From Prevotella sp. (GTDB lineage Bacteria; Bacteroidota; Bacteroidia; Bacteroidales; Bacteroidaceae): a stretch of 64,000 nt of DNA. Positions 1 through 64,000 of this stretch are shown here, in pieces. Both the position numbers and the translations under genes were made by a program. How positions within the stretch are numbered: the first letter of the stretch is position 1; every line of letters begins with the position of its first letter. The stretch spans positions 1 through 64,000 of the forward strand of contig JAFUFJ010000019.1 of assembly GCA_017469955.1 (NCBI GenBank), in the 5' to 3' direction. The notes under the pieces were generated by a model that did not search any database, was not told the origin of the DNA, and saw nothing but the letters and a program-made list of their open reading frames with translations.

Positions 1-198
1 CGACTTTTCGTAACTTTAAATAAGTTACTCACGCTCGGAAATGCAAAAAATATTTTGCCCTGCTCTCGACTTTTCGTAACTTTAAATAAGTTACTCACGC
101 TCGGAAATGCAAAAAATATTTTGCCCTGCTCTCGACTTTTCGTAACTTTAAATAAGTTACTCACGCTCGGAAATGCAAAAAATATTTTGCATTTCCCT
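1..198 (+). repeat. Three tandem 66-bp promoter-hairpin repeats
   Basis: Three copies with a 66-bp period start at 1, 67 and 133. The first two are identical; the third matches until its last few bases, where the -33 stem continues as TTTTGCATTTCC. Each unit holds GTAACTT-TAAAT-AAGTTAC (a 7-bp inverted repeat), then CTCACGCTC, then a second inverted repeat around AATA (GCAAAA/TTTTGC, lengthened to GGAAATGCAAAA/TTTTGCATTTCC in the last copy). TTTTGC followed 18 bp later by TAACTTTA resembles a Bacteroidetes promoter with a decayed last -7 base. Because 66 is a multiple of 3, an open frame runs through the array into comM. The left edge of the array lies outside the window. Confidence 0.9.
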
Positions 199-216
199 CG
201 CTTATTCGTAACTTTG
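185..216 (+). promoter_or_regulatory. comM promoter
   Basis: TTTTGC at 185-190, an 18-bp spacer, and TAACTTTG at 209-216 match the Bacteroidetes -33/-7 consensus. The site lies about 37 bp before the chosen comM start and is the gene-proximal end of the 66-bp repeat array. Unlike the upstream copies it has the full TTTG and lacks the AAGTTAC right arm. Confidence 0.75.
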
Positions 217-252
217 CAAAATACTAAAAATAAACCGAATAGACTACCCTTC

Positions 253-1800
253 ATGCTTGTAAAGACATTCAGTGCAGCCGTCAACGGACTCGAAGTAACC
301 CCTGTAACCATCGAAGTGAGCCTCTCGAAGGGCTTCCTCTACCACTTCACCGGCCTCGGTGACGCAGCAGTAAAAGAAGGAAGAGACCGCATCGTGGCTG
401 CCATTGAGAACAACGGATTCAAGTTTCCAAACGCTGACATCACGGTCAATATGGCGCCCGCAGACCTGAGAAAAGAGGGAAGTTCGTTCGACCTTCCGCT
501 CGCCATCGCCATCCTTGCCGCCAACGGCGACCTCGCTTCTGAAGAGCTCGGCCGATACATGATGGTGGGAGAACTGAGCCTCGACGGCCACCTTCAGCCC
601 ATCCGGGGCGCACTGCCCATAGCCATCCGCGCCAGAGCCGAGAAATACAAGGGCCTCATCGTGCCCCAGCAAAATGTACGCGAGGCAGCAGTCGTCAACA
701 ACCTCGAGGTCTATGGCATGGAGAGCATGCTCGATGTCGTCGACTTTCTCTCAGGAAAACGCACGTTCCAGCCCACCATCGTCGACACAAGAGGCGAGTT
801 CTACGAGCAGCAATGCAGGTTCGAGCTCGACTTTTCCGACGTCCGTGGTCAGGAGAGTGTCAAGAGAGCACTCGAAGTAGCAGCAGCCGGAGGCCACAAT
901 ATGATCATGATTGGTCCACCGGGAAGTGGCAAATCAATGATGGCAAAGCGACTTCCGTCAATACTTCCGCCACTCTCTCTCGCCGAAAGCCTTGAGACAA
1001 CACAGATTCATTCCGTAGCAGGCAAGCTCGCAAGAGGCACCTCTCTCATCAGCCAACGGCCCTTTCGTGCCCCTCATCACACCATATCCGAGGTCGCACT
1101 TGTCGGTGGAGGTGCCTCGCCACAGCCAGGAGAAATCAGCTTAGCCCATAACGGTGTACTCTTCCTCGACGAGCTTACAGAGTTTAACAAGTCGACACTT
1201 GAAGTGCTCAGACAGCCTCTTGAAGACCGTAAAATCAGCATCGCACGCGCCAAATACAGCGTCGATTTCCCCGCCTCTTTTATGTTTGTTGCCTCATGCA
1301 ATCCATGTCCGTGTGGCTATTACGGCGACCCTCACCACAACTGTTGCTGCACTCCAGGACAAATTCAGCGCTACCTAGGCAAGATATCAGGCCCCCTGCT
1401 CGACCGCATCGACATCCAATGCGAGATACAAGCCGTGCCTTTCGCCCAGCTCTCACAGATGAAACCCGGAGAGACAAGCGAGCAAATAAGGCAGAGAGTC
1501 ATAAGAGCTCGCGACATACAAGAGCAGCGATATCGGGAACATAAGGCAGTACACTGCAACGCACAGATGACCGAACGCATGCTCCACCGGTATGCAGAAC
1601 CCGACGAACCCTCGATGGAAATGCTGCGCATGGCTATGGAAAGACTCAAACTTTCGGCACGAGCCTACAGCAGAATCCTCAAGGTTGCCCGCACCATCGC
1701 CGACCTTGACGCCTCAGAAAAAGTACGGTCCAACCACATAGCCGAGGCCATTGGCTACCGCAACCTTGACCGAGGAGACTGGGCAGAAAGAGGAATATAA
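253..1800 (+). CDS. comM: YifB/ComM family Mg-chelatase-like AAA+ ATPase
   Basis: The 515-residue protein has the standard YifB architecture. The N-terminal part is a ChlI/Lon-protease-like fold (about 1-170). An AAA+ domain follows, with Walker A GPPGSGKS near residue 221 and Walker B GVLFLDELTEF. A Cys-rich NPCPCGYYGD stretch and the C-terminal Mg-chelatase domain come last. ComM in other bacteria is a hexameric helicase that promotes branch migration during integration of transformed DNA; that role here is inferred from family. I chose the ATG at 253 because MLVKTFSAAVNGLE is the usual family start. The frame stays open for 66 more codons upstream, but that part only translates the 66-bp repeat and precedes the promoter. 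The next gene follows after 36 bp. Confidence 0.93.
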   Translation: MLVKTFSAAVNGLEVTPVTIEVSLSKGFLYHFTGLGDAAVKEGRDRIVAAIENNGFKFPNADITVNMAPADLRKEGSSFDLPLAIAILAANGDLASEELGRYMMVGELSLDGHLQPIRGALPIAIRARAEKYKGLIVPQQNVREAAVVNNLEVYGMESMLDVVDFLSGKRTFQPTIVDTRGEFYEQQCRFELDFSDVRGQESVKRALEVAAAGGHNMIMIGPPGSGKSMMAKRLPSILPPLSLAESLETTQIHSVAGKLARGTSLISQRPFRAPHHTISEVALVGGGASPQPGEISLAHNGVLFLDELTEFNKSTLEVLRQPLEDRKISIARAKYSVDFPASFMFVASCNPCPCGYYGDPHHNCCCTPGQIQRYLGKISGPLLDRIDIQCEIQAVPFAQLSQMKPGETSEQIRQRVIRARDIQEQRYREHKAVHCNAQMTERMLHRYAEPDEPSMEMLRMAMERLKLSARAYSRILKVARTIADLDASEKVRSNHIAEAIGYRNLDRGDWAERGI

Positions 1801-1836
1801 GAGAAAAGAAGTATCCATCCATAAAATAAAAAAAAC

Positions 1837-3126
1837 ATGTTTGCATTTGTAAGGATAAGGAATATCTGGAGCCTGCTTGCCTATGGCTATACGATGGGCA
1901 AGATCAATCTCGTTTCGATGCTAATCAACATCGCGATACTCGTCTACTCCGTCCTCCACTTCGACGACATCTTGGGCAAAGGTCTCTGGCTGTTCCTGTT
2001 CTTAGTGTTCGTCAACATCGTCTGGCAGACTAAGTCAATACTGGAAGATGTCGTGTCGCTGTTCCGCTATCCTGAATACAATTTCGACAATCATCGCTTC
2101 ATCGAACACATTGATCTGGCCGAAGAGACGAAGGAAACCTATGACCATATGGTCAAGAACGACGACCATCACGTCTATGCTATCTACAGTTCCCCTGTCA
2201 ACATCTGCCTGCAAGGCGACGACGAGATTGCCCTTTCAGAGATAAAAGAAACAAAGACATCGCTCAAAGACTATATCGAACAGAACAAGGAGACACTCCT
2301 TCTCTTCCTTAAAACGAAGTGGCACCAGAGCCAAAGAGCTACCTTCTTCAACGAGAAAAAGCTCTGTATGAAGAGTGAACTGACAGAGACTTCAGAGGGA
2401 AAATACTGTGTAAAGGTGTGCCGGGGCAACTATTATAACTCATTTGTCACCAATGAGATCTATTGCAAGCGCCTGTTTCACAACGACAAGTCTACCTATA
2501 TCTATCCGCCCATGAATCCTTTCTCTGAAAAGATACAGCCCCTTTCGCGCGACTCTTCTTTCAGTGATCACATTGGAGCCTCAACACTCGTCCTGACAAC
2601 CGACGGCTATGTCATCATTCTCTCTCACAACAATCGCACGGCAGTGCACCCAAACACCTATCAACCCACATGCAGTGGCAGTGCCGACTATGCCGATTGG
2701 CAACGGCTTAGGAAAGCCAACATCACGTCGTTGCGGGCCTTTGTCAAGGAGGTTGTCAAGCGCGAACTCTTTGAAGAGACAAAAATCGAGGGGGCAAGCA
2801 TCGACCATATTGAGGTGACAGGTTTCTTCCGCGACCTTGTCAGGGGAGGAAAGCCTGACTTCTGCACCGTCACTTACCTGTCGATCTCCCTTGATGAAGC
2901 AGCAGATTTGTTTGCTCCGGACAAAAAAGAGGTCAACAACAAGCTCGTCAGCAAGAAGGTAAGAAGCCGTGAAGGGTTTGACTTCACGGCCTTCGACCGT
3001 TTCATTGACGACAATGCGGGCTCGGTTTCTCCCGCACTTTACATGAGCTATCTCTTCATGAAGCAAAGGCTACAACCGGAGAAAGGTAAGCCTTGTGAAC
3101 AGGAAAATGGCCCGTCCAACCTGTGA
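1837..3126 (+). CDS. Membrane-anchored protein with C-terminal Nudix-like domain
   Basis: The protein has 429 residues. The N-terminus shows two hydrophobic stretches (about 20-40 and 45-65), suggesting a membrane anchor. The middle (70-240) is not recognised. From about residue 245 a Nudix-like fold is suggested by VLTTDGYVIILSHNN and by VVKRELFEETKI, which fits the RExxEE core of the Nudix box; the following GFFRDLVRGGKPDF also resembles the family. Nudix enzymes hydrolyse nucleoside-diphosphate-linked compounds; the substrate cannot be read here. The start ATG lies 36 bp after comM. The stop overlaps a GTG that could begin the next gene, so these genes are probably co-transcribed. A membrane-linked Nudix protein is uncommon. 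Confidence 0.6.
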   Translation: MFAFVRIRNIWSLLAYGYTMGKINLVSMLINIAILVYSVLHFDDILGKGLWLFLFLVFVNIVWQTKSILEDVVSLFRYPEYNFDNHRFIEHIDLAEETKETYDHMVKNDDHHVYAIYSSPVNICLQGDDEIALSEIKETKTSLKDYIEQNKETLLLFLKTKWHQSQRATFFNEKKLCMKSELTETSEGKYCVKVCRGNYYNSFVTNEIYCKRLFHNDKSTYIYPPMNPFSEKIQPLSRDSSFSDHIGASTLVLTTDGYVIILSHNNRTAVHPNTYQPTCSGSADYADWQRLRKANITSLRAFVKEVVKRELFEETKIEGASIDHIEVTGFFRDLVRGGKPDFCTVTYLSISLDEAADLFAPDKKEVNNKLVSKKVRSREGFDFTAFDRFIDDNAGSVSPALYMSYLFMKQRLQPEKGKPCEQENGPSNL

Positions 3127-3176
3127 ACCGGCAGCAAAGCCATTTACCATTCACCACTTTCAAGCAGCATACGGGC

Positions 3177-4913
3177 ATGAAACGCATCGTCAACTCTTTG
3201 CTCTATCCCATCAGAAGGAATCCTCTTTTCTACACGGCGCTGCTCCTTCTGTTCGGGATGTCAGTCGTTTTCGTCGAATATGCAGGCTGCAGCAGGGTGC
3301 GGGCCCTGCTTGAAATGTTCTTCGACGCCTACCTTTTGTGCCTGCTTGTCTCGATGGTTCCCGGTCAGATGCGCCGTTGTTTCAAGCAGGTGCTCTATGC
3401 CTTTTTCTATATTGTCGGCCTTGCCGACATGCTTTCTTTTTGCATAACAGGCATGCCTCTGATGCCAAACGTCCTGCAAACCTGGTTCCAGACCAACGTC
3501 GGAGAGGCCACAGAAGCCCTTCATTCCTACCTTTCCTGGTCGTTGCTGGCCACGCCTGTCGTTCTTTTCCTTGTCTTTCCTCTCCTGCTTTGGTATATGG
3601 GAAAGCGCCGTTTTGCTATCTCTCGCAAGGCTGCCGGCTGCCTGTTCTGCCTGTTCTGCCTAACGGTGGTGTCGCTTCTCCTTGGCATCGGCAACAAACG
3701 CTACCTGTATCACGTATATACGCGACAGTCAGACGACGACATGCAGGAGTTTGTCGACATCGAAAGTCAGACTCATGAGTATCTGCCTGTCTACAGACTG
3801 GGCCTCTCTCTTAAGGAGATGGCTCGCTTCTCCACCATGCGAGCCACCCTTCTCGACGTCGCCAAGGCTACCCAAGCCGACTCGTGTACGTTTGACTCGC
3901 CGCTGATGGTGCTGCTCATCGGCGAGAGCTACAACCGCCATCATGCCTCGCTCTACGGGTATGACAAGCCCACAACCCCGCATCAGGAGCAGCTGAAGAC
4001 TATGGGAAGCCTGCATGCCTTCAGCGATGTCATCGCGTCGTACAACCTGACTTTCAAGTCGTTTCAGAACATGTTGACCTTTTACGACTATGACTCTTCG
4101 GGCAAGTGGTATGCCTATCCGATGGTGACCACCCTCTTCAGAAGTGCAGGATACGAAGTAGACTTCTTCAGCAACCAGTATACGCTCGACAAGTCGTCGG
4201 CCTTTTCCGACTATACCGAGGACGTGTTCATGAACAATCCCGCCATCACTCGCTACCAGTTTGACCGGCGAAACGACCGTAGTCACCCCTATGACATGGA
4301 CTTGCTCGACGACTTTCACCGGCATATAGACCTCGACTCTGACGATCGTCCGCGACTGGTCATCTTCCATTTCGCCGGCATTCACGTCGACTATGCCCGC
4401 CGCTATCCCGAAGGATACGGCCGGTTCAGCGTCACGGACTACGATCGTCATGCCCTTACTTCGGAGCAAAAGCAGACGATGGCCCACTACGACAACGCCG
4501 TGCTCTACAACGATGCCGTGGTAGACTCCATCGTCAGCACGGTGAAAAACCGCGACGCCATCGTCGTCTATGTGCCCGACCACGGCGAATTAGTGTTTGA
4601 CGACAACATGGAATACGGCCGCAACTTCCTGCTCACACGTGAGTATATCCGACCGCAATACGACATTCCCTTCTGGATATACTGCACCGACGCCTACCGG
4701 AAGCGCCGTCCGGAGACGGTGCGACAGATAGCAAGCTCGGTCGACAAGCCCTTCATGACCGACGACCTGCCTCACCTGCTTGTCGGTCTTGCAGGCATCA
4801 GATGCAAGGACTACCGGCCCGAACGCGACCTCATCAGCCCGCTTTTCGACACCAACCGACGACGGCTCATCGGCGGACAGACCGACTACGACGCCGTCTG
4901 CCGACAGCCTTGA
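3177..4913 (+). CDS. EptA/CptA-like phosphoethanolamine transferase (sulfatase fold)
   Basis: The 578-residue inner-membrane protein has about five hydrophobic segments in its first 190 residues, then a periplasmic alkaline-phosphatase/sulfatase-type domain. LLIGESYNRHHASLYGY near residue 249 matches the nucleophile motif GE(T/S)xR...SLxGY; Ser251 occupies the position of the usual Thr nucleophile. VYVPDHGELV near 467 is the conserved metal-binding DHGE motif. The family transfers phosphoethanolamine to lipid A or other surface glycans, affecting polymyxin resistance; the acceptor here is unknown. I chose the ATG at 3177, directly before the first membrane segment. A GTG at 3123 overlapping the upstream stop is an alternative that would add 18 residues. 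Confidence 0.8.
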   Translation: MKRIVNSLLYPIRRNPLFYTALLLLFGMSVVFVEYAGCSRVRALLEMFFDAYLLCLLVSMVPGQMRRCFKQVLYAFFYIVGLADMLSFCITGMPLMPNVLQTWFQTNVGEATEALHSYLSWSLLATPVVLFLVFPLLLWYMGKRRFAISRKAAGCLFCLFCLTVVSLLLGIGNKRYLYHVYTRQSDDDMQEFVDIESQTHEYLPVYRLGLSLKEMARFSTMRATLLDVAKATQADSCTFDSPLMVLLIGESYNRHHASLYGYDKPTTPHQEQLKTMGSLHAFSDVIASYNLTFKSFQNMLTFYDYDSSGKWYAYPMVTTLFRSAGYEVDFFSNQYTLDKSSAFSDYTEDVFMNNPAITRYQFDRRNDRSHPYDMDLLDDFHRHIDLDSDDRPRLVIFHFAGIHVDYARRYPEGYGRFSVTDYDRHALTSEQKQTMAHYDNAVLYNDAVVDSIVSTVKNRDAIVVYVPDHGELVFDDNMEYGRNFLLTREYIRPQYDIPFWIYCTDAYRKRRPETVRQIASSVDKPFMTDDLPHLLVGLAGIRCKDYRPERDLISPLFDTNRRRLIGGQTDYDAVCRQP

Positions 4914-4982
4914 CCACCGCATGCAAGCCTCTTGCCGAGAGCAGAAGAATCCTTTCTCGGCAGGAAAAAAGAGAGTTGTTTC

Positions 4983-5101
4983 TTTTGCATTGCACTCGTT
5001 TTTTCGTAACTTTGCCGATTAGAAATCGGCGAAGTTACTCCGTCTCGCCATAAAAAAGAAATAAATTTCTTTTGTTCTGCCCTCAACTTTCCGTAACTTT
5101 G
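4983..5101 (+). promoter_or_regulatory. Two-copy promoter-hairpin module upstream of the DUF5020 gene
   Basis: The first promoter is TTTTGC 4983-4988, 18 bp, TAACTTTG 5007-5014. Its -7 lies in a long imperfect palindrome whose arms are GTAACTTTGCCGATT and AATCGGCGAAGTTAC, with one mismatch. A weak A-rich/T-rich stem follows. The second promoter is TTTTG 5070-5074, 19 bp, TAACTTTG 5094-5101, and has no right arm. Transcripts from either start would cross the 110-bp element before reaching the gene at 5298. Confidence 0.7.
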
Positions 5102-5114
5102 CACCCACGCTGCC

Positions 5115-5224
5115 AAGAAAGCTATCCTTTTAGGGTGAGAAGTCATAGCATTGTCACTGAGAAACCTATCCTTTCTCACCCAGAACCCATAGACTTCTCG
5201 GGCTAAAAGCTAAGCTTTCTCGGG
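5115..5224. repeat. 110-bp pentameric 22-bp element, copy 1
   Basis: Five contiguous 22-bp units begin at 5115, 5137, 5159, 5181 and 5203. Unit 1 carries AGAAAGCTATCC, unit 4 is AGAACCCATAGACTTCT and unit 5 ends AGCTTTCTC, the inverted form of the left end. It lies between the EptA-like gene and the DUF5020 gene, downstream of the promoter module. Confidence 0.93.
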
Positions 5225-5297
5225 CAGACCAGACACGATAGCGGCCGGCAACCCTATGTGTCAACCCTGTTCATCACCCATAAAACCGACCACGACA

Positions 5298-6032
5298 ATG
5301 AAAAAACTGCTCATCGCAAGCCTGCTTTCCCTGGCATTTCTGCCCCTGACGGCGCAGGACATCCAGCTGCATTACGACCTGGGACACTCCCTTTACGGCG
5401 ACCTTGACGGACGTCCAAACCTGACGTCGACCGTCGAAATGTTCCGCACCGACCGCCTGGGAAGCACCTATTTCTTCACCGATATCGACTATTACACCGA
5501 CGGTGCAGCGGGAGCCTACTGGGAAATCTCGCGCGAGTTCAACGTCTCGGCCGACAAGCATTGGGCTGCTCACGTGGAATATAACGGCGGTGCTACGTCG
5601 ATAGAACACACGGCCGTGGCCACGAGGTTTCAGCATGCACTGCTGCTTGGACCGGCATGGAACTGGGCAAACCGCGACTTTACGGCCACCTTCTCGCTGC
5701 AAGCCATGTATAAACGCTACTTCAAGGGCATGTCACGCAACGGCTTCGACGGGTTTCAACTCACAGCTGTCTGGAGCAAAACCCTTGCCCACGGACTCTT
5801 CACCTTTTCGGGTTTTGCCGATCTCTGGCGCGACAAAGACGTCGCAGGCAAGCTCATCTTCCTGAGCGAACCTCAGCTATGGTGCAACGTTTACACGCTG
5901 AAAGGCACCGAGAACCTTCACTTCAGCGTGGGTACGGAAGTAGAGTTGAGCAACAACTTCGTGTTCAACAACGCCGGCCGCAACAACAAGTTCTACGCCA
6001 TTCCCACACTGGCCTTGAAGTGTAGCTTCTGA
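5298..6032 (+). CDS. DUF5020-like secreted outer-membrane-type protein
   Basis: The 244-residue protein has a signal peptide (MKKLLIASLLSLAFLPLTAQ). It then shows alternating polar/aromatic strands ending in a terminal aromatic residue (ALKCSF), typical of a small beta-barrel. The order of motifs (HYDLGHSLYGD, YFFTDIDYY, GAYWEISREF) is what I associate with the DUF5020 family of Bacteroidetes, related in appearance to nucleoside-channel Tsx-like barrels. Function is unknown. The start ATG at 5298 is directly before the signal peptide; an in-frame ATG at 5256 would spoil it. The gene sits 45 bp before an ABC ATPase and may share its transcript. Confidence 0.7.
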   Translation: MKKLLIASLLSLAFLPLTAQDIQLHYDLGHSLYGDLDGRPNLTSTVEMFRTDRLGSTYFFTDIDYYTDGAAGAYWEISREFNVSADKHWAAHVEYNGGATSIEHTAVATRFQHALLLGPAWNWANRDFTATFSLQAMYKRYFKGMSRNGFDGFQLTAVWSKTLAHGLFTFSGFADLWRDKDVAGKLIFLSEPQLWCNVYTLKGTENLHFSVGTEVELSNNFVFNNAGRNNKFYAIPTLALKCSF

Positions 6033-6077
6033 AACGCCGACACGAAACCGTCCCACGACAGGAAAGAACCGGAAGAC

Positions 6078-6869
6078 ATGTCAGACACCATCCGCATCGA
6101 ACAGCTCACGATAGGCTACCGGCGCACGGCACGAAAGACGCCCGTCGCCGTGGCAACAGGCCTGAACGCCACGCTCATGCCAGGCCGTCTCACGTGTCTT
6201 CTCGGCCGAAACGGCATCGGAAAGTCCACCCTCCTGCGCACCGTCACGGGCTATCAACGCCCGCTCGAGGGACGAGTCTGCATCGGAAACCTCAACCTGC
6301 ACGCAGTCAGCAAGAGCCGACGTGCACGACTTGTCAGCGTAGTGCTCACCGAAAAGACCGACACCGACCGGCTGACCGTGGCCGAACTCGTGGCAATGGG
6401 ACGCCATCCCTACACCGGATTCTGGGGCACTCTCGGCGACAACGACCGCCAAATCGTCGACCGTTCGATGCAGCTGCTCGGCATCACCGGCCTCTCACAA
6501 CGGCTCATAGGCAACCTGAGCGACGGAGAACGGCAGAAAGTCATGATCGCAAAAGCCCTCGCACAGCAGACCGACTCTATCATTCTCGACGAACCAACGG
6601 CCTTTCTCGACTACCCAAGCCGCATCGAAATGATGGAGATGCTGGCCCGACTCGCCCGAGAACAGCAGAAAAACATCCTCGTAGCCACCCACGAATGGGA
6701 CCTCGCACGGCAGCTTTCCGACCAGCTGTGGCTCATGACAAGCGCCACAAACGGACAGACCGTGCTCGAGACAGGCACCCCCGAAGAGCTGCGTTCCACC
6801 CCCATGCTACAGCCATTCTTCACCATCGGCAGGCAGGAAAACGCCGATCCTTGTACTAAAGAAATGTAA
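6078..6869 (+). CDS. ABC transporter ATP-binding protein, iron-siderophore/B12 family
   Basis: The protein has 263 residues with a complete ATPase: Walker A GRNGIGKST, signature LSDGERQK, Walker B SIILDEPTAFLD and the switch VATHEWDLA. Overall it resembles FecE/BtuD/HmuV subunits that drive import of Fe-siderophores, heme or cobalamin through FecCD-type permeases. No permease or periplasmic binding protein is next to it, so its partner must be encoded outside the window or the ATPase may have been separated from its operon. The stop codon overlaps a short palindrome (AATGTAAA-A-TTTACATT, 6863-6879) that could be an operator for the next gene. Confidence 0.85.
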   Translation: MSDTIRIEQLTIGYRRTARKTPVAVATGLNATLMPGRLTCLLGRNGIGKSTLLRTVTGYQRPLEGRVCIGNLNLHAVSKSRRARLVSVVLTEKTDTDRLTVAELVAMGRHPYTGFWGTLGDNDRQIVDRSMQLLGITGLSQRLIGNLSDGERQKVMIAKALAQQTDSIILDEPTAFLDYPSRIEMMEMLARLAREQQKNILVATHEWDLARQLSDQLWLMTSATNGQTVLETGTPEELRSTPMLQPFFTIGRQENADPCTKEM

Positions 6870-6908
6870 AATTTACATTATTATATATGTGCAATCAAGG
6901 AATTTGCT

Positions 6909-6916
6909 TAATTTTG
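6909..6916 (+). promoter_or_regulatory. -7 element before the first FKBP gene
   Basis: TAATTTTG at 6909-6916 fits TAnnTTTG and lies 44 bp before the start codon. I see no convincing -33 TTTG at the right distance. Confidence 0.45.
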
Positions 6917-6959
6917 CCGAGATTTACAACACTCACCCTACATCAAAAAGAAAAACAAA

Positions 6960-7565
6960 ATGGACAACGTTAGCTATGCTTTAGGCCTTGGAATAGGCCG
7001 TCAACTCTCCGACATGGGTGCAAAAGACCTCAACATCGACGACTTTGCACAGGCTATTAAAGACATCATCGCCGGCAGCAAACCCCTCATCGGCGACCAG
7101 GAAGCCCAGCGGCTCGTGCAGGATTTCTTTGCCGAGCAGGAGAAAAAGCAACGCGCTGCAGCAGCCGAACGGTTCAAGGCTGCCAAGGAAGAAGGCGAGA
7201 AATACCTCGCAGCCAATGCCCTCAAAGACGGCGTTCACACCACAGCAAGCGGACTGCAATACCAGATCCTCCGCGAAGGCAACGGCAAAAAGCCCAAGGC
7301 CACTGACCAAGTAAAGTGTCATTACGAAGGAATGCTCGTCGACGGGACACTCTTTGACAGCAGCATCCAGCGAGGAGAACCCGCCACTTTCCCACTCAAT
7401 GGCGTCATCAAAGGATGGACCGAAGGACTGCAACTCATGCAGGAAGGAGCCAAATACCGCTTCTTCATACCCTACCACCTGGGCTATGGCGAGCGTGGAG
7501 CAGGCGCATCCATACCCCCATTCGCAGCCCTTATCTTCGACGTAGAGCTCATTGAAGTGGTATAA
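6960..7565 (+). CDS. FKBP-type peptidyl-prolyl isomerase, cytoplasmic-looking
   Basis: The 201-residue protein has an N-terminal FKBP_N-type helical region (SYALGLGIGRQLSDMG) and a C-terminal FKBP domain from about residue 110. The domain contains YEGMLVDGTLFDSS, VIKGWTEGLQLM and YGERGAGASIPPFAALIFDVEL. Key FKBP ligand-site residues (Tyr, Phe-Asp, Val-Ile, Trp, Tyr) are present, so it is probably catalytically active on Xaa-Pro bonds. No signal peptide is visible, unlike the two paralogues downstream. It is the first of three FKBP genes in a row and is separated from the second by a 110-bp element. Confidence 0.92.
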   Translation: MDNVSYALGLGIGRQLSDMGAKDLNIDDFAQAIKDIIAGSKPLIGDQEAQRLVQDFFAEQEKKQRAAAAERFKAAKEEGEKYLAANALKDGVHTTASGLQYQILREGNGKKPKATDQVKCHYEGMLVDGTLFDSSIQRGEPATFPLNGVIKGWTEGLQLMQEGAKYRFFIPYHLGYGERGAGASIPPFAALIFDVELIEVV

Positions 7566-7582
7566 CCCTGACCACCCTGCAC

Positions 7583-7692
7583 GAGAAAGCATAGACTTCA
7601 GGTCGAGAACCCATAGACTTCTCGGTCAGAAAGCATAGACTTCTCAGCCAGAAAGCATAGACTTCTCAAGCTAAAACCATAGCTTTCTCAGG
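7583..7692. repeat. 110-bp pentameric 22-bp element, copy 2
   Basis: Five 22-bp units start at 7583 and repeat every 22 bp. Units 1, 3 and 4 are nearly the same (AGAAAGCATAGACTTC), unit 2 is AGAACCCATAGACTTCT and unit 5 ends ATAGCTTTCTC. This is the most internally homogeneous copy. It lies between two same-strand FKBP genes. Confidence 0.93.
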
Positions 7693-7741
7693 CACAACAG
7701 AAATCATTCATCAAAAAACAAATAATCAAACAACGAGAAAA

Positions 7742-8623
7742 ATGAAAAAAATCACATTCATGGCCCTTGCAGCCATTACCGCCGCAACATTCACTTCTTG
7801 CGGAAACCAGACTCCAAACGCCAGCTTGAAGAACGACATTGACACCCTGAGCTATGCCTTCGGTCTGGGACAGTCACAAGGCATCGAAGACTATTTCAAC
7901 TACCAAGGCATCGACAGTGCCTACATCGGCGCATTTATTAAAGGCCTGAACGACGGCGCAGCTGCCGGCGACAACAAGAAGAAAGACGCCTACTATGCAG
8001 GTGTTCAGATTGGACAGCAGATCGCACGCCAGTGGGTCAAGGGCCTCAACGGCGAGGTATTCGGACAAGACAGCACGCAGACTGTCTCGCTGAAAAACAT
8101 CCTTGCTGGCTTTGCCAACGGTGCAACCAAGAACTATAAGTACATGGATCAGGAGACCGCACAGCAGATTTTCCAGCAGAAAATGGCAGACATTAAGAAG
8201 GTATATGTCGAGAAAGAATACGGTCCTAACAAAGAAGCCGGCGAGAAATTCCTGGCAGAAAACGCCAAGAAAGACGGCGTGCAAACCCTTGAAAGCGGCG
8301 TGCAGTACAAGGTCATCACCGAGGGTAAAGGTGCTATTCCGACCGACACATCGATGGTAAAGGTCAACTACGAAGGCAAGCTCATCGACGGAACAGTGTT
8401 TGACAGCTCCTATCAGCGCGGCACACCTGCCACGATGAAGGCCAACGAAGTGATCAAAGGCTGGACAGAAGCCTTGGTTCGCATGCCCGTAGGTTCGAAG
8501 TGGGAAGTGTACATTCCTCAGGAAATGGGCTATCAAGACCGCAACATGGGCAACATCAAGCCCTTCTCTGCCCTCGTGTTCACTATCGAACTGCTTGGTA
8601 TTGAAGATCCCAAAAAGCCATAA
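7742..8623 (+). CDS. FKBP-type peptidyl-prolyl isomerase lipoprotein
   Basis: The protein has 293 residues. A lipoprotein signal ends FTSC at about residue 20, so it should be membrane-anchored outside the cytoplasm. A long FKBP_N-type dimerisation region (LSYAFGLGQSQGI...) precedes the catalytic domain from about residue 195, which contains VNYEGKLIDGTVFDSSYQRG, VIKGWTEALVRMPVGSKWE and FSALVFTIELL. The layout matches FkpA/Mip-type periplasmic folding factors. It is 15 bp upstream of the third FKBP gene, so the two form an operon. Confidence 0.9.
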   Translation: MKKITFMALAAITAATFTSCGNQTPNASLKNDIDTLSYAFGLGQSQGIEDYFNYQGIDSAYIGAFIKGLNDGAAAGDNKKKDAYYAGVQIGQQIARQWVKGLNGEVFGQDSTQTVSLKNILAGFANGATKNYKYMDQETAQQIFQQKMADIKKVYVEKEYGPNKEAGEKFLAENAKKDGVQTLESGVQYKVITEGKGAIPTDTSMVKVNYEGKLIDGTVFDSSYQRGTPATMKANEVIKGWTEALVRMPVGSKWEVYIPQEMGYQDRNMGNIKPFSALVFTIELLGIEDPKKP

Positions 8624-8638
8624 TCAGCAAGTCATCCG

Positions 8639-9541
8639 ATGAAGAAAGCATTCCTACTGGCACTTGTTGTCATGGCAAGTGCCTGCTTCACAACGGCAGA
8701 TGCCAAGAAGAAAAAGACCAAGACCATCGTAGCTCCGGCGTCAACCTACGTCGAAGAGGCCATCCCCCTGACCTCTTCACGTGACACTTTAAGCTATGCT
8801 GCAGGCTATGCATCGACCGATGGGCTGCTGAAATACCTGATGAACCAGTATCAAGTCGACACGGCTTACATTGCCGATTTCGTCGAAGGATTCAAGATGT
8901 CACTTGGTAATACGCAAGACCCTAAGCTCAGAGCACAGCATGTAGGCGGGACGATCGCCGACCTTTTTGAGCAGCGTATCTTGCCTACGACGGTCGAAAC
9001 CTTCGCGGGAACTCCCGATTCAATCAATGCTCAGATCTTCGCACAGGCCTTTGTGGCTGCCGTGCTTGGCGACACTTCTGTGCTGAACATGGAAGAAGCC
9101 ACTGAGATAACGCGTTCGAAATCGGAGAGCACCAAGGCCGAAAAAGATGCAGCTTACAGGGTTCACAACCTGCAATGGCTCGTGAACAATGGCCAGCAAG
9201 AGGGTGTTGTCACGACCGAAAGCGGGCTGCAATACAAGGTGATTACGGCCGGAACAGGCGAGGTACCGACAGCAGACGCCAAGGTGACGGTGAAGTATGA
9301 GGGCAAGATGATTGACGGAACTGTTTTTGACAGCTCCTATCAGCGCAATCCCCAGACCTCGACTTTCCGTTGCAACCAGGTCATAAAAGGGTGGACTGAA
9401 GCGCTCACGATGATGCCCGTTGGTTCGAAATGGGAGCTGTATATCCCACAAGAGCTGGGCTACGGAAGCCGGCAAGCCGGCAAGATCAAGCCCTACTCAA
9501 CCCTTATTTTCACGGTCGAGCTGATCAGCATCGAAAAGTAA
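8639..9541 (+). CDS. FKBP-type peptidyl-prolyl isomerase, secreted
   Basis: The protein has 300 residues with a Sec signal (MKKAFLLALVVMASACFTTADA); an AC within it could be a weak lipobox. A basic KKKKTKT stretch follows. The FKBP_N-like region starts at DTLSYAAGYASTDGLL, and the catalytic domain from about residue 205 carries VKYEGKMIDGTVFDSSYQRN, VIKGWTEALTMMPVGSKWELYIP and YSTLIFTVELISIEK. It is a close paralogue of the preceding gene and ends in a transcription terminator at 9625. Confidence 0.9.
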   Translation: MKKAFLLALVVMASACFTTADAKKKKTKTIVAPASTYVEEAIPLTSSRDTLSYAAGYASTDGLLKYLMNQYQVDTAYIADFVEGFKMSLGNTQDPKLRAQHVGGTIADLFEQRILPTTVETFAGTPDSINAQIFAQAFVAAVLGDTSVLNMEEATEITRSKSESTKAEKDAAYRVHNLQWLVNNGQQEGVVTTESGLQYKVITAGTGEVPTADAKVTVKYEGKMIDGTVFDSSYQRNPQTSTFRCNQVIKGWTEALTMMPVGSKWELYIPQELGYGSRQAGKIKPYSTLIFTVELISIEK

Positions 9542-9624
9542 CTGCCTGTCGCCGGGAAGCTTTTCCAGGCTGAAGCGACCGCCGTTTCAGGCTGAAAGGC
9601 ACGGCATGGCGCGCAGAAACATCA

Positions 9625-9658
9625 AGAGAGTTTCTCTGACAGAGGAGCTCTCTTTTTT
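9625..9658 (+). terminator. Intrinsic terminator after the FKBP operon
   Basis: AGAGAG pairs with CTCTCT and an inner CTCT pairs with AGAG. The stem is followed by a run of six T at 9653-9658. Confidence 0.75.
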
Positions 9659-9708
9659 GTGTTATTTTGTCTTTTTGTCATAAAAACATATAAAAATCAT
9701 GCAGAATG

Positions 9709-9739
9709 TTGTCGGAATCGGGCGATTTTCTTAATTTTG
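9709..9739 (+). promoter_or_regulatory. Promoter of the Lrp-family gene
   Basis: TTG at 9709-9711, a 20-bp spacer and TAATTTTG at 9732-9739 fit the Bacteroidetes consensus. The start codon is at 9807, leaving a leader of about 60 nt. Confidence 0.6.
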
Positions 9740-9806
9740 TAGGGTATTTCACTTACATTTTCTCATCAGGACACTGATTACATATCATTAAGAAACCTAC
9801 GTTATC

Positions 9807-10265
9807 ATGGAAAAGATCGACAAAATTGACCGGCAGATTCTTGGCATACTTTCGAAGAATGCGCGTGTGCCATTCAAGGATATTGCATCTGAATGCGGCG
9901 TTTCACGCGCCGCTATTCACCAGCGTGTGCAGCACCTCATGGAGGAAGGGGTGGTGACTGGCAGCCGCTTTGACGTCAATCCAAAGAGTATAGGCTACAG
10001 CACGTGCACCTATGTGGGGCTGAATCTCGAGCGCGGGTCTATGTATAAGACCGTCGTAGAGCAGCTCCGTGAGATTCCCGAAGTGGTGGAAAGTCATTTT
10101 ACCACGGGCCCTTACACGATGCTTGTGAAGCTCTATGCGCGCGACAACGAGCAGCTCATGGACCTGCTTAACAACAAGTTGCAGACCATTCCGGGCGTGA
10201 TGTCCACCGAGACCCTCATCTCTCTTGAGCAAAGTATACGCCGGGAGGTGCCCATCTGCGAATAG
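9807..10265 (+). CDS. Lrp/AsnC family transcriptional regulator
   Basis: The 152-residue protein has an N-terminal winged helix-turn-helix (IDRQILGILSKNARVPFKDIA, then VSRAAIHQRVQHL) and a C-terminal RAM/AsnC ligand-binding domain (VVEQLREIPEVVESHFTTGPYTMLVKLYARD). Such proteins form octamers that sense amino acids and control amino-acid or peptide metabolism. The next gene encodes a peptidase fusion, but a 110-bp element and its own leader separate them, so a regulatory link is only a guess. Confidence 0.92.
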   Translation: MEKIDKIDRQILGILSKNARVPFKDIASECGVSRAAIHQRVQHLMEEGVVTGSRFDVNPKSIGYSTCTYVGLNLERGSMYKTVVEQLREIPEVVESHFTTGPYTMLVKLYARDNEQLMDLLNNKLQTIPGVMSTETLISLEQSIRREVPICE

Positions 10266-10384
10266 TCTGTGGAGCTGACCGGCAAGTCCTTGCCGACTGG
10301 CTTGGCAGCCTTGCCGACCGTTTTTATGTGCCTCCGGTAAGAGAATACCAAGGAACAACGCCAGGAAGGCCAAGAAACACCGCC

Positions 10385-10494
10385 GAGAAAGCTAAGAGTT
10401 ATGCCCGAGAAAGCTAAGGGTTATCGGCAAGAAAGCTATCCTTTCTCGATGAGAACCCATAGACTTCTCGCCCTGAAAGCTAAGCTTTCTCGCT
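10385..10494. repeat. 110-bp pentameric 22-bp element, copy 3
   Basis: Units start at 10385, 10407, 10429, 10451 and 10473. Unit 1 is AGAAAGCTAAGAGTT, unit 2 AGAAAGCTAAGGGTTAT, unit 3 AGAAAGCTATCCTTTCT, unit 4 AGAACCCATAGACTTCT, and unit 5 ends AAGCTTTCTC. The rest of the 304-bp gap before 10570 holds only short GC-rich inverted repeats (GGCAAGTCCTTGCC near 10280). Confidence 0.93.
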
Positions 10495-10569
10495 GACAAG
10501 GCAACAGAAACCGGCAGAGAATTCTCAGCAGACAGGACCGGAAACACGCTCTCAACCCCCGTAAACACT

Positions 10570-12408
10570 ATGATCAGAGCAACTGAAAACAATATGAACA
10601 GCTACGATATAGAGGCCTGGCTCGACCCTATATACAAGCGCTTTCCAGAAGGAGACTGGCGCCCCGTGGTGGGCATCACGACCAACTATGCCGACGGCGA
10701 TGCCACTTTGCGCGAGAAATACTACAAGATGGTGGTCAGAGCAGGCGGTGTGCCGATGCTCATTCCGCCCGTGAGCGACGCGGAAGTCATTCTGAACACG
10801 CTCGAAACCCTTGACGCCCTGCTGCTGACAGGGGGCGGAGACTACGATCCGCGATGGGCTAACGAAGCGCCATCAAGCAGGGTTGGCACGGTGAACACCG
10901 AGCGCGACCTGCCTGAACTGCTCATTACGCGCCTGACTTTCAACCGCCAGCTGCCCATGCTCGGCATCTGCCGAGGCATGCAAACACTGGCCATGGCGCT
11001 CGGAGGAAGGCTGGCTCAAGACATCGAAGAGGCCTTTCCCGAAGCAGCACAGGCAGGAAAGCTGCTCAGACACTCGCAGGAAGAGGCGCGCGAAGTGGCC
11101 ACACACGAGGTGGAAATCGCACACGGAAGCCGGCTTTTCAGCCTCTTCGGCAAGGAGAACATCCGAGTGAACTCGTTCCATCATCAGGCCGTTCTCGACG
11201 GCGGAGCACGCTTTTCAGTGGCAGCAAAGGCACCCGACGGCGTCATCGAAGCCATGGAAAGCAGCGAGGAGAAGCCCATCATAGGGGTGCAATGGCATCC
11301 GGAATGGCTTGCAGACGACGGCCTTCCGCTCTTCACATGGCTCGTCGGCGAGGCGCAACTCTTTGCCGACGCCAAGCAAATCCATCGGGAAACGCTGACC
11401 ATCGACTCCCATTGCGACACGCCGATGTTCTTTCCGCAGGACATCAACTTTGCCCATCGCGACCATCGCATACTCGTCGACCTGCATAAAATGGCCGAAG
11501 GACGGCTCGATGCCACCACAATGGTGGCCTACATCCCCCAGCCGAAGCCCGCGGGAAAGACGACGGTTGACAACCTTGACTATCGAGACAAACCGAAGGC
11601 TTATGCCGACAAAATCTTCGACAAGATTGAGCAAATAGCGGCTGAGAACCACGACTTCCTCGCCTTGGCACGCACACCTGACGACCTGAAAGCCAACAAG
11701 GCAAAGGGACGGAAGTCGATCGTTCTGGGAATTGAAAACGGCCATGCCCTGGAAGGAAGACTGGAAAACGTCGCCCATTTTGCCAGCCGAGGCGTCACCT
11801 ATGTCACCCTTTGCCACAACGGAGACAACGCCATCTGCGACTCAGCACGCACCTTCGACCCCGACGGAGGCCACCTCTGGGGCGGACTTTCGCCCTTCGG
11901 CCGGCAGGCAATTGCCGAGATGAACCGGCAGGGCATCATGGTTGATCTGTCGCATGCGGCAGAGTCGTCGTTCTATGAGGCCCTCGAAACGTCGGCCACA
12001 CCCATCGTTTGCAGCCATAGCAGCTGCCGAAGCTTGTGCAACCACCCACGCAACCTGACCGACCAGCAGATGAAAGCACTGGCTGACAGGGGCGGAGTGA
12101 TGCAGATAACACTTTACAACGGATTCCTCGTAAGCCAAGGAAAGGCCACCATCAACGATGCCATGGCACACCTCGAACATGCCATAAGCATCATGGGAAC
12201 CGACCATGTGGGACTGGGAACCGACTTCGATGGCGACGGCGGTATCATCGGTCTTGCCGACGCTTCAGAACTCATCAACTTCACCCGGCAGCTGCTCCTG
12301 CGCCGATACAGCAAAGAAGATATCGGAAAAATATGGGGCGGAAACTGGCTGCGCGTCATGAGTCTCGTACAGAAAAGCAAGACTGCAAGGCCGGAAAGCA
12401 GCCTCTGA
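10570..12408 (+). CDS. Fusion of C26 glutamine-amidotransferase-like hydrolase and M19 dipeptidase
   Basis: The protein has 612 residues in two enzymatic halves. The first (about 30-255) is a class I glutamine amidotransferase fold of the gamma-glutamyl hydrolase type: LLTGGGDYDPR, the nucleophile Cys near 134 in LGICRGMQ, and the His/Glu pair in VQWHPEW. The second (about 270-600) is a renal-dipeptidase-like metallopeptidase, with zinc ligands HCD near 281, the bridging Glu in LGIENGHALEG, His in CSHSSC and NHPRNL, and GLGTDFDGD. Together they could remove gamma-glutamyl groups and cleave dipeptides, for instance in glutathione or peptide salvage; the substrate is inferred. There is no signal peptide. 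The M28 peptidase follows after 39 bp. Confidence 0.88.
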   Translation: MIRATENNMNSYDIEAWLDPIYKRFPEGDWRPVVGITTNYADGDATLREKYYKMVVRAGGVPMLIPPVSDAEVILNTLETLDALLLTGGGDYDPRWANEAPSSRVGTVNTERDLPELLITRLTFNRQLPMLGICRGMQTLAMALGGRLAQDIEEAFPEAAQAGKLLRHSQEEAREVATHEVEIAHGSRLFSLFGKENIRVNSFHHQAVLDGGARFSVAAKAPDGVIEAMESSEEKPIIGVQWHPEWLADDGLPLFTWLVGEAQLFADAKQIHRETLTIDSHCDTPMFFPQDINFAHRDHRILVDLHKMAEGRLDATTMVAYIPQPKPAGKTTVDNLDYRDKPKAYADKIFDKIEQIAAENHDFLALARTPDDLKANKAKGRKSIVLGIENGHALEGRLENVAHFASRGVTYVTLCHNGDNAICDSARTFDPDGGHLWGGLSPFGRQAIAEMNRQGIMVDLSHAAESSFYEALETSATPIVCSHSSCRSLCNHPRNLTDQQMKALADRGGVMQITLYNGFLVSQGKATINDAMAHLEHAISIMGTDHVGLGTDFDGDGGIIGLADASELINFTRQLLLRRYSKEDIGKIWGGNWLRVMSLVQKSKTARPESSL

Positions 12409-12447
12409 CACCCCGCAAACCAAAGACAACACAACATCAACCACAAA

Positions 12448-13482
12448 ATGAAAAAAAAATACGTGACACGCATCATCATCGCCATCGTAGCCCTGCTCTT
12501 CGGCTATGCCTACGCTATTCATCCTCTTGTCATGAACAGGAAAGCGGCAAAGCACGCGGAAGCCGTCGACAACACCGACCGACGAAAGCCGGTAGGGCCG
12601 GCCTTCGACGCCGACTCGGCCCTGTTCTTCTGTGCCGAACAGTGTGCTTTCGGCCCGAGAACCATGAACTCTGTCGCCCACGACCAGTGTGGAGAATGGA
12701 TTGTTGGCCGCTTCAAGCAATACGGACTGACGGTCGATCAGCAGAAGACCGACCTCAAAGGATATGACGGAACCACCCTGAAGGCAACCAACATCATTGC
12801 CCGTTACCAGCCCGAAAAGGCCGATCGCATCGTCGTTTGCGCCCATTGGGACAGCAGACCGTGGGCCGACAACGACCCGAACGAGGACAACTGGCACCAG
12901 CCTGTCATGGCTGCAAACGACGGAGCAAGCGGTGTTGCAGTGATGATTGAACTGGCACGGCTGCTGGCTTCGGCAGAACCCCTGCCCATCGGCATCGACT
13001 TTGTGTGCTTCGATGCTGAGGATTGGGGCACACCACAATGGGCAGAAGAGGGACAGGAGTCAAGCGAAACATGGGCACTGGGAGCACGATACTGGTCGGA
13101 AAACCTGCCCGAAGGCTATCATCCGCGCTACGGAATACTGCTTGACATGGTTGGCGGACAGGGCGCAAAATTCTACTATGAGGCCTACTCGAAATACTAT
13201 GCTGCCGATGTCATGAAACACATCTGGCGCGCAGCCCACGACACTGGTATGGGTAGTTTCTTCCCAAAGCGCGACGGAGGAGGGGTGACTGACGACCATG
13301 TGCCTATAAATCAAAAGGCGCATATACCGACAGTTGACATCATTGCCTATTATCCCGACTGTGCAGAAAGTTCGTTCGGACCGACGTGGCATACCGTCAA
13401 CGACGACATGAACCATCTGGATTCACACACGCTGAAAGCCGTCGGACAGACGCTTGTACAGGTGATTTTCAGCGAGAAATAA
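12448..13482 (+). CDS. M28 family metallopeptidase (glutaminyl cyclase-like)
   Basis: The 344-residue protein has an N-terminal membrane anchor or signal (KYVTRIIIAIVALLFGYAYAI). The M28 zinc-site order is present: HWD in CAHWDSRPWAD, Asp in MAANDGASG, Glu pair in FDAEDWG, Asp in LLDMVGG and a late His in DDHVPIN. The spacing resembles M28 glutaminyl-peptide cyclotransferases and aminopeptidases of Bacteroidetes, which act in the periplasm on N-terminal Gln or short peptides. Which activity applies cannot be decided here. It probably shares a transcript with the C26-M19 fusion. Confidence 0.85.
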   Translation: MKKKYVTRIIIAIVALLFGYAYAIHPLVMNRKAAKHAEAVDNTDRRKPVGPAFDADSALFFCAEQCAFGPRTMNSVAHDQCGEWIVGRFKQYGLTVDQQKTDLKGYDGTTLKATNIIARYQPEKADRIVVCAHWDSRPWADNDPNEDNWHQPVMAANDGASGVAVMIELARLLASAEPLPIGIDFVCFDAEDWGTPQWAEEGQESSETWALGARYWSENLPEGYHPRYGILLDMVGGQGAKFYYEAYSKYYAADVMKHIWRAAHDTGMGSFFPKRDGGGVTDDHVPINQKAHIPTVDIIAYYPDCAESSFGPTWHTVNDDMNHLDSHTLKAVGQTLVQVIFSEK

Positions 13483-13587
13483 AAGGAACGTTCACCACAA
13501 CCTGTCGCAAAAGCCACAGCAAAGCATCAAACAAACACAGGAAACGGACGGCTCTCTTGCAAACCTTTTCCTCTAAACAATGCCACT

Positions 13588-13622
13588 AAAAAAGCAGGCC
13601 ACAAGGTTGTGACCTGCTTTTC
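13588..13622. terminator. Bidirectional terminator between convergent genes
   Basis: AAAAGCAGGCCACAA and TTGTGACCTGCTTTT form a 15-bp stem with one G-T pair and a two-base loop. A and T runs lie on either side, so it can serve the M28 gene (plus) and the secreted-protein gene (minus). Confidence 0.85.
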
Positions 13623-13649
13623 ATTGTATGAATTTTAGAAAAAAGTGGC

Positions 13650-14387
13650 TTATTTCACCAGGTATTTCTTGCCGTTGCGAACGACAATACCCTTGAAGTT
13701 GGTTACCTGCTGGCCGGCAACGTTGTATGTTACGCCGTCGTTATTGGCTGAAGCGTTGACATTGGCAATGCCATCCCCACCATCTTGAACAAACTTTGGC
13801 AACTCGTCGCCTATCTTACGGAAAATAACATAGACGTAAGTGTCAGGTGTTTCGCTAACATATTGGTCAAAATCTGCAAACACTTCTTCACGAGTAGGAC
13901 CGTCACTGGAATGACCATCCTGTGGATGATTTACATTGTTGACATTGATTTTATCAGCATTTCCAGTATATTCAAAGTCGAATGTCCAACCAGCTTGAGC
14001 GTTTTCACCATGGATAAGACCGTAGCAATCGTCTTCGGTATAGATGCCATCGTCCTTTATTGTGTTGGCATAGCAAACGAGTTCATAGCCATCATTGGGG
14101 AAAGCATAGACGTTGACTTCATACAAACCGGTCTGCTTGGTACAGCCAATTTGATAGTCATTGCCATCAGAATTTTCGCCGCCAACCCACTTGATGAAAG
14201 CACTTTCGCCTTCTTCATCAGAAATGTCATAAACAAAACCTTCGTCTTCCTGACTCTTCGGAGAAAGATAAACCTTACCTCCTGCTGTCGGTTCAGCATA
14301 AGCTTCTACATAAAGAGCCTTGTAAGGAGTGGCGTTCACGTTTGCAGCAAATGCAATTCCTGCAATAAGAGTAAAAATTTTCTTCAT
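13650..14387 (-). CDS. Secreted protein with T9SS-like short C-terminal motif
   Basis: The protein has 245 residues with a clear signal peptide (MKKIFTLIAGIAFAANVNA). The body is acidic and rich in Gly, Asp and Tyr and I do not recognise a family. The last residues (YNVAGQQVTNFKGIVVRNGKKYLVK) match the short terminal motif common on Prevotella exported proteins, related to the C-terminal signal of type IX secretion. It has its own promoter and lies 258 bp downstream of the SusC gene, so it need not belong to that operon. Confidence 0.65.
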   Translation of the reverse strand: MKKIFTLIAGIAFAANVNATPYKALYVEAYAEPTAGGKVYLSPKSQEDEGFVYDISDEEGESAFIKWVGGENSDGNDYQIGCTKQTGLYEVNVYAFPNDGYELVCYANTIKDDGIYTEDDCYGLIHGENAQAGWTFDFEYTGNADKINVNNVNHPQDGHSSDGPTREEVFADFDQYVSETPDTYVYVIFRKIGDELPKFVQDGGDGIANVNASANNDGVTYNVAGQQVTNFKGIVVRNGKKYLVK

Positions 14388-14464
14388 AAAAATCCTTTCT
14401 TTTTAAATGTAAATAATAAATGTACTTATATAAGTGTTGTTTTCTTTTATTAGGTTACTGGCTG

Positions 14465-14472
14465 CAAAGATA
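14465..14472 (-). promoter_or_regulatory. -7 element for the secreted-protein gene
   Basis: On the minus strand TATCTTTG is at 14472-14465, about 78 bp before the start codon. No clear -33 TTTG is seen. Confidence 0.5.
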
Positions 14473-14564
14473 CGAGATTTAACTGAATAGAAATATAAAA
14501 TTTGATTCAAGTTTTATAAAAATCGATTCATTTTGGCCATTTTTATGCTTTTTGACGCTTTGTT

Positions 14565-14619
14565 GTCGCAGGCTATATAGGTATTTTGCGTATCACCTAT
14601 TGTTTTTATAGCCTGCGAC
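14565..14619. terminator. Large inverted repeat after the SusC/SusD operon
   Basis: GTCGCAGGCTATA (14565-14577) and TATAGCCTGCGAC (14607-14619) are perfect 13-bp arms. An inner TAGGT/ACCTA pair extends the fold. It follows the last SusC stop (minus strand) but lacks a strong T-run, so it may end or stabilise the long operon transcript. Confidence 0.5.
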
Positions 14620-14645
14620 TCAAAACGCTTGATGAGAGTTTTTTC

Positions 14646-17600
14646 TTAGAAACCTAAGGATATTCCGAAGTTCAATACGCGCTGGTTCATGTAGGCATCA
14701 CCGGCAGTATTGGTTGAGATTTCGGGGTCTTGCTGGTACTTGTCGTAGCTGGTCCATGTGAAAAGGTTGTAGGCATTCATATAGACACGGGCATTGTCGA
14801 GGAACTTCGGCAGCACCTTGCGCGGTATGTCATAGCTGAGATCGATGGTCTTCAGGCGGATATACCATGCGTCGACAAGCCAGAAGTCTGACATATAAGC
14901 CTCAGCAGAGTTGACAGTCGTGGGATTGGAGGTCAGGCGTGGGAAGTTGATCTCTTCGCCATTCAGGTAGCGTTCCTCTGTCCAGCGTTGCTGATGCAGT
15001 GGCTGGAACTGGCTCTTGAACGGCTCAATACCCGTTCCGACAACTGAGAAGCTGTAGTTGAACGAGCCCTGAAAGAGGACGCTCAGTGTGAGTCCCTTCC
15101 ACGAACCGCCAATGGTCCATCCGAGAGTGGTATTGGGAAGGTTGGGCTTTCCAATGGCTTGTTTGTCGTAGTCGTCGATAACGCCGTCTCCGTTAAGGTC
15201 GCGATACTTCAAGTCGCCTGCCTGAACAGGGGTTTCACTGACTGGTACGGCGGGCTTTCCTTCGCTGTTGTTTTCAATGGCTTCAATGTCTTCCGGTGTA
15301 TAGAAACCGTCCCATACGTAGCCGAACGGCTGGTTGATGGGGCGTCCGGTCTTGGTAAGCCATGGGAAACGCTGCTGTGCTTCCTGCTGATAGAGTATGC
15401 GGTTTTGGGCATAAGAGAACACGAAGTTGGTGTTGAAGCTCCAGTCGCCCCATCCCTTACGATAGCCTACTTGTCCGTCGAAGCCTCGGTTCATGGTCTT
15501 GGCAACGTTGACTGGTGAGGTTCCGATACCGATAAGCTGTGGGATGTCACCACGATAGACAAGCTGATCATAACGATGATCGTAGAAGTAGTCGAAGGTG
15601 ATAGAGACACTGTTCCAAAGGTTCAGGTCGATACCGAGGTCGAACTTGCGTGCCTTCTCCCAGGTTACGTTGTCATTGCCGAGAGCACCCTCTCGATAAC
15701 CTTGCCAGCGAATGGCACGGTCGCCGAAGTAATAAGTGTCGCCAACCTCATAAATCTGGTTGTAAAGATAACGGTCGCCCATGGCAACATCAGAACCTAC
15801 AACACCGTAAGAGGAACGAATCTTCAGGTGGTCGACACTCTTGGCAAAGACTTTGCGGAACCATTCTTCCTCACTGATAACCCAACCGACACCGATAGCG
15901 GGGAAGAGTCCGTAGCGATGGCCTGCTGCAAAACGGTCAGAACCGTTGTAGGCCGCATTGAAGTCGACAAGGTATTTATTCTTATATTTATAACCCAGCT
16001 TCAAGGTCATGCCCATGAACTTCTCAGGAACCTTCTGTCCAAAGTTCTCGTTGGTGGTGCTTTCACGGTTGTAAAGCAGCATACCGCTGACATCATGGTC
16101 TTCGTTGAAGACGCGAGAATAGTTGAGGAATGCCTGCAAGTTGAGGTCCTTGCGAGCCGTGTTGGTACCGGCAGTAATAGCATAAGAACCATTGGTGTAG
16201 ACGTGATCTGGATTGATGTTGTAGTATCCGCCTCCGTTACCATCAGAATTAAAGTGATAGGTCGGGAACTCACTACGCCATGCCGAACGCCAGTTTTCAT
16301 CAATAGTAGAATAGGCTACACGAATGTTGCTCGAAAGACCCTTGGTGATGAAGTCCATCTTCCAGTTGGCACTATAGAGCAAGTTGTTGTCGTTGCGACG
16401 CGTACGACGATAGCCTTGGTTGGCCAAACGGGCGTTAAGCGTCGGACGACGACCAGAAGTGTCATAGAGATAGGCCCACGAACCATCAGGATTGATGACG
16501 GGAGACGAGTAGGGATGCATCTCTTCCCAACTGTAAATCTGTCCCGTTGCATTCAGGTTATAAGGCTCGTTGATGTTCATAAAGCGCGAAGTGACATCGA
16601 GACGCATCGAGAGATTATTGGTTACTTGGAAATCGATGTTCGAACGATAATTGAAACGTCTGTAGAGATAGTTTGAATTAACATCGTTGTTGGCCGAACC
16701 AAAGTTTCTGACAAGACCGTTCTGGATGAAGTAGCCTACAGAGATAAAATACTTCAAGCGGTCAGTACCGCCAGACACATCCACATTGGCATTCGACTGC
16801 TGGGCTGTGCTCTTGAATATCTCATCATACCAGTTCACATCGGGATGTCCATAGGGATCGTCACCAAGACGGAAGTGTTCGAGGTCTTCTTCTGTAAAGA
16901 GTTGGGGTATGCCGTCATTGGCATATGCCTCATTAACCAACTGAGCCGTCTCATAAGATCCAAGGAAATTGGGCGTGCGGACTGGCATTTGCATACCGCT
17001 TTCAAGACGGACATTGATGCGAGGACGGCCATCTTCACCACGACGAGTCTTCACAACAAGCACACCATTGGCACCTTTAATACCGTAGATGGCTGTCGTA
17101 GATGCATCTTTTAATATAGAGATGCTCTCGATCTCGTTGATGTTGATCTGCGAGAGTTGTTCGTAAGTATACTCAACATCGTCGACGATGATGAGTGGCT
17201 TGTTTCCGTCACCATTAAGAGAACTCACACCACGGATAAAGAAGTCGGAAGCATCTTTACCAGGCTGTCCGCTTCGTTGCTGTGAGAAGAAGCCGGGAAG
17301 CTTACCTGCCAAAGTGTTCTGTACGCTGCTGACAGGGACTTTTTGAAGCTCCTTGCCATTAATGGCACTGACAGCACCCGTCAGGGTTATACGCTTGGCT
17401 TGTCCGTAACCAACGACGACAACCTCGTCAAGGCCGTTTGCATCGGGAGACATTTCTACATTGAGGGTGGCGCCACGTACAACCATTTCGCGCTCTACAT
17501 AGCCGACATAGGAGAACAATAAATGGTCGCCTGCATTGGCTGATATGGAATAATGGCCGTCAATATTGGTGACAGCAGCGGTCTGAGTGCCCTTCACTTT

Positions 17601-17720
17601 TACGGTCACACCAATAAGAGGCTCCCCATCATCACTGGATGATACCACACCACTGACTGTTTGAGCCATCATAACGGTGTATGTGCAAAGGCACATTAAA
17701 AGCAATATATATTTTTTCAT
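14646..17720 (-). CDS. SusC/RagA family TonB-dependent outer-membrane transporter
   Basis: The 1024-residue protein has a signal peptide (MKKYILLLMCLCTYTVMMAQ) and a carboxypeptidase-regulatory-like domain (TVSGVVSSSDDGEPLIGVTVKVKG, about 20-105). The plug contains VVVGYGQAKRITLTGAVSAI and the SusC signature TTAIYGIKGANGVLVVKTRRG. A 22-strand barrel follows, ending VLNFGISLGF. It imports large oligomers in partnership with a SusD lipoprotein. The start at 17720 gives a 2-bp gap to the upstream SusD stop; an in-frame start at 17735 overlaps SusD and precedes the signal. It ends the six-gene run with no SusD after it. Confidence 0.95.
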   Translation of the reverse strand: MKKYILLLMCLCTYTVMMAQTVSGVVSSSDDGEPLIGVTVKVKGTQTAAVTNIDGHYSISANAGDHLLFSYVGYVEREMVVRGATLNVEMSPDANGLDEVVVVGYGQAKRITLTGAVSAINGKELQKVPVSSVQNTLAGKLPGFFSQQRSGQPGKDASDFFIRGVSSLNGDGNKPLIIVDDVEYTYEQLSQININEIESISILKDASTTAIYGIKGANGVLVVKTRRGEDGRPRINVRLESGMQMPVRTPNFLGSYETAQLVNEAYANDGIPQLFTEEDLEHFRLGDDPYGHPDVNWYDEIFKSTAQQSNANVDVSGGTDRLKYFISVGYFIQNGLVRNFGSANNDVNSNYLYRRFNYRSNIDFQVTNNLSMRLDVTSRFMNINEPYNLNATGQIYSWEEMHPYSSPVINPDGSWAYLYDTSGRRPTLNARLANQGYRRTRRNDNNLLYSANWKMDFITKGLSSNIRVAYSTIDENWRSAWRSEFPTYHFNSDGNGGGYYNINPDHVYTNGSYAITAGTNTARKDLNLQAFLNYSRVFNEDHDVSGMLLYNRESTTNENFGQKVPEKFMGMTLKLGYKYKNKYLVDFNAAYNGSDRFAAGHRYGLFPAIGVGWVISEEEWFRKVFAKSVDHLKIRSSYGVVGSDVAMGDRYLYNQIYEVGDTYYFGDRAIRWQGYREGALGNDNVTWEKARKFDLGIDLNLWNSVSITFDYFYDHRYDQLVYRGDIPQLIGIGTSPVNVAKTMNRGFDGQVGYRKGWGDWSFNTNFVFSYAQNRILYQQEAQQRFPWLTKTGRPINQPFGYVWDGFYTPEDIEAIENNSEGKPAVPVSETPVQAGDLKYRDLNGDGVIDDYDKQAIGKPNLPNTTLGWTIGGSWKGLTLSVLFQGSFNYSFSVVGTGIEPFKSQFQPLHQQRWTEERYLNGEEINFPRLTSNPTTVNSAEAYMSDFWLVDAWYIRLKTIDLSYDIPRKVLPKFLDNARVYMNAYNLFTWTSYDKYQQDPEISTNTAGDAYMNQRVLNFGISLGF

Positions 17721-17722
17721 AA

Positions 17723-19543
17723 TCAATCTTTCCAATTAGGGTTTTGCACCATGTTGCTATTCTTGTTTACTTCCGTGTAAGGAATCGGGTAGAGATACAT
17801 CTTGTCGCTCCAGTCAACATTAAGGATATCAATAGGAGTATAAACTACTTGATTAGAACCTTTCACTATCTGCATACCCAGAATCGGCTTTTGGAAGATG
17901 GTCTCTGCCTCGCGCCAACGACGGATATCATAGTAACGGTGCTCCTCAAATGCCAGTTCACAACGACGCTCATTATGAATCACTTCGCGAAGTTGTTCGC
18001 GTGTCATTGTTTTGTCAAGACCGTAATTCTTGTCTTTACCAGCCTCTATACCGGCTCGCATACGAATAGTCTGAAGCACAGCCATGATGTCATCCATGTA
18101 TTCATCACGCTGATCGCTTTCATTTGCAGCTTCTGCAAAGTTCAGCAAGATTTCGGCATAGCGGAAGTAAACCCACAGTTCTGTATGGCTACTGTATTCA
18201 TTGGCAGTCTGGAAATTATTCATAAACTTGCCCATATAATAGCTTGTCTGATTGAAACGACCAGAACCGGAAGGATTGTTTGAACCGCCTTGATAGGTGT
18301 CAAGCTGTGTATTAAGCCACAAAGAACCTTGATGCAACACCGTATAGTCTAAACGCGGGTCACGATTTTCATAAGGCTTCTGCGGATCATATGGATAAGA
18401 ACTTTCTCCTCTTGGCTTTCCATCCTTCATGACAAAGGCATCGACAAGGTTCTGAGTAGGATTGGTTCTTCCGTTTCCTAACTTGTTTCCAGAGAAACCT
18501 AAAGGACCGTTGCTTCTCTCTACAGAAGTTCCGCTGCCATTATTTCGGAAGAAAATAACCTCACGAGTGTCATTTCCAAAATAATTAATGAAAATATTGT
18601 AAAGATTGTCAACGAGCCTGAATTTAGTTCTGTTCATCATGCTTCCCGAACCAACGATACCATAAGTCTTGAAGAAGTCTTTGGCTACTTCTGCTGCAAG
18701 TGTCCAACGAGCGGGGTCATAGTCAGTATAACCTACGTACGGATTTCCCTGTTCCAATGTTTTTCCATTGAATAACGGGCTTGCTGCATAAAGGAGCAAG
18801 CGTGACTTAAAAGCTATGCAAGCCTGTTTTGAAGGCGCATGGGCAAATGAAGTGGCATCACGCATTGGTATGGAGCGCAACGAGTCTTGAATGTCATCAA
18901 GCTCACTTATAATATAGTCTACACATTCGGCAAACGTGTTGCGTGGCAATTCAAGATTGTCATTAATGTCAAACACCTTGTCGCCAATCAACGGAACTCC
19001 ACCATAACGCTCTAACAACTGGAAATAGAAGAATGCACGTAAAAAGCGAGCCTCAGCCTTATAAGAAGATCCAAGCGGACGGAGCTCTCCCGTTTCTGGC
19101 TTACCTTCCTCATTAATGACTTCTTTTGAATTGGTATAAGTAACATTAAAAGGTACGCGATCTATATTATTAATAAATATATTGCACCTTCTTATTGCTT
19201 CATACCATGTATCCCAGTTCATGTCAGACGAAACCTGATTGCTTGCGGTATAGCGTCCTGTCTGCAAACGCAGAACATCTGGATCGCTGTCCATGTAAAG
19301 GGAAACCGCATCGTCTGTTGCTGCATCAAGAAAATCACTGCCAACTCGGTTGTATCCACTTGGCAAGGAAGAATAGATTCTGTTCAAGAAACGAACAGCT
19401 TGAACACCTGCAGAGTCTGTCTCAGAGAATACATATTCTATCGTGTATTGGTCTACTGGCAGACTTTCATAATCATCGGTGCAAGCCGTAGCAAAAGCTA
19501 TTAAGGCACCAAATAACAGAATATTTATCTTAATTGATTTCAT
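17723..19543 (-). CDS. SusD/RagB family nutrient-binding lipoprotein
   Basis: The protein has 606 residues from the start used here, with a lipoprotein signal ending FATAC. TPR-like helices follow (ARFLRAFFYFQLLERYGGVPLIGDKVF, the family's most typical motif), and the C-terminus has RRCELAFEEHRYYDIRRWREAE and YLYPIPYTEV. It captures glycans or peptides at the surface and closes over its SusC partner. Upstream in-frame ATG codons (19552, 19579) are possible; 19543 puts the signal at the start. It lies 16 bp after SusC (19560-22655) and 2 bp before SusC (14646-17720), so it could serve either. Confidence 0.93.
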   Translation of the reverse strand: MKSIKINILLFGALIAFATACTDDYESLPVDQYTIEYVFSETDSAGVQAVRFLNRIYSSLPSGYNRVGSDFLDAATDDAVSLYMDSDPDVLRLQTGRYTASNQVSSDMNWDTWYEAIRRCNIFINNIDRVPFNVTYTNSKEVINEEGKPETGELRPLGSSYKAEARFLRAFFYFQLLERYGGVPLIGDKVFDINDNLELPRNTFAECVDYIISELDDIQDSLRSIPMRDATSFAHAPSKQACIAFKSRLLLYAASPLFNGKTLEQGNPYVGYTDYDPARWTLAAEVAKDFFKTYGIVGSGSMMNRTKFRLVDNLYNIFINYFGNDTREVIFFRNNGSGTSVERSNGPLGFSGNKLGNGRTNPTQNLVDAFVMKDGKPRGESSYPYDPQKPYENRDPRLDYTVLHQGSLWLNTQLDTYQGGSNNPSGSGRFNQTSYYMGKFMNNFQTANEYSSHTELWVYFRYAEILLNFAEAANESDQRDEYMDDIMAVLQTIRMRAGIEAGKDKNYGLDKTMTREQLREVIHNERRCELAFEEHRYYDIRRWREAETIFQKPILGMQIVKGSNQVVYTPIDILNVDWSDKMYLYPIPYTEVNKNSNMVQNPNWKD

Positions 19544-19559
19544 ACAGTGCATATTATAA

Positions 19560-22500
19560 TTAGAAGTTGAGTTTAACACCGGTGAAAATAGTACGCTGCA
19601 GAGGTGAACTTGTAAATGTTACTTCCGGATCAACAAGGTCGCATCCAGAGAATGTCAACAAGTTTTGTCCTTCCAAGAACACTTTTACACGTATACCGCC
19701 AAGTATGTTGTTACAGAATGCTTCTGGAAGATTATAGGCAATAGATGCATTCTTTAAACGAATGTAATTGCCGTTCTGCATCCAGAGTGAAGAACCATAA
19801 TAGCCACCATAGTTATAAGTATTGCCACCTGCTGTAAGTCGCGGATACTTGGCTGTAGAGGCTGTTTCTGGTGTCCAGCGGGCAAGCATGTTCGTATAAG
19901 CTTGTCCGTAACTGTTGCCAATTGGTTGGAAACCTTCTACAAGCGTGCGGTTGTTTACATAAAGGTCGCGATTGTAGACTCCTTGCCACAGCATGGAAAA
20001 TTCAAAACCTTTCCATTCCAATCCAAGGTCTAATCCGAAATACTGTACAGGTTTATCTCCACCTATGACTACGCGATCCCATTCGTTGATGACCTTGTCA
20101 CCGTTCTGGTCTACGTATTTTACATCGCCTGGCTGTACATCATATCCTACCATGACTGGATAATTGTTGGCAATGTCTTCTGCTGTCAGGAAACCATCTG
20201 CCTGAAGACCGAATATAACACCTTCGGGACGTCCTGTCTGTCGTAAGTAATTATAAGGAGTTTCTTGCTCGTCCATGAAAAGAAGTTTCGTGTGAGCAAT
20301 GCTCCAGTTTCCACTTATATAATAGTTAAGAGCACCTATATTGTCTTGCCATGTAAGGGTAACATCCCATCCATAACGACGTGTGCGACCTATATTCTCA
20401 TATGGATAGGTTGCTCCAAGTATTGCAATACTCTTTCCACGTTGCTGAAGCAGGTCGAAATACTTGTCGTTATAATATTCTATCGTACCGCTCAATCTGT
20501 TTTTAAGGAATGCCATGTCAAGACCTATATTAAGCTTATTGGCCTGTTCATATGATATATATGGATTAGCCAAACCGTCCTCTGTCACCCAATATCCATT
20601 ACTACGCTCTGAACCTAAAGGATATAATGCCGTCAGATTCGTCGAATAGGTCTGTCTCCAGATATAGTAACCTGAGTTACTTACGCCATTTCCGGTTCTA
20701 CCCCATGTACCACGAATCTTCAGTTTGTGAACCCATGTAGCCGGTTCCATGAAGCTTTCCTTGCTAATATCCCATCCGAGACCTATTGCGCCGAACGTTC
20801 CCCATCGGTTGCCTGGAGCATATCTGTTGTAGTAGCTTTCCGTAAGGCGTCCCTGTATGAAGTACTTCTTAGCATAGTCATAACCAAAACTCTCCATGAT
20901 GTTTGAAGGAATCATTGGCAAGTCATAGTCGTCTATCTCATGACGAGTGTCTCCCATAATGCTTCCAGAGACTGTATGTAATCCGAACTGACGTTTATAG
21001 TCAACCGATAACTGACCATACAAGTTATGATAGTTGGAAACAGATGAGAAATTATTTGTCTGTGGAGACGGCGAACCATATTGAGAATAAACGGGATTTC
21101 CTGAATCGTTAATACTGAATTCATACACAGGATTACGCTTGGTACGTGTAATAGCTGTACGCGTCTGCGTTGTTACATTACCGAGGAATTGAGCCGAAAG
21201 GCCTTTGACTACGCGATTGAAATCGTAGCGCAACTTACCCGTTGCCATAATATCGCGGGTATTGTCTGAAATGTATCCGCTTTCCATGACCTGCGAAACG
21301 AGGTTGTTCTGGAAAGAATAGTTACCTCCAAAGCTTCCGTTTTCGTTATAGACAGGGTAGGCATTGTTAGGAGTTTGGAATACGGTCAGCAGCAAATCAC
21401 TATAGCCACTTCCGCTTCCGCCAGGCTGGTTTCCTTCTATAATTCGTCCGATAGCTGAAAGTGAAGCCGTAAGATCCTGTGTAACGTTAATGTTAACTTT
21501 CGAAGAAATGATATAGCGATTATAATTCAAATTCGTATTATAGTCGTTGTTCTTATTAGTCTTAAAGAGACCTTCCTCGTTCATATAGCCAAGATTCACT
21601 ATATATTGTGCAATCCTATTACCTCCAGACACATTCAGGTTATACGACTGTGTGGTGGCATGGCTGTTCATTACCTCGTCTTCCCAGTTGATATTAGGAT
21701 GTCCGTAAGGATCGCTACCTGTCAAGTAAGCCTGATAGTCATTGTATGTATAGATTTGTGCCTTGCCGTCATTCTGCAAAGCCTCATTCAGTAAGTAGGC
21801 ATACTGTGAGGCTGAAAGTGGCTTAAGGCTCTTAACATTACTATGCACACCAAACTTTCCTGTCAGCGAAAGACTCAGTTTTCCTGCCGTAGGCTTCTTG
21901 GTCGTAATGACAAGTGCACCGCGCGAACTCTTCATTCCGAGGAACATTGATGAAAGAGCATCACGCTCCAGACTTACTGATTCAATATCTTCTGGATCGA
22001 TGGAGAAGAAAGAACGCTCTACACCGTCCACAATAACTACTGGCGATACACCACGCGAAGTGATGTCAAAGCGTGTATTATCACTCAAAGAACCAGTTCC
22101 ATAGGTCGATGGCAGACTGCCTATAAGGTCAACTCGTGTGTTTGATGAAACACTTGTAAGAGCCGAACCGCGATATTGGGAAACGTTCAGTCCTGCGATA
22201 CGTCCTTGAAGTGCCGGCAAAATGTCCGTAGAGATATATTTCTCCAAATCCTTATTATAGACAGTCGCTACAGAACCAAGGTTGTCTTCACGGGCAACCG
22301 TCTCACCAAAAGGTCCTGTAATATCCTTGTTATTATCTACAAAACGGTCAAGAAGATGGAATGTATACGCCTTGCGTGCTCCCACTTTCTCTTCCTTATA
22401 TAGATATGCCATGTGTGTAAAGGTCAGTATGTCGGCCTCTGTGCATGCCAACGTGAATTGACCCTCACCGTTTGTCGTTGTTGAAACATCAGTTCCCTTT

Positions 22501-22655
22501 ACCTTTACGATGACGCCTGATACAGGTGAATTGTCCTGTGTATAGACGACACCGGTAACACTTTGTGCCTTTGTTGTGAACGAGAAGAATATTCCCACAA
22601 CCATTAGCACAAGTGATAACAACCGATGCTTGTTGTTTAATATATCTATTTTCAT
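19560..22655 (-). CDS. SusC/RagA family TonB-dependent transporter, divergent signature
   Basis: The protein has 1031 residues. The signal ends TTKAQ, followed by a carboxypeptidase-regulatory-like domain (SVTGVVYTQDNSPVSGVIVKVKG). The plug contains RFDITSRGVSPVVIVDGVERSF, and where most SusC proteins read AxYGxRxANGVxxxTTK this one reads SSMFLGMKSSRGALVITTKK, placing it in a divergent subgroup. The barrel ends FTGVKLNF. It is preceded in the transcript by the DUF4961-like lipoprotein (31 bp) and followed by SusD (16 bp). Confidence 0.93.
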   Translation of the reverse strand: MKIDILNNKHRLLSLVLMVVGIFFSFTTKAQSVTGVVYTQDNSPVSGVIVKVKGTDVSTTTNGEGQFTLACTEADILTFTHMAYLYKEEKVGARKAYTFHLLDRFVDNNKDITGPFGETVAREDNLGSVATVYNKDLEKYISTDILPALQGRIAGLNVSQYRGSALTSVSSNTRVDLIGSLPSTYGTGSLSDNTRFDITSRGVSPVVIVDGVERSFFSIDPEDIESVSLERDALSSMFLGMKSSRGALVITTKKPTAGKLSLSLTGKFGVHSNVKSLKPLSASQYAYLLNEALQNDGKAQIYTYNDYQAYLTGSDPYGHPNINWEDEVMNSHATTQSYNLNVSGGNRIAQYIVNLGYMNEEGLFKTNKNNDYNTNLNYNRYIISSKVNINVTQDLTASLSAIGRIIEGNQPGGSGSGYSDLLLTVFQTPNNAYPVYNENGSFGGNYSFQNNLVSQVMESGYISDNTRDIMATGKLRYDFNRVVKGLSAQFLGNVTTQTRTAITRTKRNPVYEFSINDSGNPVYSQYGSPSPQTNNFSSVSNYHNLYGQLSVDYKRQFGLHTVSGSIMGDTRHEIDDYDLPMIPSNIMESFGYDYAKKYFIQGRLTESYYNRYAPGNRWGTFGAIGLGWDISKESFMEPATWVHKLKIRGTWGRTGNGVSNSGYYIWRQTYSTNLTALYPLGSERSNGYWVTEDGLANPYISYEQANKLNIGLDMAFLKNRLSGTIEYYNDKYFDLLQQRGKSIAILGATYPYENIGRTRRYGWDVTLTWQDNIGALNYYISGNWSIAHTKLLFMDEQETPYNYLRQTGRPEGVIFGLQADGFLTAEDIANNYPVMVGYDVQPGDVKYVDQNGDKVINEWDRVVIGGDKPVQYFGLDLGLEWKGFEFSMLWQGVYNRDLYVNNRTLVEGFQPIGNSYGQAYTNMLARWTPETASTAKYPRLTAGGNTYNYGGYYGSSLWMQNGNYIRLKNASIAYNLPEAFCNNILGGIRVKVFLEGQNLLTFSGCDLVDPEVTFTSSPLQRTIFTGVKLNF

Positions 22656-22686
22656 ATTTCTATTATGATTTTAACGTTAAGACTTC

Positions 22687-23757
22687 TTATTCACATTCAA
22701 ATTGGAACAAGAACGGCTGCTTCTCTTCTGGCAGTGGCGTTCCCAATTGAGCAAAATCATCATCCGACTGAGTGACCGTTATTGATCCGTCACTGTTGGT
22801 GAAATAATACTCGATGCGTTCGATAACTTCGTCTTCAGGCACTCCAAACAATTCTACGGGCCAGAATGTGATGTTGTAGGTGTCGCTATAAGCATTCTCA
22901 CGTTCCATGCGGCTTTTTGCGTCACGCGTATTCAACATATACTTTCCACCATTCACAGTATATGCTGTTCCCTGCAAATAGATGTCGCCAACGCCAGTAA
23001 GACCATTCTCAGCTGCCGACCCTTTAAATGTGAAAGTCACAAAGTCGTTCTGCAGACAGGTCATGGGAGAAATCTTGTTGAAATGGTCATTACAGAAGTC
23101 AAGGGTAATACCTGTTCCGCCGACCACTTCAAAGCAATCGCTGCTAAACAGCACTTTCTTGTGGTCATTGCCCCCAGAGAAACCGTCGTCTGTATGGTTT
23201 ACAAAGACGCCAAGATGACACTTCAGGTTCTTCTCACCTACATTAGTCGTTATATATATAGTATAGGTAGGAAACTGGTTGTTGATGATATTAAACTTGT
23301 CGTCGGTCTGGAAAACCACCCATTCCATGTCGTCAAGCACATTAGTACCAACTCCATAGTCCTGAGTCAGGCATTCCACCCACGTACGTCCGCTGCCATT
23401 CTTTGGTAACGAGGTTGAAGGTATGGGCGACATGGTGAGTATCTGGTCATGGTCTTCAGCCAAGTCACACTTATAGGTCACACGTCCGTTCTCAGCCACT
23501 TTCCAGCTTTTCGGTGCCAAAAAGCCCACAACAAAATTAACTCCGTTATGATCTTCGTGACATTCAATATGTCCTCTAAGCGTGAAAGTTGCTTCTGTAT
23601 TTGCTTTTGCATAATAAACTTCGTTTCCGTTCTCATCGATTTGTGCCACGATGAATTCGTCAATGTATACACAACTGGCCACGACAGCAGCAACGATGGC
23701 TGCCAACAGCAGGAAGTATGTTTTATACAGTTTCAATGATTTGATGTTCTTTTTCAT
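22687..23757 (-). CDS. Surface lipoprotein, DUF4961-like
   Basis: The 356-residue protein has an N-terminal hydrophobic segment ending VVASC, a lipobox. The rest is beta-rich with TLRGHIECHEDHNGVNFVVGFLAPKSWKVAENGRVTYKC early and EDEVIERIEYYFTNSDGSITVTQSDDDF at the end. This pattern and its position between a SusD-linked DUF5004-like gene and a SusC gene fit the DUF4961 family of SusE/SusF-like surface proteins. It probably binds substrate outside the cell; the ligand is unknown. The family name is from memory, not a search. Confidence 0.6.
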   Translation of the reverse strand: MKKNIKSLKLYKTYFLLLAAIVAAVVASCVYIDEFIVAQIDENGNEVYYAKANTEATFTLRGHIECHEDHNGVNFVVGFLAPKSWKVAENGRVTYKCDLAEDHDQILTMSPIPSTSLPKNGSGRTWVECLTQDYGVGTNVLDDMEWVVFQTDDKFNIINNQFPTYTIYITTNVGEKNLKCHLGVFVNHTDDGFSGGNDHKKVLFSSDCFEVVGGTGITLDFCNDHFNKISPMTCLQNDFVTFTFKGSAAENGLTGVGDIYLQGTAYTVNGGKYMLNTRDAKSRMERENAYSDTYNITFWPVELFGVPEDEVIERIEYYFTNSDGSITVTQSDDDFAQLGTPLPEEKQPFLFQFECE

Positions 23758-23769
23758 ACTTCTGCCCTC

Positions 23770-24222
23770 CTATTCGTTAGATTCATGATACAGAGTATAT
23801 ACATAGGTGTTGCTGTAGCATCCTGGCGACAGCGTGATAGAGATGGCGCGATCACCGTTTACTACAGGATAGTTGAAGTCGAGGCTTATGGCTTCACTTG
23901 CCCCGTTCTCCATGAACGACAGCAACATCGGGTGTTTCGGGTCGTTGACCGACCACGTGCCACTTCCATTCACCACAAACGGCAAATAGTTCTGAATATG
24001 ATAAGACCCGTCTGAATTCAGCTGAAGCTGGAAACGTGTAAAGTCCATTGATTTCGTAATATCAACACCATTGCGTGTCACCGTCTTGAGTTTCCATATA
24101 CCACTCATGTCTTTAACGGCCTCTTCCACGTCATAGGGGTTAGAGTCGTCGTTGAAAGTGCTACATGAAGCCATCAATACCAATGCCGCAAAGGCCAGAA
24201 AAAATCTATTGATGTATTTCAT
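23770..24222 (-). CDS. Small lipoprotein, DUF5004-like lipocalin-type fold
   Basis: The 150-residue protein has a lipobox (LVLMASC). The sequence MSGIWKLKTVTRNGVDITKSMDFTRFQ followed by short strands and GTWSV resembles the small lipocalin-like DUF5004 family found in Bacteroidetes uptake loci. It sits 12 bp upstream of the DUF4961-like gene and 15 bp downstream of SusD, clearly within the operon. Function unknown; an accessory surface binding role is inferred. Confidence 0.6.
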   Translation of the reverse strand: MKYINRFFLAFAALVLMASCSTFNDDSNPYDVEEAVKDMSGIWKLKTVTRNGVDITKSMDFTRFQLQLNSDGSYHIQNYLPFVVNGSGTWSVNDPKHPMLLSFMENGASEAISLDFNYPVVNGDRAISITLSPGCYSNTYVYTLYHESNE

Positions 24223-24237
24223 ATCCTTGTTTTTAAG

Positions 24238-26109
24238 TTAGTTTTCATAATATGGGTTCTGAATGAGATCGGGCAGTTTCACAATCTCATCATAAGGAAT
24301 TGGCCAGAAATACATTGCCTGACGGAAGATATGTTTGCGCACATCCACCACGCGCCATGTATATCCTGTGTTCATGTTTGTTCCGGTATGCGTCAGTTCC
24401 AGACCGTGCATCATGGCGTTGTCTGTCTCCTCGGCTATCATCCAGCGGCGCACATCAAAGAAACGGAAACCCTCAAACGAGAGTTCAAGACGGCGCTCCA
24501 AGCGGATAGCCTCGCGCATTTCTTCCTGTGTCATGTTTGCCTTCAGACCGTAAAGACCGTCTTCGCCAGCCTCAATACCTGCCCGACGGCGAATGAGTTT
24601 CAGGGCTTCATAAGGACCAATCTCCGTCGAACCGAGCATTTCCGTATAGTCTGGACCGTAGTATTCGTTGGCAGCTTCGGCATAGTTGAGCAGAATCTCT
24701 GCAAAACGAATGAGCGGACGCGACATTGGAGGTTCCACGAAATAGTTGCCGGCACAGTTGCGATGCACCATTTTCTTGATGTACAAGCCTGTCGGCGTAC
24801 CCGAATATATGGCATCTTCGGTAGCTCCGTCACCCAGACAGGTATACACCATATGATTGGCATTGCCTGCCGACATCTGCTTCATGTTGTTCACTGTCAC
24901 GGTGTTGCCAAAGCGCGGGTCACGATTTTCCTTTGGAGTCAGTGGGTTATATTGATACTTTCCCGTAGGATCGTCAACGGCTTTACCGTCGGCCATTGGG
25001 AAAGCTGCTGCCAAGTCATAGTAGATGTAGCCGCCATACTTGTCGCCTCCGCACGACGGAGGGCAGTAAAGATCGCACACACGAATGCCTTCTGGCTCCT
25101 TTTTCTGCAGGATTATCTCCTGATAGGCTCCGTAAGGATACTTGAAATCCTCATATGACGTCACGTCAGCAAAGTCGGCTGCAAGCTGTACAGCATAGTA
25201 TCCCCAGCCTGGTTCGTACTCGTTGTTGTTGTCATCGTCGGCATGAACCTCATACAAGCGATAGTCTCCTGTCGTCATTGTCATGATGCGCCGCGACGCA
25301 TTGATGGACAGTAACCAGCGTTCTTTATCGTAGTTTGGATAGCCAAGCAAGTCTTTCGTCTGCTCAGTTCCAAACCCGCTTCCGTTATGTAGTGGACTTG
25401 CTGCATCAAGATACATACGTGAGAGCAGACCATAGCAGCAGGCTTCGTTGATGCGGCCATTGGTACTACCCGACGTACGAGGACGCAAGACGTTCATAGC
25501 CAGTACGGCATTCACCTCGTCGGCTATGTATTTAACGCAATCTTCATAAGTGTCGCGGGTCGATTTCACCTCGTCATCTGCCGTATAGAGCACGTCGCCC
25601 AAGATGGGAATGCCACCGTAATGGCGCAGCAAGATGTAGTAATACCAGGCACGCAGGAACTGGCACTCGGCAATATACTGCTGGCGTGTGCCCTCGGCCA
25701 TTGGCGTATCACCGATGCGTTTGAGAAACTTGTTGCAGCGACGGATGTTGGTATAGCACTTGTTCCATGCATCATCTGTCACAATGACGGGGTTTACCGT
25801 TCCGGTAGCGAAGGCCATACCGGTGGTGATGGCAGTCGTTGCACGGAATTCAGCCTCGTCACAAGCCACCTGAAGACCACCGTTTGACGACATGGTGTTG
25901 TGTCCTCCAAAGCGGTCACCGTCAGTGTCGAAGCCGATGTCGGTGTAGATTTGCGTCAAGAAGCCTGACGCATACGTACTGTCAGCGAAAACTACCTCTT
26001 CGTCCAAGTCGGTGATTACCGTCTGGTCAAGGTAGCTGTCGTTGCATGAAATTACCCCCCCTACAACAAGTATCAGGGAAGATAAGCCCAAGAAGTTTTT
26101 TAGTTTCAT
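24238..26109 (-). CDS. SusD/RagB family nutrient-binding lipoprotein, first gene of the operon
   Basis: The protein has 623 residues with a lipobox (GGVISC). The typical SusD motif is present as CQFLRAWYYYILLRHYGGIPILGDVLY, and the C-terminus has RRLELSFEGFRFFDVRRWMIAEE and YFWPIPYDEIVKLPDLIQNPYYEN. It leads the six-gene transcript with no SusC upstream, contrary to the usual SusC-then-SusD order. The promoter was not identified: no TAnnTTTG is visible in the 200-bp AT-rich region upstream. Confidence 0.93.
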   Translation of the reverse strand: MKLKNFLGLSSLILVVGGVISCNDSYLDQTVITDLDEEVVFADSTYASGFLTQIYTDIGFDTDGDRFGGHNTMSSNGGLQVACDEAEFRATTAITTGMAFATGTVNPVIVTDDAWNKCYTNIRRCNKFLKRIGDTPMAEGTRQQYIAECQFLRAWYYYILLRHYGGIPILGDVLYTADDEVKSTRDTYEDCVKYIADEVNAVLAMNVLRPRTSGSTNGRINEACCYGLLSRMYLDAASPLHNGSGFGTEQTKDLLGYPNYDKERWLLSINASRRIMTMTTGDYRLYEVHADDDNNNEYEPGWGYYAVQLAADFADVTSYEDFKYPYGAYQEIILQKKEPEGIRVCDLYCPPSCGGDKYGGYIYYDLAAAFPMADGKAVDDPTGKYQYNPLTPKENRDPRFGNTVTVNNMKQMSAGNANHMVYTCLGDGATEDAIYSGTPTGLYIKKMVHRNCAGNYFVEPPMSRPLIRFAEILLNYAEAANEYYGPDYTEMLGSTEIGPYEALKLIRRRAGIEAGEDGLYGLKANMTQEEMREAIRLERRLELSFEGFRFFDVRRWMIAEETDNAMMHGLELTHTGTNMNTGYTWRVVDVRKHIFRQAMYFWPIPYDEIVKLPDLIQNPYYEN

Positions 26110-26129
26110 GTTAGAATTAATTTATTTTA

Positions 26130-26143
26130 AATTATCGATAATT
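26130..26143. promoter_or_regulatory. 14-bp perfect palindrome upstream of the SusD-led operon
   Basis: AATTATCGATAATT is self-complementary and embedded in AT-rich DNA 20 bp before the SusD start codon. It could be an operator or simply part of the AT-rich leader. Confidence 0.35.
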
Positions 26144-26271
26144 ATAATTTTAAGACGTTTATGCAGGTCATTTCCTTGAAATGAATTTTATTTTTTTAGT
26201 TAATAAATATTAAATAATAGTAGTTATTTTAATGGTCATCCCTATTTGTCTTTCATATCAGCGGTGAAAAA

Positions 26272-26303
26272 TTTTGTTTCCCGGCTTTATTCCACTACCT
26301 TTG
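26272..26303 (+). promoter_or_regulatory. Promoter of the C1 peptidase gene
   Basis: TTTTG at 26272-26276, a 19-bp spacer and TACCTTTG at 26296-26303 match the Bacteroidetes consensus. The start codon follows only 10 bp later, implying a very short or absent leader. Confidence 0.7.
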
Positions 26304-26313
26304 CAGCCGATAT

Positions 26314-27372
26314 ATGAAACGTTTTTCCTTTTCCATCCTGCTGATTGTCCTGCTGACTGCTACGGGTTGTCGTAATGACAAGCCGACCGATGATGCCGGG
26401 AAAGGCAGGTATCTGTTCACTGATGTGGTCAGACTGAAGACCACACCCGTCAAATATCAGGGCAAGAACCAGCTCTGTTGGGCTTATGCCATGCTGGCTA
26501 CCATCGAGACTGAGCATCTCGAAGCGGGCGACTCGGTGAACCTTTCTCCCGACTACATCGCACGGGTCTACCTCTCTGAACTGGTCGGCAACTACTTCTT
26601 CTCCAGACAAAAAAGCGATATTTCGATGCGCGGCATGGCGCCGATGCTGGTCCATCTCATACAGAAATACGGCATCGAACCCTTTGACACCTATTTCTGT
26701 CCGGAGGCCATCAACTACAACGTGGTGTGCCGGAAGCTGCAAAAAATAGCTGATTCAGCCTCTTCAAAAGAGCAACTCGAGGGGAATATGGAGCAGTTTT
26801 TTGACGACAACATCGGATTTCTGCCCCGATTCGTGTTCATGGCCAGCGTCGAATATACGCCGCTTGAGTTTGCTCACAGCGTGTGCAGGCGCAACGAATA
26901 CGAGTGGATCACCAGTTTTTCTCACCATCCTTTCTATGAGTCGTTCGAGTTGGAGGTGCCCGATAACGTCTTTCACGACGAGTTTTTCAACCTGCCCATC
27001 GACTCGCTGATGGCACACATCGACACAGCTTTGCTCCACCATCATGCCGTATGCTGGGAGGGAGACACCAGCGAACCCGGTTTTTCCTTTGCCGAAGGCG
27101 TGGCTGAACTGAAAGGAAGATGGCCGGCCGACGTGCGCAAACTGCAGCAGCAACGCCAGCGTCTCTTCGAAAAAGGACGAACAACCGACGACCATTGCAT
27201 GGCGCTTGTGGGCATTGCCCATGGCGAAGACGGACGGAAATACTACCTTGCAAAGAACTCCTGGGGCACCAACAACCCCTATGGAGGCCTGATGTATCTC
27301 TCTGAAGACTATGTGGCGATGAAGACGATTGCCGTCGGCATGCCGGAAGAATTTCGTGAAACCAGAAAATAG
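26314..27372 (+). CDS. C1 (papain-like) cysteine peptidase lipoprotein
   Basis: The 352-residue protein has a lipobox (LLTATGC, about residue 20). The papain-family catalytic residues appear in order: Cys55 in KNQLCWAYAMLATIE, His294 in DDHCMALVGIAHG and Asn315 in AKNSWGTNNPYGG. Size and motif context resemble bleomycin-hydrolase-like aminopeptidases of the C1B type found in Bacteroidetes, here exported and lipid-anchored. It is divergent from the SusD-led operon and 6 bp upstream of a HAD phosphatase. Confidence 0.88.
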   Translation: MKRFSFSILLIVLLTATGCRNDKPTDDAGKGRYLFTDVVRLKTTPVKYQGKNQLCWAYAMLATIETEHLEAGDSVNLSPDYIARVYLSELVGNYFFSRQKSDISMRGMAPMLVHLIQKYGIEPFDTYFCPEAINYNVVCRKLQKIADSASSKEQLEGNMEQFFDDNIGFLPRFVFMASVEYTPLEFAHSVCRRNEYEWITSFSHHPFYESFELEVPDNVFHDEFFNLPIDSLMAHIDTALLHHHAVCWEGDTSEPGFSFAEGVAELKGRWPADVRKLQQQRQRLFEKGRTTDDHCMALVGIAHGEDGRKYYLAKNSWGTNNPYGGLMYLSEDYVAMKTIAVGMPEEFRETRK

Positions 27373-27378
27373 ACCCGT

Positions 27379-28035
27379 ATGAAGAACATGCCAAAACTAT
27401 TCATCCTCGACTTTGACGGCACTCTTGCCGACACCAGTAAAGTGATCTTGCAGAGCATGAGGCAAACCATTGATTACCTGCACCTTGAGTGTCCCGCCGA
27501 GGAAGAGCTGCTCAACACCATCGGACTGCCCCTTCGCGAGACCTTCACATCGCTCTTTCCCAATGCATCTTCACAACAGGCCGACACCTATGTCAATGTC
27601 TATCGCGACCGCTTCAACGACAACAACCATCCTGAAAGCGTACCGCTCTTCCCCCATGTCTTCGACACTCTGCAGCAGCTCCACCAGAAAGGATGCCTGC
27701 TAAGCATTGCCAGCAGCCGCTCAAGAGACACGCTCGCCGACTTCATACGCCGTTTCCGACTCGACGACATCATTACGTTCGTGGTCAGTGCCAATGACGT
27801 TCAGCATGCAAAGCCTCATCCCGAACCCGTGGACATCACCCTCAACCACTATGGCATCACACCCGAAGAGGCCGTCGTCGTGGGCGATGCTGTCTATGAT
27901 ATCCTCATGGGACGCAACGCAGGAACCCGCACTTGTGCCGTCAGCTACGGCAATGGTTCGCGTGAAGAGATGCTCAAAGCCGGCGCAGACCATGTCGTCG
28001 ACGACTTCAGCGAGCTGCTTTCCATCGCGTTCTGA
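27379..28035 (+). CDS. HAD superfamily phosphatase (phosphoglycolate-phosphatase-like)
   Basis: The 218-residue protein shows the HAD motifs: nucleophile in FILDFDGTLADTSK, the SxS motif in LSIASSRSRDT, Lys in AKPHPEPVDITL and the acidic motif in VVVGDAVYDILMGRNAGTRT. The helical cap of about 70 residues is of the Gph/PpaX type. It likely acts on a small phosphorylated metabolite. It lies 6 bp after the C1 peptidase gene and is probably co-transcribed. ATG codons at 27379 and 27388 both work; the first is used. Confidence 0.85.
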   Translation: MKNMPKLFILDFDGTLADTSKVILQSMRQTIDYLHLECPAEEELLNTIGLPLRETFTSLFPNASSQQADTYVNVYRDRFNDNNHPESVPLFPHVFDTLQQLHQKGCLLSIASSRSRDTLADFIRRFRLDDIITFVVSANDVQHAKPHPEPVDITLNHYGITPEEAVVVGDAVYDILMGRNAGTRTCAVSYGNGSREEMLKAGADHVVDDFSELLSIAF

Positions 28036-28071
28036 GCCTCATTTTACTTTCCGTCTCTATCTCCTCTCGCC

Positions 28072-28181
28072 AAGAAAGCTATGCATTCAGGTCGAGAACT
28101 CTTAGCTTTCATCCTCAGAAAGCTATCCTTTCTCACCCATAACCCATAGACTTCTTGGGCTAAAAGCTTAGCTTTCTCAAA
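28072..28181. repeat. 110-bp pentameric 22-bp element, copy 4
   Basis: Units start at 28072 and then every 22 bp. Unit 2 is AGAACTCTTAGCTTTC, unit 3 AGAAAGCTATCCTTTCT, unit 4 ATAACCCATAGACTTCT, and unit 5 ends TTAGCTTTCTC. Between it and the promoter module (28182-28365) I see no feature. Confidence 0.93.
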
Positions 28182-28365
28182 ACGAATCAATGAAAGGGTC
28201 AAGAAAAACTGTCGGCAAACAGCTTTTCAACCCGTTTCCATATGCTCGCAAAGAAGAGTGGTTTTTCCGATAAAATGGGCGTATTTTGAATGAATAACGG
28301 TTTTAAAATAACGTCAATCAACCAGTTAAGAGATGAATAAGAAAACGGGCTGACAGGTTGATTCT

Positions 28366-28505
28366 CGCTCGGAAAAACAAAAAAAAATTGTATTTCGCTC
28401 TTCTTTTTGTAACTTTACAGAAGTTACTTCCGCTCGACAATGTAAAGAAAAACAAAAACAAGTTCTCGTTTTTCTTTGCATTGTCCTCACTTATTCGTAA
28501 CTTTG
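28366..28505 (+). promoter_or_regulatory. Promoter-hairpin module upstream of leuS
   Basis: A distal copy holds GTAACTT-TACAG-AAGTTAC followed by CCGCTC. Next come arms ACAATGTAAAGAAAAAC and GTTTTTCTTTGCATTGT, which pair with one mismatch. Then the proximal promoter: CTTTGC 28474-28479, 18 bp, TAACTTTG 28498-28505, with no right arm. The second-stem sequence differs entirely from the 66-bp repeats yet keeps the pairing. Confidence 0.75.
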
Positions 28506-28592
28506 CACCGATTATATATCGCGCGTGCACGTGTGTATGCGCAATATTTTCGTGAACATGGGTCAGACAAAAATCAAACAGTAAATAAAAAT

Positions 28593-31421
28593 ATGGACTA
28601 CAACTTCAGAGAGATTGAGAAAAAATGGCAACAGCGATGGGTCGAACAGAAAACCTATCAGGTGAGTGAAGACGAAGAAAAAAAGAAGTTCTACGTGCTC
28701 AACATGTTCCCTTATCCCAGTGGAGCAGGTCTGCATGTGGGCCATCCGTTGGGCTATATCGCCAGCGATATCTACGCCAGATATAAGCGTCAGCAGGGAT
28801 TCAACGTGCTCAACCCGATGGGATACGACGCCTACGGACTGCCCGCAGAGCAGTATGCTATACAAACAGGACAACATCCGGCCAAGACAACCGAGGTGAA
28901 CATCAACCGCTATCGCGAACAGCTCGACCATATTGGCTTCTCTTTCGACTGGAGCCGCGAGGTCAGAACGTGCGAGCCTGGATACTATCACTGGACGCAA
29001 TGGGCGTTTCAGCGCATGTTTGAGTCGTTCTATTGCAACACGTGCAAGAAGGCTCAGCCCATAGAACGACTGATAGAACACTTCGAGAATCGGGGCACGG
29101 AAAGTCTTGATGTGGCACAAAGCGAGCCGCTTTCGTTCACCGCTGACGAGTGGAAGGCTATGTCGCCCGTCGCCCAACAGCAAGTGCTCATGAACTACCG
29201 CATCGCCTATCTCGGCGAGACAATGGTCAACTGGTGTGCCGAACTGGGCACGGTCTTGGCCAATGACGAGGTGGTCGACGGCGTGAGTGTACGCGGAGGC
29301 TACCCTGTTGTGCAGAAGAAGATGCGCCAATGGTGTCTCCGTGTGAGCGCCTATGCACAGCGTTTACTTGACGGACTCGACACCATCGACTGGACAGAGT
29401 CGCTCAAAGAAACTCAGAAAAACTGGATAGGACGGTCTGAAGGCACCGAGATGCAATTCAAAGTGGCCGGCAGCGACACCGAGTTCACTATCTTTACAAC
29501 CCGTGCCGACACCATCTTCGGCGTCACATTCATGGTGCTCGCGCCGGAAAGCGAGCTCGTAAGCCAGCTTACTACACCTGCACAGCAGACCGAAGTAGAT
29601 CAGTATCTGGCCTACGTCAAGAAGCGCACAGAGCGCGATCGCATCTCAGACCGCAAGGTCACGGGCGTCTTCTCAGGGTCGTATGCAGTCAATCCACTCA
29701 CAGGAAAGGAAATTCCCATCTGGATTTCAGAATACGTACTGGCCGGCTATGGCACCGGAGCCATCATGGCTGTGCCAGCTCATGACTCGAGAGACTATGC
29801 CTTTGCCAAGCACTTTCAGCTGCCTATCATCCCGCTTATCGAAGGAGCCGACGTCTCAGAAGAAAGCTTCGACGCCAAGGAAGGCATCGTCATGAACTCA
29901 TCAAACGGAGCGTTCTCGCTCAACGGGCTCACCGTCAAAGAAGCCATTCAGAAGACAAAAGAGTATGTAACCGAAAAAGGACTGGGAAAAGTGAAGGTCA
30001 ACTTCCGCCTGCGCGACGCCATCTTTTCACGGCAACGCTACTGGGGAGAGCCGTTCCCGGTATACTATAAGGATGGCATGCCTCAGATGATACCGGCTGA
30101 ATGCTTGCCGCTCCAACTGCCTGATATCGATAAATATGAACCAACAGAGACAGGAGAGCCACCCCTCGGAAGGGCTAAAATATGGGCTTGGGATACTGAA
30201 AAACAGACGGTAGTCAATAAGTCTCTCGTCGACAACAAGAAGGTTTTCCCGCTCGAACTCAACACCATGCCGGGCTTTGCAGGCTCGTCGGCCTACTACT
30301 TGCGCTACATGGATCCGCACAACAACGAGACACTTGTGTCGAAGAAAGCTGACGAATATTGGCAGCAAGTCGACCTCTACGTCGGCGGAACCGAGCATGC
30401 TACAGGCCATTTGATTTACTCGCGTTTCTGGAATAAGTTCCTGTTCGACCTTGGAATATCCTGCAAGGAAGAACCGTTCCAGAAGCTTGTCAATCAGGGA
30501 ATGATACAAGGACGGTCGAATTTCGTATACCGTGACAACAAGGCTTCCAAGGAAGGACGGCCTGTATTCGTCTCGTTCGGTCTGAAACAGCAATACGAAG
30601 ACGTGACGCCTATTCACGTAGATGTGAATATTGTGTCGAACGATGTGCTCGACATCGAGGCCTTCAAAGCCTGGCGACCGGAATATGAAAATGCCGAATT
30701 CGTGCTGGAAGACGGAAAGTATGTCTGCGGATGGGCCATTGAAAAAATGTCGAAATCAATGTTCAACGTGGTCAATCCCGACATGATCGTCGAAAAATAC
30801 GGAGCTGACACGCTGCGCCTCTATGAGATGTTCCTTGGCCCTGTCGAGCAAAGCAAGCCTTGGGATACCAATGGTATCGACGGATGCCACCGCTTCCTGA
30901 AGAAGTTTTGGAACCTCGTAAGCAATACTGATCAGACAGAAGGAACAACAGCCACGCCCGAAATGCTGAAGAGTCTGCATAAACTCATCAAGAAAGTATC
31001 GCAAGACATCGAGCAGTTCTCCTACAATACCTCAATCGCTGCATTCATGATCTGCGTAAATGAGTTGTCGCAAATGAAGTGTAAAGATGCCGAGACAGCT
31101 AACACATTGATAAGGCTTATCGCACCTTTCACCCCGCATATTGCCGAGGAACTCTGGGAGATGTCGGGTGGAAAAGGCTCTGTTTGCGACAGCCAGTGGC
31201 CCGCTTGGAACGAGGCTTATCTGGTAGAAAACGAAATGCAGCTGACCGTTTCCTTTAACGGAAAAGCCCGCTTCCAGATGCAATTCCCTGCAGATGCCGC
31301 GAATGAAACCATTCAAAACACCGTGCTTGCCGACGAAAAAACAAAAAAATATATCGACGGAAAACAAGTGTTGAAGGTCATCATCGTCCCGAAAAAGATA
31401 GTTAACATCGTGTGTAAATAA
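28593..31421 (+). CDS. leuS: Leucyl-tRNA synthetase
   Basis: The 942-residue class I synthetase has HVGHPLGY (HIGH motif) near residue 48 and KMSKS near 718. An editing domain ([26 protein letters not shown]) lies between them and an anticodon-binding domain at the end. It charges tRNA-Leu. The start at 28593 gives the family N-terminus [16 protein letters not shown]; the frame is open for 39 more codons upstream but those overlap the promoter module. It starts a four-gene run with yitT-like, rdgB and porZ, with gaps of 5, -26 and 6 bp. Confidence 0.97.
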
Positions 31422-31426
31422 AAATT

Positions 31427-32389
31427 ATGCTACATGTATTGAAAAATAAAAACATCGAACGCGAGGTCAAAGACTATCTTTTCATCACCTTTGGCCTTGT
31501 GCTCTTTGCCTTTGGATGGACCGTTTTTCTGCTTCCCTATCAAATTGTTACAGGAGGAGTAACGGGTATTGCGGCCATCATCTACTATGCGACAGGCATT
31601 GAAATAGAAATCAGCTATTTCATCATCAATGCCATACTGCTCGCCATAGGCCTGAGGATATTGGGATGGAGGTTTCTGATGAAAACCATCTATGCCATCT
31701 TCATGATATCGTTTCTGCTGTGGCTTTTCCAAGAACTCATAAAAAGCCCGGATGGAGAAATCGTGAAAATACTTGGCGAAGGGCAGGCTTTCATGTCACT
31801 GATAGTAGGATGTACGTTCACAGGCAGCTCGCTTGCCATCGTCTTCTATAACAATGGCTCTACAGGAGGAACTGACATCATCGCCGCATCCGTCAATAAA
31901 TATTACAATCTTTCCTTAGGACAGGTGCTCATCATTGTCGACCTTATTATCATAGGATCATGCTTCTTCATCCCGCAATTCGGCGACGGTATCGACCGCA
32001 TCCATAAGGTAGCATTCGGTCTTTGCACCATGGTCGTAGAGAATTTCGTGCTCGATTACGTCAACAACTCTATGAGACAATCCGTACAATTCATGATTTT
32101 CTCAAAGAAACATGCCGAGATAGCTCATGCTATTGGCACAGAGATGGACCATGGAGTGACCATACTTGACGGTCACGGATGGTACACAGGACAGGAAATG
32201 AAGGTACTATGTATCCTGGCAAGAAAGCGGGAAAGTCCGCAAATGTTCCGCATTATCAAGTCAATAGACCCAAATGCATTCGTCAGCGTAGGCAGTGTAA
32301 TTGGTGTATATGGAGAAGGATTCGACCCCATTAAGGCAAAGGTTCCCAATAAAATAGAAAACAATGAAGATAGTATTCGCAACGAATAA
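31427..32389 (+). CDS. YitT family membrane protein (DUF161/DUF2179)
   Basis: The 320-residue protein has about five membrane segments in the first 220 residues ([33 protein letters not shown] and following) and a C-terminal soluble DUF2179 domain ([27 protein letters not shown]). The motif [15 protein letters not shown] is typical of the family. Its transported substrate is not known. The last 26 bp overlap rdgB, so translation is probably coupled. Confidence 0.9.
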
Positions 32390-32978
32390 TCAACATAAAC
32401 TCGAAGAAATCAAAAGCATTTTAGGCAGCGATTTCGACGTTGTATCCCTGCATGACATAGGATGTGAAGCAGACATCCCTGAGACAGGCGATACACTTGA
32501 AGAGAATGCTGTCATGAAAGCCCAGTATGTTGTCGACTATTTCAGCCTCAGTTGTTTTGCCGATGACACCGGACTTGAGGTCGATTCATTAGGTGGAGAG
32601 CCGGGAGTTTACAGTGCAAGATATGCCGGTGGTGAAGGACATGACTCAGAGGCAAACATGAGAAAACTATTGGATAAATTAGGAAATAATAACAATAGAA
32701 AGGCACGATTCCGCACTGTTATTGCGTTAATAGAAAGAAAAGACGACATTGAAGGAAAGCCTTCACCCGAACTTCAGGCTGTCAAAAAGTTTGAAGGTGT
32801 CGTTGAAGGCAGCATTGCATTTGAGAAAAAAGGATCGGAAGGTTTTGGATATGATCCTATTTTCATACCAGAAGGCTACGATAAAAGTTTTGCTGAACTT
32901 GGAATGGAGGTAAAAAACTCCATCTCACACAGGGCAAGAGCCATCAAGAAACTGGCTGAATATCTCAAAAATAAATAA
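32364..32978 (+). CDS. rdgB: XTP/dITP diphosphatase (RdgB/HAM1 family)
   Basis: The 204-residue protein has the family signatures [16 protein letters not shown] at the N-terminus, [43 protein letters not shown] and the terminal [10 protein letters not shown]. It hydrolyses deaminated purine nucleotides such as XTP and dITP to keep them out of DNA and RNA. It overlaps the yitT-like gene by 26 bp and is 6 bp from porZ. Confidence 0.95.
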
Positions 32979-32984
32979 GCTAAT

Positions 32985-35024
32985 ATGAGAAGAATTGTTG
33001 CTTTATACATAATGATAATGACTTTTTCCATGCTATTTTCACAAACTGGTAGCTGGAGAACCTATATGGCTTATCATGATATTGCTGAGGTTGAAAAGGC
33101 AGGAAACATTGTCTATGTATTGGCATCGAACAATCTTTATGCCTATAATACCAACGATCAAAGCATTCAGACCTATGATAAGGTGAACTTTCTGAATGAC
33201 TGTACCATCAATCATATTGCCTGGTGTCAGTCAGCCCAACGGTTGATCATTCTGTATAGTGACAACAATATCGACTTGATTGACCGTGAAAACCACGTAG
33301 TAAACCTTCCAGACTACTACATGAAGTCGATGATTGAGGACAAGACTGTCAACGATATCTACATAGAAGGCAGCCATGCATACCTGAGTACCAATTTCGG
33401 TATTCTAAAGATCAACGTCAAAGATGCTGAAATAAGCGACACCTACAACCTCGGTTTTCTTGTCGACTACTGTTATATAGAAAACGGAAAAATTTATGCT
33501 GCTTCACATACAAAGGGCATATACAGTGCAAAACTGACCGACAACCTGCTGGACAAGAACAGTTGGACCTATACGAAAAACTATCAGAAAAAGAACAAAA
33601 CAATCGATGAAGACTTGCTGACCTTGATAAGAACGCTCGATCCAGACGGTCCTAAATACAACTATTTCCACTTCATGAAGTTTGTGAACGGCAGTCTTTA
33701 TACTACCGGAGGTATGTATAGCGGAGGCGTACAAGGGGGCAGACCAGGCTGTATTCAGGTGATGAAAGATGGCGAATGGACTATATATGAAGACGAACTT
33801 GAGTCGAAAACCGGCATCCGTTACACCGATATCAACGGCCTTTCCATCGATCCAAAAGACAACAACCATGTCGTAGCTTTCGGCAGAACAGGCCTATATG
33901 AGTTTCATAACGGCCAGTATACCAACGTATGGACGTATACGAATTCTCCTCTTAAATATGCTGCCGGACTAATTGTTGAGAGCAGTTTTAAAAACTATGT
34001 ACTGGTGTTGGGTGCCACTTTCGACGATGAAGGCAACCTATGGTGCATGAACAGCCAGACCTATGATGCCAAGTCGGGCCTGCTGCGACTCTCAGAAGGC
34101 AGCCAGTGGACCTCGTTCCATAAGAGCTCTCTGATTTGCAAAGATAACTATTTAAAGATTGACAGAACGCTTGGTTCGATGGAAAATGCCATGTTTGACA
34201 GCCGTCATCTGCTTTGGTTCGTCAACAATCACTGGGACGTTCCTTCCGTGTATTGCTATAATACTGTCAAAGACGAGCTGAAATCCTACACAAGATTCAT
34301 CAATGAAGACGGTACGAGAGTTGAAGCAGAATACGTGAGATGTGTTGCTGAAGACAAGGACGGAAACCTGTGGATAGGCACTAATGTGGGACCAATCTAC
34401 CTGTCATCGACCGACATAGATGAAGATGTTTCGAGTACAACGTTCATGCAAGTGAAGGTTCCTCGTAATGACGGAACCAACCTTGCCGACTATCTTCTCG
34501 GCGGAGTCGACATCACGTGCATGGCCATTGACGGCGGTAACCGTAAGTGGTTCGGCACGGCAAACAGCGGTGTCTACCTGATCAGCAGCGACAATCTCGA
34601 GCAGATCCATCACTTCACTTCCTCTAACAGCAGCCTTATTTCAGACAACATCGAGTCTGTAGCCATCAATCAAAGCAACGGAGAAGTGTTTTTCGGCACA
34701 GACAAAGGCCTATGTTCTTTCATGAGTGATGCCACGGAAACCAATGAAGACATGACGAAAGACAACGTATGGGCCTATCCGAATCCTGTGCGTCCTGACT
34801 ATAATGGACCGATCACTGTGACTGGCTTGAGCTACAACTCATATATCAAGATTGTGGCTTCTTCGGGCTCATTGGTGGCCGAAGGGCGCAGCAACGGAGG
34901 CTCGTTTACCTGGGACGGCTGCGACAAGAACGGCAAGAGAGTGGCCTCTGGCGTCTACATGGTTGAGACAGCTACCGAAGAAGGCAAGAAAGGAACGGTC
35001 TGCAAGATAGCCATTGTCAATTAG
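32985..35024 (+). CDS. porZ: PorZ-like type IX secretion component, two beta-propellers plus C-terminal domain
   Basis: The 679-residue protein has a signal peptide (ALYIMIMTFSMLFSQ). Its opening GSWRTYMAYHDIAEVEKAGNIVYVLASNNLYAY resembles PorZ. Propeller repeats include DKDGNLWIGTNVG and DGGNRKWFGTANSGVYLI. The end (WAYPNPVRPDYNGPITVTG ... ASGVYMVETATEEGKKGTVCKIAIVN) is a type IX C-terminal domain. In Porphyromonas, PorZ is part of the attachment complex that links cargo to A-LPS at the outer membrane. A two-component-type propeller protein is the alternative, but no histidine kinase domain is present. A terminator follows. Confidence 0.8.
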   Translation: MRRIVALYIMIMTFSMLFSQTGSWRTYMAYHDIAEVEKAGNIVYVLASNNLYAYNTNDQSIQTYDKVNFLNDCTINHIAWCQSAQRLIILYSDNNIDLIDRENHVVNLPDYYMKSMIEDKTVNDIYIEGSHAYLSTNFGILKINVKDAEISDTYNLGFLVDYCYIENGKIYAASHTKGIYSAKLTDNLLDKNSWTYTKNYQKKNKTIDEDLLTLIRTLDPDGPKYNYFHFMKFVNGSLYTTGGMYSGGVQGGRPGCIQVMKDGEWTIYEDELESKTGIRYTDINGLSIDPKDNNHVVAFGRTGLYEFHNGQYTNVWTYTNSPLKYAAGLIVESSFKNYVLVLGATFDDEGNLWCMNSQTYDAKSGLLRLSEGSQWTSFHKSSLICKDNYLKIDRTLGSMENAMFDSRHLLWFVNNHWDVPSVYCYNTVKDELKSYTRFINEDGTRVEAEYVRCVAEDKDGNLWIGTNVGPIYLSSTDIDEDVSSTTFMQVKVPRNDGTNLADYLLGGVDITCMAIDGGNRKWFGTANSGVYLISSDNLEQIHHFTSSNSSLISDNIESVAINQSNGEVFFGTDKGLCSFMSDATETNEDMTKDNVWAYPNPVRPDYNGPITVTGLSYNSYIKIVASSGSLVAEGRSNGGSFTWDGCDKNGKRVASGVYMVETATEEGKKGTVCKIAIVN

Positions 35025-35047
35025 AAAGACGATTGTCAAACCATAAG

Positions 35048-35087
35048 AGCCAGTCATTTCCTGTTGGAAAGGCTGGCTTTGTTTTTT
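35048..35087 (+). terminator. Terminator after porZ
   Basis: AGCCAG pairs with CTGGCT and an inner TTTCC with GGAAA, followed by a T-rich tail (TTTGTTTTTT). Confidence 0.8.
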
Positions 35088-35096
35088 ATCCGCATG

Positions 35097-35506
35097 CTAT
35101 TATCATCTTTATTATTTTATTTCTTTTAAAATAGAATAGTATTAGGATGATATGGTGTGGATAAGTGGATAAGTTTTTAATGGGAAGTTTGGTAGTTAAG
35201 TTATCAAATTGTGGTGCAGTTTTATGCACAATGATGCTTTATATTTTTTGTTTGATTTACAACGCATTCAGTTAGTTTTCCACAATTTTCCACATGAAGG
35301 TATGGATGTGATAAGTTGATAAAGAAAATGAGTTTCACGGTATGGAAAAGCTGCTGATAACACTGTTGTTATGATGTTTGTTTTCATGTATGTGGATGAC
35401 GGTTTCTGATAACCCATGTTCTGTACACGGGTTATCCACCAGTTTATCCACCAAGTTTTCCACATTGACTGTCTTTCGCGCGCGTATATGATAATAGGTA
35501 CGCGCG
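35097..35506. other. oriC: Candidate replication origin: DnaA-box cluster beside an AT-rich tract
   Basis: An AT-rich stretch (35097-35152) is followed by one perfect DnaA box, TGTGGATAA (35156-35164). One-mismatch boxes lie at 35164-35172, 35222-35230 (TTATGCACA), 35276-35284 and 35286-35294 (TTTTCCACA), 35391-35399 (TGTGGATGA), 35432-35440 and 35444-35452 (TTATCCACC) and 35456-35464 (TTTTCCACA). Nine sites in about 310 bp of non-coding DNA is far above chance. An inverted CGCGCGTA/TACGCGCG pair lies at 35479-35506. Against oriC, both flanking genes are transcribed toward it and dnaA is not nearby, although dnaA and oriC can be apart in this phylum. Confidence 0.5.
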
Positions 35507-35524
35507 AAGAACGGGCTTAATGTT

Positions 35525-36574
35525 CTAAGGTTTGATGTTTTCTTCAATCTTTGCTACAATCTCTTCCGGCTCGATAGTGTGAAGACAGGCGTAGTCGTTT
35601 CTGAAGCATTTCTTGCTTCCATAGATGCTGCAAGGCCTACATTCGAGCTCTTTCTGGATGACGTTGCTTGCTTTTTGGTTCCATCCGAGGAATCCTGCGT
35701 AGGGATGAGTGGCCCCCCAGATGCTCACGACTGGTGTGCCGACAAGCGATGCGAGATGCATGTTGGCGCTGTCCATCGACAGCATTGTGTCGAGCTGTGC
35801 CATCATTTCTATTTCAGCACTGAGCCCTTTCAGCATCTGTGAGGCATTGAACGTTTGCGGATATTGTTCGGTCCACTGGTTGATGACGTCCATTTCTTTT
35901 TGTCCCCCACCGAAGAAAAACAGCTTCCAGTCGGGGTGTTTCGCGACGAGCATGCTGACCACTTGACGGGTTTTCTCTATGGGATAGATTTTTCCGCGAT
36001 GGGCTGCAAAGGGAGCTATGCCTATCCATCTCTCTCTCTCCGGCTTCACTTTCAGCTGTTCGGGCAGCAGGTTCAGCTGGCTGTTGCCGCTGTTGTTGAT
36101 GGCGTTGAACTTGAGTTCTACGGGATAGCCCAGCTTTCTGAGCACGTCAGCATAGTTTTCAAAGGCCGACTGTATGGGCTGAAGCTGTTTGTTATGCTGT
36201 CTGGTCAGGCGGTGTTTCTCGGCTCTGTGCTTGTTGATGTGAGCCACTTTATATCCGGCCAGGGTATATCTGGTGCGCAGATATTTGGTGCGCAAGACGT
36301 CGTGGAAGTCGGCAATAGCCGTAAACTTCTTGGCGATGAGCCTCCGATAGAGGGTGTTAAGTCCTTTGACTCCCTTGTATTCCTTCACGACGTCGGCTCC
36401 CATGAAATAGACATTCGGCGCCAGGTTTTCGAAAAACGGACGGGCAAACGGCCGGCTGAGCACGGTGATGCGCACATGAGGATGCTGCATGGCAAGCGAG
36501 TAGACCACCGGAACCATCATGGCTACGTCGCCCATTGCAGAGAAACGCATGATGAGTATATGCTCAGTCTTCAT
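35525..36574 (-). CDS. Glycosyltransferase family 9 (heptosyltransferase-like)
   Basis: The 349-residue protein has the GT9 pattern: N-terminal ILIMRFSAMGDVAMMVPVVYSL, a middle WIGIAPFAAHRGKIYP, and C-terminal MDSANMHLASLVGTPVVSIWGATHPYAGFLGW. The family transfers ADP-heptose to the lipopolysaccharide core from the cytoplasmic side. The ELECRPCSIYGSKKCFRNDYACL segment near the end is common in Bacteroidetes members. It is 22 bp downstream of the DUF4254 gene and surely co-transcribed. Confidence 0.9.
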   Translation of the reverse strand: MKTEHILIMRFSAMGDVAMMVPVVYSLAMQHPHVRITVLSRPFARPFFENLAPNVYFMGADVVKEYKGVKGLNTLYRRLIAKKFTAIADFHDVLRTKYLRTRYTLAGYKVAHINKHRAEKHRLTRQHNKQLQPIQSAFENYADVLRKLGYPVELKFNAINNSGNSQLNLLPEQLKVKPERERWIGIAPFAAHRGKIYPIEKTRQVVSMLVAKHPDWKLFFFGGGQKEMDVINQWTEQYPQTFNASQMLKGLSAEIEMMAQLDTMLSMDSANMHLASLVGTPVVSIWGATHPYAGFLGWNQKASNVIQKELECRPCSIYGSKKCFRNDYACLHTIEPEEIVAKIEENIKP

Positions 36575-36596
36575 TTCTTCAGGCGGTTTTTATGGT

Positions 36597-37199
36597 CTAT
36601 TTTTTGTAGAGTACGGGGTTGGTTGCCGGGTCGTTGTACATCTTCATCTGCCGGTATACCTTCATGTATTTGCGTCCGGCCTCAATGTCTTCGAGCAGCT
36701 GGTCGATGGCTGTCGAGAGGTCTGCTTGCTGTTCAAGCAGGACATTCAGCTTGTTGGCGCACTTCTGCCTGTGTTCTTCCGATGCGTCAGGACGCTCAAC
36801 CTGCTCGCGCATGTGATAGATCTTCAAGGCAAGTATCGACAGTCTGTCAACGGCCCATGCCGGACTTTCGGTATTGATGCGTGCATCGGGTAGCACTTTG
36901 ACGTCGCTGTACTTCGTGCGGAAGTAGGAGTCGATCTGTTCTACAAGGTCGGTGCGGTCCTGATTCGACTGGTCGATGCGCCTCTTCAGCTGAAGAGCTT
37001 CGATAGGATCGATGTGCGGGTCGCGGATAATGTCCTCGAAATGCCACTGCACAGTGTCTATCCAACACTTCAGATAGAGACGGTTCTCAATCAATTCCCT
37101 GTCGTAAGGATTGTTGATGGGCGTGTCAATATCGTCTTTCACGTGGTAGTCGTCAATGGCCTGACGGAAGATTTTGTTGGCAATTTCAGTAAAAGTCAT
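36597..37199 (-). CDS. DUF4254 family protein
   Basis: The 200-residue, soluble, highly charged and helical protein begins MTFTEIANKIFRQAIDDYHVKDDIDTPINNPY, typical of DUF4254. It contains LYLKCWIDTVQWHFEDIIRDP and KRRIDQSNQDRTDLVEQID. No signal or membrane segment is present. In Bacteroidetes it regularly neighbours a GT9 glycosyltransferase, as here, suggesting a role in lipopolysaccharide core assembly; the activity is unknown. The start at 37199 follows a good promoter; a further 23 in-frame codons upstream would overlap it. Confidence 0.85.
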   Translation of the reverse strand: MTFTEIANKIFRQAIDDYHVKDDIDTPINNPYDRELIENRLYLKCWIDTVQWHFEDIIRDPHIDPIEALQLKRRIDQSNQDRTDLVEQIDSYFRTKYSDVKVLPDARINTESPAWAVDRLSILALKIYHMREQVERPDASEEHRQKCANKLNVLLEQQADLSTAIDQLLEDIEAGRKYMKVYRQMKMYNDPATNPVLYKK

Positions 37200-37226
37200 C
37201 TTAAATAGCGTTTTTATTTGTATGGG

Positions 37227-37258
37227 CAAAGATAAGTAAAAACTGTTAATCCTGCAAA
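37227..37258 (-). promoter_or_regulatory. Promoter of the DUF4254-GT9 operon
   Basis: Read on the minus strand: TTTG at 37258-37255, a 20-bp spacer and TATCTTTG at 37234-37227, with the start codon 27 bp downstream. Confidence 0.75.
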
Positions 37259-37289
37259 TGTTTTCCATAGAATTTGCAGGGCAGCCGGC

Positions 37290-37399
37290 CAGAAAGCTGC
37301 CCTTTCATGCCGAGAAGTCTATGGAATATGGTTGAGAAAGGATAGCTTTCTGGCCGACAACCCATAGACTTCTCGATCATAACCCTTAGCTTTCTCGTC
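37290..37399. repeat. 110-bp pentameric 22-bp element, copy 5
   Basis: Units start at 37290 and then every 22 bp. Unit 1 is decayed (AGAAAGCTGCCCTTTC), unit 3 is AGAAAGGATAGCTTTCT (inverse of the usual AGAAAGCTATCCTTTCT), unit 4 contains ACAACCCATAGACTTCT and unit 5 is ATAACCCTTAGCTTTCT. This copy lies between divergent genes, upstream of both promoters, so it cannot be a 3'-end terminator. Confidence 0.92.
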
Positions 37400-37516
37400 A
37401 ACAAGCGTTTTCAGTATGAAAGCAAACCGTTTGTTTTCATATTGTCTTTTAAGAGTTGTTTTTTTGCACAAATGGTATTTGTTTGTGCATACAAAGTAGC
37501 ATTTTTGTTGGAAATA

Positions 37517-37548
37517 TTTGGAAATATGACAAAAAATTTGTTTCTTTG
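37517..37548 (+). promoter_or_regulatory. acpP promoter
   Basis: TTTG at 37517-37520, a 20-bp spacer and TTTCTTTG at 37541-37548, one base off TAnnTTTG. The leader to acpP is about 115 nt and contains a short 15-codon open frame at 37593-37640. Confidence 0.55.
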
Positions 37549-37667
37549 CACCCGATTTTGATTTAAAAGCACTTTTTGAAGGTATTTTTCCTATGGAAGG
37601 ACACCTGGCTAAGAGTGCCAATGAGGTAATGAATTTTTAATTTATCAACATTTAAAAACAAGTTATT

Positions 37668-37904
37668 ATGTCAGAAATTGAAAGCAAAGTTAAAGAGATT
37701 ATCGTTGAGAAACTTGGTGTAGACGAAGCAGAAGTAAAGGCCGAGGCCAGCTTCACAAACGATCTTGGTGCTGATTCTTTGGACACAGTAGAACTTATTA
37801 TGGAGTTTGAGAAAGAGTTCGGAATCTCTATCCCCGACAGCCAAGCTGAGAAGATTGCCACAGTCGGCGACGCTATCGCTTACATCGAGGAAAACGCAAA
37901 ATAA
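37668..37904 (+). CDS. acpP: Acyl carrier protein
   Basis: The 78-residue acidic protein has the phosphopantetheine attachment Ser37 in [14 protein letters not shown], and the whole sequence follows the ACP four-helix pattern. It carries acyl chains in type II fatty acid synthesis. The next gene is fabF, the usual neighbour, and rnc follows, an order widespread in bacteria. Confidence 0.98.
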
Positions 37905-37925
37905 ATCATTCCGATGATGAATGTT

Positions 37926-37990
37926 GGGTGTTGGGTGTTGGTTATAACTTAACCAAAAGTCAACACCCATTTTAGTAGTAACCAACACCC
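37926..37990 (+). promoter_or_regulatory. Mutually exclusive hairpins between acpP and fabF
   Basis: Two overlapping copies of GGGTGTTG (37926-37933 and 37933-37940) face two copies of CAACACCC (37961-37968 and 37983-37990). The longest pairing is GGGTGTTGGTTA (37933-37944) with TAACCAACACCC (37979-37990), a perfect 12-bp stem. Alternative stems could adjust the acpP:fabF transcript ratio; no T-run is present. Confidence 0.45.
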
Positions 37991-38023
37991 CGCATCCATC
38001 ACAACCATCTTACATTGCTATCT

Positions 38024-39286
38024 ATGGAATTAAAAAGAGTTGTAGTAACAGGACTGGGCGCTGTAACGCCATTAGGCAACTCCGCCGAGCAGACTTGGCA
38101 GAACCTTCTGGCAGGAAAAAGCGGCGCAGCACCTATTACTCATTTCGATACCACCAACTTTAAGACACAGTTTGCCTGTGAAGTCAAAGACCTTGACGTC
38201 ACACAATACATCGACAGAAAAGAGGCTCGCAAGCTTGACCGATACACCCAGCTGGCAATGATCAGTGCCATTCAGGGTGTGGAAGACGCCGGTCTGGACC
38301 TGGAGAAAGAAGACAAAAACCGCATCGGAGTAGTCTATGGAGTAGGAATAGGCGGAATACAGACATTTGAAGACGAAGTGGTCTACTACGGACAGCACAT
38401 AGACCAAGGACCTAAATTCAGCCCATTCTTCATTCCGAAAATGATAGCCGACATCGCAAGCGGGCAGATATCCATCCGATTCGGCTTCCACGGACCCAAC
38501 TATACCACCACCAGTGCGTGCGCCTCTTCAAGCAATGCAGTGGCTGATGCCTTCAACCTTATCCGCTTGGGAAAGGCCAACATCATCGTCACAGGCGGTG
38601 CAGAAGCAGCCATAACTGCCTGCGGTGTTGGTGGCTTTAACGCCATGCATGCCCTTTCAACACGCAACGATGAGCCCGAGAAAGCAAGCCGTCCTTTCAG
38701 TGCTTCACGCGATGGATTCATCATGGCAGAGGGAGCTGGCTGCCTCATCCTTGAGGAATTAGAGCATGCAAAGGCACGAGGAGCAAAGATATATGCCGAG
38801 ATGGTGGGCGAAGGACTTAGCGGAGATGCCTATCACATCACAGCAAGCCACCCGGAAGGCCTCGGCGCTCGTCTCGTGATGGAGAACGCTCTTGAAGATG
38901 CAGGACTGACACCTGACGACATCGACTATATCAATGTACATGGAACATCGACACACGTAGGCGACATTTCCGAGGTGAAAGCCATCAAGGAAGTCTTCAA
39001 AGAAGCAGCCTATAAACTGAACATATCGTCGACAAAGTCAATGACAGGTCACATGCTTGGCGCTGCAGGAGCAGTAGAAGCCATGGTCGCAGTACTGGCA
39101 GTTAAGCATGACATCATACCGCCAACCATCAACCATCAGGACGGCGACGACGACCCGGAAATAGACTATAACTTAAACTTCACATTCAACAAGGCCCAGA
39201 AACGCGAGGTACGTGCTGCCATCAGCAACACGTTTGGCTTTGGCGGCCATAACGCATGTGTTGTATTCAAGAAATATGCAGAGTAA
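38024..39286 (+). CDS. fabF: Beta-ketoacyl-ACP synthase II
   Basis: The 420-residue thiolase-fold enzyme begins MELKRVVVTGLGAVTPLGN. The catalytic Cys is in TTSACASSSNAVADAF (about 166) and the two His residues are in NVHGTSTHVGD and MTGHMLGAAGAVEA. It condenses acyl-ACP with malonyl-ACP in fatty acid elongation. The ATG at 38024 is used; a TTG at 38015 would add three residues. Its stop overlaps the rnc start by 11 bp. Confidence 0.97.
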   Translation: MELKRVVVTGLGAVTPLGNSAEQTWQNLLAGKSGAAPITHFDTTNFKTQFACEVKDLDVTQYIDRKEARKLDRYTQLAMISAIQGVEDAGLDLEKEDKNRIGVVYGVGIGGIQTFEDEVVYYGQHIDQGPKFSPFFIPKMIADIASGQISIRFGFHGPNYTTTSACASSSNAVADAFNLIRLGKANIIVTGGAEAAITACGVGGFNAMHALSTRNDEPEKASRPFSASRDGFIMAEGAGCLILEELEHAKARGAKIYAEMVGEGLSGDAYHITASHPEGLGARLVMENALEDAGLTPDDIDYINVHGTSTHVGDISEVKAIKEVFKEAAYKLNISSTKSMTGHMLGAAGAVEAMVAVLAVKHDIIPPTINHQDGDDDPEIDYNLNFTFNKAQKREVRAAISNTFGFGGHNACVVFKKYAE

Positions 39287-40298
39287 CATCATCGATAGAC
39301 TGAAGCTCCCGTTCCGCAAGGATAAGGAGCTTCTTTTGTCTTTATATAAGATTCTTGGTTTCTATCCACACGAGACAAGCTACTATAAGCAAGCGCTGAT
39401 GCATAAGAGCGTTATGCACAGAAATAGCAAAGGAAAGCCAATCAACAACGAGCGTTTAGAGTTCCTTGGCGATGCTATTTTGGATGCTATCGTGGGCGAT
39501 ATTGTATACAAACATTTCCCAGGAAAGCGAGAAGGATTCCTGACAAACACCCGAAGCAAGCTCGTACAGCGTGAGACTTTAGGCAAGCTTGCCAAAGAGA
39601 TGGGCCTCACAAAACTCATCATCTCAAGCGGAAAAGGAAACTCTCATAACAGCTATATGGGAGGAAACGCCTTCGAAGCGCTCGTCGGAGCCATCTATCT
39701 CGACCGCGGATACGAGGCTTGCATGCGCTTCATGAACAAGCGAATACTGGCCCAGATGATCAACATCGACAAAGTTGCTTACAAGGAAGTCAACTTCAAG
39801 TCGAAACTGATCGAATGGACTCAGAAGAATAAAGTGAACCTTGAATTCAAAATGTTGGAGCAGACAACCGACGAAAACGGAAGCCCTATATTCAACTTCA
39901 TGGTGATTATTGAAGACGTTGAGGGATGTACCGGAACGGGATTCTCAAAGAAAGAAAGCCAGCAGCAGGCCTCAAAACTCACACTTGAGAAACTAAAGAA
40001 GAATTCAAAGTTCATAGACGCCGTCTTTGCTGCCAAGACTGAACGCACAAAAATGGAAGAAATGCCAGTGGAAACAGTACCGGACACTGAAGTAAAAGAC
40101 GACTTCATAGTGGTTCATAACGAAGAAAACACAGACAATGAACCTATGGAACGTTTCACTGAAAAGCTTGAAAAAATGCAGGAAAAGGAAACAGAGGAAG
40201 AGCAGGATTTTGACCTTAGTGACATATCAGGAAAGCCGATGTCACGGGAAGAAATCATTGCTGCAGCCGAAATGGCTGCCTTTAATGGAGAAATTTAG
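39276..40298 (+). CDS. rnc: Ribonuclease III with long C-terminal extension
   Basis: The protein has 340 residues; about 225 is typical in many bacteria. The endonuclease domain has the RNase III signature NNERLEFLGDAILDAIVGDIVY and the second acidic site FEALVGAIYLDRGYEACM. A double-stranded-RNA-binding domain follows (about 170-250, GFSKKESQQQASKLTLEKL). The last 80 or so residues are acidic and low in complexity (EKMQEKETEEEQDFDL) and are not part of the core enzyme. It processes rRNA and structured mRNAs. It begins within fabF, implying translational coupling. Confidence 0.95.
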   Translation: MQSNIIDRLKLPFRKDKELLLSLYKILGFYPHETSYYKQALMHKSVMHRNSKGKPINNERLEFLGDAILDAIVGDIVYKHFPGKREGFLTNTRSKLVQRETLGKLAKEMGLTKLIISSGKGNSHNSYMGGNAFEALVGAIYLDRGYEACMRFMNKRILAQMINIDKVAYKEVNFKSKLIEWTQKNKVNLEFKMLEQTTDENGSPIFNFMVIIEDVEGCTGTGFSKKESQQQASKLTLEKLKKNSKFIDAVFAAKTERTKMEEMPVETVPDTEVKDDFIVVHNEENTDNEPMERFTEKLEKMQEKETEEEQDFDLSDISGKPMSREEIIAAAEMAAFNGEI

Positions 40299-40306
40299 TA
40301 TCTTTG
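40299..40306 (+). promoter_or_regulatory. -7 element for the GH76 gene
   Basis: TATCTTTG starts one base after the rnc stop codon, 41 bp before the GH76 start. The -33 region would lie in rnc coding sequence and is not clear. Confidence 0.5.
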
Positions 40307-40347
40307 CATCCGGAAAACAGAATAGAATCAATCAAGAAAAAACTGCT

Positions 40348-41685
40348 ATGAAGTTCAGAATCACTATCATTTCATTGTTTTTTATATTGCCATGGACAGG
40401 AAGTATCATGAAAGTTCATGCCGACGATCCATTGGCAGGCTTCATCAAAGAGAGCTATGAAAGCAAGGCTGACAGCCTGACTAATGCATTAGTGAAGCAG
40501 TTTTTAAATACGACAAAAGGTATATTCTGGTCCGTTCCCCGCGACAGATCTAACAAAGACAGCGAAACAAAATACATCTATTGGCAGCAGGCTCACGCAA
40601 TGGATGTCATCATATATTCCTATGAACGAATAAAAGAAACCAACAGTTCGCTGGCTTTCAACTATCGCCAATATATGACAAGATGGTATGCAAACCATGC
40701 AAACAACTGGTATTCCGACAGCTCTGACAAGACGGGATTTGTCAATGAATACACAGATGACATGTGTTGGATATGCTTGACGCTGATCCATATGAGCGAG
40801 GCTTTGGGCGATGATCGTTACGTTGAGACAGCAAAGACACTCTTCGACAACAGCATTCTGCCTCGCGGATGGGAAGATAATGACGGATATTTCGGCTTGC
40901 CGTGGAAGTTGAACAGCACCGATCGCAATGCCTGTACTAATGCTCCCGGGTGTCTTGTGGCTGCAAAGTTGTATGAAAAGTATAATGATCAGACTTATCT
41001 TGACGCAGCAACCCGCATATATGACTTTTGGGAGAACGTGATGAAAACCAAGTTCAACTCTGACGGACGTGTTGAAGAACCGCCGCTTTCCTACACACAG
41101 GGGACGTTTGGAGAGGCATGTCGCAGGCTCTATCATATAACAAATGATTCTAAATACCTGCAGATGGCCCGGAAAGTGATATACTATGCCGTCACAAGTT
41201 CGCGTTGTGTAGACAGAAATATCTTGCGTCACGAGGGTACAAGCATGGACCAAAGCATCTTCAAGGCTGTCCTGATACCCTATGCAGTCAACTTTGTTTT
41301 GGACGAAAGTGCCTCGAAAGTATACCGCCAGCGTATTGCAACTTTTCTTGAAAACAATGCAAAGACCCTTTGGAGCAATCTGGATAAGGACAGCTATCCG
41401 AAGATGTATTGCAATTATTATTGGGCAGAGCCGGTAGATGAAAGCAGTGTTCCGTCGATGGGAGCAATGGTAAGTGGGGCTTCCTTGATGGAAAACGTGG
41501 CGAGAATGGCAATGGTTCTGCAAGATAAGACAAGTGTAGAAACAATAGAATATCCATTATACAACTCGCGTTCAAACGGTATTTACAGCCTTGACGGACG
41601 TCTGATAAATGATCATTCAGATGATATTTCTGACTTGAAGCCAGGCATTTATGTTGTGAATGGCAAGAAGTTAGTTGTCAGATAA
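40348..41685 (+). CDS. Secreted glycoside hydrolase family 76 (endo-alpha-1,6-mannanase-like)
   Basis: The 445-residue protein has a signal peptide (MKFRITIISLFFILPWTGSIMKVHA). It then shows the alpha/alpha-barrel pattern of GH76, with the paired catalytic aspartates D137/D138 in NEYTDDMCWICLTLIHMS and the family segments YWQQAHAMDVIIYSYER and FGEACRRLYHITNDSKYL. GH76 enzymes cut alpha-1,6-mannan backbones such as those of yeast mannan. The end (LDGRLINDHSDDISDLKPGIYVVNGKKLVVR) is a short type IX-like C-terminal signal. The start at 40348 is directly before the signal. No SusCD pair or other mannan enzyme is adjacent. Confidence 0.85.
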   Translation: MKFRITIISLFFILPWTGSIMKVHADDPLAGFIKESYESKADSLTNALVKQFLNTTKGIFWSVPRDRSNKDSETKYIYWQQAHAMDVIIYSYERIKETNSSLAFNYRQYMTRWYANHANNWYSDSSDKTGFVNEYTDDMCWICLTLIHMSEALGDDRYVETAKTLFDNSILPRGWEDNDGYFGLPWKLNSTDRNACTNAPGCLVAAKLYEKYNDQTYLDAATRIYDFWENVMKTKFNSDGRVEEPPLSYTQGTFGEACRRLYHITNDSKYLQMARKVIYYAVTSSRCVDRNILRHEGTSMDQSIFKAVLIPYAVNFVLDESASKVYRQRIATFLENNAKTLWSNLDKDSYPKMYCNYYWAEPVDESSVPSMGAMVSGASLMENVARMAMVLQDKTSVETIEYPLYNSRSNGIYSLDGRLINDHSDDISDLKPGIYVVNGKKLVVR

Positions 41686-41711
41686 TCAGTCATCATTCAT
41701 AAATTGGTGAT

Positions 41712-43229
41712 ATGGGTTTTACAAGTTTAGTAGGAAAACTGGTTGCTCCGCGACTTAAAAAGTTGGAAAGCTATCAGAACAATGCGCATGATTTGCAAGA
41801 GCAAGTGATGAGACATCTTGTTAAACGTGCACAAAACACAGAGTATGGTCGCAATCATTCCTTTGCAAATATATCGACTTACAAGCAGTTTTCTGAGAAT
41901 ATTCCTGTCAATACTTATGAAGAATTGAAAGCCGACATTGACAGAATGCGCCATGGAGAGCGCGATATTCTTTGGCCAGGCTTGGTTAAGTGGTATGCCA
42001 AGTCGTCAGGAACGACCAACGACAAGTCGAAATTCATTCCCGTAAGCAGTGAAGGATTGCAGCGTATTCACTATAAAGGCGGTGCCGACGTGGTGATTTC
42101 ATACTTGGGAAATCACCCTGAAAGCCGAATGTTCGATCAAAGAGGCAAGGGACTTGTGCTCGGCGGAAGCCATGCTCCTAACTATAATGTGGCACACAGC
42201 TTGGTGGGAGATCTCAGTGCTATCTTGATTGAAAACATGAATCCTCTCGTCAATATAGTACGAACGCCAGGCAAATCGACTGCACTTCTGAGCGATTTTG
42301 AGGAGAAGCGCGACCGTATAGCCAGGGAGACATTGATGAAAAACATCACCAATCTCTCGGGAGTTCCTTCTTGGATGTTGTCAGTTTTGGTACGTGTCTT
42401 GGAAATATCCGGTAAGGAAACCATTGATGAAGTGTGGCCAAATCTTGAAGTATTCTTCCATGGAGGCATCTCCTTCAGTCCCTATCGCAAGCAGTATGAG
42501 CAGATTATCCGCAATACCTCCATGCATTACATGGAGACATACAATGCCAGTGAGGGGTTCTTTGGTATCCAAAATGACCCGTCAGACGCGTCGATGCTGC
42601 TCTTGATTGATTATGATATTTTCTATGAATTCATACCGATGGACGATTTAGACAGCGACCATCCTTTGGTTGTTCCCCTTGAAGATATCGAGTTGAACAC
42701 CAATTATGCCATGCTGATTACCACCTCTTGCGGTCTTTGGCGCTATATGATCGGCGACACAATCAAGTTCACTTCGCGCAATCCATATAAGTTTATCATC
42801 ACAGGTCGCACTAAATACTTCATCAATGCCTTTGGAGAAGAGCTCATCATGGATAATGCTGAAAAGGCACTTTCCTATGTATGTGGGCAGACCAATGCCG
42901 AGATTTTAGAATATACAGCAGCACCAGTCTACATGGACGAGCATGCCAAATGCCGCCATCAATGGCTGGTAGAATTCTCTAAGAAGCCTGCCGACATGCA
43001 GCAGTTTGCCGACATGCTTGACAAGAAGCTTCAGGAAATCAACAGTGACTACGAAGCAAAGCGGTCGCACGACGTCACCCTTCAGCATCTTGAAATCGTC
43101 GTTGCCCGCCAAGGACTGTTCAACGACTGGCTCAGATCGAAGGGAAAACTGGGTGGCCAGCATAAGATTCCCCGCCTTTCAAACAGCCGGAAGAACATCG
43201 AAGAAATGCTGCTTTTGAACAAGCAATGA
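41712..43229 (+). CDS. GH3 auxin-responsive-promoter family acyl-adenylating protein
   Basis: The 505-residue protein is of the adenylate-forming GH3 type. Recognisable segments are LVKRAQNTEYGRNHSF, WYAKSSGTTNDKSKFIPVS (P-loop-like), FHGGISFSPYRKQYEQII, YNASEGFFGIQND and ITGRTKYFINAFGEELI. Plant GH3 proteins join amino acids to hormones; the bacterial homologues are common in Bacteroidetes with unknown substrates. The stop overlaps the next start by 4 bp (ATGA), so the two are translationally coupled. Confidence 0.88.
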   Translation: MGFTSLVGKLVAPRLKKLESYQNNAHDLQEQVMRHLVKRAQNTEYGRNHSFANISTYKQFSENIPVNTYEELKADIDRMRHGERDILWPGLVKWYAKSSGTTNDKSKFIPVSSEGLQRIHYKGGADVVISYLGNHPESRMFDQRGKGLVLGGSHAPNYNVAHSLVGDLSAILIENMNPLVNIVRTPGKSTALLSDFEEKRDRIARETLMKNITNLSGVPSWMLSVLVRVLEISGKETIDEVWPNLEVFFHGGISFSPYRKQYEQIIRNTSMHYMETYNASEGFFGIQNDPSDASMLLLIDYDIFYEFIPMDDLDSDHPLVVPLEDIELNTNYAMLITTSCGLWRYMIGDTIKFTSRNPYKFIITGRTKYFINAFGEELIMDNAEKALSYVCGQTNAEILEYTAAPVYMDEHAKCRHQWLVEFSKKPADMQQFADMLDKKLQEINSDYEAKRSHDVTLQHLEIVVARQGLFNDWLRSKGKLGGQHKIPRLSNSRKNIEEMLLLNKQ

Positions 43230-45289
43230 AAGAGATAAAGAGAATATCGTACAGAATGGAGAGCGGAAAGTGTCATTCTACAAAGAGAGAACCGCTTTTC
43301 ATGACGGGAAAAATGTTTTCCGTTGCGGTGTTGGTCTTTATGCTTTCTGTCCTGCTTTCCGTCTTTTCTTCTTGTGCCCGCATGGGTTCTCCCGACGGCG
43401 GATGGTATGATGAAATACCTCCAAAGGTAGTAAGCTGTTCGCCTTCCGACAGGGCTGTCGGGATATCTGACAAGAAGATATACATTAATTTTAATGAGTT
43501 CATTAAGATTGACAACCCCTCTGAGAAGGTCATCGTTTCGCCTCCACAGCTTGAAGTGCCTGAAATCAAGTCGCAAGGCAAGCGCATCATGGTCGAACTG
43601 AAAGACTCTTTAAAGCAGAACACCACCTATACGATTGACTTCAGTGATGCCATTACCGACAATAACGAGGGCAATCCTCTCGGCAATTTCACCTATACGT
43701 TCTCCACGGGCGATGTCATTGACACTCTTGAAGTGGCCGGCTATGTGGTAGAAGCCGAAAACCTTGAGCCAGTAAAGGGCATCATGGTGGGACTCTATCC
43801 TTATGTTGAAGACCCGGCAGACAACCTTCTTGCCGACACAACCTTTACCACAACCCCCTTTCTTCGTGTCTCTCGTACCGACAGCAGGGGCTTTTTCTCC
43901 ATCAAAGGTGTCGCTCCTGGTGCCTATCGTGTCTATGCCTTGGCCGATGCCGACGGCAATTTTATGAAGAGCCAGAAGAGTGAAAAACTGGCATTTCTGG
44001 ATGATATCATCATACCTACCTTCAAGGATGATGTGCGTCAAGACACAGTCTGGCGCGACTCTTTGCACATCGAACGCATCGACCGTGTGAACTATACCCA
44101 TTTTCTTCCCGACGACATCACGCTCAGAGCCTTCACCGAAGTGGTGACCGATCGTTACCTTGTCAAGTCTGAACGCCTGCAAGCCAACCTCTTTACCCTA
44201 TATTTCAGTTATGGCGACGAGCAGCTTCCTGAGATTAAGGGTTTGAACTTTGACTCGTCCGATGCCTTTCTTGTTAAGACGAACGAGCATCGTGACACCA
44301 TTCAATACTGGCTTCGCGACTCCTTATTGATCGATCAAGACACCCTTGACATCTCGCTCATCTACCGCGAAACCGACACCCTTGGCCTGTTGCAACAGCG
44401 CCAGGACACCCTTCAACTCTTGTCAAAGCAGCCCTATGAGCGCCGTCAGAAGGAGCTTCAAAAGAAGATAGAAAACTGGCAGAAGCAGCAAGAGAAGCAG
44501 AAAAAGCGCGGACTTCCCTACGACACTGTCATGCGTCCTGAGCCGTTAGAGATGAAAGTCAGCGTGGCATCCACGCTCAATCCCGACCGCAACATTATCC
44601 TTTCCTTCCCTACTCCACTGCAAAAAGCCGATGCATCGGTCGTCCATCTCTATGCCATGCACGACAGTCTATGGTATGAAGCCATGTTTGAACTGGCCGA
44701 ACGCACACCCGGTCTCGCCACCGAATACGAGCTGCGTGCCGAATGGAAGCCAGGCATCGAGTATAGTCTCGAGATTGATTCGCTGGCCTTTACCGACATC
44801 TATGGCGCTTCTTCAAACCCTTTGAAGAAGGGATTCAAGGTGAAAGGCGAAGACGAATTTGCCACAATACTGCTCAATATAGAAGGATTCTCTGGCAAAA
44901 CGCTGGTGGTTCAGCTGATCGACCAGACTGACAAAATGGTCAAAGAACTGTCGGTTGACAATGGCCGTGCCGAGTTTTTCTATGTCGAACCCAAGCGCTA
45001 CTACGTCAGGATGTTTGTCGACGAAAACCAGAACGGGCGTTGGGATACCGGTGACTACGATGCACGCCGGCAGGCAGAGCCCGTCTATTACTATCCCGAG
45101 GCCATTGAATGTCGCGCAAAATGGGACTATACCGAGTCGTGGAACCCCACCGGGCTGCCCGTCTTCCGCCAGAAACCTTCAGCACTCATACGCCAGAAGG
45201 CCGACAAGAAGCGCACCGTCAAGAGCCGGAATGCCGAGCTTGCCCGCAAGAAAGGCATCCCCTTGAGCCAGATACCCCAATCGCAATAG
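43226..45289 (+). CDS. Ig-like (Big_5) domain lipoprotein
   Basis: The protein has 687 residues from the overlapping ATG. The true N-terminus may be Met26 (43301), directly before the lipoprotein signal ending SVFSSC. An Ig-like domain follows (IPPKVVSCSPSDRAVGISDKKIYINFNEFIKIDNPSEKVIVSPPQ, a Big_5 pattern), then SpaA/CNA-like repeats, a charged coiled stretch (RQKELQKKIENWQKQQEKQKK), and a C-terminal segment with YYVRMFVDENQNGRWDTGDYD. Such proteins are widely conserved in Bacteroidetes. Function unknown, probably at the outer membrane or cell surface. Confidence 0.8.
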   Translation: MKEIKRISYRMESGKCHSTKREPLFMTGKMFSVAVLVFMLSVLLSVFSSCARMGSPDGGWYDEIPPKVVSCSPSDRAVGISDKKIYINFNEFIKIDNPSEKVIVSPPQLEVPEIKSQGKRIMVELKDSLKQNTTYTIDFSDAITDNNEGNPLGNFTYTFSTGDVIDTLEVAGYVVEAENLEPVKGIMVGLYPYVEDPADNLLADTTFTTTPFLRVSRTDSRGFFSIKGVAPGAYRVYALADADGNFMKSQKSEKLAFLDDIIIPTFKDDVRQDTVWRDSLHIERIDRVNYTHFLPDDITLRAFTEVVTDRYLVKSERLQANLFTLYFSYGDEQLPEIKGLNFDSSDAFLVKTNEHRDTIQYWLRDSLLIDQDTLDISLIYRETDTLGLLQQRQDTLQLLSKQPYERRQKELQKKIENWQKQQEKQKKRGLPYDTVMRPEPLEMKVSVASTLNPDRNIILSFPTPLQKADASVVHLYAMHDSLWYEAMFELAERTPGLATEYELRAEWKPGIEYSLEIDSLAFTDIYGASSNPLKKGFKVKGEDEFATILLNIEGFSGKTLVVQLIDQTDKMVKELSVDNGRAEFFYVEPKRYYVRMFVDENQNGRWDTGDYDARRQAEPVYYYPEAIECRAKWDYTESWNPTGLPVFRQKPSALIRQKADKKRTVKSRNAELARKKGIPLSQIPQSQ

Positions 45290-45344
45290 AACCATAAAAA
45301 ATCTTTGTAAACATTAAATACCGTTCCGAATTTGCCGCCAGTTC

Positions 45345-45375
45345 TTGCAGATTCGGATTTTTCCGACTATCTTTG
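45345..45375 (+). promoter_or_regulatory. Promoter of the DUF3108 gene
   Basis: TTG at 45345-45347, a 20-bp spacer and TATCTTTG at 45368-45375. The start codon at 45421 follows 45 bp later. Confidence 0.65.
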
Positions 45376-45420
45376 CCCGCAGCTGCAGGTAGTGAAACAG
45401 AGCCTTCAGCGCTATTTTCT

Positions 45421-46218
45421 ATGAAGCGATACGCCTATATCTTTGCGGCCTTGATGCTCAGTTTGTCGGCACATGGCCAGCAGTCGCTCCCCTTTCAGGG
45501 CGGAGAATACCTTTCCTACAACCTTTATTACAACTGGCAGTTTGTCTGGTTAAAGGCCGGAACGGCCTCGATGTCGACCGTCGAGACCAAGTATAAGGGC
45601 CAGACGGCCTATCGTGCTTCGCTCATTACGCGAGGCAACAGCAAGGCCGACGACGTGTTTGTGATGCGCGACACGCTCATTTCCTATGTCTCGGCCGACC
45701 TTTTCCCGCTCTATTATCGCAAGGGAGCGCGCGAGGGCAAGCGCTATTATGTCGACGAAGTCTGGTATTCCTACCCCGACAGCAAGCAGTGTCGCGTGCG
45801 TCAGCACCAGCTGACGAGCAAGGGAAAGCATGAGAATCGCGAGCAGATGCTCGACCATCGTGTCTATGATATGTTGGGAATGTTCATGCGAGCCCGTTCG
45901 TTTGACCCCTCAAAATGGCAAAAAGGCCACACGATAGACTTCGATATGGTCGACGGCCACAAGGTCGAAAGCGTGCAGCTGAAGTATCTTGGCAAGTCCA
46001 CAGTCAAGGCCGATGACGGCAAGAAGTATCGGTGTCTGCAGTTGTCATACATCGAGAACGAAGAGGGTAAGAAGAAAGAGATCGTGCGCTTCTATGTCAC
46101 CGACGACCTCAACCACATCCCCATTCGCCTCGATATGTTCTTGCGGTTCGGCTCGGCCAAGGCGTTCCTTTCGGCCATGCGAGGCAACCGTAATGCCGTT
46201 GAGGCACAGCTCAACTGA
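45421..46218 (+). CDS. DUF3108 family exported protein
   Basis: The 265-residue protein has a signal peptide (MKRYAYIFAALMLSLSAHGQ). The beta-rich body starts LPFQGGEYLSYNLYYNWQFVWLKAGTASM, characteristic of DUF3108, and continues with the conserved YYVDEVWYSYP and DDLNHIPIRLDMFLRFGSAKAFL. Members are periplasmic or outer-membrane associated, and the function is unknown. The ATG at 45421 is chosen because it starts the signal peptide and follows the promoter. Confidence 0.85.
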   Translation: MKRYAYIFAALMLSLSAHGQQSLPFQGGEYLSYNLYYNWQFVWLKAGTASMSTVETKYKGQTAYRASLITRGNSKADDVFVMRDTLISYVSADLFPLYYRKGAREGKRYYVDEVWYSYPDSKQCRVRQHQLTSKGKHENREQMLDHRVYDMLGMFMRARSFDPSKWQKGHTIDFDMVDGHKVESVQLKYLGKSTVKADDGKKYRCLQLSYIENEEGKKKEIVRFYVTDDLNHIPIRLDMFLRFGSAKAFLSAMRGNRNAVEAQLN

Positions 46219-46308
46219 CCCTGTTCGGCCTGTATGGCCGGCAAGAGTAGCGGCTTCAGAATGGCTGACTTTTGCCGTTTTTTCCACTTACAGCAGCCCT
46301 GACAAGCC

Positions 46309-46418
46309 GAGAAAGCTATCCTTTCAGCCCGAGAAGTCTATGGGTTCTGGCCCAGAAAGGATAGCTTTCTCGATCATAACTCTATGGGTTCTGGAGCATA
46401 TATCTATGCTTTCTCAGC
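46309..46418. repeat. 110-bp pentameric 22-bp element, copy 6
   Basis: Units start at 46309 and then every 22 bp: AGAAAGCTATCCTTTC, AGAAGTCTATGGGTTCT, AGAAAGGATAGCTTTCT, ATAACTCTATGGGTTCT, and a decayed unit ending TATGCTTTCTC. It lies between convergent genes. Confidence 0.93.
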
Positions 46419-46438
46419 GAGATGCAGAAAACTTGCCG

Positions 46439-47755
46439 TCATCTGGAGGCATCAAAGTCGTCGAGCTTCTTCTCGTAATAGGCCTTGAAGTCGGCCCAGC
46501 GATAGTAAGGAGGGTTGTCGCTGACGAGCGGAAGCGTGGCCTCGTTCTCGTTGAGCAGCACTTTTACCATCACGTCTTCTTCGATGTCTCCGGTGCTGTT
46601 TGGGCAGTTTTCTTTCGGTCGATAGAACACGATCTGCAGGTTGGCAGCCATGGGAAAGATGCGATAGTCGGCCCATCCCTCGCGGGCAATCTGTCCAAGG
46701 TCGCTGACTTGGCAGTCATATCCGTTGATGCCCAGCAGGCATGTCAGTGGAAGAACCATCGTCTCATGGCCGTATCTCAGGGTCGAGCAAGGTCGCTTCA
46801 GGGCCAGACACGAGTCGGCTTCGCTGATGATGTTGCGCAGGAGATTGCGCTGAGTATAGGGTTGAAGACCACCGTTCAGGGGGTTAGGTCCATAGGCCAA
46901 GTACCACCACGCGTTCTCTTGCTCCCATAACTGGTACAGCTCGTCGGTCGTAAAGAGGTCGTAGAGCGACAGTTCATGGCGTATTTCAGAGTTTTGAACC
47001 ACGCCTGCCAAGTGGTAGAGATGATAGTAAAGTTTCAGGCTGTCGACATGCTTCTTCCAGTATTTCCTGCTCTTGAAGAGGCTCGACATGACCCTTTCCG
47101 GCCGTGCATGGTCGCGTTCCCACTGCTCGTAGGCTTGCTTTGAGGGCGGGTTCATCTTCTCTTTGAAGAGCGTAGTGTCCTGCTGGTTCATGTAGTACAT
47201 GTCGTGTTCGCTCGCGTCGTGTCTCACTTTCAGGCGAGGATTCAGCCTGATCAGCTCCTGAAGAGCATTCTCCATCGAGAGGATGCAGCGTATGACAACC
47301 GTCGAACGCGCGTCGACATGGGCCGTGTCGGCAAACACTTCGGGCCACCGCTCATACATTCTTCGGGCTATCTGCCGGTGTTGCCGGGCGCCAAGCAGCG
47401 TCAGTTCGCCCAAGCGGCCGGAGGCTTCCCGCTGCATACGGCGCACTTTGTCGAGCACTTCCCTGCCCTTCCCGGTCAGCTGGCCTAAGCTGTCGGCCCG
47501 CGAAAGCACGTCGATGGTGTGCTGATAGTCGCTCTTCTCGATGAAATATCGCGACCCGTGACGGCCGTAATGGCTCAGGTAGACGGGCTCATATCCCTCG
47601 GGTGCAGGCGTCAGTTCGGCCTGTTGAGGTCCGGGATAGGCCAGATAGTTGTTGGCCGAGAGCCTGATGTTGCTGCTGATCTCTTCTCTTGGCGACTGTG
47701 CCAGGCCGGCGATAGTCGCCAGCAACAGGCACAAAAACGTGGCATTTCTCTTCAT
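46439..47755 (-). CDS. Histidine-type phosphatase (phytase/MINPP-like)
   Basis: The 438-residue protein has a signal peptide (FLCLLLATIAGLAQ). The RHG motif of histidine acid phosphatases appears in VYLSHYGRHGSRYF near residue 65, with the distal proton-donor region at LRYGHETMVLPLTCLLG. The HET there differs from the HD of classic phytases and the HAE of Bacteroides MINPP. It probably dephosphorylates an exported phosphomonoester, possibly inositol phosphates. Confidence 0.85.
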   Translation of the reverse strand: MKRNATFLCLLLATIAGLAQSPREEISSNIRLSANNYLAYPGPQQAELTPAPEGYEPVYLSHYGRHGSRYFIEKSDYQHTIDVLSRADSLGQLTGKGREVLDKVRRMQREASGRLGELTLLGARQHRQIARRMYERWPEVFADTAHVDARSTVVIRCILSMENALQELIRLNPRLKVRHDASEHDMYYMNQQDTTLFKEKMNPPSKQAYEQWERDHARPERVMSSLFKSRKYWKKHVDSLKLYYHLYHLAGVVQNSEIRHELSLYDLFTTDELYQLWEQENAWWYLAYGPNPLNGGLQPYTQRNLLRNIISEADSCLALKRPCSTLRYGHETMVLPLTCLLGINGYDCQVSDLGQIAREGWADYRIFPMAANLQIVFYRPKENCPNSTGDIEEDVMVKVLLNENEATLPLVSDNPPYYRWADFKAYYEKKLDDFDASR

Positions 47756-47778
47756 GTTCTGTTCGATGAATACGCCTG

Positions 47779-47786
47779 CAAAGATA
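47779..47786 (-). promoter_or_regulatory. -7 element for the histidine phosphatase gene
   Basis: Minus-strand TATCTTTG at 47786-47779, 23 bp before the start codon. Confidence 0.6.
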
Positions 47787-47912
47787 CGGATAAAAGGACA
47801 AAATGCAAAAATAATGTTAAAAAACTGTCACAAACAGATACCGATTACGTATAATAAGTAGAAGACAACTCGAACACTATCGTTTAATTATCAATCCAAA
47901 ACACTCACGATC

Positions 47913-48764
47913 ATGCAACGAAAAAGAAAGACCCTACTGCTGTTTTTGTGCTTCCCGACACTCTTGCTGGCTTCTTGTTCGACAGGCAATCCTACCCTTG
48001 GCGGAGCAAAAAAGGTTGTTCAATATGTGACCGGCGAAAGCGTTATGACCACCAACAGCGACGACCATAGCACTGGTGAGCGCCGAAAGCTGGCGTTAAG
48101 CGGCTTCGACGGTTTCGACCTGAAGGGCGCTGTTGACGTACATTTCACCCAAGGCAGTGACTATAAGGTGGAATATGTCGACAACGACAACATCCTTGAA
48201 CGGGCAGAAGTGAAAGGCGGAAAGCTCGTCATCTCGACCAAAAACCATCTGAAGGGCAACGTTCGTCATGTCGACTTCTATGTCACCTCGCCTGCTATCA
48301 CAAGCATCAAAGTGAGCGGAGTGTCTGTTTTTAAGGCAGAAAACATTGCTTCCTCAGACATGAAGATCAGCGTTTCGGGCGTCGGAACCATCACTTTCGG
48401 CAGTCTTCAGTGCGCCAGCCTGCAGATCAACGAAAGCGGTGTGGGCAAGATCAAGGGCCGGGTAAAGGCTGAAACCGTGAAGATGACGGTGACTGGTGTC
48501 GTGAAAGACGAGCTTGACATTGAGGCTTCCCACCTTGAAGTCAGCAATTCGGGCGCCTCAACCCTCGATATCCGTTATCGTGGAAAGACAGCCGACATCG
48601 GCAATAGCGGTACGGGCAAGATCGCGATCACTGTCGACTGCGACGAACTGAAGGCCCGAAACAGCGGTGTGGCGAAGCTCTCTATTGCCGGGACAGCCGA
48701 CAAGTCAGACATTCATTCGAGCGGAGTCTCGAAGGTTGACGTAAGCCGGCTGAACAACTATTAG
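47913..48764 (+). CDS. Head GIN domain (DUF2807) lipoprotein
   Basis: The 283-residue protein has a lipoprotein signal (LFLCFPTLLLASC). The remainder is a repetitive beta-solenoid of the DUF2807 type: KLALSGFDGFDLKGAVDVHFTQG, then repeated short turns (VSGVSVFKAENI, VSGVGTITFGS, ESGVGKIKG, NSGASTLDI, NSGTGKIAI). Such proteins are common in Bacteroidetes envelopes and often sit by ECF sigma operons, as here. No TAnnTTTG promoter is visible upstream, so the operon may depend on an alternative sigma. Function unknown. Confidence 0.88.
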   Translation: MQRKRKTLLLFLCFPTLLLASCSTGNPTLGGAKKVVQYVTGESVMTTNSDDHSTGERRKLALSGFDGFDLKGAVDVHFTQGSDYKVEYVDNDNILERAEVKGGKLVISTKNHLKGNVRHVDFYVTSPAITSIKVSGVSVFKAENIASSDMKISVSGVGTITFGSLQCASLQINESGVGKIKGRVKAETVKMTVTGVVKDELDIEASHLEVSNSGASTLDIRYRGKTADIGNSGTGKIAITVDCDELKARNSGVAKLSIAGTADKSDIHSSGVSKVDVSRLNNY

Positions 48765-48775
48765 CAGCAATCTCG

Positions 48776-49267
48776 ATGGACAGGCAGCAGTTTCAGCGCG
48801 AAGCCGAGCAGTATAGAGCCCAGCTTGTCAGGCTTTCCTTGCACTTGACGGGTAGCAATGACTAGGCACAAGACATCGTTCAAGATGCTTTGTTGAAGCT
48901 CTGGCTGATGCATGAAGAGCTGCATTCACCGATAGTATCGCTTGCCAGGGCGCTGGTAAGGAATATCTCTCTCGATCATCTTCGTCAGACAAGGCCGGCG
49001 GTTTCGTTGGCCGAGTCTGACATTGAAGATGCAGATGCCGGTCTGACAGACCACGGGCGCATCGAGCGGCTGATGCAGGTCGTGGGCTCGTTGCCCACTT
49101 CTCAGCAGATCATCTTGCGCCTGCGCCACATGGATAGGATGGAATACAGCGACATTGCCCTGCTGACTGGTTCCACCGAAGGGGCTGTTCGTCAGTCGCT
49201 CTGCAGGGCAAGAAAGACCGTAAGAAGCAGATATGAACAAAAGAAACAGGCCTATGAAGACGAATGA
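48776..49267 (+). pseudogene. ECF sigma-70 factor interrupted by an in-frame amber codon
   Basis: From ATG 48776 the frame reads MDRQQFQREAEQYRAQLVRL..LTGSND, then TAG (48863-48865), then AQDIVQDALLKLWLMHEEL without any shift. The part after the stop contains the rest of sigma region 2 and an intact region 4 (LPTSQQIILRLRHMDRMEYSDIALLTGSTEGAVRQSLCRARKTV). Region 2 around the stop normally reads GS..DAEDIVQ, so a GAG (Glu) to TAG change would explain it. Internal TTG codons near 48890 could restart translation but would lose most of region 2. Without the stop it would be a normal 163-residue ECF sigma. It overlaps the anti-sigma-like gene by 14 bp. Confidence 0.85.
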
Positions 49268-49763
49268 AATAGAGCAACTTGTCGGACGATTCTTGTCTGC
49301 CGAGACGACACTTGCCGAGGAACAGCAGCTCTACGACTATTTCCAAGGCGGAGAAGTGGCGCCCGAGCTGGCGGGTTTGCGCGAGATGTTCTGCGACTAT
49401 GCGGCCCTTCCTTTCGGAAAGTCGGCTGAGTTGCCCGCGAGAAAGCCTGCCGTAGCCTCGCGAAAGTGGCTTCAGTTGGCTGCATCGGTGGTGCTGTTGT
49501 TGGGCATGGCGGTGAGCTTTCAGCTCTATCAGAACCTTCGTTTGGAGCGACGCTATGCAGGAAGCTACATGATGGTCGACGGCAAACGTATTGACAATCT
49601 GCGCCAGATGCGCCTTGAAATAGAGCAGACGCTGGCCGATGCGTCGGCCATTGAAGCGGCGTATGGCGCACAAAGCGTCATTGAAAGCGTTGAGGCCGAT
49701 GTCGTGAAAGGCATCGACGACCCTCAGGAAAGGGAAAAAATACTCAGAATATTAAAAGATTAG
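49254..49763 (+). CDS. Anti-sigma-factor-like single-pass membrane protein
   Basis: The protein has 169 residues. The N-terminal cytoplasmic part (MKTNEIEQLVGRFLSAETTLAEEQQLYDYFQGG) is of the anti-sigma type seen beside Bacteroidetes ECF factors. One membrane segment follows (WLQLAASVVLLLGMAVSFQLY, about 75-95), then an outer part rich in Glu and Arg. It overlaps the sigma pseudogene, so the two were translationally coupled. ATG 49233 would add seven residues. It is not a FecR protein of full length, so the signal it receives is unknown. Confidence 0.7.
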   Translation: MKTNEIEQLVGRFLSAETTLAEEQQLYDYFQGGEVAPELAGLREMFCDYAALPFGKSAELPARKPAVASRKWLQLAASVVLLLGMAVSFQLYQNLRLERRYAGSYMMVDGKRIDNLRQMRLEIEQTLADASAIEAAYGAQSVIESVEADVVKGIDDPQEREKILRILKD

Positions 49764-49768
49764 CAGCG

Positions 49769-50155
49769 ATGAAGAAATTGTTTTTCTTGACAGTTTTTGC
49801 ACTGGCAACCCTCACGAAAGCCACTGCCCAGAACAAGATAGACAAGCTGGTCGACCAGTTTAACACCGTAGGGTCGGCCAGCTATACCTCAGTCGTGGAG
49901 CGCAACCCTAAGACTCGTGAGGTGCAGAAAGTGGTGAAGGTGCTGAAGATCGGCGGAGAGCAAGCCCGGCAACTGCGACAGGCCTTCAGCGAAGAGGGCA
50001 GGAAGGAGACGCTCATGGAGGTGCGTCGCGACGGAAAAGTGATAGAGAGCCTTACGACGGAAAGCCCCCGCGACGTGCGCATCTACCAGCTTGAACACGA
50101 CGGTTCGCCACACTTGCCGACGGTCAAGGTGACCATCATCGTCAAAATCAAATAG
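49769..50155 (+). CDS. Small exported protein of the sigma/anti-sigma operon
   Basis: The 128-residue protein has a signal peptide (MKKLFFLTVFALATLTKATAQ). It contains NKIDKLVDQFNTVGSASYTSVVERNPKTREVQKVVKVLKI and a basic C-terminus ending VKVTIIVKIK. I would place it near the DUF5024 or DUF4252 exported families but cannot confirm either. It lies 5 bp after the anti-sigma-like gene and ends in a TAG that functions as a true stop. Confidence 0.65.
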   Translation: MKKLFFLTVFALATLTKATAQNKIDKLVDQFNTVGSASYTSVVERNPKTREVQKVVKVLKIGGEQARQLRQAFSEEGRKETLMEVRRDGKVIESLTTESPRDVRIYQLEHDGSPHLPTVKVTIIVKIK

Positions 50156-50165
50156 GCACCCTGCC

Positions 50166-50275
50166 GAGAAAGCTAAGAGTTTAGCCCCAGAAGTCATAGA
50201 GTTGTCAGCGAGAAAGCTATGAGTTATTACTCAGAATCCTATGACTTCTGGGGCTAAACTCTTAGCTTTCTCAGC
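50166..50275. repeat. 110-bp pentameric 22-bp element, copy 7 (near-perfect palindrome)
   Basis: Units start at 50166 and then every 22 bp. The first 34 bases (50166-50199) are the exact reverse complement of bases 50238-50271, so units 1-2 pair with units 4-5 while the middle unit (AGAAAGCTATGAGTTAT) forms the loop. This is the most symmetric copy. Confidence 0.94.
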
Positions 50276-50296
50276 GTGAAGGCGGTCCTTGGTGCT

Positions 50297-50478
50297 GCAT
50301 TTCGCTCTTCTTTTCGTAACTTTACAGAAGTTACTCCCGCTCGACAAACCCCAAGAAATCACAAACAAGTTTCCGATTTCTTTTGTTTTGTCCTCGCTTA
50401 TTCGTAACTTTAAATAAGTTACTCCCGCTCGGAAATACAAAAAATATTTTGCATTTCGCTCGCTTATTCGTAACTTTG
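50297..50478 (+). promoter_or_regulatory. Two-copy promoter-hairpin module upstream of the rpoN-linked gene
   Basis: The first unit has GTAACTT-TACAG-AAGTTAC and an imperfect second stem (GACAAA.../...TTTTGTC). The second has GTAACTT-TAAAT-AAGTTAC and GGAAATACAAAA/TTTTGCATTTC. The proximal promoter is TTTTGC 50447-50452, 18 bp, TAACTTTG 50471-50478, with no right arm. The second unit is nearly the same as the 66-bp repeat at the start of the window, 50 kb away. Confidence 0.75.
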
Positions 50479-50504
50479 CAGGGAGATAGCATAATGACAA
50501 CGAT

Positions 50505-51212
50505 ATGGCAAAACATCCCTTATGGTCAGACGAATACTGGCTCTTGCTGATGCAAATCTACCTGAGAAAGCCCGTAGGTGTGAAACCTCTCTACTCAAAA
50601 CAGGTGGTGGGGCTGGCTCTTGAGCTGCACATACCGCCGCAGTTCCTCTACGAACAGATGTTCCGACTGAGGGCTTTGGACACACCGCAGATAGAAAAAC
50701 TGTGGGAACGATACGGAAAAAGTCCGAGAAGGCTGGCAAGAGGCGTGCAGCTGCTCAGACAGATGAAAGGCTTCGGACAGGCATCAGACTTCTATGACGG
50801 CGTGACAATACAGGAGTCGTTCGAGCGCGACTTTAAGCCTATCGAGGTTGACGGCTCATGGATGAAGACCGACCTGACCGCCGTCAAGGCCGGCGAAGCC
50901 AAGGAAAGCGACTGCCTGATGCCGATACATCTCGTCATGGTGCTTGACCTCTATTTCCGGCTTACACCGTCGACCATGGTCAAAGAGACACCCGAAGTGG
51001 TAGAGCTCAGCCGGCTGATGTCGGTGCCAACAGGCACGATTGTCGACGTGATGGAGGTGTTCCGCGTGTGCGATCCCTATCTGAAGAACGACGACTTCAT
51101 CATCCATCCTCTGCTCGACAGCTGCTTTTCGACATGGAGAAAGTATGCCGACGACAAGCCTGAACGGCTGGCTTCTCTGGCAGCACAACTGAAAAACTAC
51201 TTCAAAGAATAG
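50505..51212 (+). CDS. Conserved hypothetical protein upstream of rpoN
   Basis: The protein has 235 residues, soluble and helix-rich with no signal peptide. Recognisable stretches are HPLWSDEYWLLLMQIYLRKPVGVKPLYSKQVVGLALELHIPP and SRLMSVPTGTIVDVMEVFRVCDPYLKNDD, which look like helical repeats or a winged-helix pair. I do not recognise the family. It starts 26 bp after a strong promoter and lies 49 bp before rpoN, so it probably shares its transcript; a link to sigma-54 regulation is possible but unsupported. Confidence 0.7.
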   Translation: MAKHPLWSDEYWLLLMQIYLRKPVGVKPLYSKQVVGLALELHIPPQFLYEQMFRLRALDTPQIEKLWERYGKSPRRLARGVQLLRQMKGFGQASDFYDGVTIQESFERDFKPIEVDGSWMKTDLTAVKAGEAKESDCLMPIHLVMVLDLYFRLTPSTMVKETPEVVELSRLMSVPTGTIVDVMEVFRVCDPYLKNDDFIIHPLLDSCFSTWRKYADDKPERLASLAAQLKNYFKE

Positions 51213-51261
51213 GCCTTTCCCGACCGGAAGGCACGGAAAACAACAGATCATTCATCGCAAA

Positions 51262-52755
51262 ATGGCCCAACGACTCATACAGACACAAGAGCAAAAGCAG
51301 CAACAGGTGCAGCGGCTTACGGCCCGGCAACTGCTGCAAGTGAGACTGTTGGAGATGCCTTTGACCGAGCTTGAAGAGAGCGTGAAGGCCGAACTCGACG
51401 ACAATCCGGCCCTCGAAACGGCTGCAACCGACGACGCACTGGGCGACGACCGGATGGAATCGACGGAGGGTTCGGAAGAAAACTTCGAGGAACAGCAGGA
51501 ACGTGAGGAGCGCGAAGATGCCCTTGATGCAGCACTTGAAGGCATCGGACGCGACGACGAGATGCCCTTTGCCACCAGCCAGAGCGACTATCAAGGGGCT
51601 GAATACGAAGAGATGGTCTATGGCGACACGGTCTCTTTCTACGACAAAATCAAGGAACAAGCAGGAGAACTCGACCTCTCGCCACAACAAAACGAAATCA
51701 TGGACTACCTGATAGGGTCGCTCGACGACGATGGTCTCTTGAGAAAACCGGTCGACGACATCGTCGATGAACTGGCCATACACCACTATATCGACACGAC
51801 AGAAGCAGAAGTCGGCGAGGTGCTCGCCATGCTTCAGGGCTTCGATCCTCCCGGCATAGGGGCACAGTCGTTGCAGGAATGCCTGCTTTTGCAGCTCAAA
51901 CGACAGCCCGAAAGCCATACACGCCAGCTGGCACAGGACGTCATCAGCCGACACTATGATGCCTTTCGGAAGAAAAACTGGGCCAGGATACAACAGCAGA
52001 TGCACCTCTCTGAAGTGCAAATGGCCGACGTTGTCGCCGAAATCAGAAAGCTGAATCCCAAGCCTGGGGCAGCCTTGGGCGAGACCATGGGGCGCAACGT
52101 CCAGCAAATCACGCCCGACTTCATCGTTGATACGGCCGACGACGGCACCGTAACCTTCTCGCTTAACCGCGGACAAATACCCGAATTAAAGGTTTCACCG
52201 TCGTTTGTCGACATGGTAGATACCTATAAAAACAACAAGAAAAGCATGAGCCGGTCGGAAAAAGAGGCCCTGCTCTACGCCAAGGAGAAGATGGAAAAAG
52301 CCCAGGCTTATATCGATGCCATTAGGCAAAGACGGCAGACGCTCTACGTCACCATGAGGGCTATCATCAACTGGCAGCACCGTTTCTTCCAAGAAGGCGA
52401 CGAAGCTGACCTCAGACCCATGATATTAAAAGACATTGCAGAGAAGACAGGTCTGGACATTTCCACCATATCAAGGGTGTCAAACGTCAAGTACGCACAG
52501 ACAAAGTGGGGCACTTTCCCCCTTCGTTACTTCTTTTCCGACAGCTATACAACCAGTGAAGGTGAGGAACTTTCGACACGGAAAATCAAGGCAGCCCTTA
52601 GGGAAATCATCGACGAAGAAGACAAAAAAGCACCCTATTCTGACGAGGTTCTCACCATGAAAATGAAGGAAAAAGGACTTGCCGTGGCACGAAGAACGAT
52701 CGCAAAGTACAGGGAACAGCTCGGCATCCCTGTGGCAAGACTCAGAAAGGAATAG
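51262..52755 (+). CDS. rpoN: RNA polymerase sigma-54 factor
   Basis: The protein has 497 residues. The N-terminal Gln-rich region I (QRLIQTQEQKQQQVQRLTARQLLQVRLLEMPLTELEESVKAELDDNPALE) is the activator-interacting part. An acidic region follows, then the core-binding domain (LSPQQNEIMDYLIGSLDDDGLL), the helix-turn-helix, and the RpoN box ARRTIAKYREQLGIP near residue 476. It directs transcription that needs AAA+ activators. It precedes PAP2, purE and ispG on the same strand. Confidence 0.96.
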   Translation: MAQRLIQTQEQKQQQVQRLTARQLLQVRLLEMPLTELEESVKAELDDNPALETAATDDALGDDRMESTEGSEENFEEQQEREEREDALDAALEGIGRDDEMPFATSQSDYQGAEYEEMVYGDTVSFYDKIKEQAGELDLSPQQNEIMDYLIGSLDDDGLLRKPVDDIVDELAIHHYIDTTEAEVGEVLAMLQGFDPPGIGAQSLQECLLLQLKRQPESHTRQLAQDVISRHYDAFRKKNWARIQQQMHLSEVQMADVVAEIRKLNPKPGAALGETMGRNVQQITPDFIVDTADDGTVTFSLNRGQIPELKVSPSFVDMVDTYKNNKKSMSRSEKEALLYAKEKMEKAQAYIDAIRQRRQTLYVTMRAIINWQHRFFQEGDEADLRPMILKDIAEKTGLDISTISRVSNVKYAQTKWGTFPLRYFFSDSYTTSEGEELSTRKIKAALREIIDEEDKKAPYSDEVLTMKMKEKGLAVARRTIAKYREQLGIPVARLRKE

Positions 52756-52820
52756 CAAAACGGAGGAACTCCCGACAGGAAAATCATTCACAACCCTTAG
52801 CAACAACACCGACAACAGGC

Positions 52821-53438
52821 ATGAAAGAAAAGCAACTCATCGTGATAGCACGGGCAGTAAGCATGGTCTTCACCCCCTTCTACCTGTCGCTTGTGGGCAT
52901 GATAGCCCTCTTTCTTGCCCGGGACATGAAGATATTCCGCCTCGAATACAAGCTCGAAGTGCTGCTTGTTGTCTATCTTTTCACCATACTTTTGCCGACG
53001 ATAGCCATCCGCTACTATCGAAAGTTCTTGGGATGGACCCATAGGGAAATGCTGCAGAAAGAGCGCCGTATGGTGCCGTATATCATTTCGATTGTGTGCT
53101 ACTTCATGTGCTATCACCTGATGAACATGATGCGTATTCCCCACTTTATGAGCAGCATCATCCTGGCTTCGCTGTCCATTCAGATCGTATGTGCCGTCAT
53201 TAATGTGTGGTGGAAGATATCAACCCACACCGCAGCCATAGGAGGTGTGGCCGGCGCATTGGTGGCTTTTTCGCTTAAGTTTGTGTTCAACCCGGTGTGG
53301 TGGCTATGCTTTGTCATCCTGATGGCTGGCCTTGTTGGCACCAGTAGGATGATCCTTCGTCAGCATTCACTGGCCGAAGTTGTGGCAGGATTCTTAACAG
53401 GATTCCTGTGTTCGTTCTTCATAATACTCCGCTTTTAA
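52821..53438 (+). CDS. PAP2-superfamily membrane phosphatase
   Basis: The 205-residue protein has five to six hydrophobic segments. Late PAP2-type elements are visible: an S-x-H-type segment STHTAAIGGVAGALVAF and SRMILRQHSLAEVVAGFLTGF, which fits SRxxxxxH...D/E. The first KxxxxxxRP motif is weak (KERRMVPYIISIV). It may act on lipid phosphates such as undecaprenyl pyrophosphate, or be a non-catalytic relative. It follows rpoN after 65 bp and precedes purE by 34 bp. Confidence 0.75.
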   Translation: MKEKQLIVIARAVSMVFTPFYLSLVGMIALFLARDMKIFRLEYKLEVLLVVYLFTILLPTIAIRYYRKFLGWTHREMLQKERRMVPYIISIVCYFMCYHLMNMMRIPHFMSSIILASLSIQIVCAVINVWWKISTHTAAIGGVAGALVAFSLKFVFNPVWWLCFVILMAGLVGTSRMILRQHSLAEVVAGFLTGFLCSFFIILRF

Positions 53439-53472
53439 AAGGAAACATCATCATCAAAAGAATATTTAGACT

Positions 53473-53979
53473 ATGAAACCGATTGTTAGTATCATCATGG
53501 GGTCGACAAGTGACCTGCCGATTATGGAGAAAGCTTGTCAATGGTTGAACGACCACAGGATTGCTTTCGAGGTGAATGCCCTCTCCGCACATCGCACTCC
53601 TGACGCTGTTGAGGCCTTTGCCAAGGGTGCAAAGGAGAGAGGTGTGAAGGTGATCATTGCTGCTGCTGGCATGGCTGCAGCACTTCCAGGGGTGATAGCG
53701 GCATCGACTCAGCTGCCCGTTATTGGTGTTCCTGTCAAAGGAATGCTTGACGGATTGGACGCAATGCTTAGCATTGTACAGATGCCACCGGGCATTCCTG
53801 TGGCCACTGTGGGTGTGAATGCGGCCCAGAATGCGGCCATTCTTGCGGCTCAGATCATTGCGTTGAGCGACGAGGAGGTGGCTCGTGAGGTGGAGAAGCA
53901 TAAGGCTTCGCTGGGAGAAAAGATAGAGAAGGCCAACCGTGCTTTAGCCGATATAGAGTATGAATATAAGACCAACTGA
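53473..53979 (+). CDS. purE: 5-(carboxyamino)imidazole ribonucleotide mutase
   Basis: The 168-residue class I PurE has MGSTSDLPIMEKACQWL at the N-terminus and the family core SAHRTPDAVEAFAKGAKERGVKVIIAAAGMAAALPGVIAASTQLPVIGVP. It converts N5-CAIR to CAIR in purine synthesis. Its last 20 bp overlap the start of ispG. Confidence 0.97.
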   Translation: MKPIVSIIMGSTSDLPIMEKACQWLNDHRIAFEVNALSAHRTPDAVEAFAKGAKERGVKVIIAAAGMAAALPGVIAASTQLPVIGVPVKGMLDGLDAMLSIVQMPPGIPVATVGVNAAQNAAILAAQIIALSDEEVAREVEKHKASLGEKIEKANRALADIEYEYKTN

Positions 53980-55354
53980 GTATCAGCGTCGCCGTTCGTG
54001 GGTGGCTCGCGTAGGGAATCTCGAGATTGGAGGTGGGCATCCTGTGAGAGTGCAGTCGATGACGACGACCAGCACGAACGACACGGAAGCCTGTGTGAGG
54101 CAAGCTATCAGGATCATAAAGGCTGGCGGAGAGCTCGTGAGACTTACCACTCAAGGGTCGCGAGAGGCGGAGAATCTGGGGCGGATCAGTCAGCAGTTGC
54201 GTCGAGAAGGCTATCAGACACCGCTTGTTGCCGACGTGCATTTCAATGCTAATGTGGCTGATGTGGCGGCGCGATATGCCGAGAAGGTGCGCATCAATCC
54301 GGGCAACTATGTCGATCCGGCCCGCACGTTCAGGAAGTTGGAGTATACGGATGAGGAGTATCTTCAGGAGCTTCAGAAGATTGAAGACCGTGTGGTGCCG
54401 TTCATCAACATCTGCAAAGCCTACCATACGGCTATCCGTATTGGGGTGAATCACGGCTCGCTTTCCGACCGCATACGCAACCGCTATGGCGACACTCCCG
54501 AAGGCATCGTGGAGAGTTGCATGGAGTTTCTGCGCATATTCAGGCGTCATGATTTCCGTGATGTGGTGATTTCGATCAAGTCGTCGAATACGGTTGTGAT
54601 GGTGAAGTCTGTACGCCTCTTGGTCAGAGTGATGGCTGATGAGGGTATGTTTTACCCGCTTCACTTGGGCGTGACCGAGGCCGGTGAGGGCGAAGACGGG
54701 CGCATAAAGAGTGCGGTAGGCATAGGAGCGCTGCTCTGTGAGGGCATCGGCGACACGATAAGAGTGTCGCTGAGCGAGGAGCCTGAGTGTGAGATTCCCG
54801 TGGCAAGACGGCTGGTAGAGAGCGTAGAAGAGTGTGTATGCCTGCGTGAAGAGGCCGAGGCGTCGATTGCCGACGACACCGTTCGCCTGCACATCGACGA
54901 GCCTTGCTGGGAAGACTATCAGCTGAAGGCCTCTATGGCCGTGGGGGCTCTGTTCATCGACCGCAAGGCTACACGGCTGGAACTCTCCGGGGCGCATGAC
55001 GAAAAGCGCCTGCGCGAGCTGGCCGACGCCATCCTTCAAGCGGCACGCATCAAGTTTACGAAGACCGAATACATTTCCTGTCCGGGCTGCGGACGCACGC
55101 TCTACGACCTGCAATCGACCATTGCGCGCATCAAGAAGGCCACGGCTCACCTCGTGGGACTTAAGATTGGCATCATGGGATGCATCGTGAACGGCCCGGG
55201 AGAGATGGCCGATGCCGACTACGGATATGTGGGTGCAGGGCCGGGACGCGTGTCGCTCTATCGCGGACAGGAGTGCATCGAGAAGAACATTCCCGAGGCA
55301 GAAGCCGTGGAAAGGCTGCTGAGCCTGATCGAGCACGACCGGAAAAAGGGCTGA
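53960..55354 (+). CDS. ispG: 4-hydroxy-3-methylbut-2-en-1-yl diphosphate synthase, short form
   Basis: The 464-residue protein starts with the TIM-barrel domain (VGNLEIGGGHPVRVQSMTTTSTNDTEA) and ends with the iron-sulfur domain (CPGCGRTLYDLQ and GIMGCIVNGPGEMADADYGYVG, with the three Cys and the Glu ligand). It makes HMBPP in the MEP isoprenoid pathway. Between them lies an insertion (about 265-365). Bacteroidetes IspG usually has a much larger insertion giving about 600 residues, so this copy is shortened, while both catalytic parts look intact. It overlaps purE by 20 bp. Confidence 0.93.
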   Translation: MNIRPTEYQRRRSWVARVGNLEIGGGHPVRVQSMTTTSTNDTEACVRQAIRIIKAGGELVRLTTQGSREAENLGRISQQLRREGYQTPLVADVHFNANVADVAARYAEKVRINPGNYVDPARTFRKLEYTDEEYLQELQKIEDRVVPFINICKAYHTAIRIGVNHGSLSDRIRNRYGDTPEGIVESCMEFLRIFRRHDFRDVVISIKSSNTVVMVKSVRLLVRVMADEGMFYPLHLGVTEAGEGEDGRIKSAVGIGALLCEGIGDTIRVSLSEEPECEIPVARRLVESVEECVCLREEAEASIADDTVRLHIDEPCWEDYQLKASMAVGALFIDRKATRLELSGAHDEKRLRELADAILQAARIKFTKTEYISCPGCGRTLYDLQSTIARIKKATAHLVGLKIGIMGCIVNGPGEMADADYGYVGAGPGRVSLYRGQECIEKNIPEAEAVERLLSLIEHDRKKG

Positions 55355-55418
55355 AGACGCCTCGGAAGACAACAGGAAATACATTGCTTTTTTCAGATAT
55401 ACAAGGCCTCTTAGGAGC

Positions 55419-55457
55419 AGAAAGGTTCTCATCTCGGGTGAGGACCTTTTCTGTTGT
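55419..55457 (+). terminator. Hairpin after ispG
   Basis: AGAAAGGTTCTCA (55419-55431) pairs with TGAGGACCTTTTCT (55439-55452) with one bulge, leaving a TTGT tail. It lies 64 bp after the stop codon. Confidence 0.65.
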
Positions 55458-55461
55458 CAGC

Positions 55462-55571
55462 GAGAAAGCTAAGGGTTCAGCCCCAGAAGTCTTAGCTTTC
55501 ATCCCAATAACGCTATCCTTTCTCGCCCAGAACCCATAGACTTCTCGGGCTAAAAGCTTAGCTTTCTCGGC
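55462..55571. repeat. 110-bp pentameric 22-bp element, copy 8
   Basis: Units start at 55462 and then every 22 bp: AGAAAGCTAAGGGTTC, AGAAGTCTTAGCTTTC, ATAACGCTATCCTTTCT, AGAACCCATAGACTTCT and a fifth ending TTAGCTTTCTC. It begins just after the ispG hairpin. Confidence 0.93.
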
Positions 55572-55674
55572 GGGATACGTCAGAAGAACGGCTCACGGGG
55601 GACAGCTTACTCGCGGTTTAGGGTGTGGAAAGGAGGGCAGACAAGTTAAAAAATAGGACGAATTTGGGTGGAAA

Positions 55675-55707
55675 TTTTGGTCGGGACGGATATTTTCCGT
55701 ATCTTTG
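55675..55707 (+). promoter_or_regulatory. mutS promoter
   Basis: TTTTG at 55675-55679, a 20-bp spacer and TATCTTTG at 55700-55707; the start codon is 50 bp downstream. Confidence 0.7.
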
Positions 55708-55757
55708 TAGTTCCCATCATCCGGTGGGAAAATGAACCCATCTGACTCGCAACCGCT

Positions 55758-58382
55758 ATGGCAAAAAAGGACAACGGGCTGACACCCATGATGAAACAGT
55801 TTTTCTCGCTGAAGGAAAAGCATCCCGATGCGCTGCTGTTGTTTCGTTGTGGAGACTTTTACGAGACGTATTGCGACGACGCGATTGATGCTGCCAAAAT
55901 CCTTGGAATCACACTTACGCGACGCAATAACGGCAACTCTGCGGCCGCGACTGAGATGGCCGGTTTCCCACATCACGCCCTTGACACCTACTTGCCGAAG
56001 CTGATTCGCGCCGGCAGAAGGGTGGCAATATGCGACCAACTCGAAGACCCGAAGCTGACAAAGACGCTCGTCAAGCGGGGCATCACCGAACTGGTAACCC
56101 CGGGAGTGGCAATGAGCGACAACGTATTGAACTACAAAGAAAACAACTTTCTCGCATCAGTACACTTCGGAAAGGGCATCTGCGGCGTGGCGTTCCTCGA
56201 CATTTCAACGGGAGAATTCCTTACCGGAGAGGGCACTTTCGACTACGTTGAGAAACTGCTTGGGAACTTCCAACCCAAGGAAGTGCTATACAACCGCGAC
56301 CGAAGGCAAGACTTCGAGCGCTACTTCGGCAACCGATATTGCGTGTTTGAACTTGAAGACTGGGTGTTCACAGAGCAGACAGCACGCCAAAAACTCTTAA
56401 AACACTTCGGCACAAAGTCGCTGAAAGGCTTCGGCATCGACCACCTGAGAAGTGGCATAATTGCCTCGGGAGCCATCATGCAATACCTCGAATTAACGCA
56501 ACATGCACACATCGGGCACATCACACACCTGTCGCGTATCGAGGAGGAACGCTACGTACGCCTCGACAAATTCACCATCCGATCGCTCGAACTGCTGGCC
56601 CCGATGAACGACGACGGGCAGTCATTGCTCGGTGTTATCGACCAGACCGTGACGCCAATGGGCGGGCGAATGCTGCGCCGGTGGGTGGTGTTTCCGCTGA
56701 AAGACGAAGCACCCATCAACCAACGCCTTGACGTTGTCGACTATTTCTTTCGAGAGCCCGACTTCAGAAAGACCGTCGACGAACAGCTGCACCGCATCGG
56801 AGATCTCGAACGAATCGTATCAAAGGTGGCCGTAGGAAGGGTGTCTCCGCGAGAGATGGTGCAGCTGCGACTGGCACTACAGGCCCTGCAGCCCGTGAAA
56901 ACCGCCTGCCTCTATGCCGAAAACGAAAGCCTCAAACGGATAGGAGAACAGCTGAACCTGTGCGAATCGCTGCGCGATCGCATCGGCAAAGAGATACAAC
57001 CCGACCCGCCACAGCTGCTCTCAAAAGGCGATGTTATTGCCGATGGATACTCAAAAGAGCTTGACGACTTGCGCAGTATCTCACGCAACGGCAAGGACTA
57101 TCTGCTGCAAATACAGGAACGGGAAAGCGAAATCACAGGCATCGCATCGCTGAAAGTGGGCTACAACAATGTCTTCGGATACTATCTCGAAGTAAGAAAC
57201 ACATACAAAGACAAGGTTCCCCAGGAGTGGGTACGCAAGCAAACACTGGCACAAGCCGAGCGATACATCACCCAGGAACTGAAGGAATACGAGGAGAAAA
57301 TACTCGGAGCCGACGAGAAAATACAGTCGCTCGAGGAGCGACTCTTCGGCGAACTTGTCGCGGAAGCACAAGAGTTCATCCCCCAAATACAGGTCGATGC
57401 CAGCCTCATAGCACGCCTCGACTGCCTGCTTTCGTTTGCAAAAGTGGCCGAGGAAAACCACTATGTACGCCCGGTTATAGAAGACTCAACCCTGTTGGAC
57501 ATACGGCAAGGCCGCCATCCGGTCATCGAAACACAGCTGCCTCTGGGCGAGCGATACGTGCCGAACGACATCCTTCTCGACACCGAACGCCAGCAGATCA
57601 TCATCATAACAGGACCGAATATGGCCGGTAAGTCTGCCCTGTTAAGACAAACAGCCTTAATAGTCTTGATGGCTCAGATCGGCAGTTTTGTGCCAGCAGA
57701 GAGTGCAAAGGTGGGCATGGTCGACAAGATTTTCACCCGCGTAGGTGCTTCAGACAACATTTCTCTGGGCGAATCTACGTTCATGGTGGAGATGACTGAA
57801 GCGGCAAACATATTGAATAATGTGTCGCCACAATCGCTGGTTCTCTTCGACGAACTTGGCCGAGGTACGTCAACCTACGACGGAATCTCCATCGCATGGG
57901 CCATCGTCGAATACCTTCACGAACAGCCAAAGGCACAGGCAAGGACGCTCTTTGCCACCCACTATCACGAGCTGAATGAAATGGAAAAGAACTTCAAACG
58001 CATCAAGAACTATAACGTATCTGTGCGTGAAAAGGACGGAAAGGTCATCTTCCTTCGCAAGCTTGAACGGGGAGGATCGGAACATTCATTCGGCATACAC
58101 GTGGCCGAAATCGCCGGCATGCCCAAGTCAATCGTCAAACGATCGAACGCCATCTTGAAACAACTGGAAAGCGACAATGCACAGGTAGGAACCGTAGGCA
58201 AGCCTAATGCGCAAGCCATCGACTCGTCAAGAGAAGGCATGCAGCTCTCGTTCTTCCAGCTTGACGACCCGGTACTCTGCCAGATACGCGACGAAATACT
58301 CGGCCTTGACATCAACAACCTGACGCCTGTTGAGGCACTTAACAAGCTGAACGACATCAAGAAAATAGTGAAAGGCAAGTAG
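55758..58382 (+). CDS. mutS: DNA mismatch repair protein MutS
   Basis: The 874-residue protein has the mismatch-contacting motif DFYETY (the F-x-E Phe near residue 34) at the N-terminus, then connector, lever and clamp domains. The ATPase has Walker [15 protein letters not shown] near 617 and Walker [16 protein letters not shown]. It recognises mismatches and starts repair with MutL. It is transcribed alone and followed by a convergent terminator. Confidence 0.97.
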
Positions 58383-58439
58383 AAACCATTCAGGCCAGGA
58401 AAAGAAAACAGCCGTCGCTTAGAATAAAACCATAAGAAA

Positions 58440-58477
58440 ATCGCGTGGGAATACCTTCATTCGGTTTCTCACGCGAT
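58440..58477. terminator. Bidirectional terminator between mutS and lgt
   Basis: ATCGCGTG (from 58440) pairs with CACGCGAT (to 58477), extended by GAA/TTC inside, with A-rich and T-rich flanks. It serves convergent genes. Confidence 0.7.
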
Positions 58478-58523
58478 AACTTTATGCTACGCCGACCATA
58501 GCCTTCCTATATAATAAGGATGC

Positions 58524-59366
58524 TCATTTCGCACCCAACCGTTGCATCCATTTGCCTCCACACATACAGAAATAGCCGAGAATGATGAAAGGAATGGAGA
58601 GCAACTGGCCCATATTAAAGAGCATTCCACTCTCAAACGAAACTTGAATGTCCTTCGTATACTCGATGAAAAAGCGGAAAGTAAAAATATAAAACAGGCA
58701 GAAGCCGAAGTAAAAACCACTTCCAACCTTCTCCTTATGCCGTCTGTATATCAGAATCATGACAACAAACAGCATGGCATAGGCAATAGCTTCATACAAT
58801 TGTCCTGGGTGTCGTGGCTGTTGATCGACCTGCTGGAAGATGAAAGCCCAAGGCACATCAGTAGGCTTTCCTATGATTTCTGAGTTCATAAGGTTGCCCA
58901 AGCGGATGAAACATGCCGTGATTCCCGTGGCGATTGCTATGTCATCAAGCACATGCCAAAGGTTCATTCTTGTGTTCTTACAATAGAGCCAAAGGGCTAA
59001 CATCAGCCCAATCGTGCCGCCATGTGAGGCCAATCCTGCATATCCCGTATAATGCCAACCGGCCGAATCCTTTTGCATTGGTATCAACATCTCTATGAAA
59101 TGCTGGGTACTTGACAGGTAATAGTCGGGCTGATAGAACAAGCAATGACCCAGACGAGCACCAACAAGTATGCCGATAAAGCAATAGATAAACAGCGGGT
59201 CGAACAACTCATCTTTCACTTTTTGGTCCTTATAGAGCCACTTCACCATGAAATAGGCTCCGATTAACCCTACGAGCCAACACATAGAATACCAACGAAG
59301 CGTGATGGGACCAAGGTGACACATCACCTCGGAAGGATTCCAAACAATGTAATTAAGTAATGACAT
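58524..59366 (-). CDS. lgt: Prolipoprotein diacylglyceryl transferase
   Basis: The 280-residue polytopic inner-membrane enzyme has the Lgt signature RLGNLMNSEIIGKPTDVPWAF with the essential Arg-x-Gly-Asn and Glu. Also present are GARLGHCLFYQPDYY, GLASHGGTIG and QPRHPGQLYEA. It transfers diacylglycerol from phosphatidylglycerol to the lipobox Cys of prolipoproteins, the first step for the many lipoproteins in this window. It is downstream of ychF on the same strand with a 147-bp gap. Confidence 0.95.
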   Translation of the reverse strand: MSLLNYIVWNPSEVMCHLGPITLRWYSMCWLVGLIGAYFMVKWLYKDQKVKDELFDPLFIYCFIGILVGARLGHCLFYQPDYYLSSTQHFIEMLIPMQKDSAGWHYTGYAGLASHGGTIGLMLALWLYCKNTRMNLWHVLDDIAIATGITACFIRLGNLMNSEIIGKPTDVPWAFIFQQVDQQPRHPGQLYEAIAYAMLFVVMILIYRRHKEKVGSGFYFGFCLFYIFTFRFFIEYTKDIQVSFESGMLFNMGQLLSIPFIILGYFCMCGGKWMQRLGAK

Positions 59367-59405
59367 ATTTCTTAGTATAGTTTGGGTTGACGGAATGTTT
59401 CGAAT

Positions 59406-59505
59406 CTTTTCTCAGGAAAACCAGACGACATTTTCTGGCAGATTGGGCTGGATTTTCTGTCAGACTGATAACCTTTCTCAGGAAAACCAGGTTGATTTCT
59501 CAGGA
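59406..59505. repeat. Degenerate 22-bp-phased repeat between ychF and lgt
   Basis: TTTCT/TTTTCT ends recur at 59412, 59436, 59458, 59478 and 59500 (steps 24, 22, 20, 22). CTCAGGAAAACCAG occurs twice, exactly 66 bp apart (59411 and 59477). Length, unit count and the TTTCTCAG junction recall the 110-bp elements, but the half-site sequences are different. It may be a decayed or distinct relative. Confidence 0.4.
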
Positions 59506-59513
59506 CGAAAGGA

Positions 59514-60614
59514 TTAAACATTGAAGCGGAAATGCATGATGTCTCCGTCTTGAACGATATAGTCCTTGCCTTCAATGCCCATTTTTCCGGCTTCTTTCAC
59601 TGCTGCTTCCGACCCATAGGCGATGTAGTCGTCATACTTGATGACCTCGGCTCTGATGAATCCTTTTTCGAAATCAGTATGAATAACGCCTGCACACTGC
59701 GGAGCTTTCCATCCCTTTTTGTATGTCCAGGCTTTCACTTCCATCTCACCTGCCGTGATAAACGTTTCGAGATTGAGCAGGGAATAGGCTTTCTTGATGA
59801 GTCTGTTAACGCCACTTTCCTCGAGACCTAACTCTTCGAGAAACAGTTGTTTATCCTCATAACTCTCCAGTTCGGCGATGTCTTCTTCGGTCTTTGCGGC
59901 GATGATCATCATCTCTGCACCCTCTTCACGGGCCAGTTCCTCCACCTTTTTGGTCATCTCGTTGCCGTTTTTTGCTTCTGATTCACCGACATTACAGACA
60001 TATAACACGGGCTTTGAGGTTAAGAGAAATAGGTTGCGTGCAGCATCTATTTCGTCCTTGGTTTCAAAGGAAACAACTCGTGCATTCTTACCTTTCTCGA
60101 GCACATCCCTATACGATTCGAGCACGTTGGCTAAGATTTTAGCCTCTTTATTGCCGGCAGCTGCGGCCTTCTGTACTTTGGTAAGTTGCCCTTCTATGGT
60201 CTCAAGATCCTTGAGTTGCAGCTCGGTGTCAATGATTTCTTTGTCGCGAATAGGGTCAATAGTGCCGTCGACGTGGGTGATATTGTCGTCTTCGAAGCAC
60301 CTAAGCACATGGATAATAGCGTCAGTTTCACGGATATTCCCGAGGAATTTGTTGCCCAGTCCCTCCCCTTTTGAGGCACCTTTCACGAGTCCTGCGATAT
60401 CGACTATCTCGCACGTTGCTGGCACAATACGACCAGGATGCACGAGTTCAGCGAGCTTTGTCAGTCGCTCGTCAGGGACAGTTATGACGCCTACGTTGGG
60501 CTCTATTGTACAGAAAGGAAAGTTTGCCGCTTGTGCTTTAGCGCTTGACAAACAATTGAACAGTGTAGACTTACCTACGTTTGGCAGGCCTACAATACCA
60601 CATTTTAATGCCAT
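59514..60614 (-). CDS. ychF: Redox-regulated ATPase YchF (Obg family)
   Basis: The 366-residue protein has the G1 loop GLPNVGKSTLFNCLS, DIAGLVKGASKGEGLGNKFL and CNVGESEAKNG in place of NKxD, as expected for an ATP-preferring YchF. A coiled-coil insert follows, then a C-terminal TGS domain (ITAGEMEVKAWTYKKGWKAPQCAGVIHTDFEKGFIRAEV). It binds ribosomes and affects oxidative-stress responses. Its promoter is the minus-strand promoter-hairpin module at 60646. Confidence 0.96.
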   Translation of the reverse strand: MALKCGIVGLPNVGKSTLFNCLSSAKAQAANFPFCTIEPNVGVITVPDERLTKLAELVHPGRIVPATCEIVDIAGLVKGASKGEGLGNKFLGNIRETDAIIHVLRCFEDDNITHVDGTIDPIRDKEIIDTELQLKDLETIEGQLTKVQKAAAAGNKEAKILANVLESYRDVLEKGKNARVVSFETKDEIDAARNLFLLTSKPVLYVCNVGESEAKNGNEMTKKVEELAREEGAEMMIIAAKTEEDIAELESYEDKQLFLEELGLEESGVNRLIKKAYSLLNLETFITAGEMEVKAWTYKKGWKAPQCAGVIHTDFEKGFIRAEVIKYDDYIAYGSEAAVKEAGKMGIEGKDYIVQDGDIMHFRFNV

Positions 60615-60645
60615 GTTTCTTTATAAAGAATTTGTTTCTTGCTTG

Positions 60646-60780
60646 CAAAGTTACGCAAAAACGAGTGCAATGCAAAAGAAAAGCGAATGATTTTTCTTTT
60701 CATTGCCGAGTGCAAAGTAATTTCGGTGATAGCCAAAGTTACGCAAAAACGCGGGCAATGCAAAGGAAAAGCCGAAGTTT
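60646..60780 (-). promoter_or_regulatory. Two-copy promoter-hairpin module upstream of ychF
   Basis: Read on the minus strand. The distal promoter is CTTTGC (60765-60760), 18 bp, TAACTTTG (60741-60734). Its -7 is followed by an AAATTAC right arm, one base from AAGTTAC. A second stem has arms GCAATGAAAAGAAAA and TTTTCTTTTGCATTGC. The proximal promoter is TTTTGC (60677-60672), 18 bp, TAACTTTG (60653-60646), with no right arm, 32 bp before ychF. Confidence 0.7.
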
Positions 60781-60859
60781 TTAAATTTTCACGGCTGAGA
60801 CTGCAGGTCTTTGGAATCGGCCGAACTTGGGCAATGCACAGATGAATCCCCGTTGCGGG

Positions 60860-61663
60860 TCAGCTCTTTTTCCGGATGTCTGACGGTGACATTCCGAGAT
60901 ATTTCTGCACGAAGCGCGAGAAGTAGGACATGCTTGAGAAGTTGAACTGGCTGGCAATGTCTGAAAGCGAGAGCGTTTTTTCCTTCAGCTGGTTGTTGAT
61001 GTCGATGATGGTAAAGCGGTTTATCCAGTAAGCAGCCGGCTGTCCGCTGACGAGACAGGTCACCTCTGAGAGGTATTTTGGCGTGATAAACAGCTTGTCG
61101 GCATAGTATCCCACGTGGCGTTCCTTGCGGTATATGCCTGTTTCGAGTAGTCTTAGAAAGCTGTTCATCAGGTTGTTGGCGCGCTCAGAGACCAGCATTT
61201 TGTCGTTGATGCGTCGGTGAAATTCGAAGAAGTCGATATACATCACCTGCAGAAGGTTGATGAGAATATCGCGGAAGAAATACTTGTCTTCGTCCTGAAG
61301 TCTTCTCTCCAGCTGGCTGATGTCGTTGTTCAGCAGGTCGTGTTCCTCAGGTAGCAGGGGCATGATGGGGTTGTTGTAGAGCGAGATGGCTCCTTTTATG
61401 TGATAGTTGTTGGTGGGAGTCGACTCTTGAATCAGTTCGGGAGAGACGTAGACCACTCGAGCCATGAAGTCGTGAGAGGGCTGAATGTCGGTGACGAGTC
61501 GGTTGGCAATAATGATCATACTGTCACCGACATTCAGCGTAAAGGGCTGCCCGTTGAACAAGAACCGGCACATTCCACCATTGCATACCACGTGCGAATA
61601 GTACATCCGCAGTGCTTCAGACGTCAGTCTTCCGAGGTGGTTGTCGATGATGATCTCGTCCAT
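60860..61663 (-). CDS. AraC family transcriptional regulator
   Basis: The 267-residue protein has an N-terminal cupin-like sensing part (CNGGMCRFLFNGQPFTLNVGDSMIIIANRLVTDIQ) and a C-terminal double helix-turn-helix (YYADKLFITPKYLSEVTCLVSGQPAAYWINRF ... SLSDIASQFNFSSMSYFSRFVQKYLGMSPSDIRKK). It is 15 bp downstream of the acyltransferase gene on the same strand, so they are probably co-transcribed. Its effector and targets are unknown. Confidence 0.93.
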   Translation of the reverse strand: MDEIIIDNHLGRLTSEALRMYYSHVVCNGGMCRFLFNGQPFTLNVGDSMIIIANRLVTDIQPSHDFMARVVYVSPELIQESTPTNNYHIKGAISLYNNPIMPLLPEEHDLLNNDISQLERRLQDEDKYFFRDILINLLQVMYIDFFEFHRRINDKMLVSERANNLMNSFLRLLETGIYRKERHVGYYADKLFITPKYLSEVTCLVSGQPAAYWINRFTIIDINNQLKEKTLSLSDIASQFNFSSMSYFSRFVQKYLGMSPSDIRKKS

Positions 61664-61678
61664 ACAGGAGCGCTTTTC

Positions 61679-62785
61679 TTATCCGACAATGTATTTGCTG
61701 CCGGGAATGAGGCTGATGAGCTTGGTCGTTATGGCGCAGCACACGAATGTGAGCAAGGCAATAACGGGAATGCAAAGGCTGACAGGCAGCAGGGGACTGG
61801 CGGGGTTGCCGGCTATCAATGCGCTTGCAATGGGAGCCAGGAAGAACAGATGCATCAGATACATGCCGAACGAGAGTTTCGAAAGCGACGTGACAAGGGC
61901 AGGAGCCTTGGGCTGATTGATGGCAGAAAAGACGACGAAAAGGCCGAAAGTTGCCAGCAGAACGTTAGGAGTACAGAACTCCCACGACCACTCTAATGCG
62001 GGAGTTTCGATAAGGTTGCCGGGCACTCCTTTCCACCAAAAACTCCAAGCAGTGAACGTTGCGCCTATCAGGAAGCAGAGCAGTCCCGTCGTGATGCGTC
62101 GCTTTTGCGACCACTTCAGGTGAACTCTTATGTAGTGAGCCAGCACCAGATATCCTAAATAGCCTGAGCAATACCAGAAGAGCGAGTACTGGTTCCAGAA
62201 GCATTCGCCCCACAGTTCGGGCGACACAAAGCGGTGAAGCCACGGCGTCAAGGTGGTGAAGGCGAAGATGGAGATGAAGATGAGTTCTTCTTTTGCCGTC
62301 GACTTCTCGAGCCAAGGCGACACGACTGGTATGATGAGATAGAGGCTAATGAGCGGATACATGAACCACAGGTGGCCCGCCATCGACGGGAAATTGAACG
62401 GCAACAGCTTCAAGTCTGCCATTGATTGCTCCCAAGTCATGCCGCCCCATGCCAACGGAAGAAACGTGTAAAGCAGCATGAAGCAGATGAAAGGAGGCAG
62501 TATTCGCTTGAACCGACGGCGGTAGAACTGGGTCATTGTCTGCCCATCGCGCATGGGAACAAGCAGGAAAGCCGACACAATCATGAACAAAGGTACGGCA
62601 GTCCGGCTGACGCCTCCGTCCCAGAAGGCCACCCAGAAGCGGTTGCTTTCGTTGGCAAGCATCGACATGTTGCCGGCAAGTCCCGACGAGTCGGCACCGT
62701 AAAAATTCTCACTTGCATGGACAAGCATCACCATAAAGCATGCCACCACGCGGATGTAGTCTACAAAAGGAATGCGATCTTTCAT
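61679..62785 (-). CDS. Acyltransferase 3 family membrane protein
   Basis: The 368-residue protein has about ten hydrophobic segments and the family start MKDRIPFVDYIRVVACFMVMLVHASENF, where the His is the usual catalytic candidate, followed by SRTAVPLFMIVSAFLLVP and YRRRFKRILPPFICFMLLY. Such enzymes O-acetylate surface glycans. The ATG at 62785 is used; the open frame extends 28 codons upstream across its promoter. Confidence 0.9.
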   Translation of the reverse strand: MKDRIPFVDYIRVVACFMVMLVHASENFYGADSSGLAGNMSMLANESNRFWVAFWDGGVSRTAVPLFMIVSAFLLVPMRDGQTMTQFYRRRFKRILPPFICFMLLYTFLPLAWGGMTWEQSMADLKLLPFNFPSMAGHLWFMYPLISLYLIIPVVSPWLEKSTAKEELIFISIFAFTTLTPWLHRFVSPELWGECFWNQYSLFWYCSGYLGYLVLAHYIRVHLKWSQKRRITTGLLCFLIGATFTAWSFWWKGVPGNLIETPALEWSWEFCTPNVLLATFGLFVVFSAINQPKAPALVTSLSKLSFGMYLMHLFFLAPIASALIAGNPASPLLPVSLCIPVIALLTFVCCAITTKLISLIPGSKYIVG

Positions 62786-62811
62786 AGTTTTCCGGTTTGA
62801 TTTTCTGGCTG

Positions 62812-62819
62812 CAAAGATA
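62812..62819 (-). promoter_or_regulatory. -7 element for the acyltransferase-AraC operon
   Basis: Minus-strand TATCTTTG at 62819-62812, 26 bp before the start codon. Confidence 0.6.
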
Positions 62820-62907
62820 CGCATAATCGGCAAGAGCAGCAAGCAAAAACCGTAAAAAGTGAAAATCATTCCGCCAAATGAATAACATGATTTGCCGTTT
62901 TCTGTCG

Positions 62908-62915
62908 TAACTTTG
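62908..62915 (+). promoter_or_regulatory. -7 element for the flavodoxin gene
   Basis: TAACTTTG at 62908-62915, preceded by GTCG and followed by CACCG. It resembles the core of the promoter-hairpin modules but without their arms. The start codon is 26 bp downstream. Confidence 0.6.
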
Positions 62916-62941
62916 CACCGAATTTAGACAACATCTCTGAA

Positions 62942-63562
62942 ATGAAACATCTAAAAACCATCGTCGCCTCGCTGGCACTGCTGGTCTCGACGGCCTGCAA
63001 CGGCAGCAAAAGCGGCGCAGAAACAGAAGCAAAGACAATGGAAAAGACAGGAAAGACTTTGGTGGTTTTCTTCTCTCATGCAGGCGAAAACTACAGTGTT
63101 GGCAACATCCCCGTGGGCAATACCAAGATTGTTGCCGACTACATCTCGGAGCTGACCGGCGCCGATCAGTTTGAGATTGTGGCCGACAAAGACTACGACA
63201 TGCCCTACATGCAGCTCATCGAGGTGGCCAAGCAGGAGACAAGAGACGGCGAACTGCCGGCATATCAGGGCGAAGTGAAGAATATCGACGACTACGATAC
63301 GGTCATCATCGGCGGGCCTATATGGTGGGGAACCTATCCACAGGTGATGTTCACCTTCTTCCGCGACTACGACCTCAACGGCAAAACAGTCATACCATTC
63401 TCGACACATGAGGGCAGCGGACTGGGTTCTGTAGTGGACGATGTCAGAGAAGCCTTCCCCGAAGCCGCCGTCAAAGGCCAGTTCAGCATCTACGGACATG
63501 AGGTGCGTTCGGGTAAGTCGAAGGTCGAAAAGTGGCTCAAAGGCCTCGGACTCGTGAAGTAA
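62942..63562 (+). CDS. Exported flavodoxin-like lipoprotein
   Basis: The 206-residue protein has a lipobox (LALLVSTAC), then a flavodoxin fold: TLVVFFSHAGENYSVGNIPVGNTKIVADYI, DDYDTVIIGGPIWWGTYPQVMFTFFRDY and PFSTHEGSGLGS. FMN-binding loops look complete (the first loop is extended compared with small flavodoxins). A lipid-anchored flavodoxin outside the cytoplasm is typical of Bacteroidetes and suggests an electron-transfer or reductase partner not visible here. Confidence 0.88.
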   Translation: MKHLKTIVASLALLVSTACNGSKSGAETEAKTMEKTGKTLVVFFSHAGENYSVGNIPVGNTKIVADYISELTGADQFEIVADKDYDMPYMQLIEVAKQETRDGELPAYQGEVKNIDDYDTVIIGGPIWWGTYPQVMFTFFRDYDLNGKTVIPFSTHEGSGLGSVVDDVREAFPEAAVKGQFSIYGHEVRSGKSKVEKWLKGLGLVK

Positions 63563-63569
63563 ACACCGC

Positions 63570-63679
63570 GAGAAAGCTATCCTTTCAGGGTCAGAAGTCT
63601 ATGGGTTCTGCCTGAGAAACGATAGCTTTCTGGCCCATAACCCTATGACTTCTGGGGCTAAACCCTTAGCTTTCTCAGC
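63570..63679. repeat. 110-bp pentameric 22-bp element, copy 9
   Basis: Units start at 63570 and then every 22 bp: AGAAAGCTATCCTTTC, AGAAGTCTATGGGTTCT, AGAAACGATAGCTTTCT, ATAACCCTATGACTTCT and TAAACCCTTAGCTTTCT. It is just after the flavodoxin stop codon. Confidence 0.93.
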
Positions 63680-63753
63680 GTCAACCCTCAACCACGCACA
63701 CCATCATCGGCACTCTTGAGAGCCGCTACCCCACCCTTTCAAACAGAAACAAT

Positions 63754-64000
63754 ATGGAAAACATCCTTACTTTGTCACAACAACACCTCGTCGCCATAGC
63801 CTGTCTTGAGGCAAAAGGCGACCAGAAGGCACTGGCCAGGCTCATCAATGACGGCCTCGACCACGGGCTTACCGTCTCTGAAATCAAGGAGGCTCTCGCC
63901 CAGCTTTATGCCTATACTGGCTTTCCAAGGAGCCTGAACGCCCTCGCAACCCTGCAGCAAGTGCTCGGCCAGCGTGAGGCCGGCGGACGTGAAACCGAAC
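63754..64000 (+). CDS. Carboxymuconolactone decarboxylase family protein, 3' end outside the window
   Basis: The first 82 residues are present (MENILTLSQQHLVAIACLEAKG then DQKALARLINDGLDHGLTVSEIKEALAQLYAYTGFPRSLNAL). The pattern HGLTVSEIKEAL...YxGFPR matches the alkylhydroperoxidase/carboxymuconolactone-decarboxylase family, although the CxxC redox motif of AhpD-type members is not in the visible part. The gene is cut by the window edge. Confidence 0.75.
   Translation, partial: MENILTLSQQHLVAIACLEAKGDQKALARLINDGLDHGLTVSEIKEALAQLYAYTGFPRSLNALATLQQVLGQREAGGRETE

Follow-up and report, generated by a model that had tools for sequence, protein, structure and literature searches.

Over most of the chromosome of this Prevotella sp., the dinucleotides AA and TT recur with a period of 11.02 bp, with GC in antiphase, and this lattice remains coherent over 1-3 kb, crossing gene boundaries; dispersed intergenic arrays of 22-bp units are in register with it. 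We give about even odds to a role for these arrays as phasing sites of an abundant protein that wraps or coats DNA and would keep kilobases of it in one rotational register, a mechanism that we infer from the evidence presented below.

The window, that is, the entire analysed stretch of 64,000 bp, contains nine such arrays, denoted type A, all of them located at the starts given in a sequence-only reading of this DNA and recovered independently as a single repeat family. These arrays occupy positions 5115..5221, 7583..7689, 10385..10491, 28072..28178 (upstream of leuS), 37290..37396, 46309..46415 (between convergent called genes), 50166..50272 (the window copy nearest to a perfect inverted repeat), 55462..55568 and 63570..63676. 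Each of the nine consists of five 19-bp quasi-palindromes and four 3-bp spacers, with a 22-bp period and a total length of 107 bp; the reported length of 110 bp was correct in being fixed, but the final 3 bp belong to the flank. In the profile search, the ends are sharp, with no leader or tail, and the termini are GAGAAAGCT, inversely oriented inverted repeats.

A profile grown from the nine window copies and run over 1,978,680 bases (1.98 of the 2.26 Mb genome) detected 169 type A copies above 40 bits, 153 of these above 90 bits; in the first 1.23 Mb, at least 104 copies exceed 100 bits, compared to a shuffled maximum of -89. When units in 22-bp phase are counted, there are 150 runs of five, 9 of six, 2 of four, 11 of three and 21 of two, along with 785 lone units (376 in a shuffle). 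Five units are the rule (150 of the 161 runs of four to six units) and sixes are rare; the earlier claim that the count is fixed at five holds to this extent, with the nine six-unit and two four-unit runs as exceptions in the same genome. The six-unit examples C22:93985 and C6:170630 each contain two identical or near-identical adjacent units. The proposal that the phase rather than the sequence is kept was borne out: among copies that score in both end modules, the test not reaching weak copies, the distance from units 1-2 to units 4-5 is either 66 bp (156 placements) or 88 bp (4 placements, with six units), and no phase-breaking indel was found in these 160 placements at a mean pairwise identity of 0.71. 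A distance of 44 bp also occurs (134 cases) and arises where the model matches itself with a shift of one unit; beyond these three, no distance from 30 to 139 bp was observed at sites where both modules score.

The arrays are nearly always intergenic, as previously asserted, with one exception among the 165 placed copies, which overlaps a gene called with a crude gene caller; 4 further copies lie at sequence ends. Of 164 copies, 48 are located between convergent, 82 between co-directional and 34 between divergent genes, in line with the earlier argument that simple termination is insufficient; set against the gaps of at least 130 bp, there are 48 copies to 116 convergent, 82 to 380 co-directional and 34 to 162 divergent ones. 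The median distance of copies is 95-120 bp to stops versus 219-249 bp to called starts, the latter being overestimated because the gene caller tends to trim starts. The proximity to stops and the share of convergent gaps are what terminators or RNA hairpins (mRNA stabilisers or attenuators) would produce, as is the folding of single copies, which is better than that of shuffles on both strands (z from -2.1 to -14.9). However, across 153 copies, bases within a copy pair less often than after column shuffling (nested hairpin 0.697 versus 0.715, z -4.8; unit 3, z -13.9); there is no excess of compensatory pair changes, and Watson-Crick pairing falls below column shuffles in all 11 pair sets tested (z from -0.9 to -13.9), one of which is part of another. 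RNAalifold applied to the nine window copies found 1 or 2 pairs changed on both sides. Because the copies self-pair less than column-shuffled controls, hairpins are not what is conserved, and an RNA hairpin or cruciform was rejected, the good folding of single copies being outweighed by the pairing deficit. Given also the 34 copies between divergent genes and the lack of Rfam matches at the gathering score in the window, a role in termination or RNA folding appears scarcely credible. No tRNAs were detected in the window.

The lattice spans the window (1..64000) and is weakest at about 14-25 kb in a 1-kb track; its strength in the window is 21 times the off-band noise at lags 130-400 and 36 times at lags 400-1000. 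In the autocorrelation with the arrays masked, the 11-bp amplitude is 0.017 at lags 22-132, 0.011 at lags 770-1100 and 0.004 at lags 2200-2530, with the 10- and 12-bp components below it. All 15 contigs or parts of contigs show a peak at 11.02-11.04 bp at lags 1000-2000, at 23-60 times the noise. At 200-1500 bp from the arrays, the dinucleotide frequencies, ordered by the phase at the array centre, range over 0.67-1.52 times the mean for AA, 0.67-1.59 times for TT and 1.29-0.63 times for GC. The combination of AA/TT at 11.02 bp with G+C in antiphase is characteristic of DNA that bends toward one face. Being longer than 10.5 bp, the period would be compatible with underwinding (10.5/11.02 - 1 = -0.047, by our own arithmetic). 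The 22-bp phase noted in the sequence-only reading is indeed conserved in the elements but is not theirs alone, being two periods of the chromosome-wide lattice.

The arrays and the lattice share their phase. For type A copies above 60 bits, 98% of 162 left flanks and 96% of 160 right flanks, taken 60-660 bp away, are within 60 degrees of the array phase, with resultants of 0.93 and 0.91, respectively, against 0.018 for 400 random centres; the pooled resultant falls with distance, to 0.70 at 660-1260 bp and 0.33 at 1860-2460 bp. Random 110-bp windows from three contigs of this genome also agree with their own flanks (R 0.71) because the lattice is nearly everywhere; it is the array-anchored phase alone that tells arrays from random points, and the higher window-flank concordance of the arrays partly reflects their stronger signal. 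Spacings between type A arrays show only a weak tendency to be multiples of 11.02 bp: R is 0.60 for the 9 distances under 2.5 kb (p 0.04) and 0.19 for the 96 at 9-15 kb (p 0.03), and the 24 at 2.5-4 kb give p 0.1, five ranges having been tried. No such tendency was seen for type A pairs at 4-9 kb or for pairs of type A with the type C arrays described below; therefore one array does not clearly set its neighbour's phase. It may be that the lattice precedes the arrays, which would then be its strongest points.

The register also bears on the possibility that type A is an intergenic repeat of a mobile or selfish kind, comparable to a MITE or to REP/BIME, that a transposase has spread and that plays no chromosomal role. 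The large number of dispersed copies (about 169) and their terminal inverted repeats, a feature common to MITEs in general, are compatible with this possibility, and so is the limited distribution of the sequence: no such array was seen by eye in the 620 bp upstream of leuS in the related loci L169-L171, and, of 200 genomes sampled in the genus, 1 had the type A sequence at E<=1e-9, under strict filters with few candidates scored per genome. Nevertheless, the 96-98% of flanks in phase with the surrounding lattice, the absence of phase-breaking indels among divergent copies and an even spacing common to different array types make a mobile origin very improbable. REP/BIME elements are intergenic mosaics of palindromic units, variably spaced, present in hundreds per genome and tied to RAYT transposases. 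Type A resembles them in consisting of extragenic palindromic units in many copies but differs in its fixed 22-bp grid and unit count, and no RAYT match (PF01797) was found in the genome sequence, which is 75.6% complete (5 of 14 controls positive). The BrickBuilt MITE of Porphyromonas gingivalis, as described in PMC4596501, has 19 copies of 1 to 22.8 units of 23 nt, with some indels and with a leader and tail with inverted ends; 22- and 23-nt repeats are reported for strain W83 in the same source. It is likewise a Bacteroidales element with intergenic tandem units of nearly equal length, whereas type A has a 22-bp unit in fixed number, without indels, leader or tail. Two window genes had no match in phage and plasmid collections.

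The lattice is similarly strong inside and between genes, and inside genes it is written mainly through synonymous codons: at lags 130-400, synonymous shuffling lowers the amplitude in coding DNA from 0.0181 to 0.0016. We rejected the protein code as an artefactual source of the lattice, given that this shuffling removes most of the signal, and also an assembly artefact, given that the one-contig genome G016 shows the lattice as well. Near arrays, GC3 varies from 0.483 to 0.790 with the lattice phase, and the amplitudes at codon positions 1, 2 and 3 are 0.043, 0.032 and 0.143, so that all positions respond, the third most. In leuS, compared among 25 relatives out of 80 loci, the GC3 amplitude per segment is 0.17-0.22 in this genome versus 0.007-0.10 in 23 of the 25 relatives (permutation 0.047); in two lattice genomes, L245 and L224, it reaches 0.13-0.20 and 0.05-0.12, respectively, with little projection on the phase of this genome. 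Such a pattern might be a mutational imprint, whereby a protein scaffold, its register fixed at the arrays, leaves one face of the DNA exposed, and damage or repair that depends on the face gradually produces the A/T pattern without selection. A predominant third position is expected under an imprint because selection against change is weakest there, and the decay of array-anchored phase agreement with distance fits as well. Yet positions 1 and 2 follow too, one genome cannot separate imprint from selection, and the same scaffold and phasing role of the arrays would still be required; we regard a purely mutational origin as improbable.

Type A is one of several array types on the same 22-bp grid in this genome, which also contains three-unit type C arrays (three units in 54 of 64 runs) and mixed type B arrays. 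Contrary to the notion of a general five-unit plan, five is specific to type A and to this species: in the relative G006, 7 of 10 loci have six units, and in the relative G014, 4 of 6 loci show, by eye, an extra unit that is displaced from the grid by one base, at a 23-bp step. Jointly, the A, B and C arrays show a more regular spacing than intergenic sites drawn at random (0 of 1000 nulls), with 54 C runs out of 64 used for spacing and phase distances. Positions 1-166000 of contig C15 contain no A, no B and 17 C arrays, compared with 169 A, 31 B and 47 C in the rest of the genome (A versus C, Fisher 5e-11 for this region, which was chosen post hoc, and p 0.012 for whole contigs, the order of contigs not being established). 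The sole long stretch without A arrays has C arrays. The one DnaA match lies on contig C20.

Relatives have 22-bp arrays of quite different sequence. The lattice was found in two other sampled genomes of the genus and is absent in E. coli and most of the relatives sampled (7 of 80 loci, under 9 kb, were left out of the scoring, and in another set 5 of 20 stretches, contigs of 340-3,049 bp, were unscored). Segatella baroniae DSM 16972 and Prevotellaceae KH2P17 show the lattice at one 23-kb locus each. In G016, where the array vocabulary is quite different, array-flank concordance is 0.84 (41 flanks) versus 0.50 for random windows, excluding the lattice-free stretch L149; in G006, it is 0.48 (30 flanks) versus 0.19. 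Repeats at lag 22 occur at least once in 46 of 82 lattice-negative stretches, some of them plain tandem repeats by eye, and the stretch L173 has two five-unit arrays and no lattice; therefore arrays are not always accompanied by the lattice.

These comparisons bear on an alternative in which the lattice is primary: selection or mutation would favour bending at 11.02 bp (supercoiling, solenoid or plectoneme geometry), and the arrays would be its strongest non-coding followers, with no dedicated binder. The lattice is present in C15:1-160000, where no type A copy exceeds 40 bits, and in G016 despite its different vocabulary; furthermore, A-tract periodicity of about 11 bp is known from many bacteria (PMC4132750, PMC3431218). 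However, a smooth bending preference needs neither sharp ends nor words particular to a species nor a unit count set at five (A) or three (C; 54 of 64 runs), and the single long A-free region bears C arrays. Moreover, AA and TT alternate in the arrays with a 22-bp polarity, whereas the lattice has only a small 22-bp component of AA minus TT (0.0008 versus 0.0188 for AA+TT at 11.02 bp). We consider a primary lattice unlikely, although worth retaining.

The register between arrays and lattice suggests that a protein scaffold carries the DNA in a fixed rotation. Under the phasing-site model, each 22-bp unit would bind one symmetric dimer of a putative protein through two 11-bp half sites, five dimers would stack on one face of the DNA, and further protein would extend outward over 1-3 kb of DNA that favours this face, yielding a bent or coated fibre without breaks. 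The geometry of reading would be shared by types A, B and C and by the vocabularies of other species, while the base contacts would differ. That some Prevotellaceae have such a chromatin fibre, with a putative wrapping or coating protein holding one register over kilobases, 22-bp arrays nucleating it every ~7 kb, synonymous codons dictated by it, and a vocabulary that turns over by species and region while the geometry is kept, seems to us only slightly less probable than its negation. The genome has 6 HU-family matches. Histone chromatin shares the WW/SS rotational pattern present in the lattice, but the archaeal-type histone fold PF00808 had no match in the genome sequence, 75.6% complete (3 of 14 controls positive).

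Periodic An/Tn clusters (PATCs) of C. elegans place A/T clusters on the helical period, near 10 bp, over long stretches in germline genes. They resemble the lattice in these long-range helical clusters, differ in being eukaryotic and near 10 bp, and, to our knowledge, have no 22-bp anchor arrays. Dispersed chromosome-structuring sites are also found in the matS/MatP system, for which we know of no link to sequence periodicity; the array types here may also be distributed unevenly by region. The PATC name and an effect on transgene silencing appear in PMC7725773, and matS is given in PMC3330122 as a 13-bp target occurring 23 times in one domain. The lattice also resembles the bacterial A-tract 'structural code', or the persistent periodicity of Mrazek's group, in which AA/TT has a period near 11 bp both inside and outside coding DNA, extends over a large part of the chromosome in some species and prefers third codon positions (PMC4132750, PMC3431218). 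According to PMC4132750, such signals have a length of about 100 bp, whereas here the phase is kept for 1-3 kb, with SS in antiphase and discrete arrays in register. In line with the view that no described family has this plan, neither these arrays nor a bacterial lattice coherent over kilobases was found described, which, in a search of open-licence PubMed Central only, is weak negative evidence.

Whatever the mechanism, the anchored lattice is a property that can be measured in genomes and for which no earlier description was found. If the proposed mechanism is true, most of a bacterial chromosome would carry a kilobase-coherent rotational positioning code that overlaps the protein code and has identifiable anchors, and the function of the ~11-bp bacterial periodicity would become directly testable. 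It would also be a natural case of chromosome packaging shaping codon usage and would imply that, in a family common in guts and rumens, a nucleoid protein exists that is either unknown or re-purposed.

The nine dispersed elements that the sequence-only reading had placed in the window are all present where it put them and belong to one repeat family, the type A array. It had described each as a 110-bp element of five 22-bp units; the five units and the 22-bp phase hold, and the length gives way to a conserved object of 107 bp, that is, five 19-bp units of the form xAGAAnnS-WWW-SnnTTCTx separated by four G+C-rich 3-bp spacers. AA at positions 4-5 and TT at positions 15-16 are nearly invariant in every unit (1.8-1.9 bits), and the outer words are position-specific and mirror-image about unit 3. 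The draft genome comprises 2.26 Mb in 22 contigs and is 75.6% complete; across the 1,978,680 bases of the census, a profile search yielded 169 copies above 40 bits, 153 of them above 90 bits, and nearly all the genome-wide matches listed for a plain sequence model cover 102-107 of the 107 positions. A unit-like score just outside the array occurs in only 4 of 153 copies per side. The unit count is less rigid than first claimed: 150 of the 22-bp-phased runs have five units, alongside nine of six and two of four, with a further 11 of three and 21 of two. Five in-phase slots are occupied even in several weak arrays whose middle unit is degraded, and no shift was seen in any array with both halves scoring (156 at the five-unit and 4 at the six-unit distance), at a mean pairwise identity among copies of only 0.71; phase is indeed kept while the sequence varies. 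Expansions occur but are rare, since two six-unit copies contain identical or almost identical neighbouring units. In host organism and unit length, the repeat closest to type A is BrickBuilt (PMC4596501), but the two do not agree in unit number, indels or leader/tail.

A conserved hairpin was rejected for type A because Watson-Crick pairing in the nested hairpin, across 153 copies taken unoriented, was lower than in column-shuffled controls (0.697 vs 0.715); each unit and each spacer-centred palindrome also paired less than in such controls (z -0.9 to -13.9 over all these sets). Although the consensus of the family is palindromic, individual copies are less so than their columns permit; they are asymmetric, strongly so at unit 3, which is found in two orientations. 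Single copies fold better than shuffles, and the window copy at 50166 is an almost perfect inverted repeat.

Gene context was taken from a crude home-made caller (1,396 genes). The copies, previously described as always intergenic, are so in 164 of 165 placed cases, one overlapping a called gene, and the mixture of same-strand, convergent and divergent neighbours reported for the window recurs genome-wide (82, 48 and 34 copies, respectively). Median distances are 95-120 bp to stops and 219-249 bp to called starts, which the caller tends to trim. Type C (GCAAAAGATSATSTTTTGC) shares the 22-bp grid; the sequence read contains 64 of its runs with at least two units, 54 of them being three units long, and none of the 64 starts inside a called gene. 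Type B units, built around TACATCnnnGATGTA and often adjoined by A-like units, form 31 runs, and none of their 26 exact sites lies in a called gene. The array vocabulary looks regional, perhaps macrodomain-like. C15:1-166000, part of one contig, holds 17 C arrays, no B and no type A copy above 40 bits (A-like sequence is limited to two weak runs of two units), vs 169 A, 31 B and 47 C in the rest of the sequence read (A vs C, Fisher 5e-11, for a region picked after looking; contig-by-type chi-square p 0.012); contig C7 and C15:166000-280000 carry arrays of type A only. The 253 distinct A, B and C arrays analysed for spacing, including 54 of the 64 C runs, are more even than one-per-gap random intergenic sites, with 2.5% of gaps below 1.5 kb vs 10.6% expected and a gap CV of 0.75 vs 0.90, each measure being reached by 0 of 1000 nulls.

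Bacterial ~11-bp periodicity is well described, with signals of about 100 bp (PMC4132750), and persistent signals in some chromosomes have been described by Mrazek's group, in passages that mention neither kilobase phase coherence nor anchor repeats (PMC3431218). The AA/TT lattice of this chromosome was assessed with our own measures against off-band noise and shuffles. On either side, TT and AA keep to the phase of the array over a minimum of 242 bp, and T at the TT phase is also raised within coding DNA of these flanks. With 300 bp around all arrays masked, AA/TT autocorrelation has an 11-bp amplitude of 0.017 at lags 22-132, 0.011 at 770-1100 and 0.004 at 2200-2530, the 10.0 and 12.0 components being lower at all lags. 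The period peaks at 11.02-11.04 bp (lags 1000-2000) in 15 of 15 contigs or parts, and in 72% of 6,572 600-bp windows the signal is above the 99% threshold set by an off-period control. When phase is assigned solely by distance from the array centre (200-1500 bp), AA goes from 0.67 to 1.52 relative to the mean, TT from 0.67 to 1.59 and GC from 1.29 to 0.63, with CC, GG and CG in antiphase to AA/TT (z 30-48, treating positions as independent); over the same range, G+C varies with phase from 0.79 to 0.48 at codon position 3, from 0.60 to 0.51 at position 1 and from 0.42 to 0.35 at position 2. Coherence is alike inside one gene and across genes (0.0159 vs 0.0183, lags 440-880). When synonymous codons are shuffled within genes, about nine tenths of the coding lattice is lost (0.0181 to 0.0016, lags 130-400), and codon shuffling removes nearly all of it (0.0002). 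The lattice is absent from C6:260000-280000 (GC 0.37 in the first half) and far weaker in C15:200000-240000; both stretches have lower G+C and no A or C arrays (for B, checked in the second stretch, likewise none). These are possibly recent imports, so that lattice absence might help detect foreign DNA.

The type A words look private to this genome: the sequence was matched at E<=1e-9 in one of 200 genomes of the genus, its own (with strict filtering and scoring of 19 candidates in each genome), and at E<=1e-4 in 5 of 40 including its own, the others weakly. Arrays of 22-bp period with differing words seem to be widespread in Bacteroidales, because lag 22 stands out in relatives' genomes and named loci, most relatives being sampled through one ~20-kb stretch. 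Lag-22 repeats per 100 kb number 15.1 here, 7.0 in the relative G016 and 11.3 in G006, vs 0-1.6, 0-1.0 and 0-6.9 for 12 other lags (44 excepted); none occurs in 50 kb of E. coli. Lag 22 accounts for 67 places in 72 named loci, titled mostly Prevotella or Prevotellaceae (runners-up 44 bp, 35; 21 bp, 34; 12 bp, 33), and for six in eight loci titled Bacteroides, Phocaeicola or Mediterranea (next lag, three). By the scorer, G006 arrays have six units, the commonest count there, in 7 of 10 loci (the others 5, 5 and 8), and G014 arrays five in 6 of 6, with an extra unit, set off by a 23-bp step at one end or the other, seen by eye in four. Eight-unit arrays occur in G006 at L045 and L274 (G006:C106:80001-100000). 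In other Bacteroidales, loci L170, L171, L173, L174, L182, L188, L203, L221 and L236 carry 22-bp arrays of unrelated words, around GCAAAATGGGCCATTTTG in L173 and CGTTTCC...GGAAACG in L221 (Bacteroides mediterraneensis).

The lattice is rarer than the arrays among the relatives sampled. It is found in 15 of 16 20-kb stretches of G016 (weakest 4-8x noise; lone exception at GC 0.37), in 6 of 8 of G006, with a period near 10.94, and, among the 73 named loci of 9 kb or more, in three, namely, L224 (Prevotellaceae KH2P17), L245 (Prevotellaceae SUG2085) and L189 (Segatella baroniae DSM 16972); L169, the closest in LeuS, is intermediate. No lattice was seen in 11 other genomes, each sampled through one stretch, or in 50 kb of E. 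coli. Per 100 kb, lattice-positive stretches hold 8.9 lag-22 places, three intermediate ones 5.3 and lattice-negative ones 4.0, with control lags at most 0.3. The leuS third-position lattice is 0.17-0.22 in this species vs 0.007-0.10 in 23 of the 25 relatives compared (permutation 0.047); it is 0.07-0.09 in L169, 0.13-0.20 in L245 and 0.05-0.12 in L224, the projection on this species' phase being small in the latter two.

A second repeat family in the window (1-215, 4976-5103, 28379-28507, 50286-50480, 60646-60782) consists of promoter-like units (CTCGCTTATTCGTAACTTTGCA), which resemble the Bacteroidetes -7 box. The units lie mostly on the arrays' 22-bp grid, being spaced at 66 or 88 bp (once 87), and three of the five places are within ~200 bp of a type A array. 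An array also separates the first from the second of three successive FKBP/BamJ-like peptidyl-prolyl isomerase genes (6960-9541). AsnC/Lrp-like proteins can form rings of dimers around which DNA is wrapped, and an AsnC/Lrp-like regulator gene (9807-10262; match below the curated cut-off), ~120 bp from the array at 10385, could encode a candidate array binder.

Around type A copies above 60 bits, flanks (60-660 bp) fall within 60 degrees of the array phase in 98% of 162 left and 96% of 160 right cases (resultant 0.93 and 0.91 vs 0.018 at random centres), and the resultant in successive 600-bp steps farther out is 0.70, 0.45, 0.33, 0.17 and 0.13. The arrays show no clearly common phase, because A-to-A distances show at most a weak tendency to be multiples of 11.02. 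The main rival reading of this register is that a bending preference is primary and the arrays are its peaks. We favour the arrays as protein sites, because geometry and count are fixed with the words free, pairing covariation is lacking and spacing is even, and because the arrays are in step, over kilobases, with a sequence pattern of the DNA-bending type. A long nucleoprotein fibre of the kind we infer might also have produced the pattern as a mutational imprint, a third possibility under which the anchor role of the arrays would remain. As protein sites, the arrays fit a putative symmetric DNA-binding protein that would use them and, spreading from them, would set the rotational register of that fibre.
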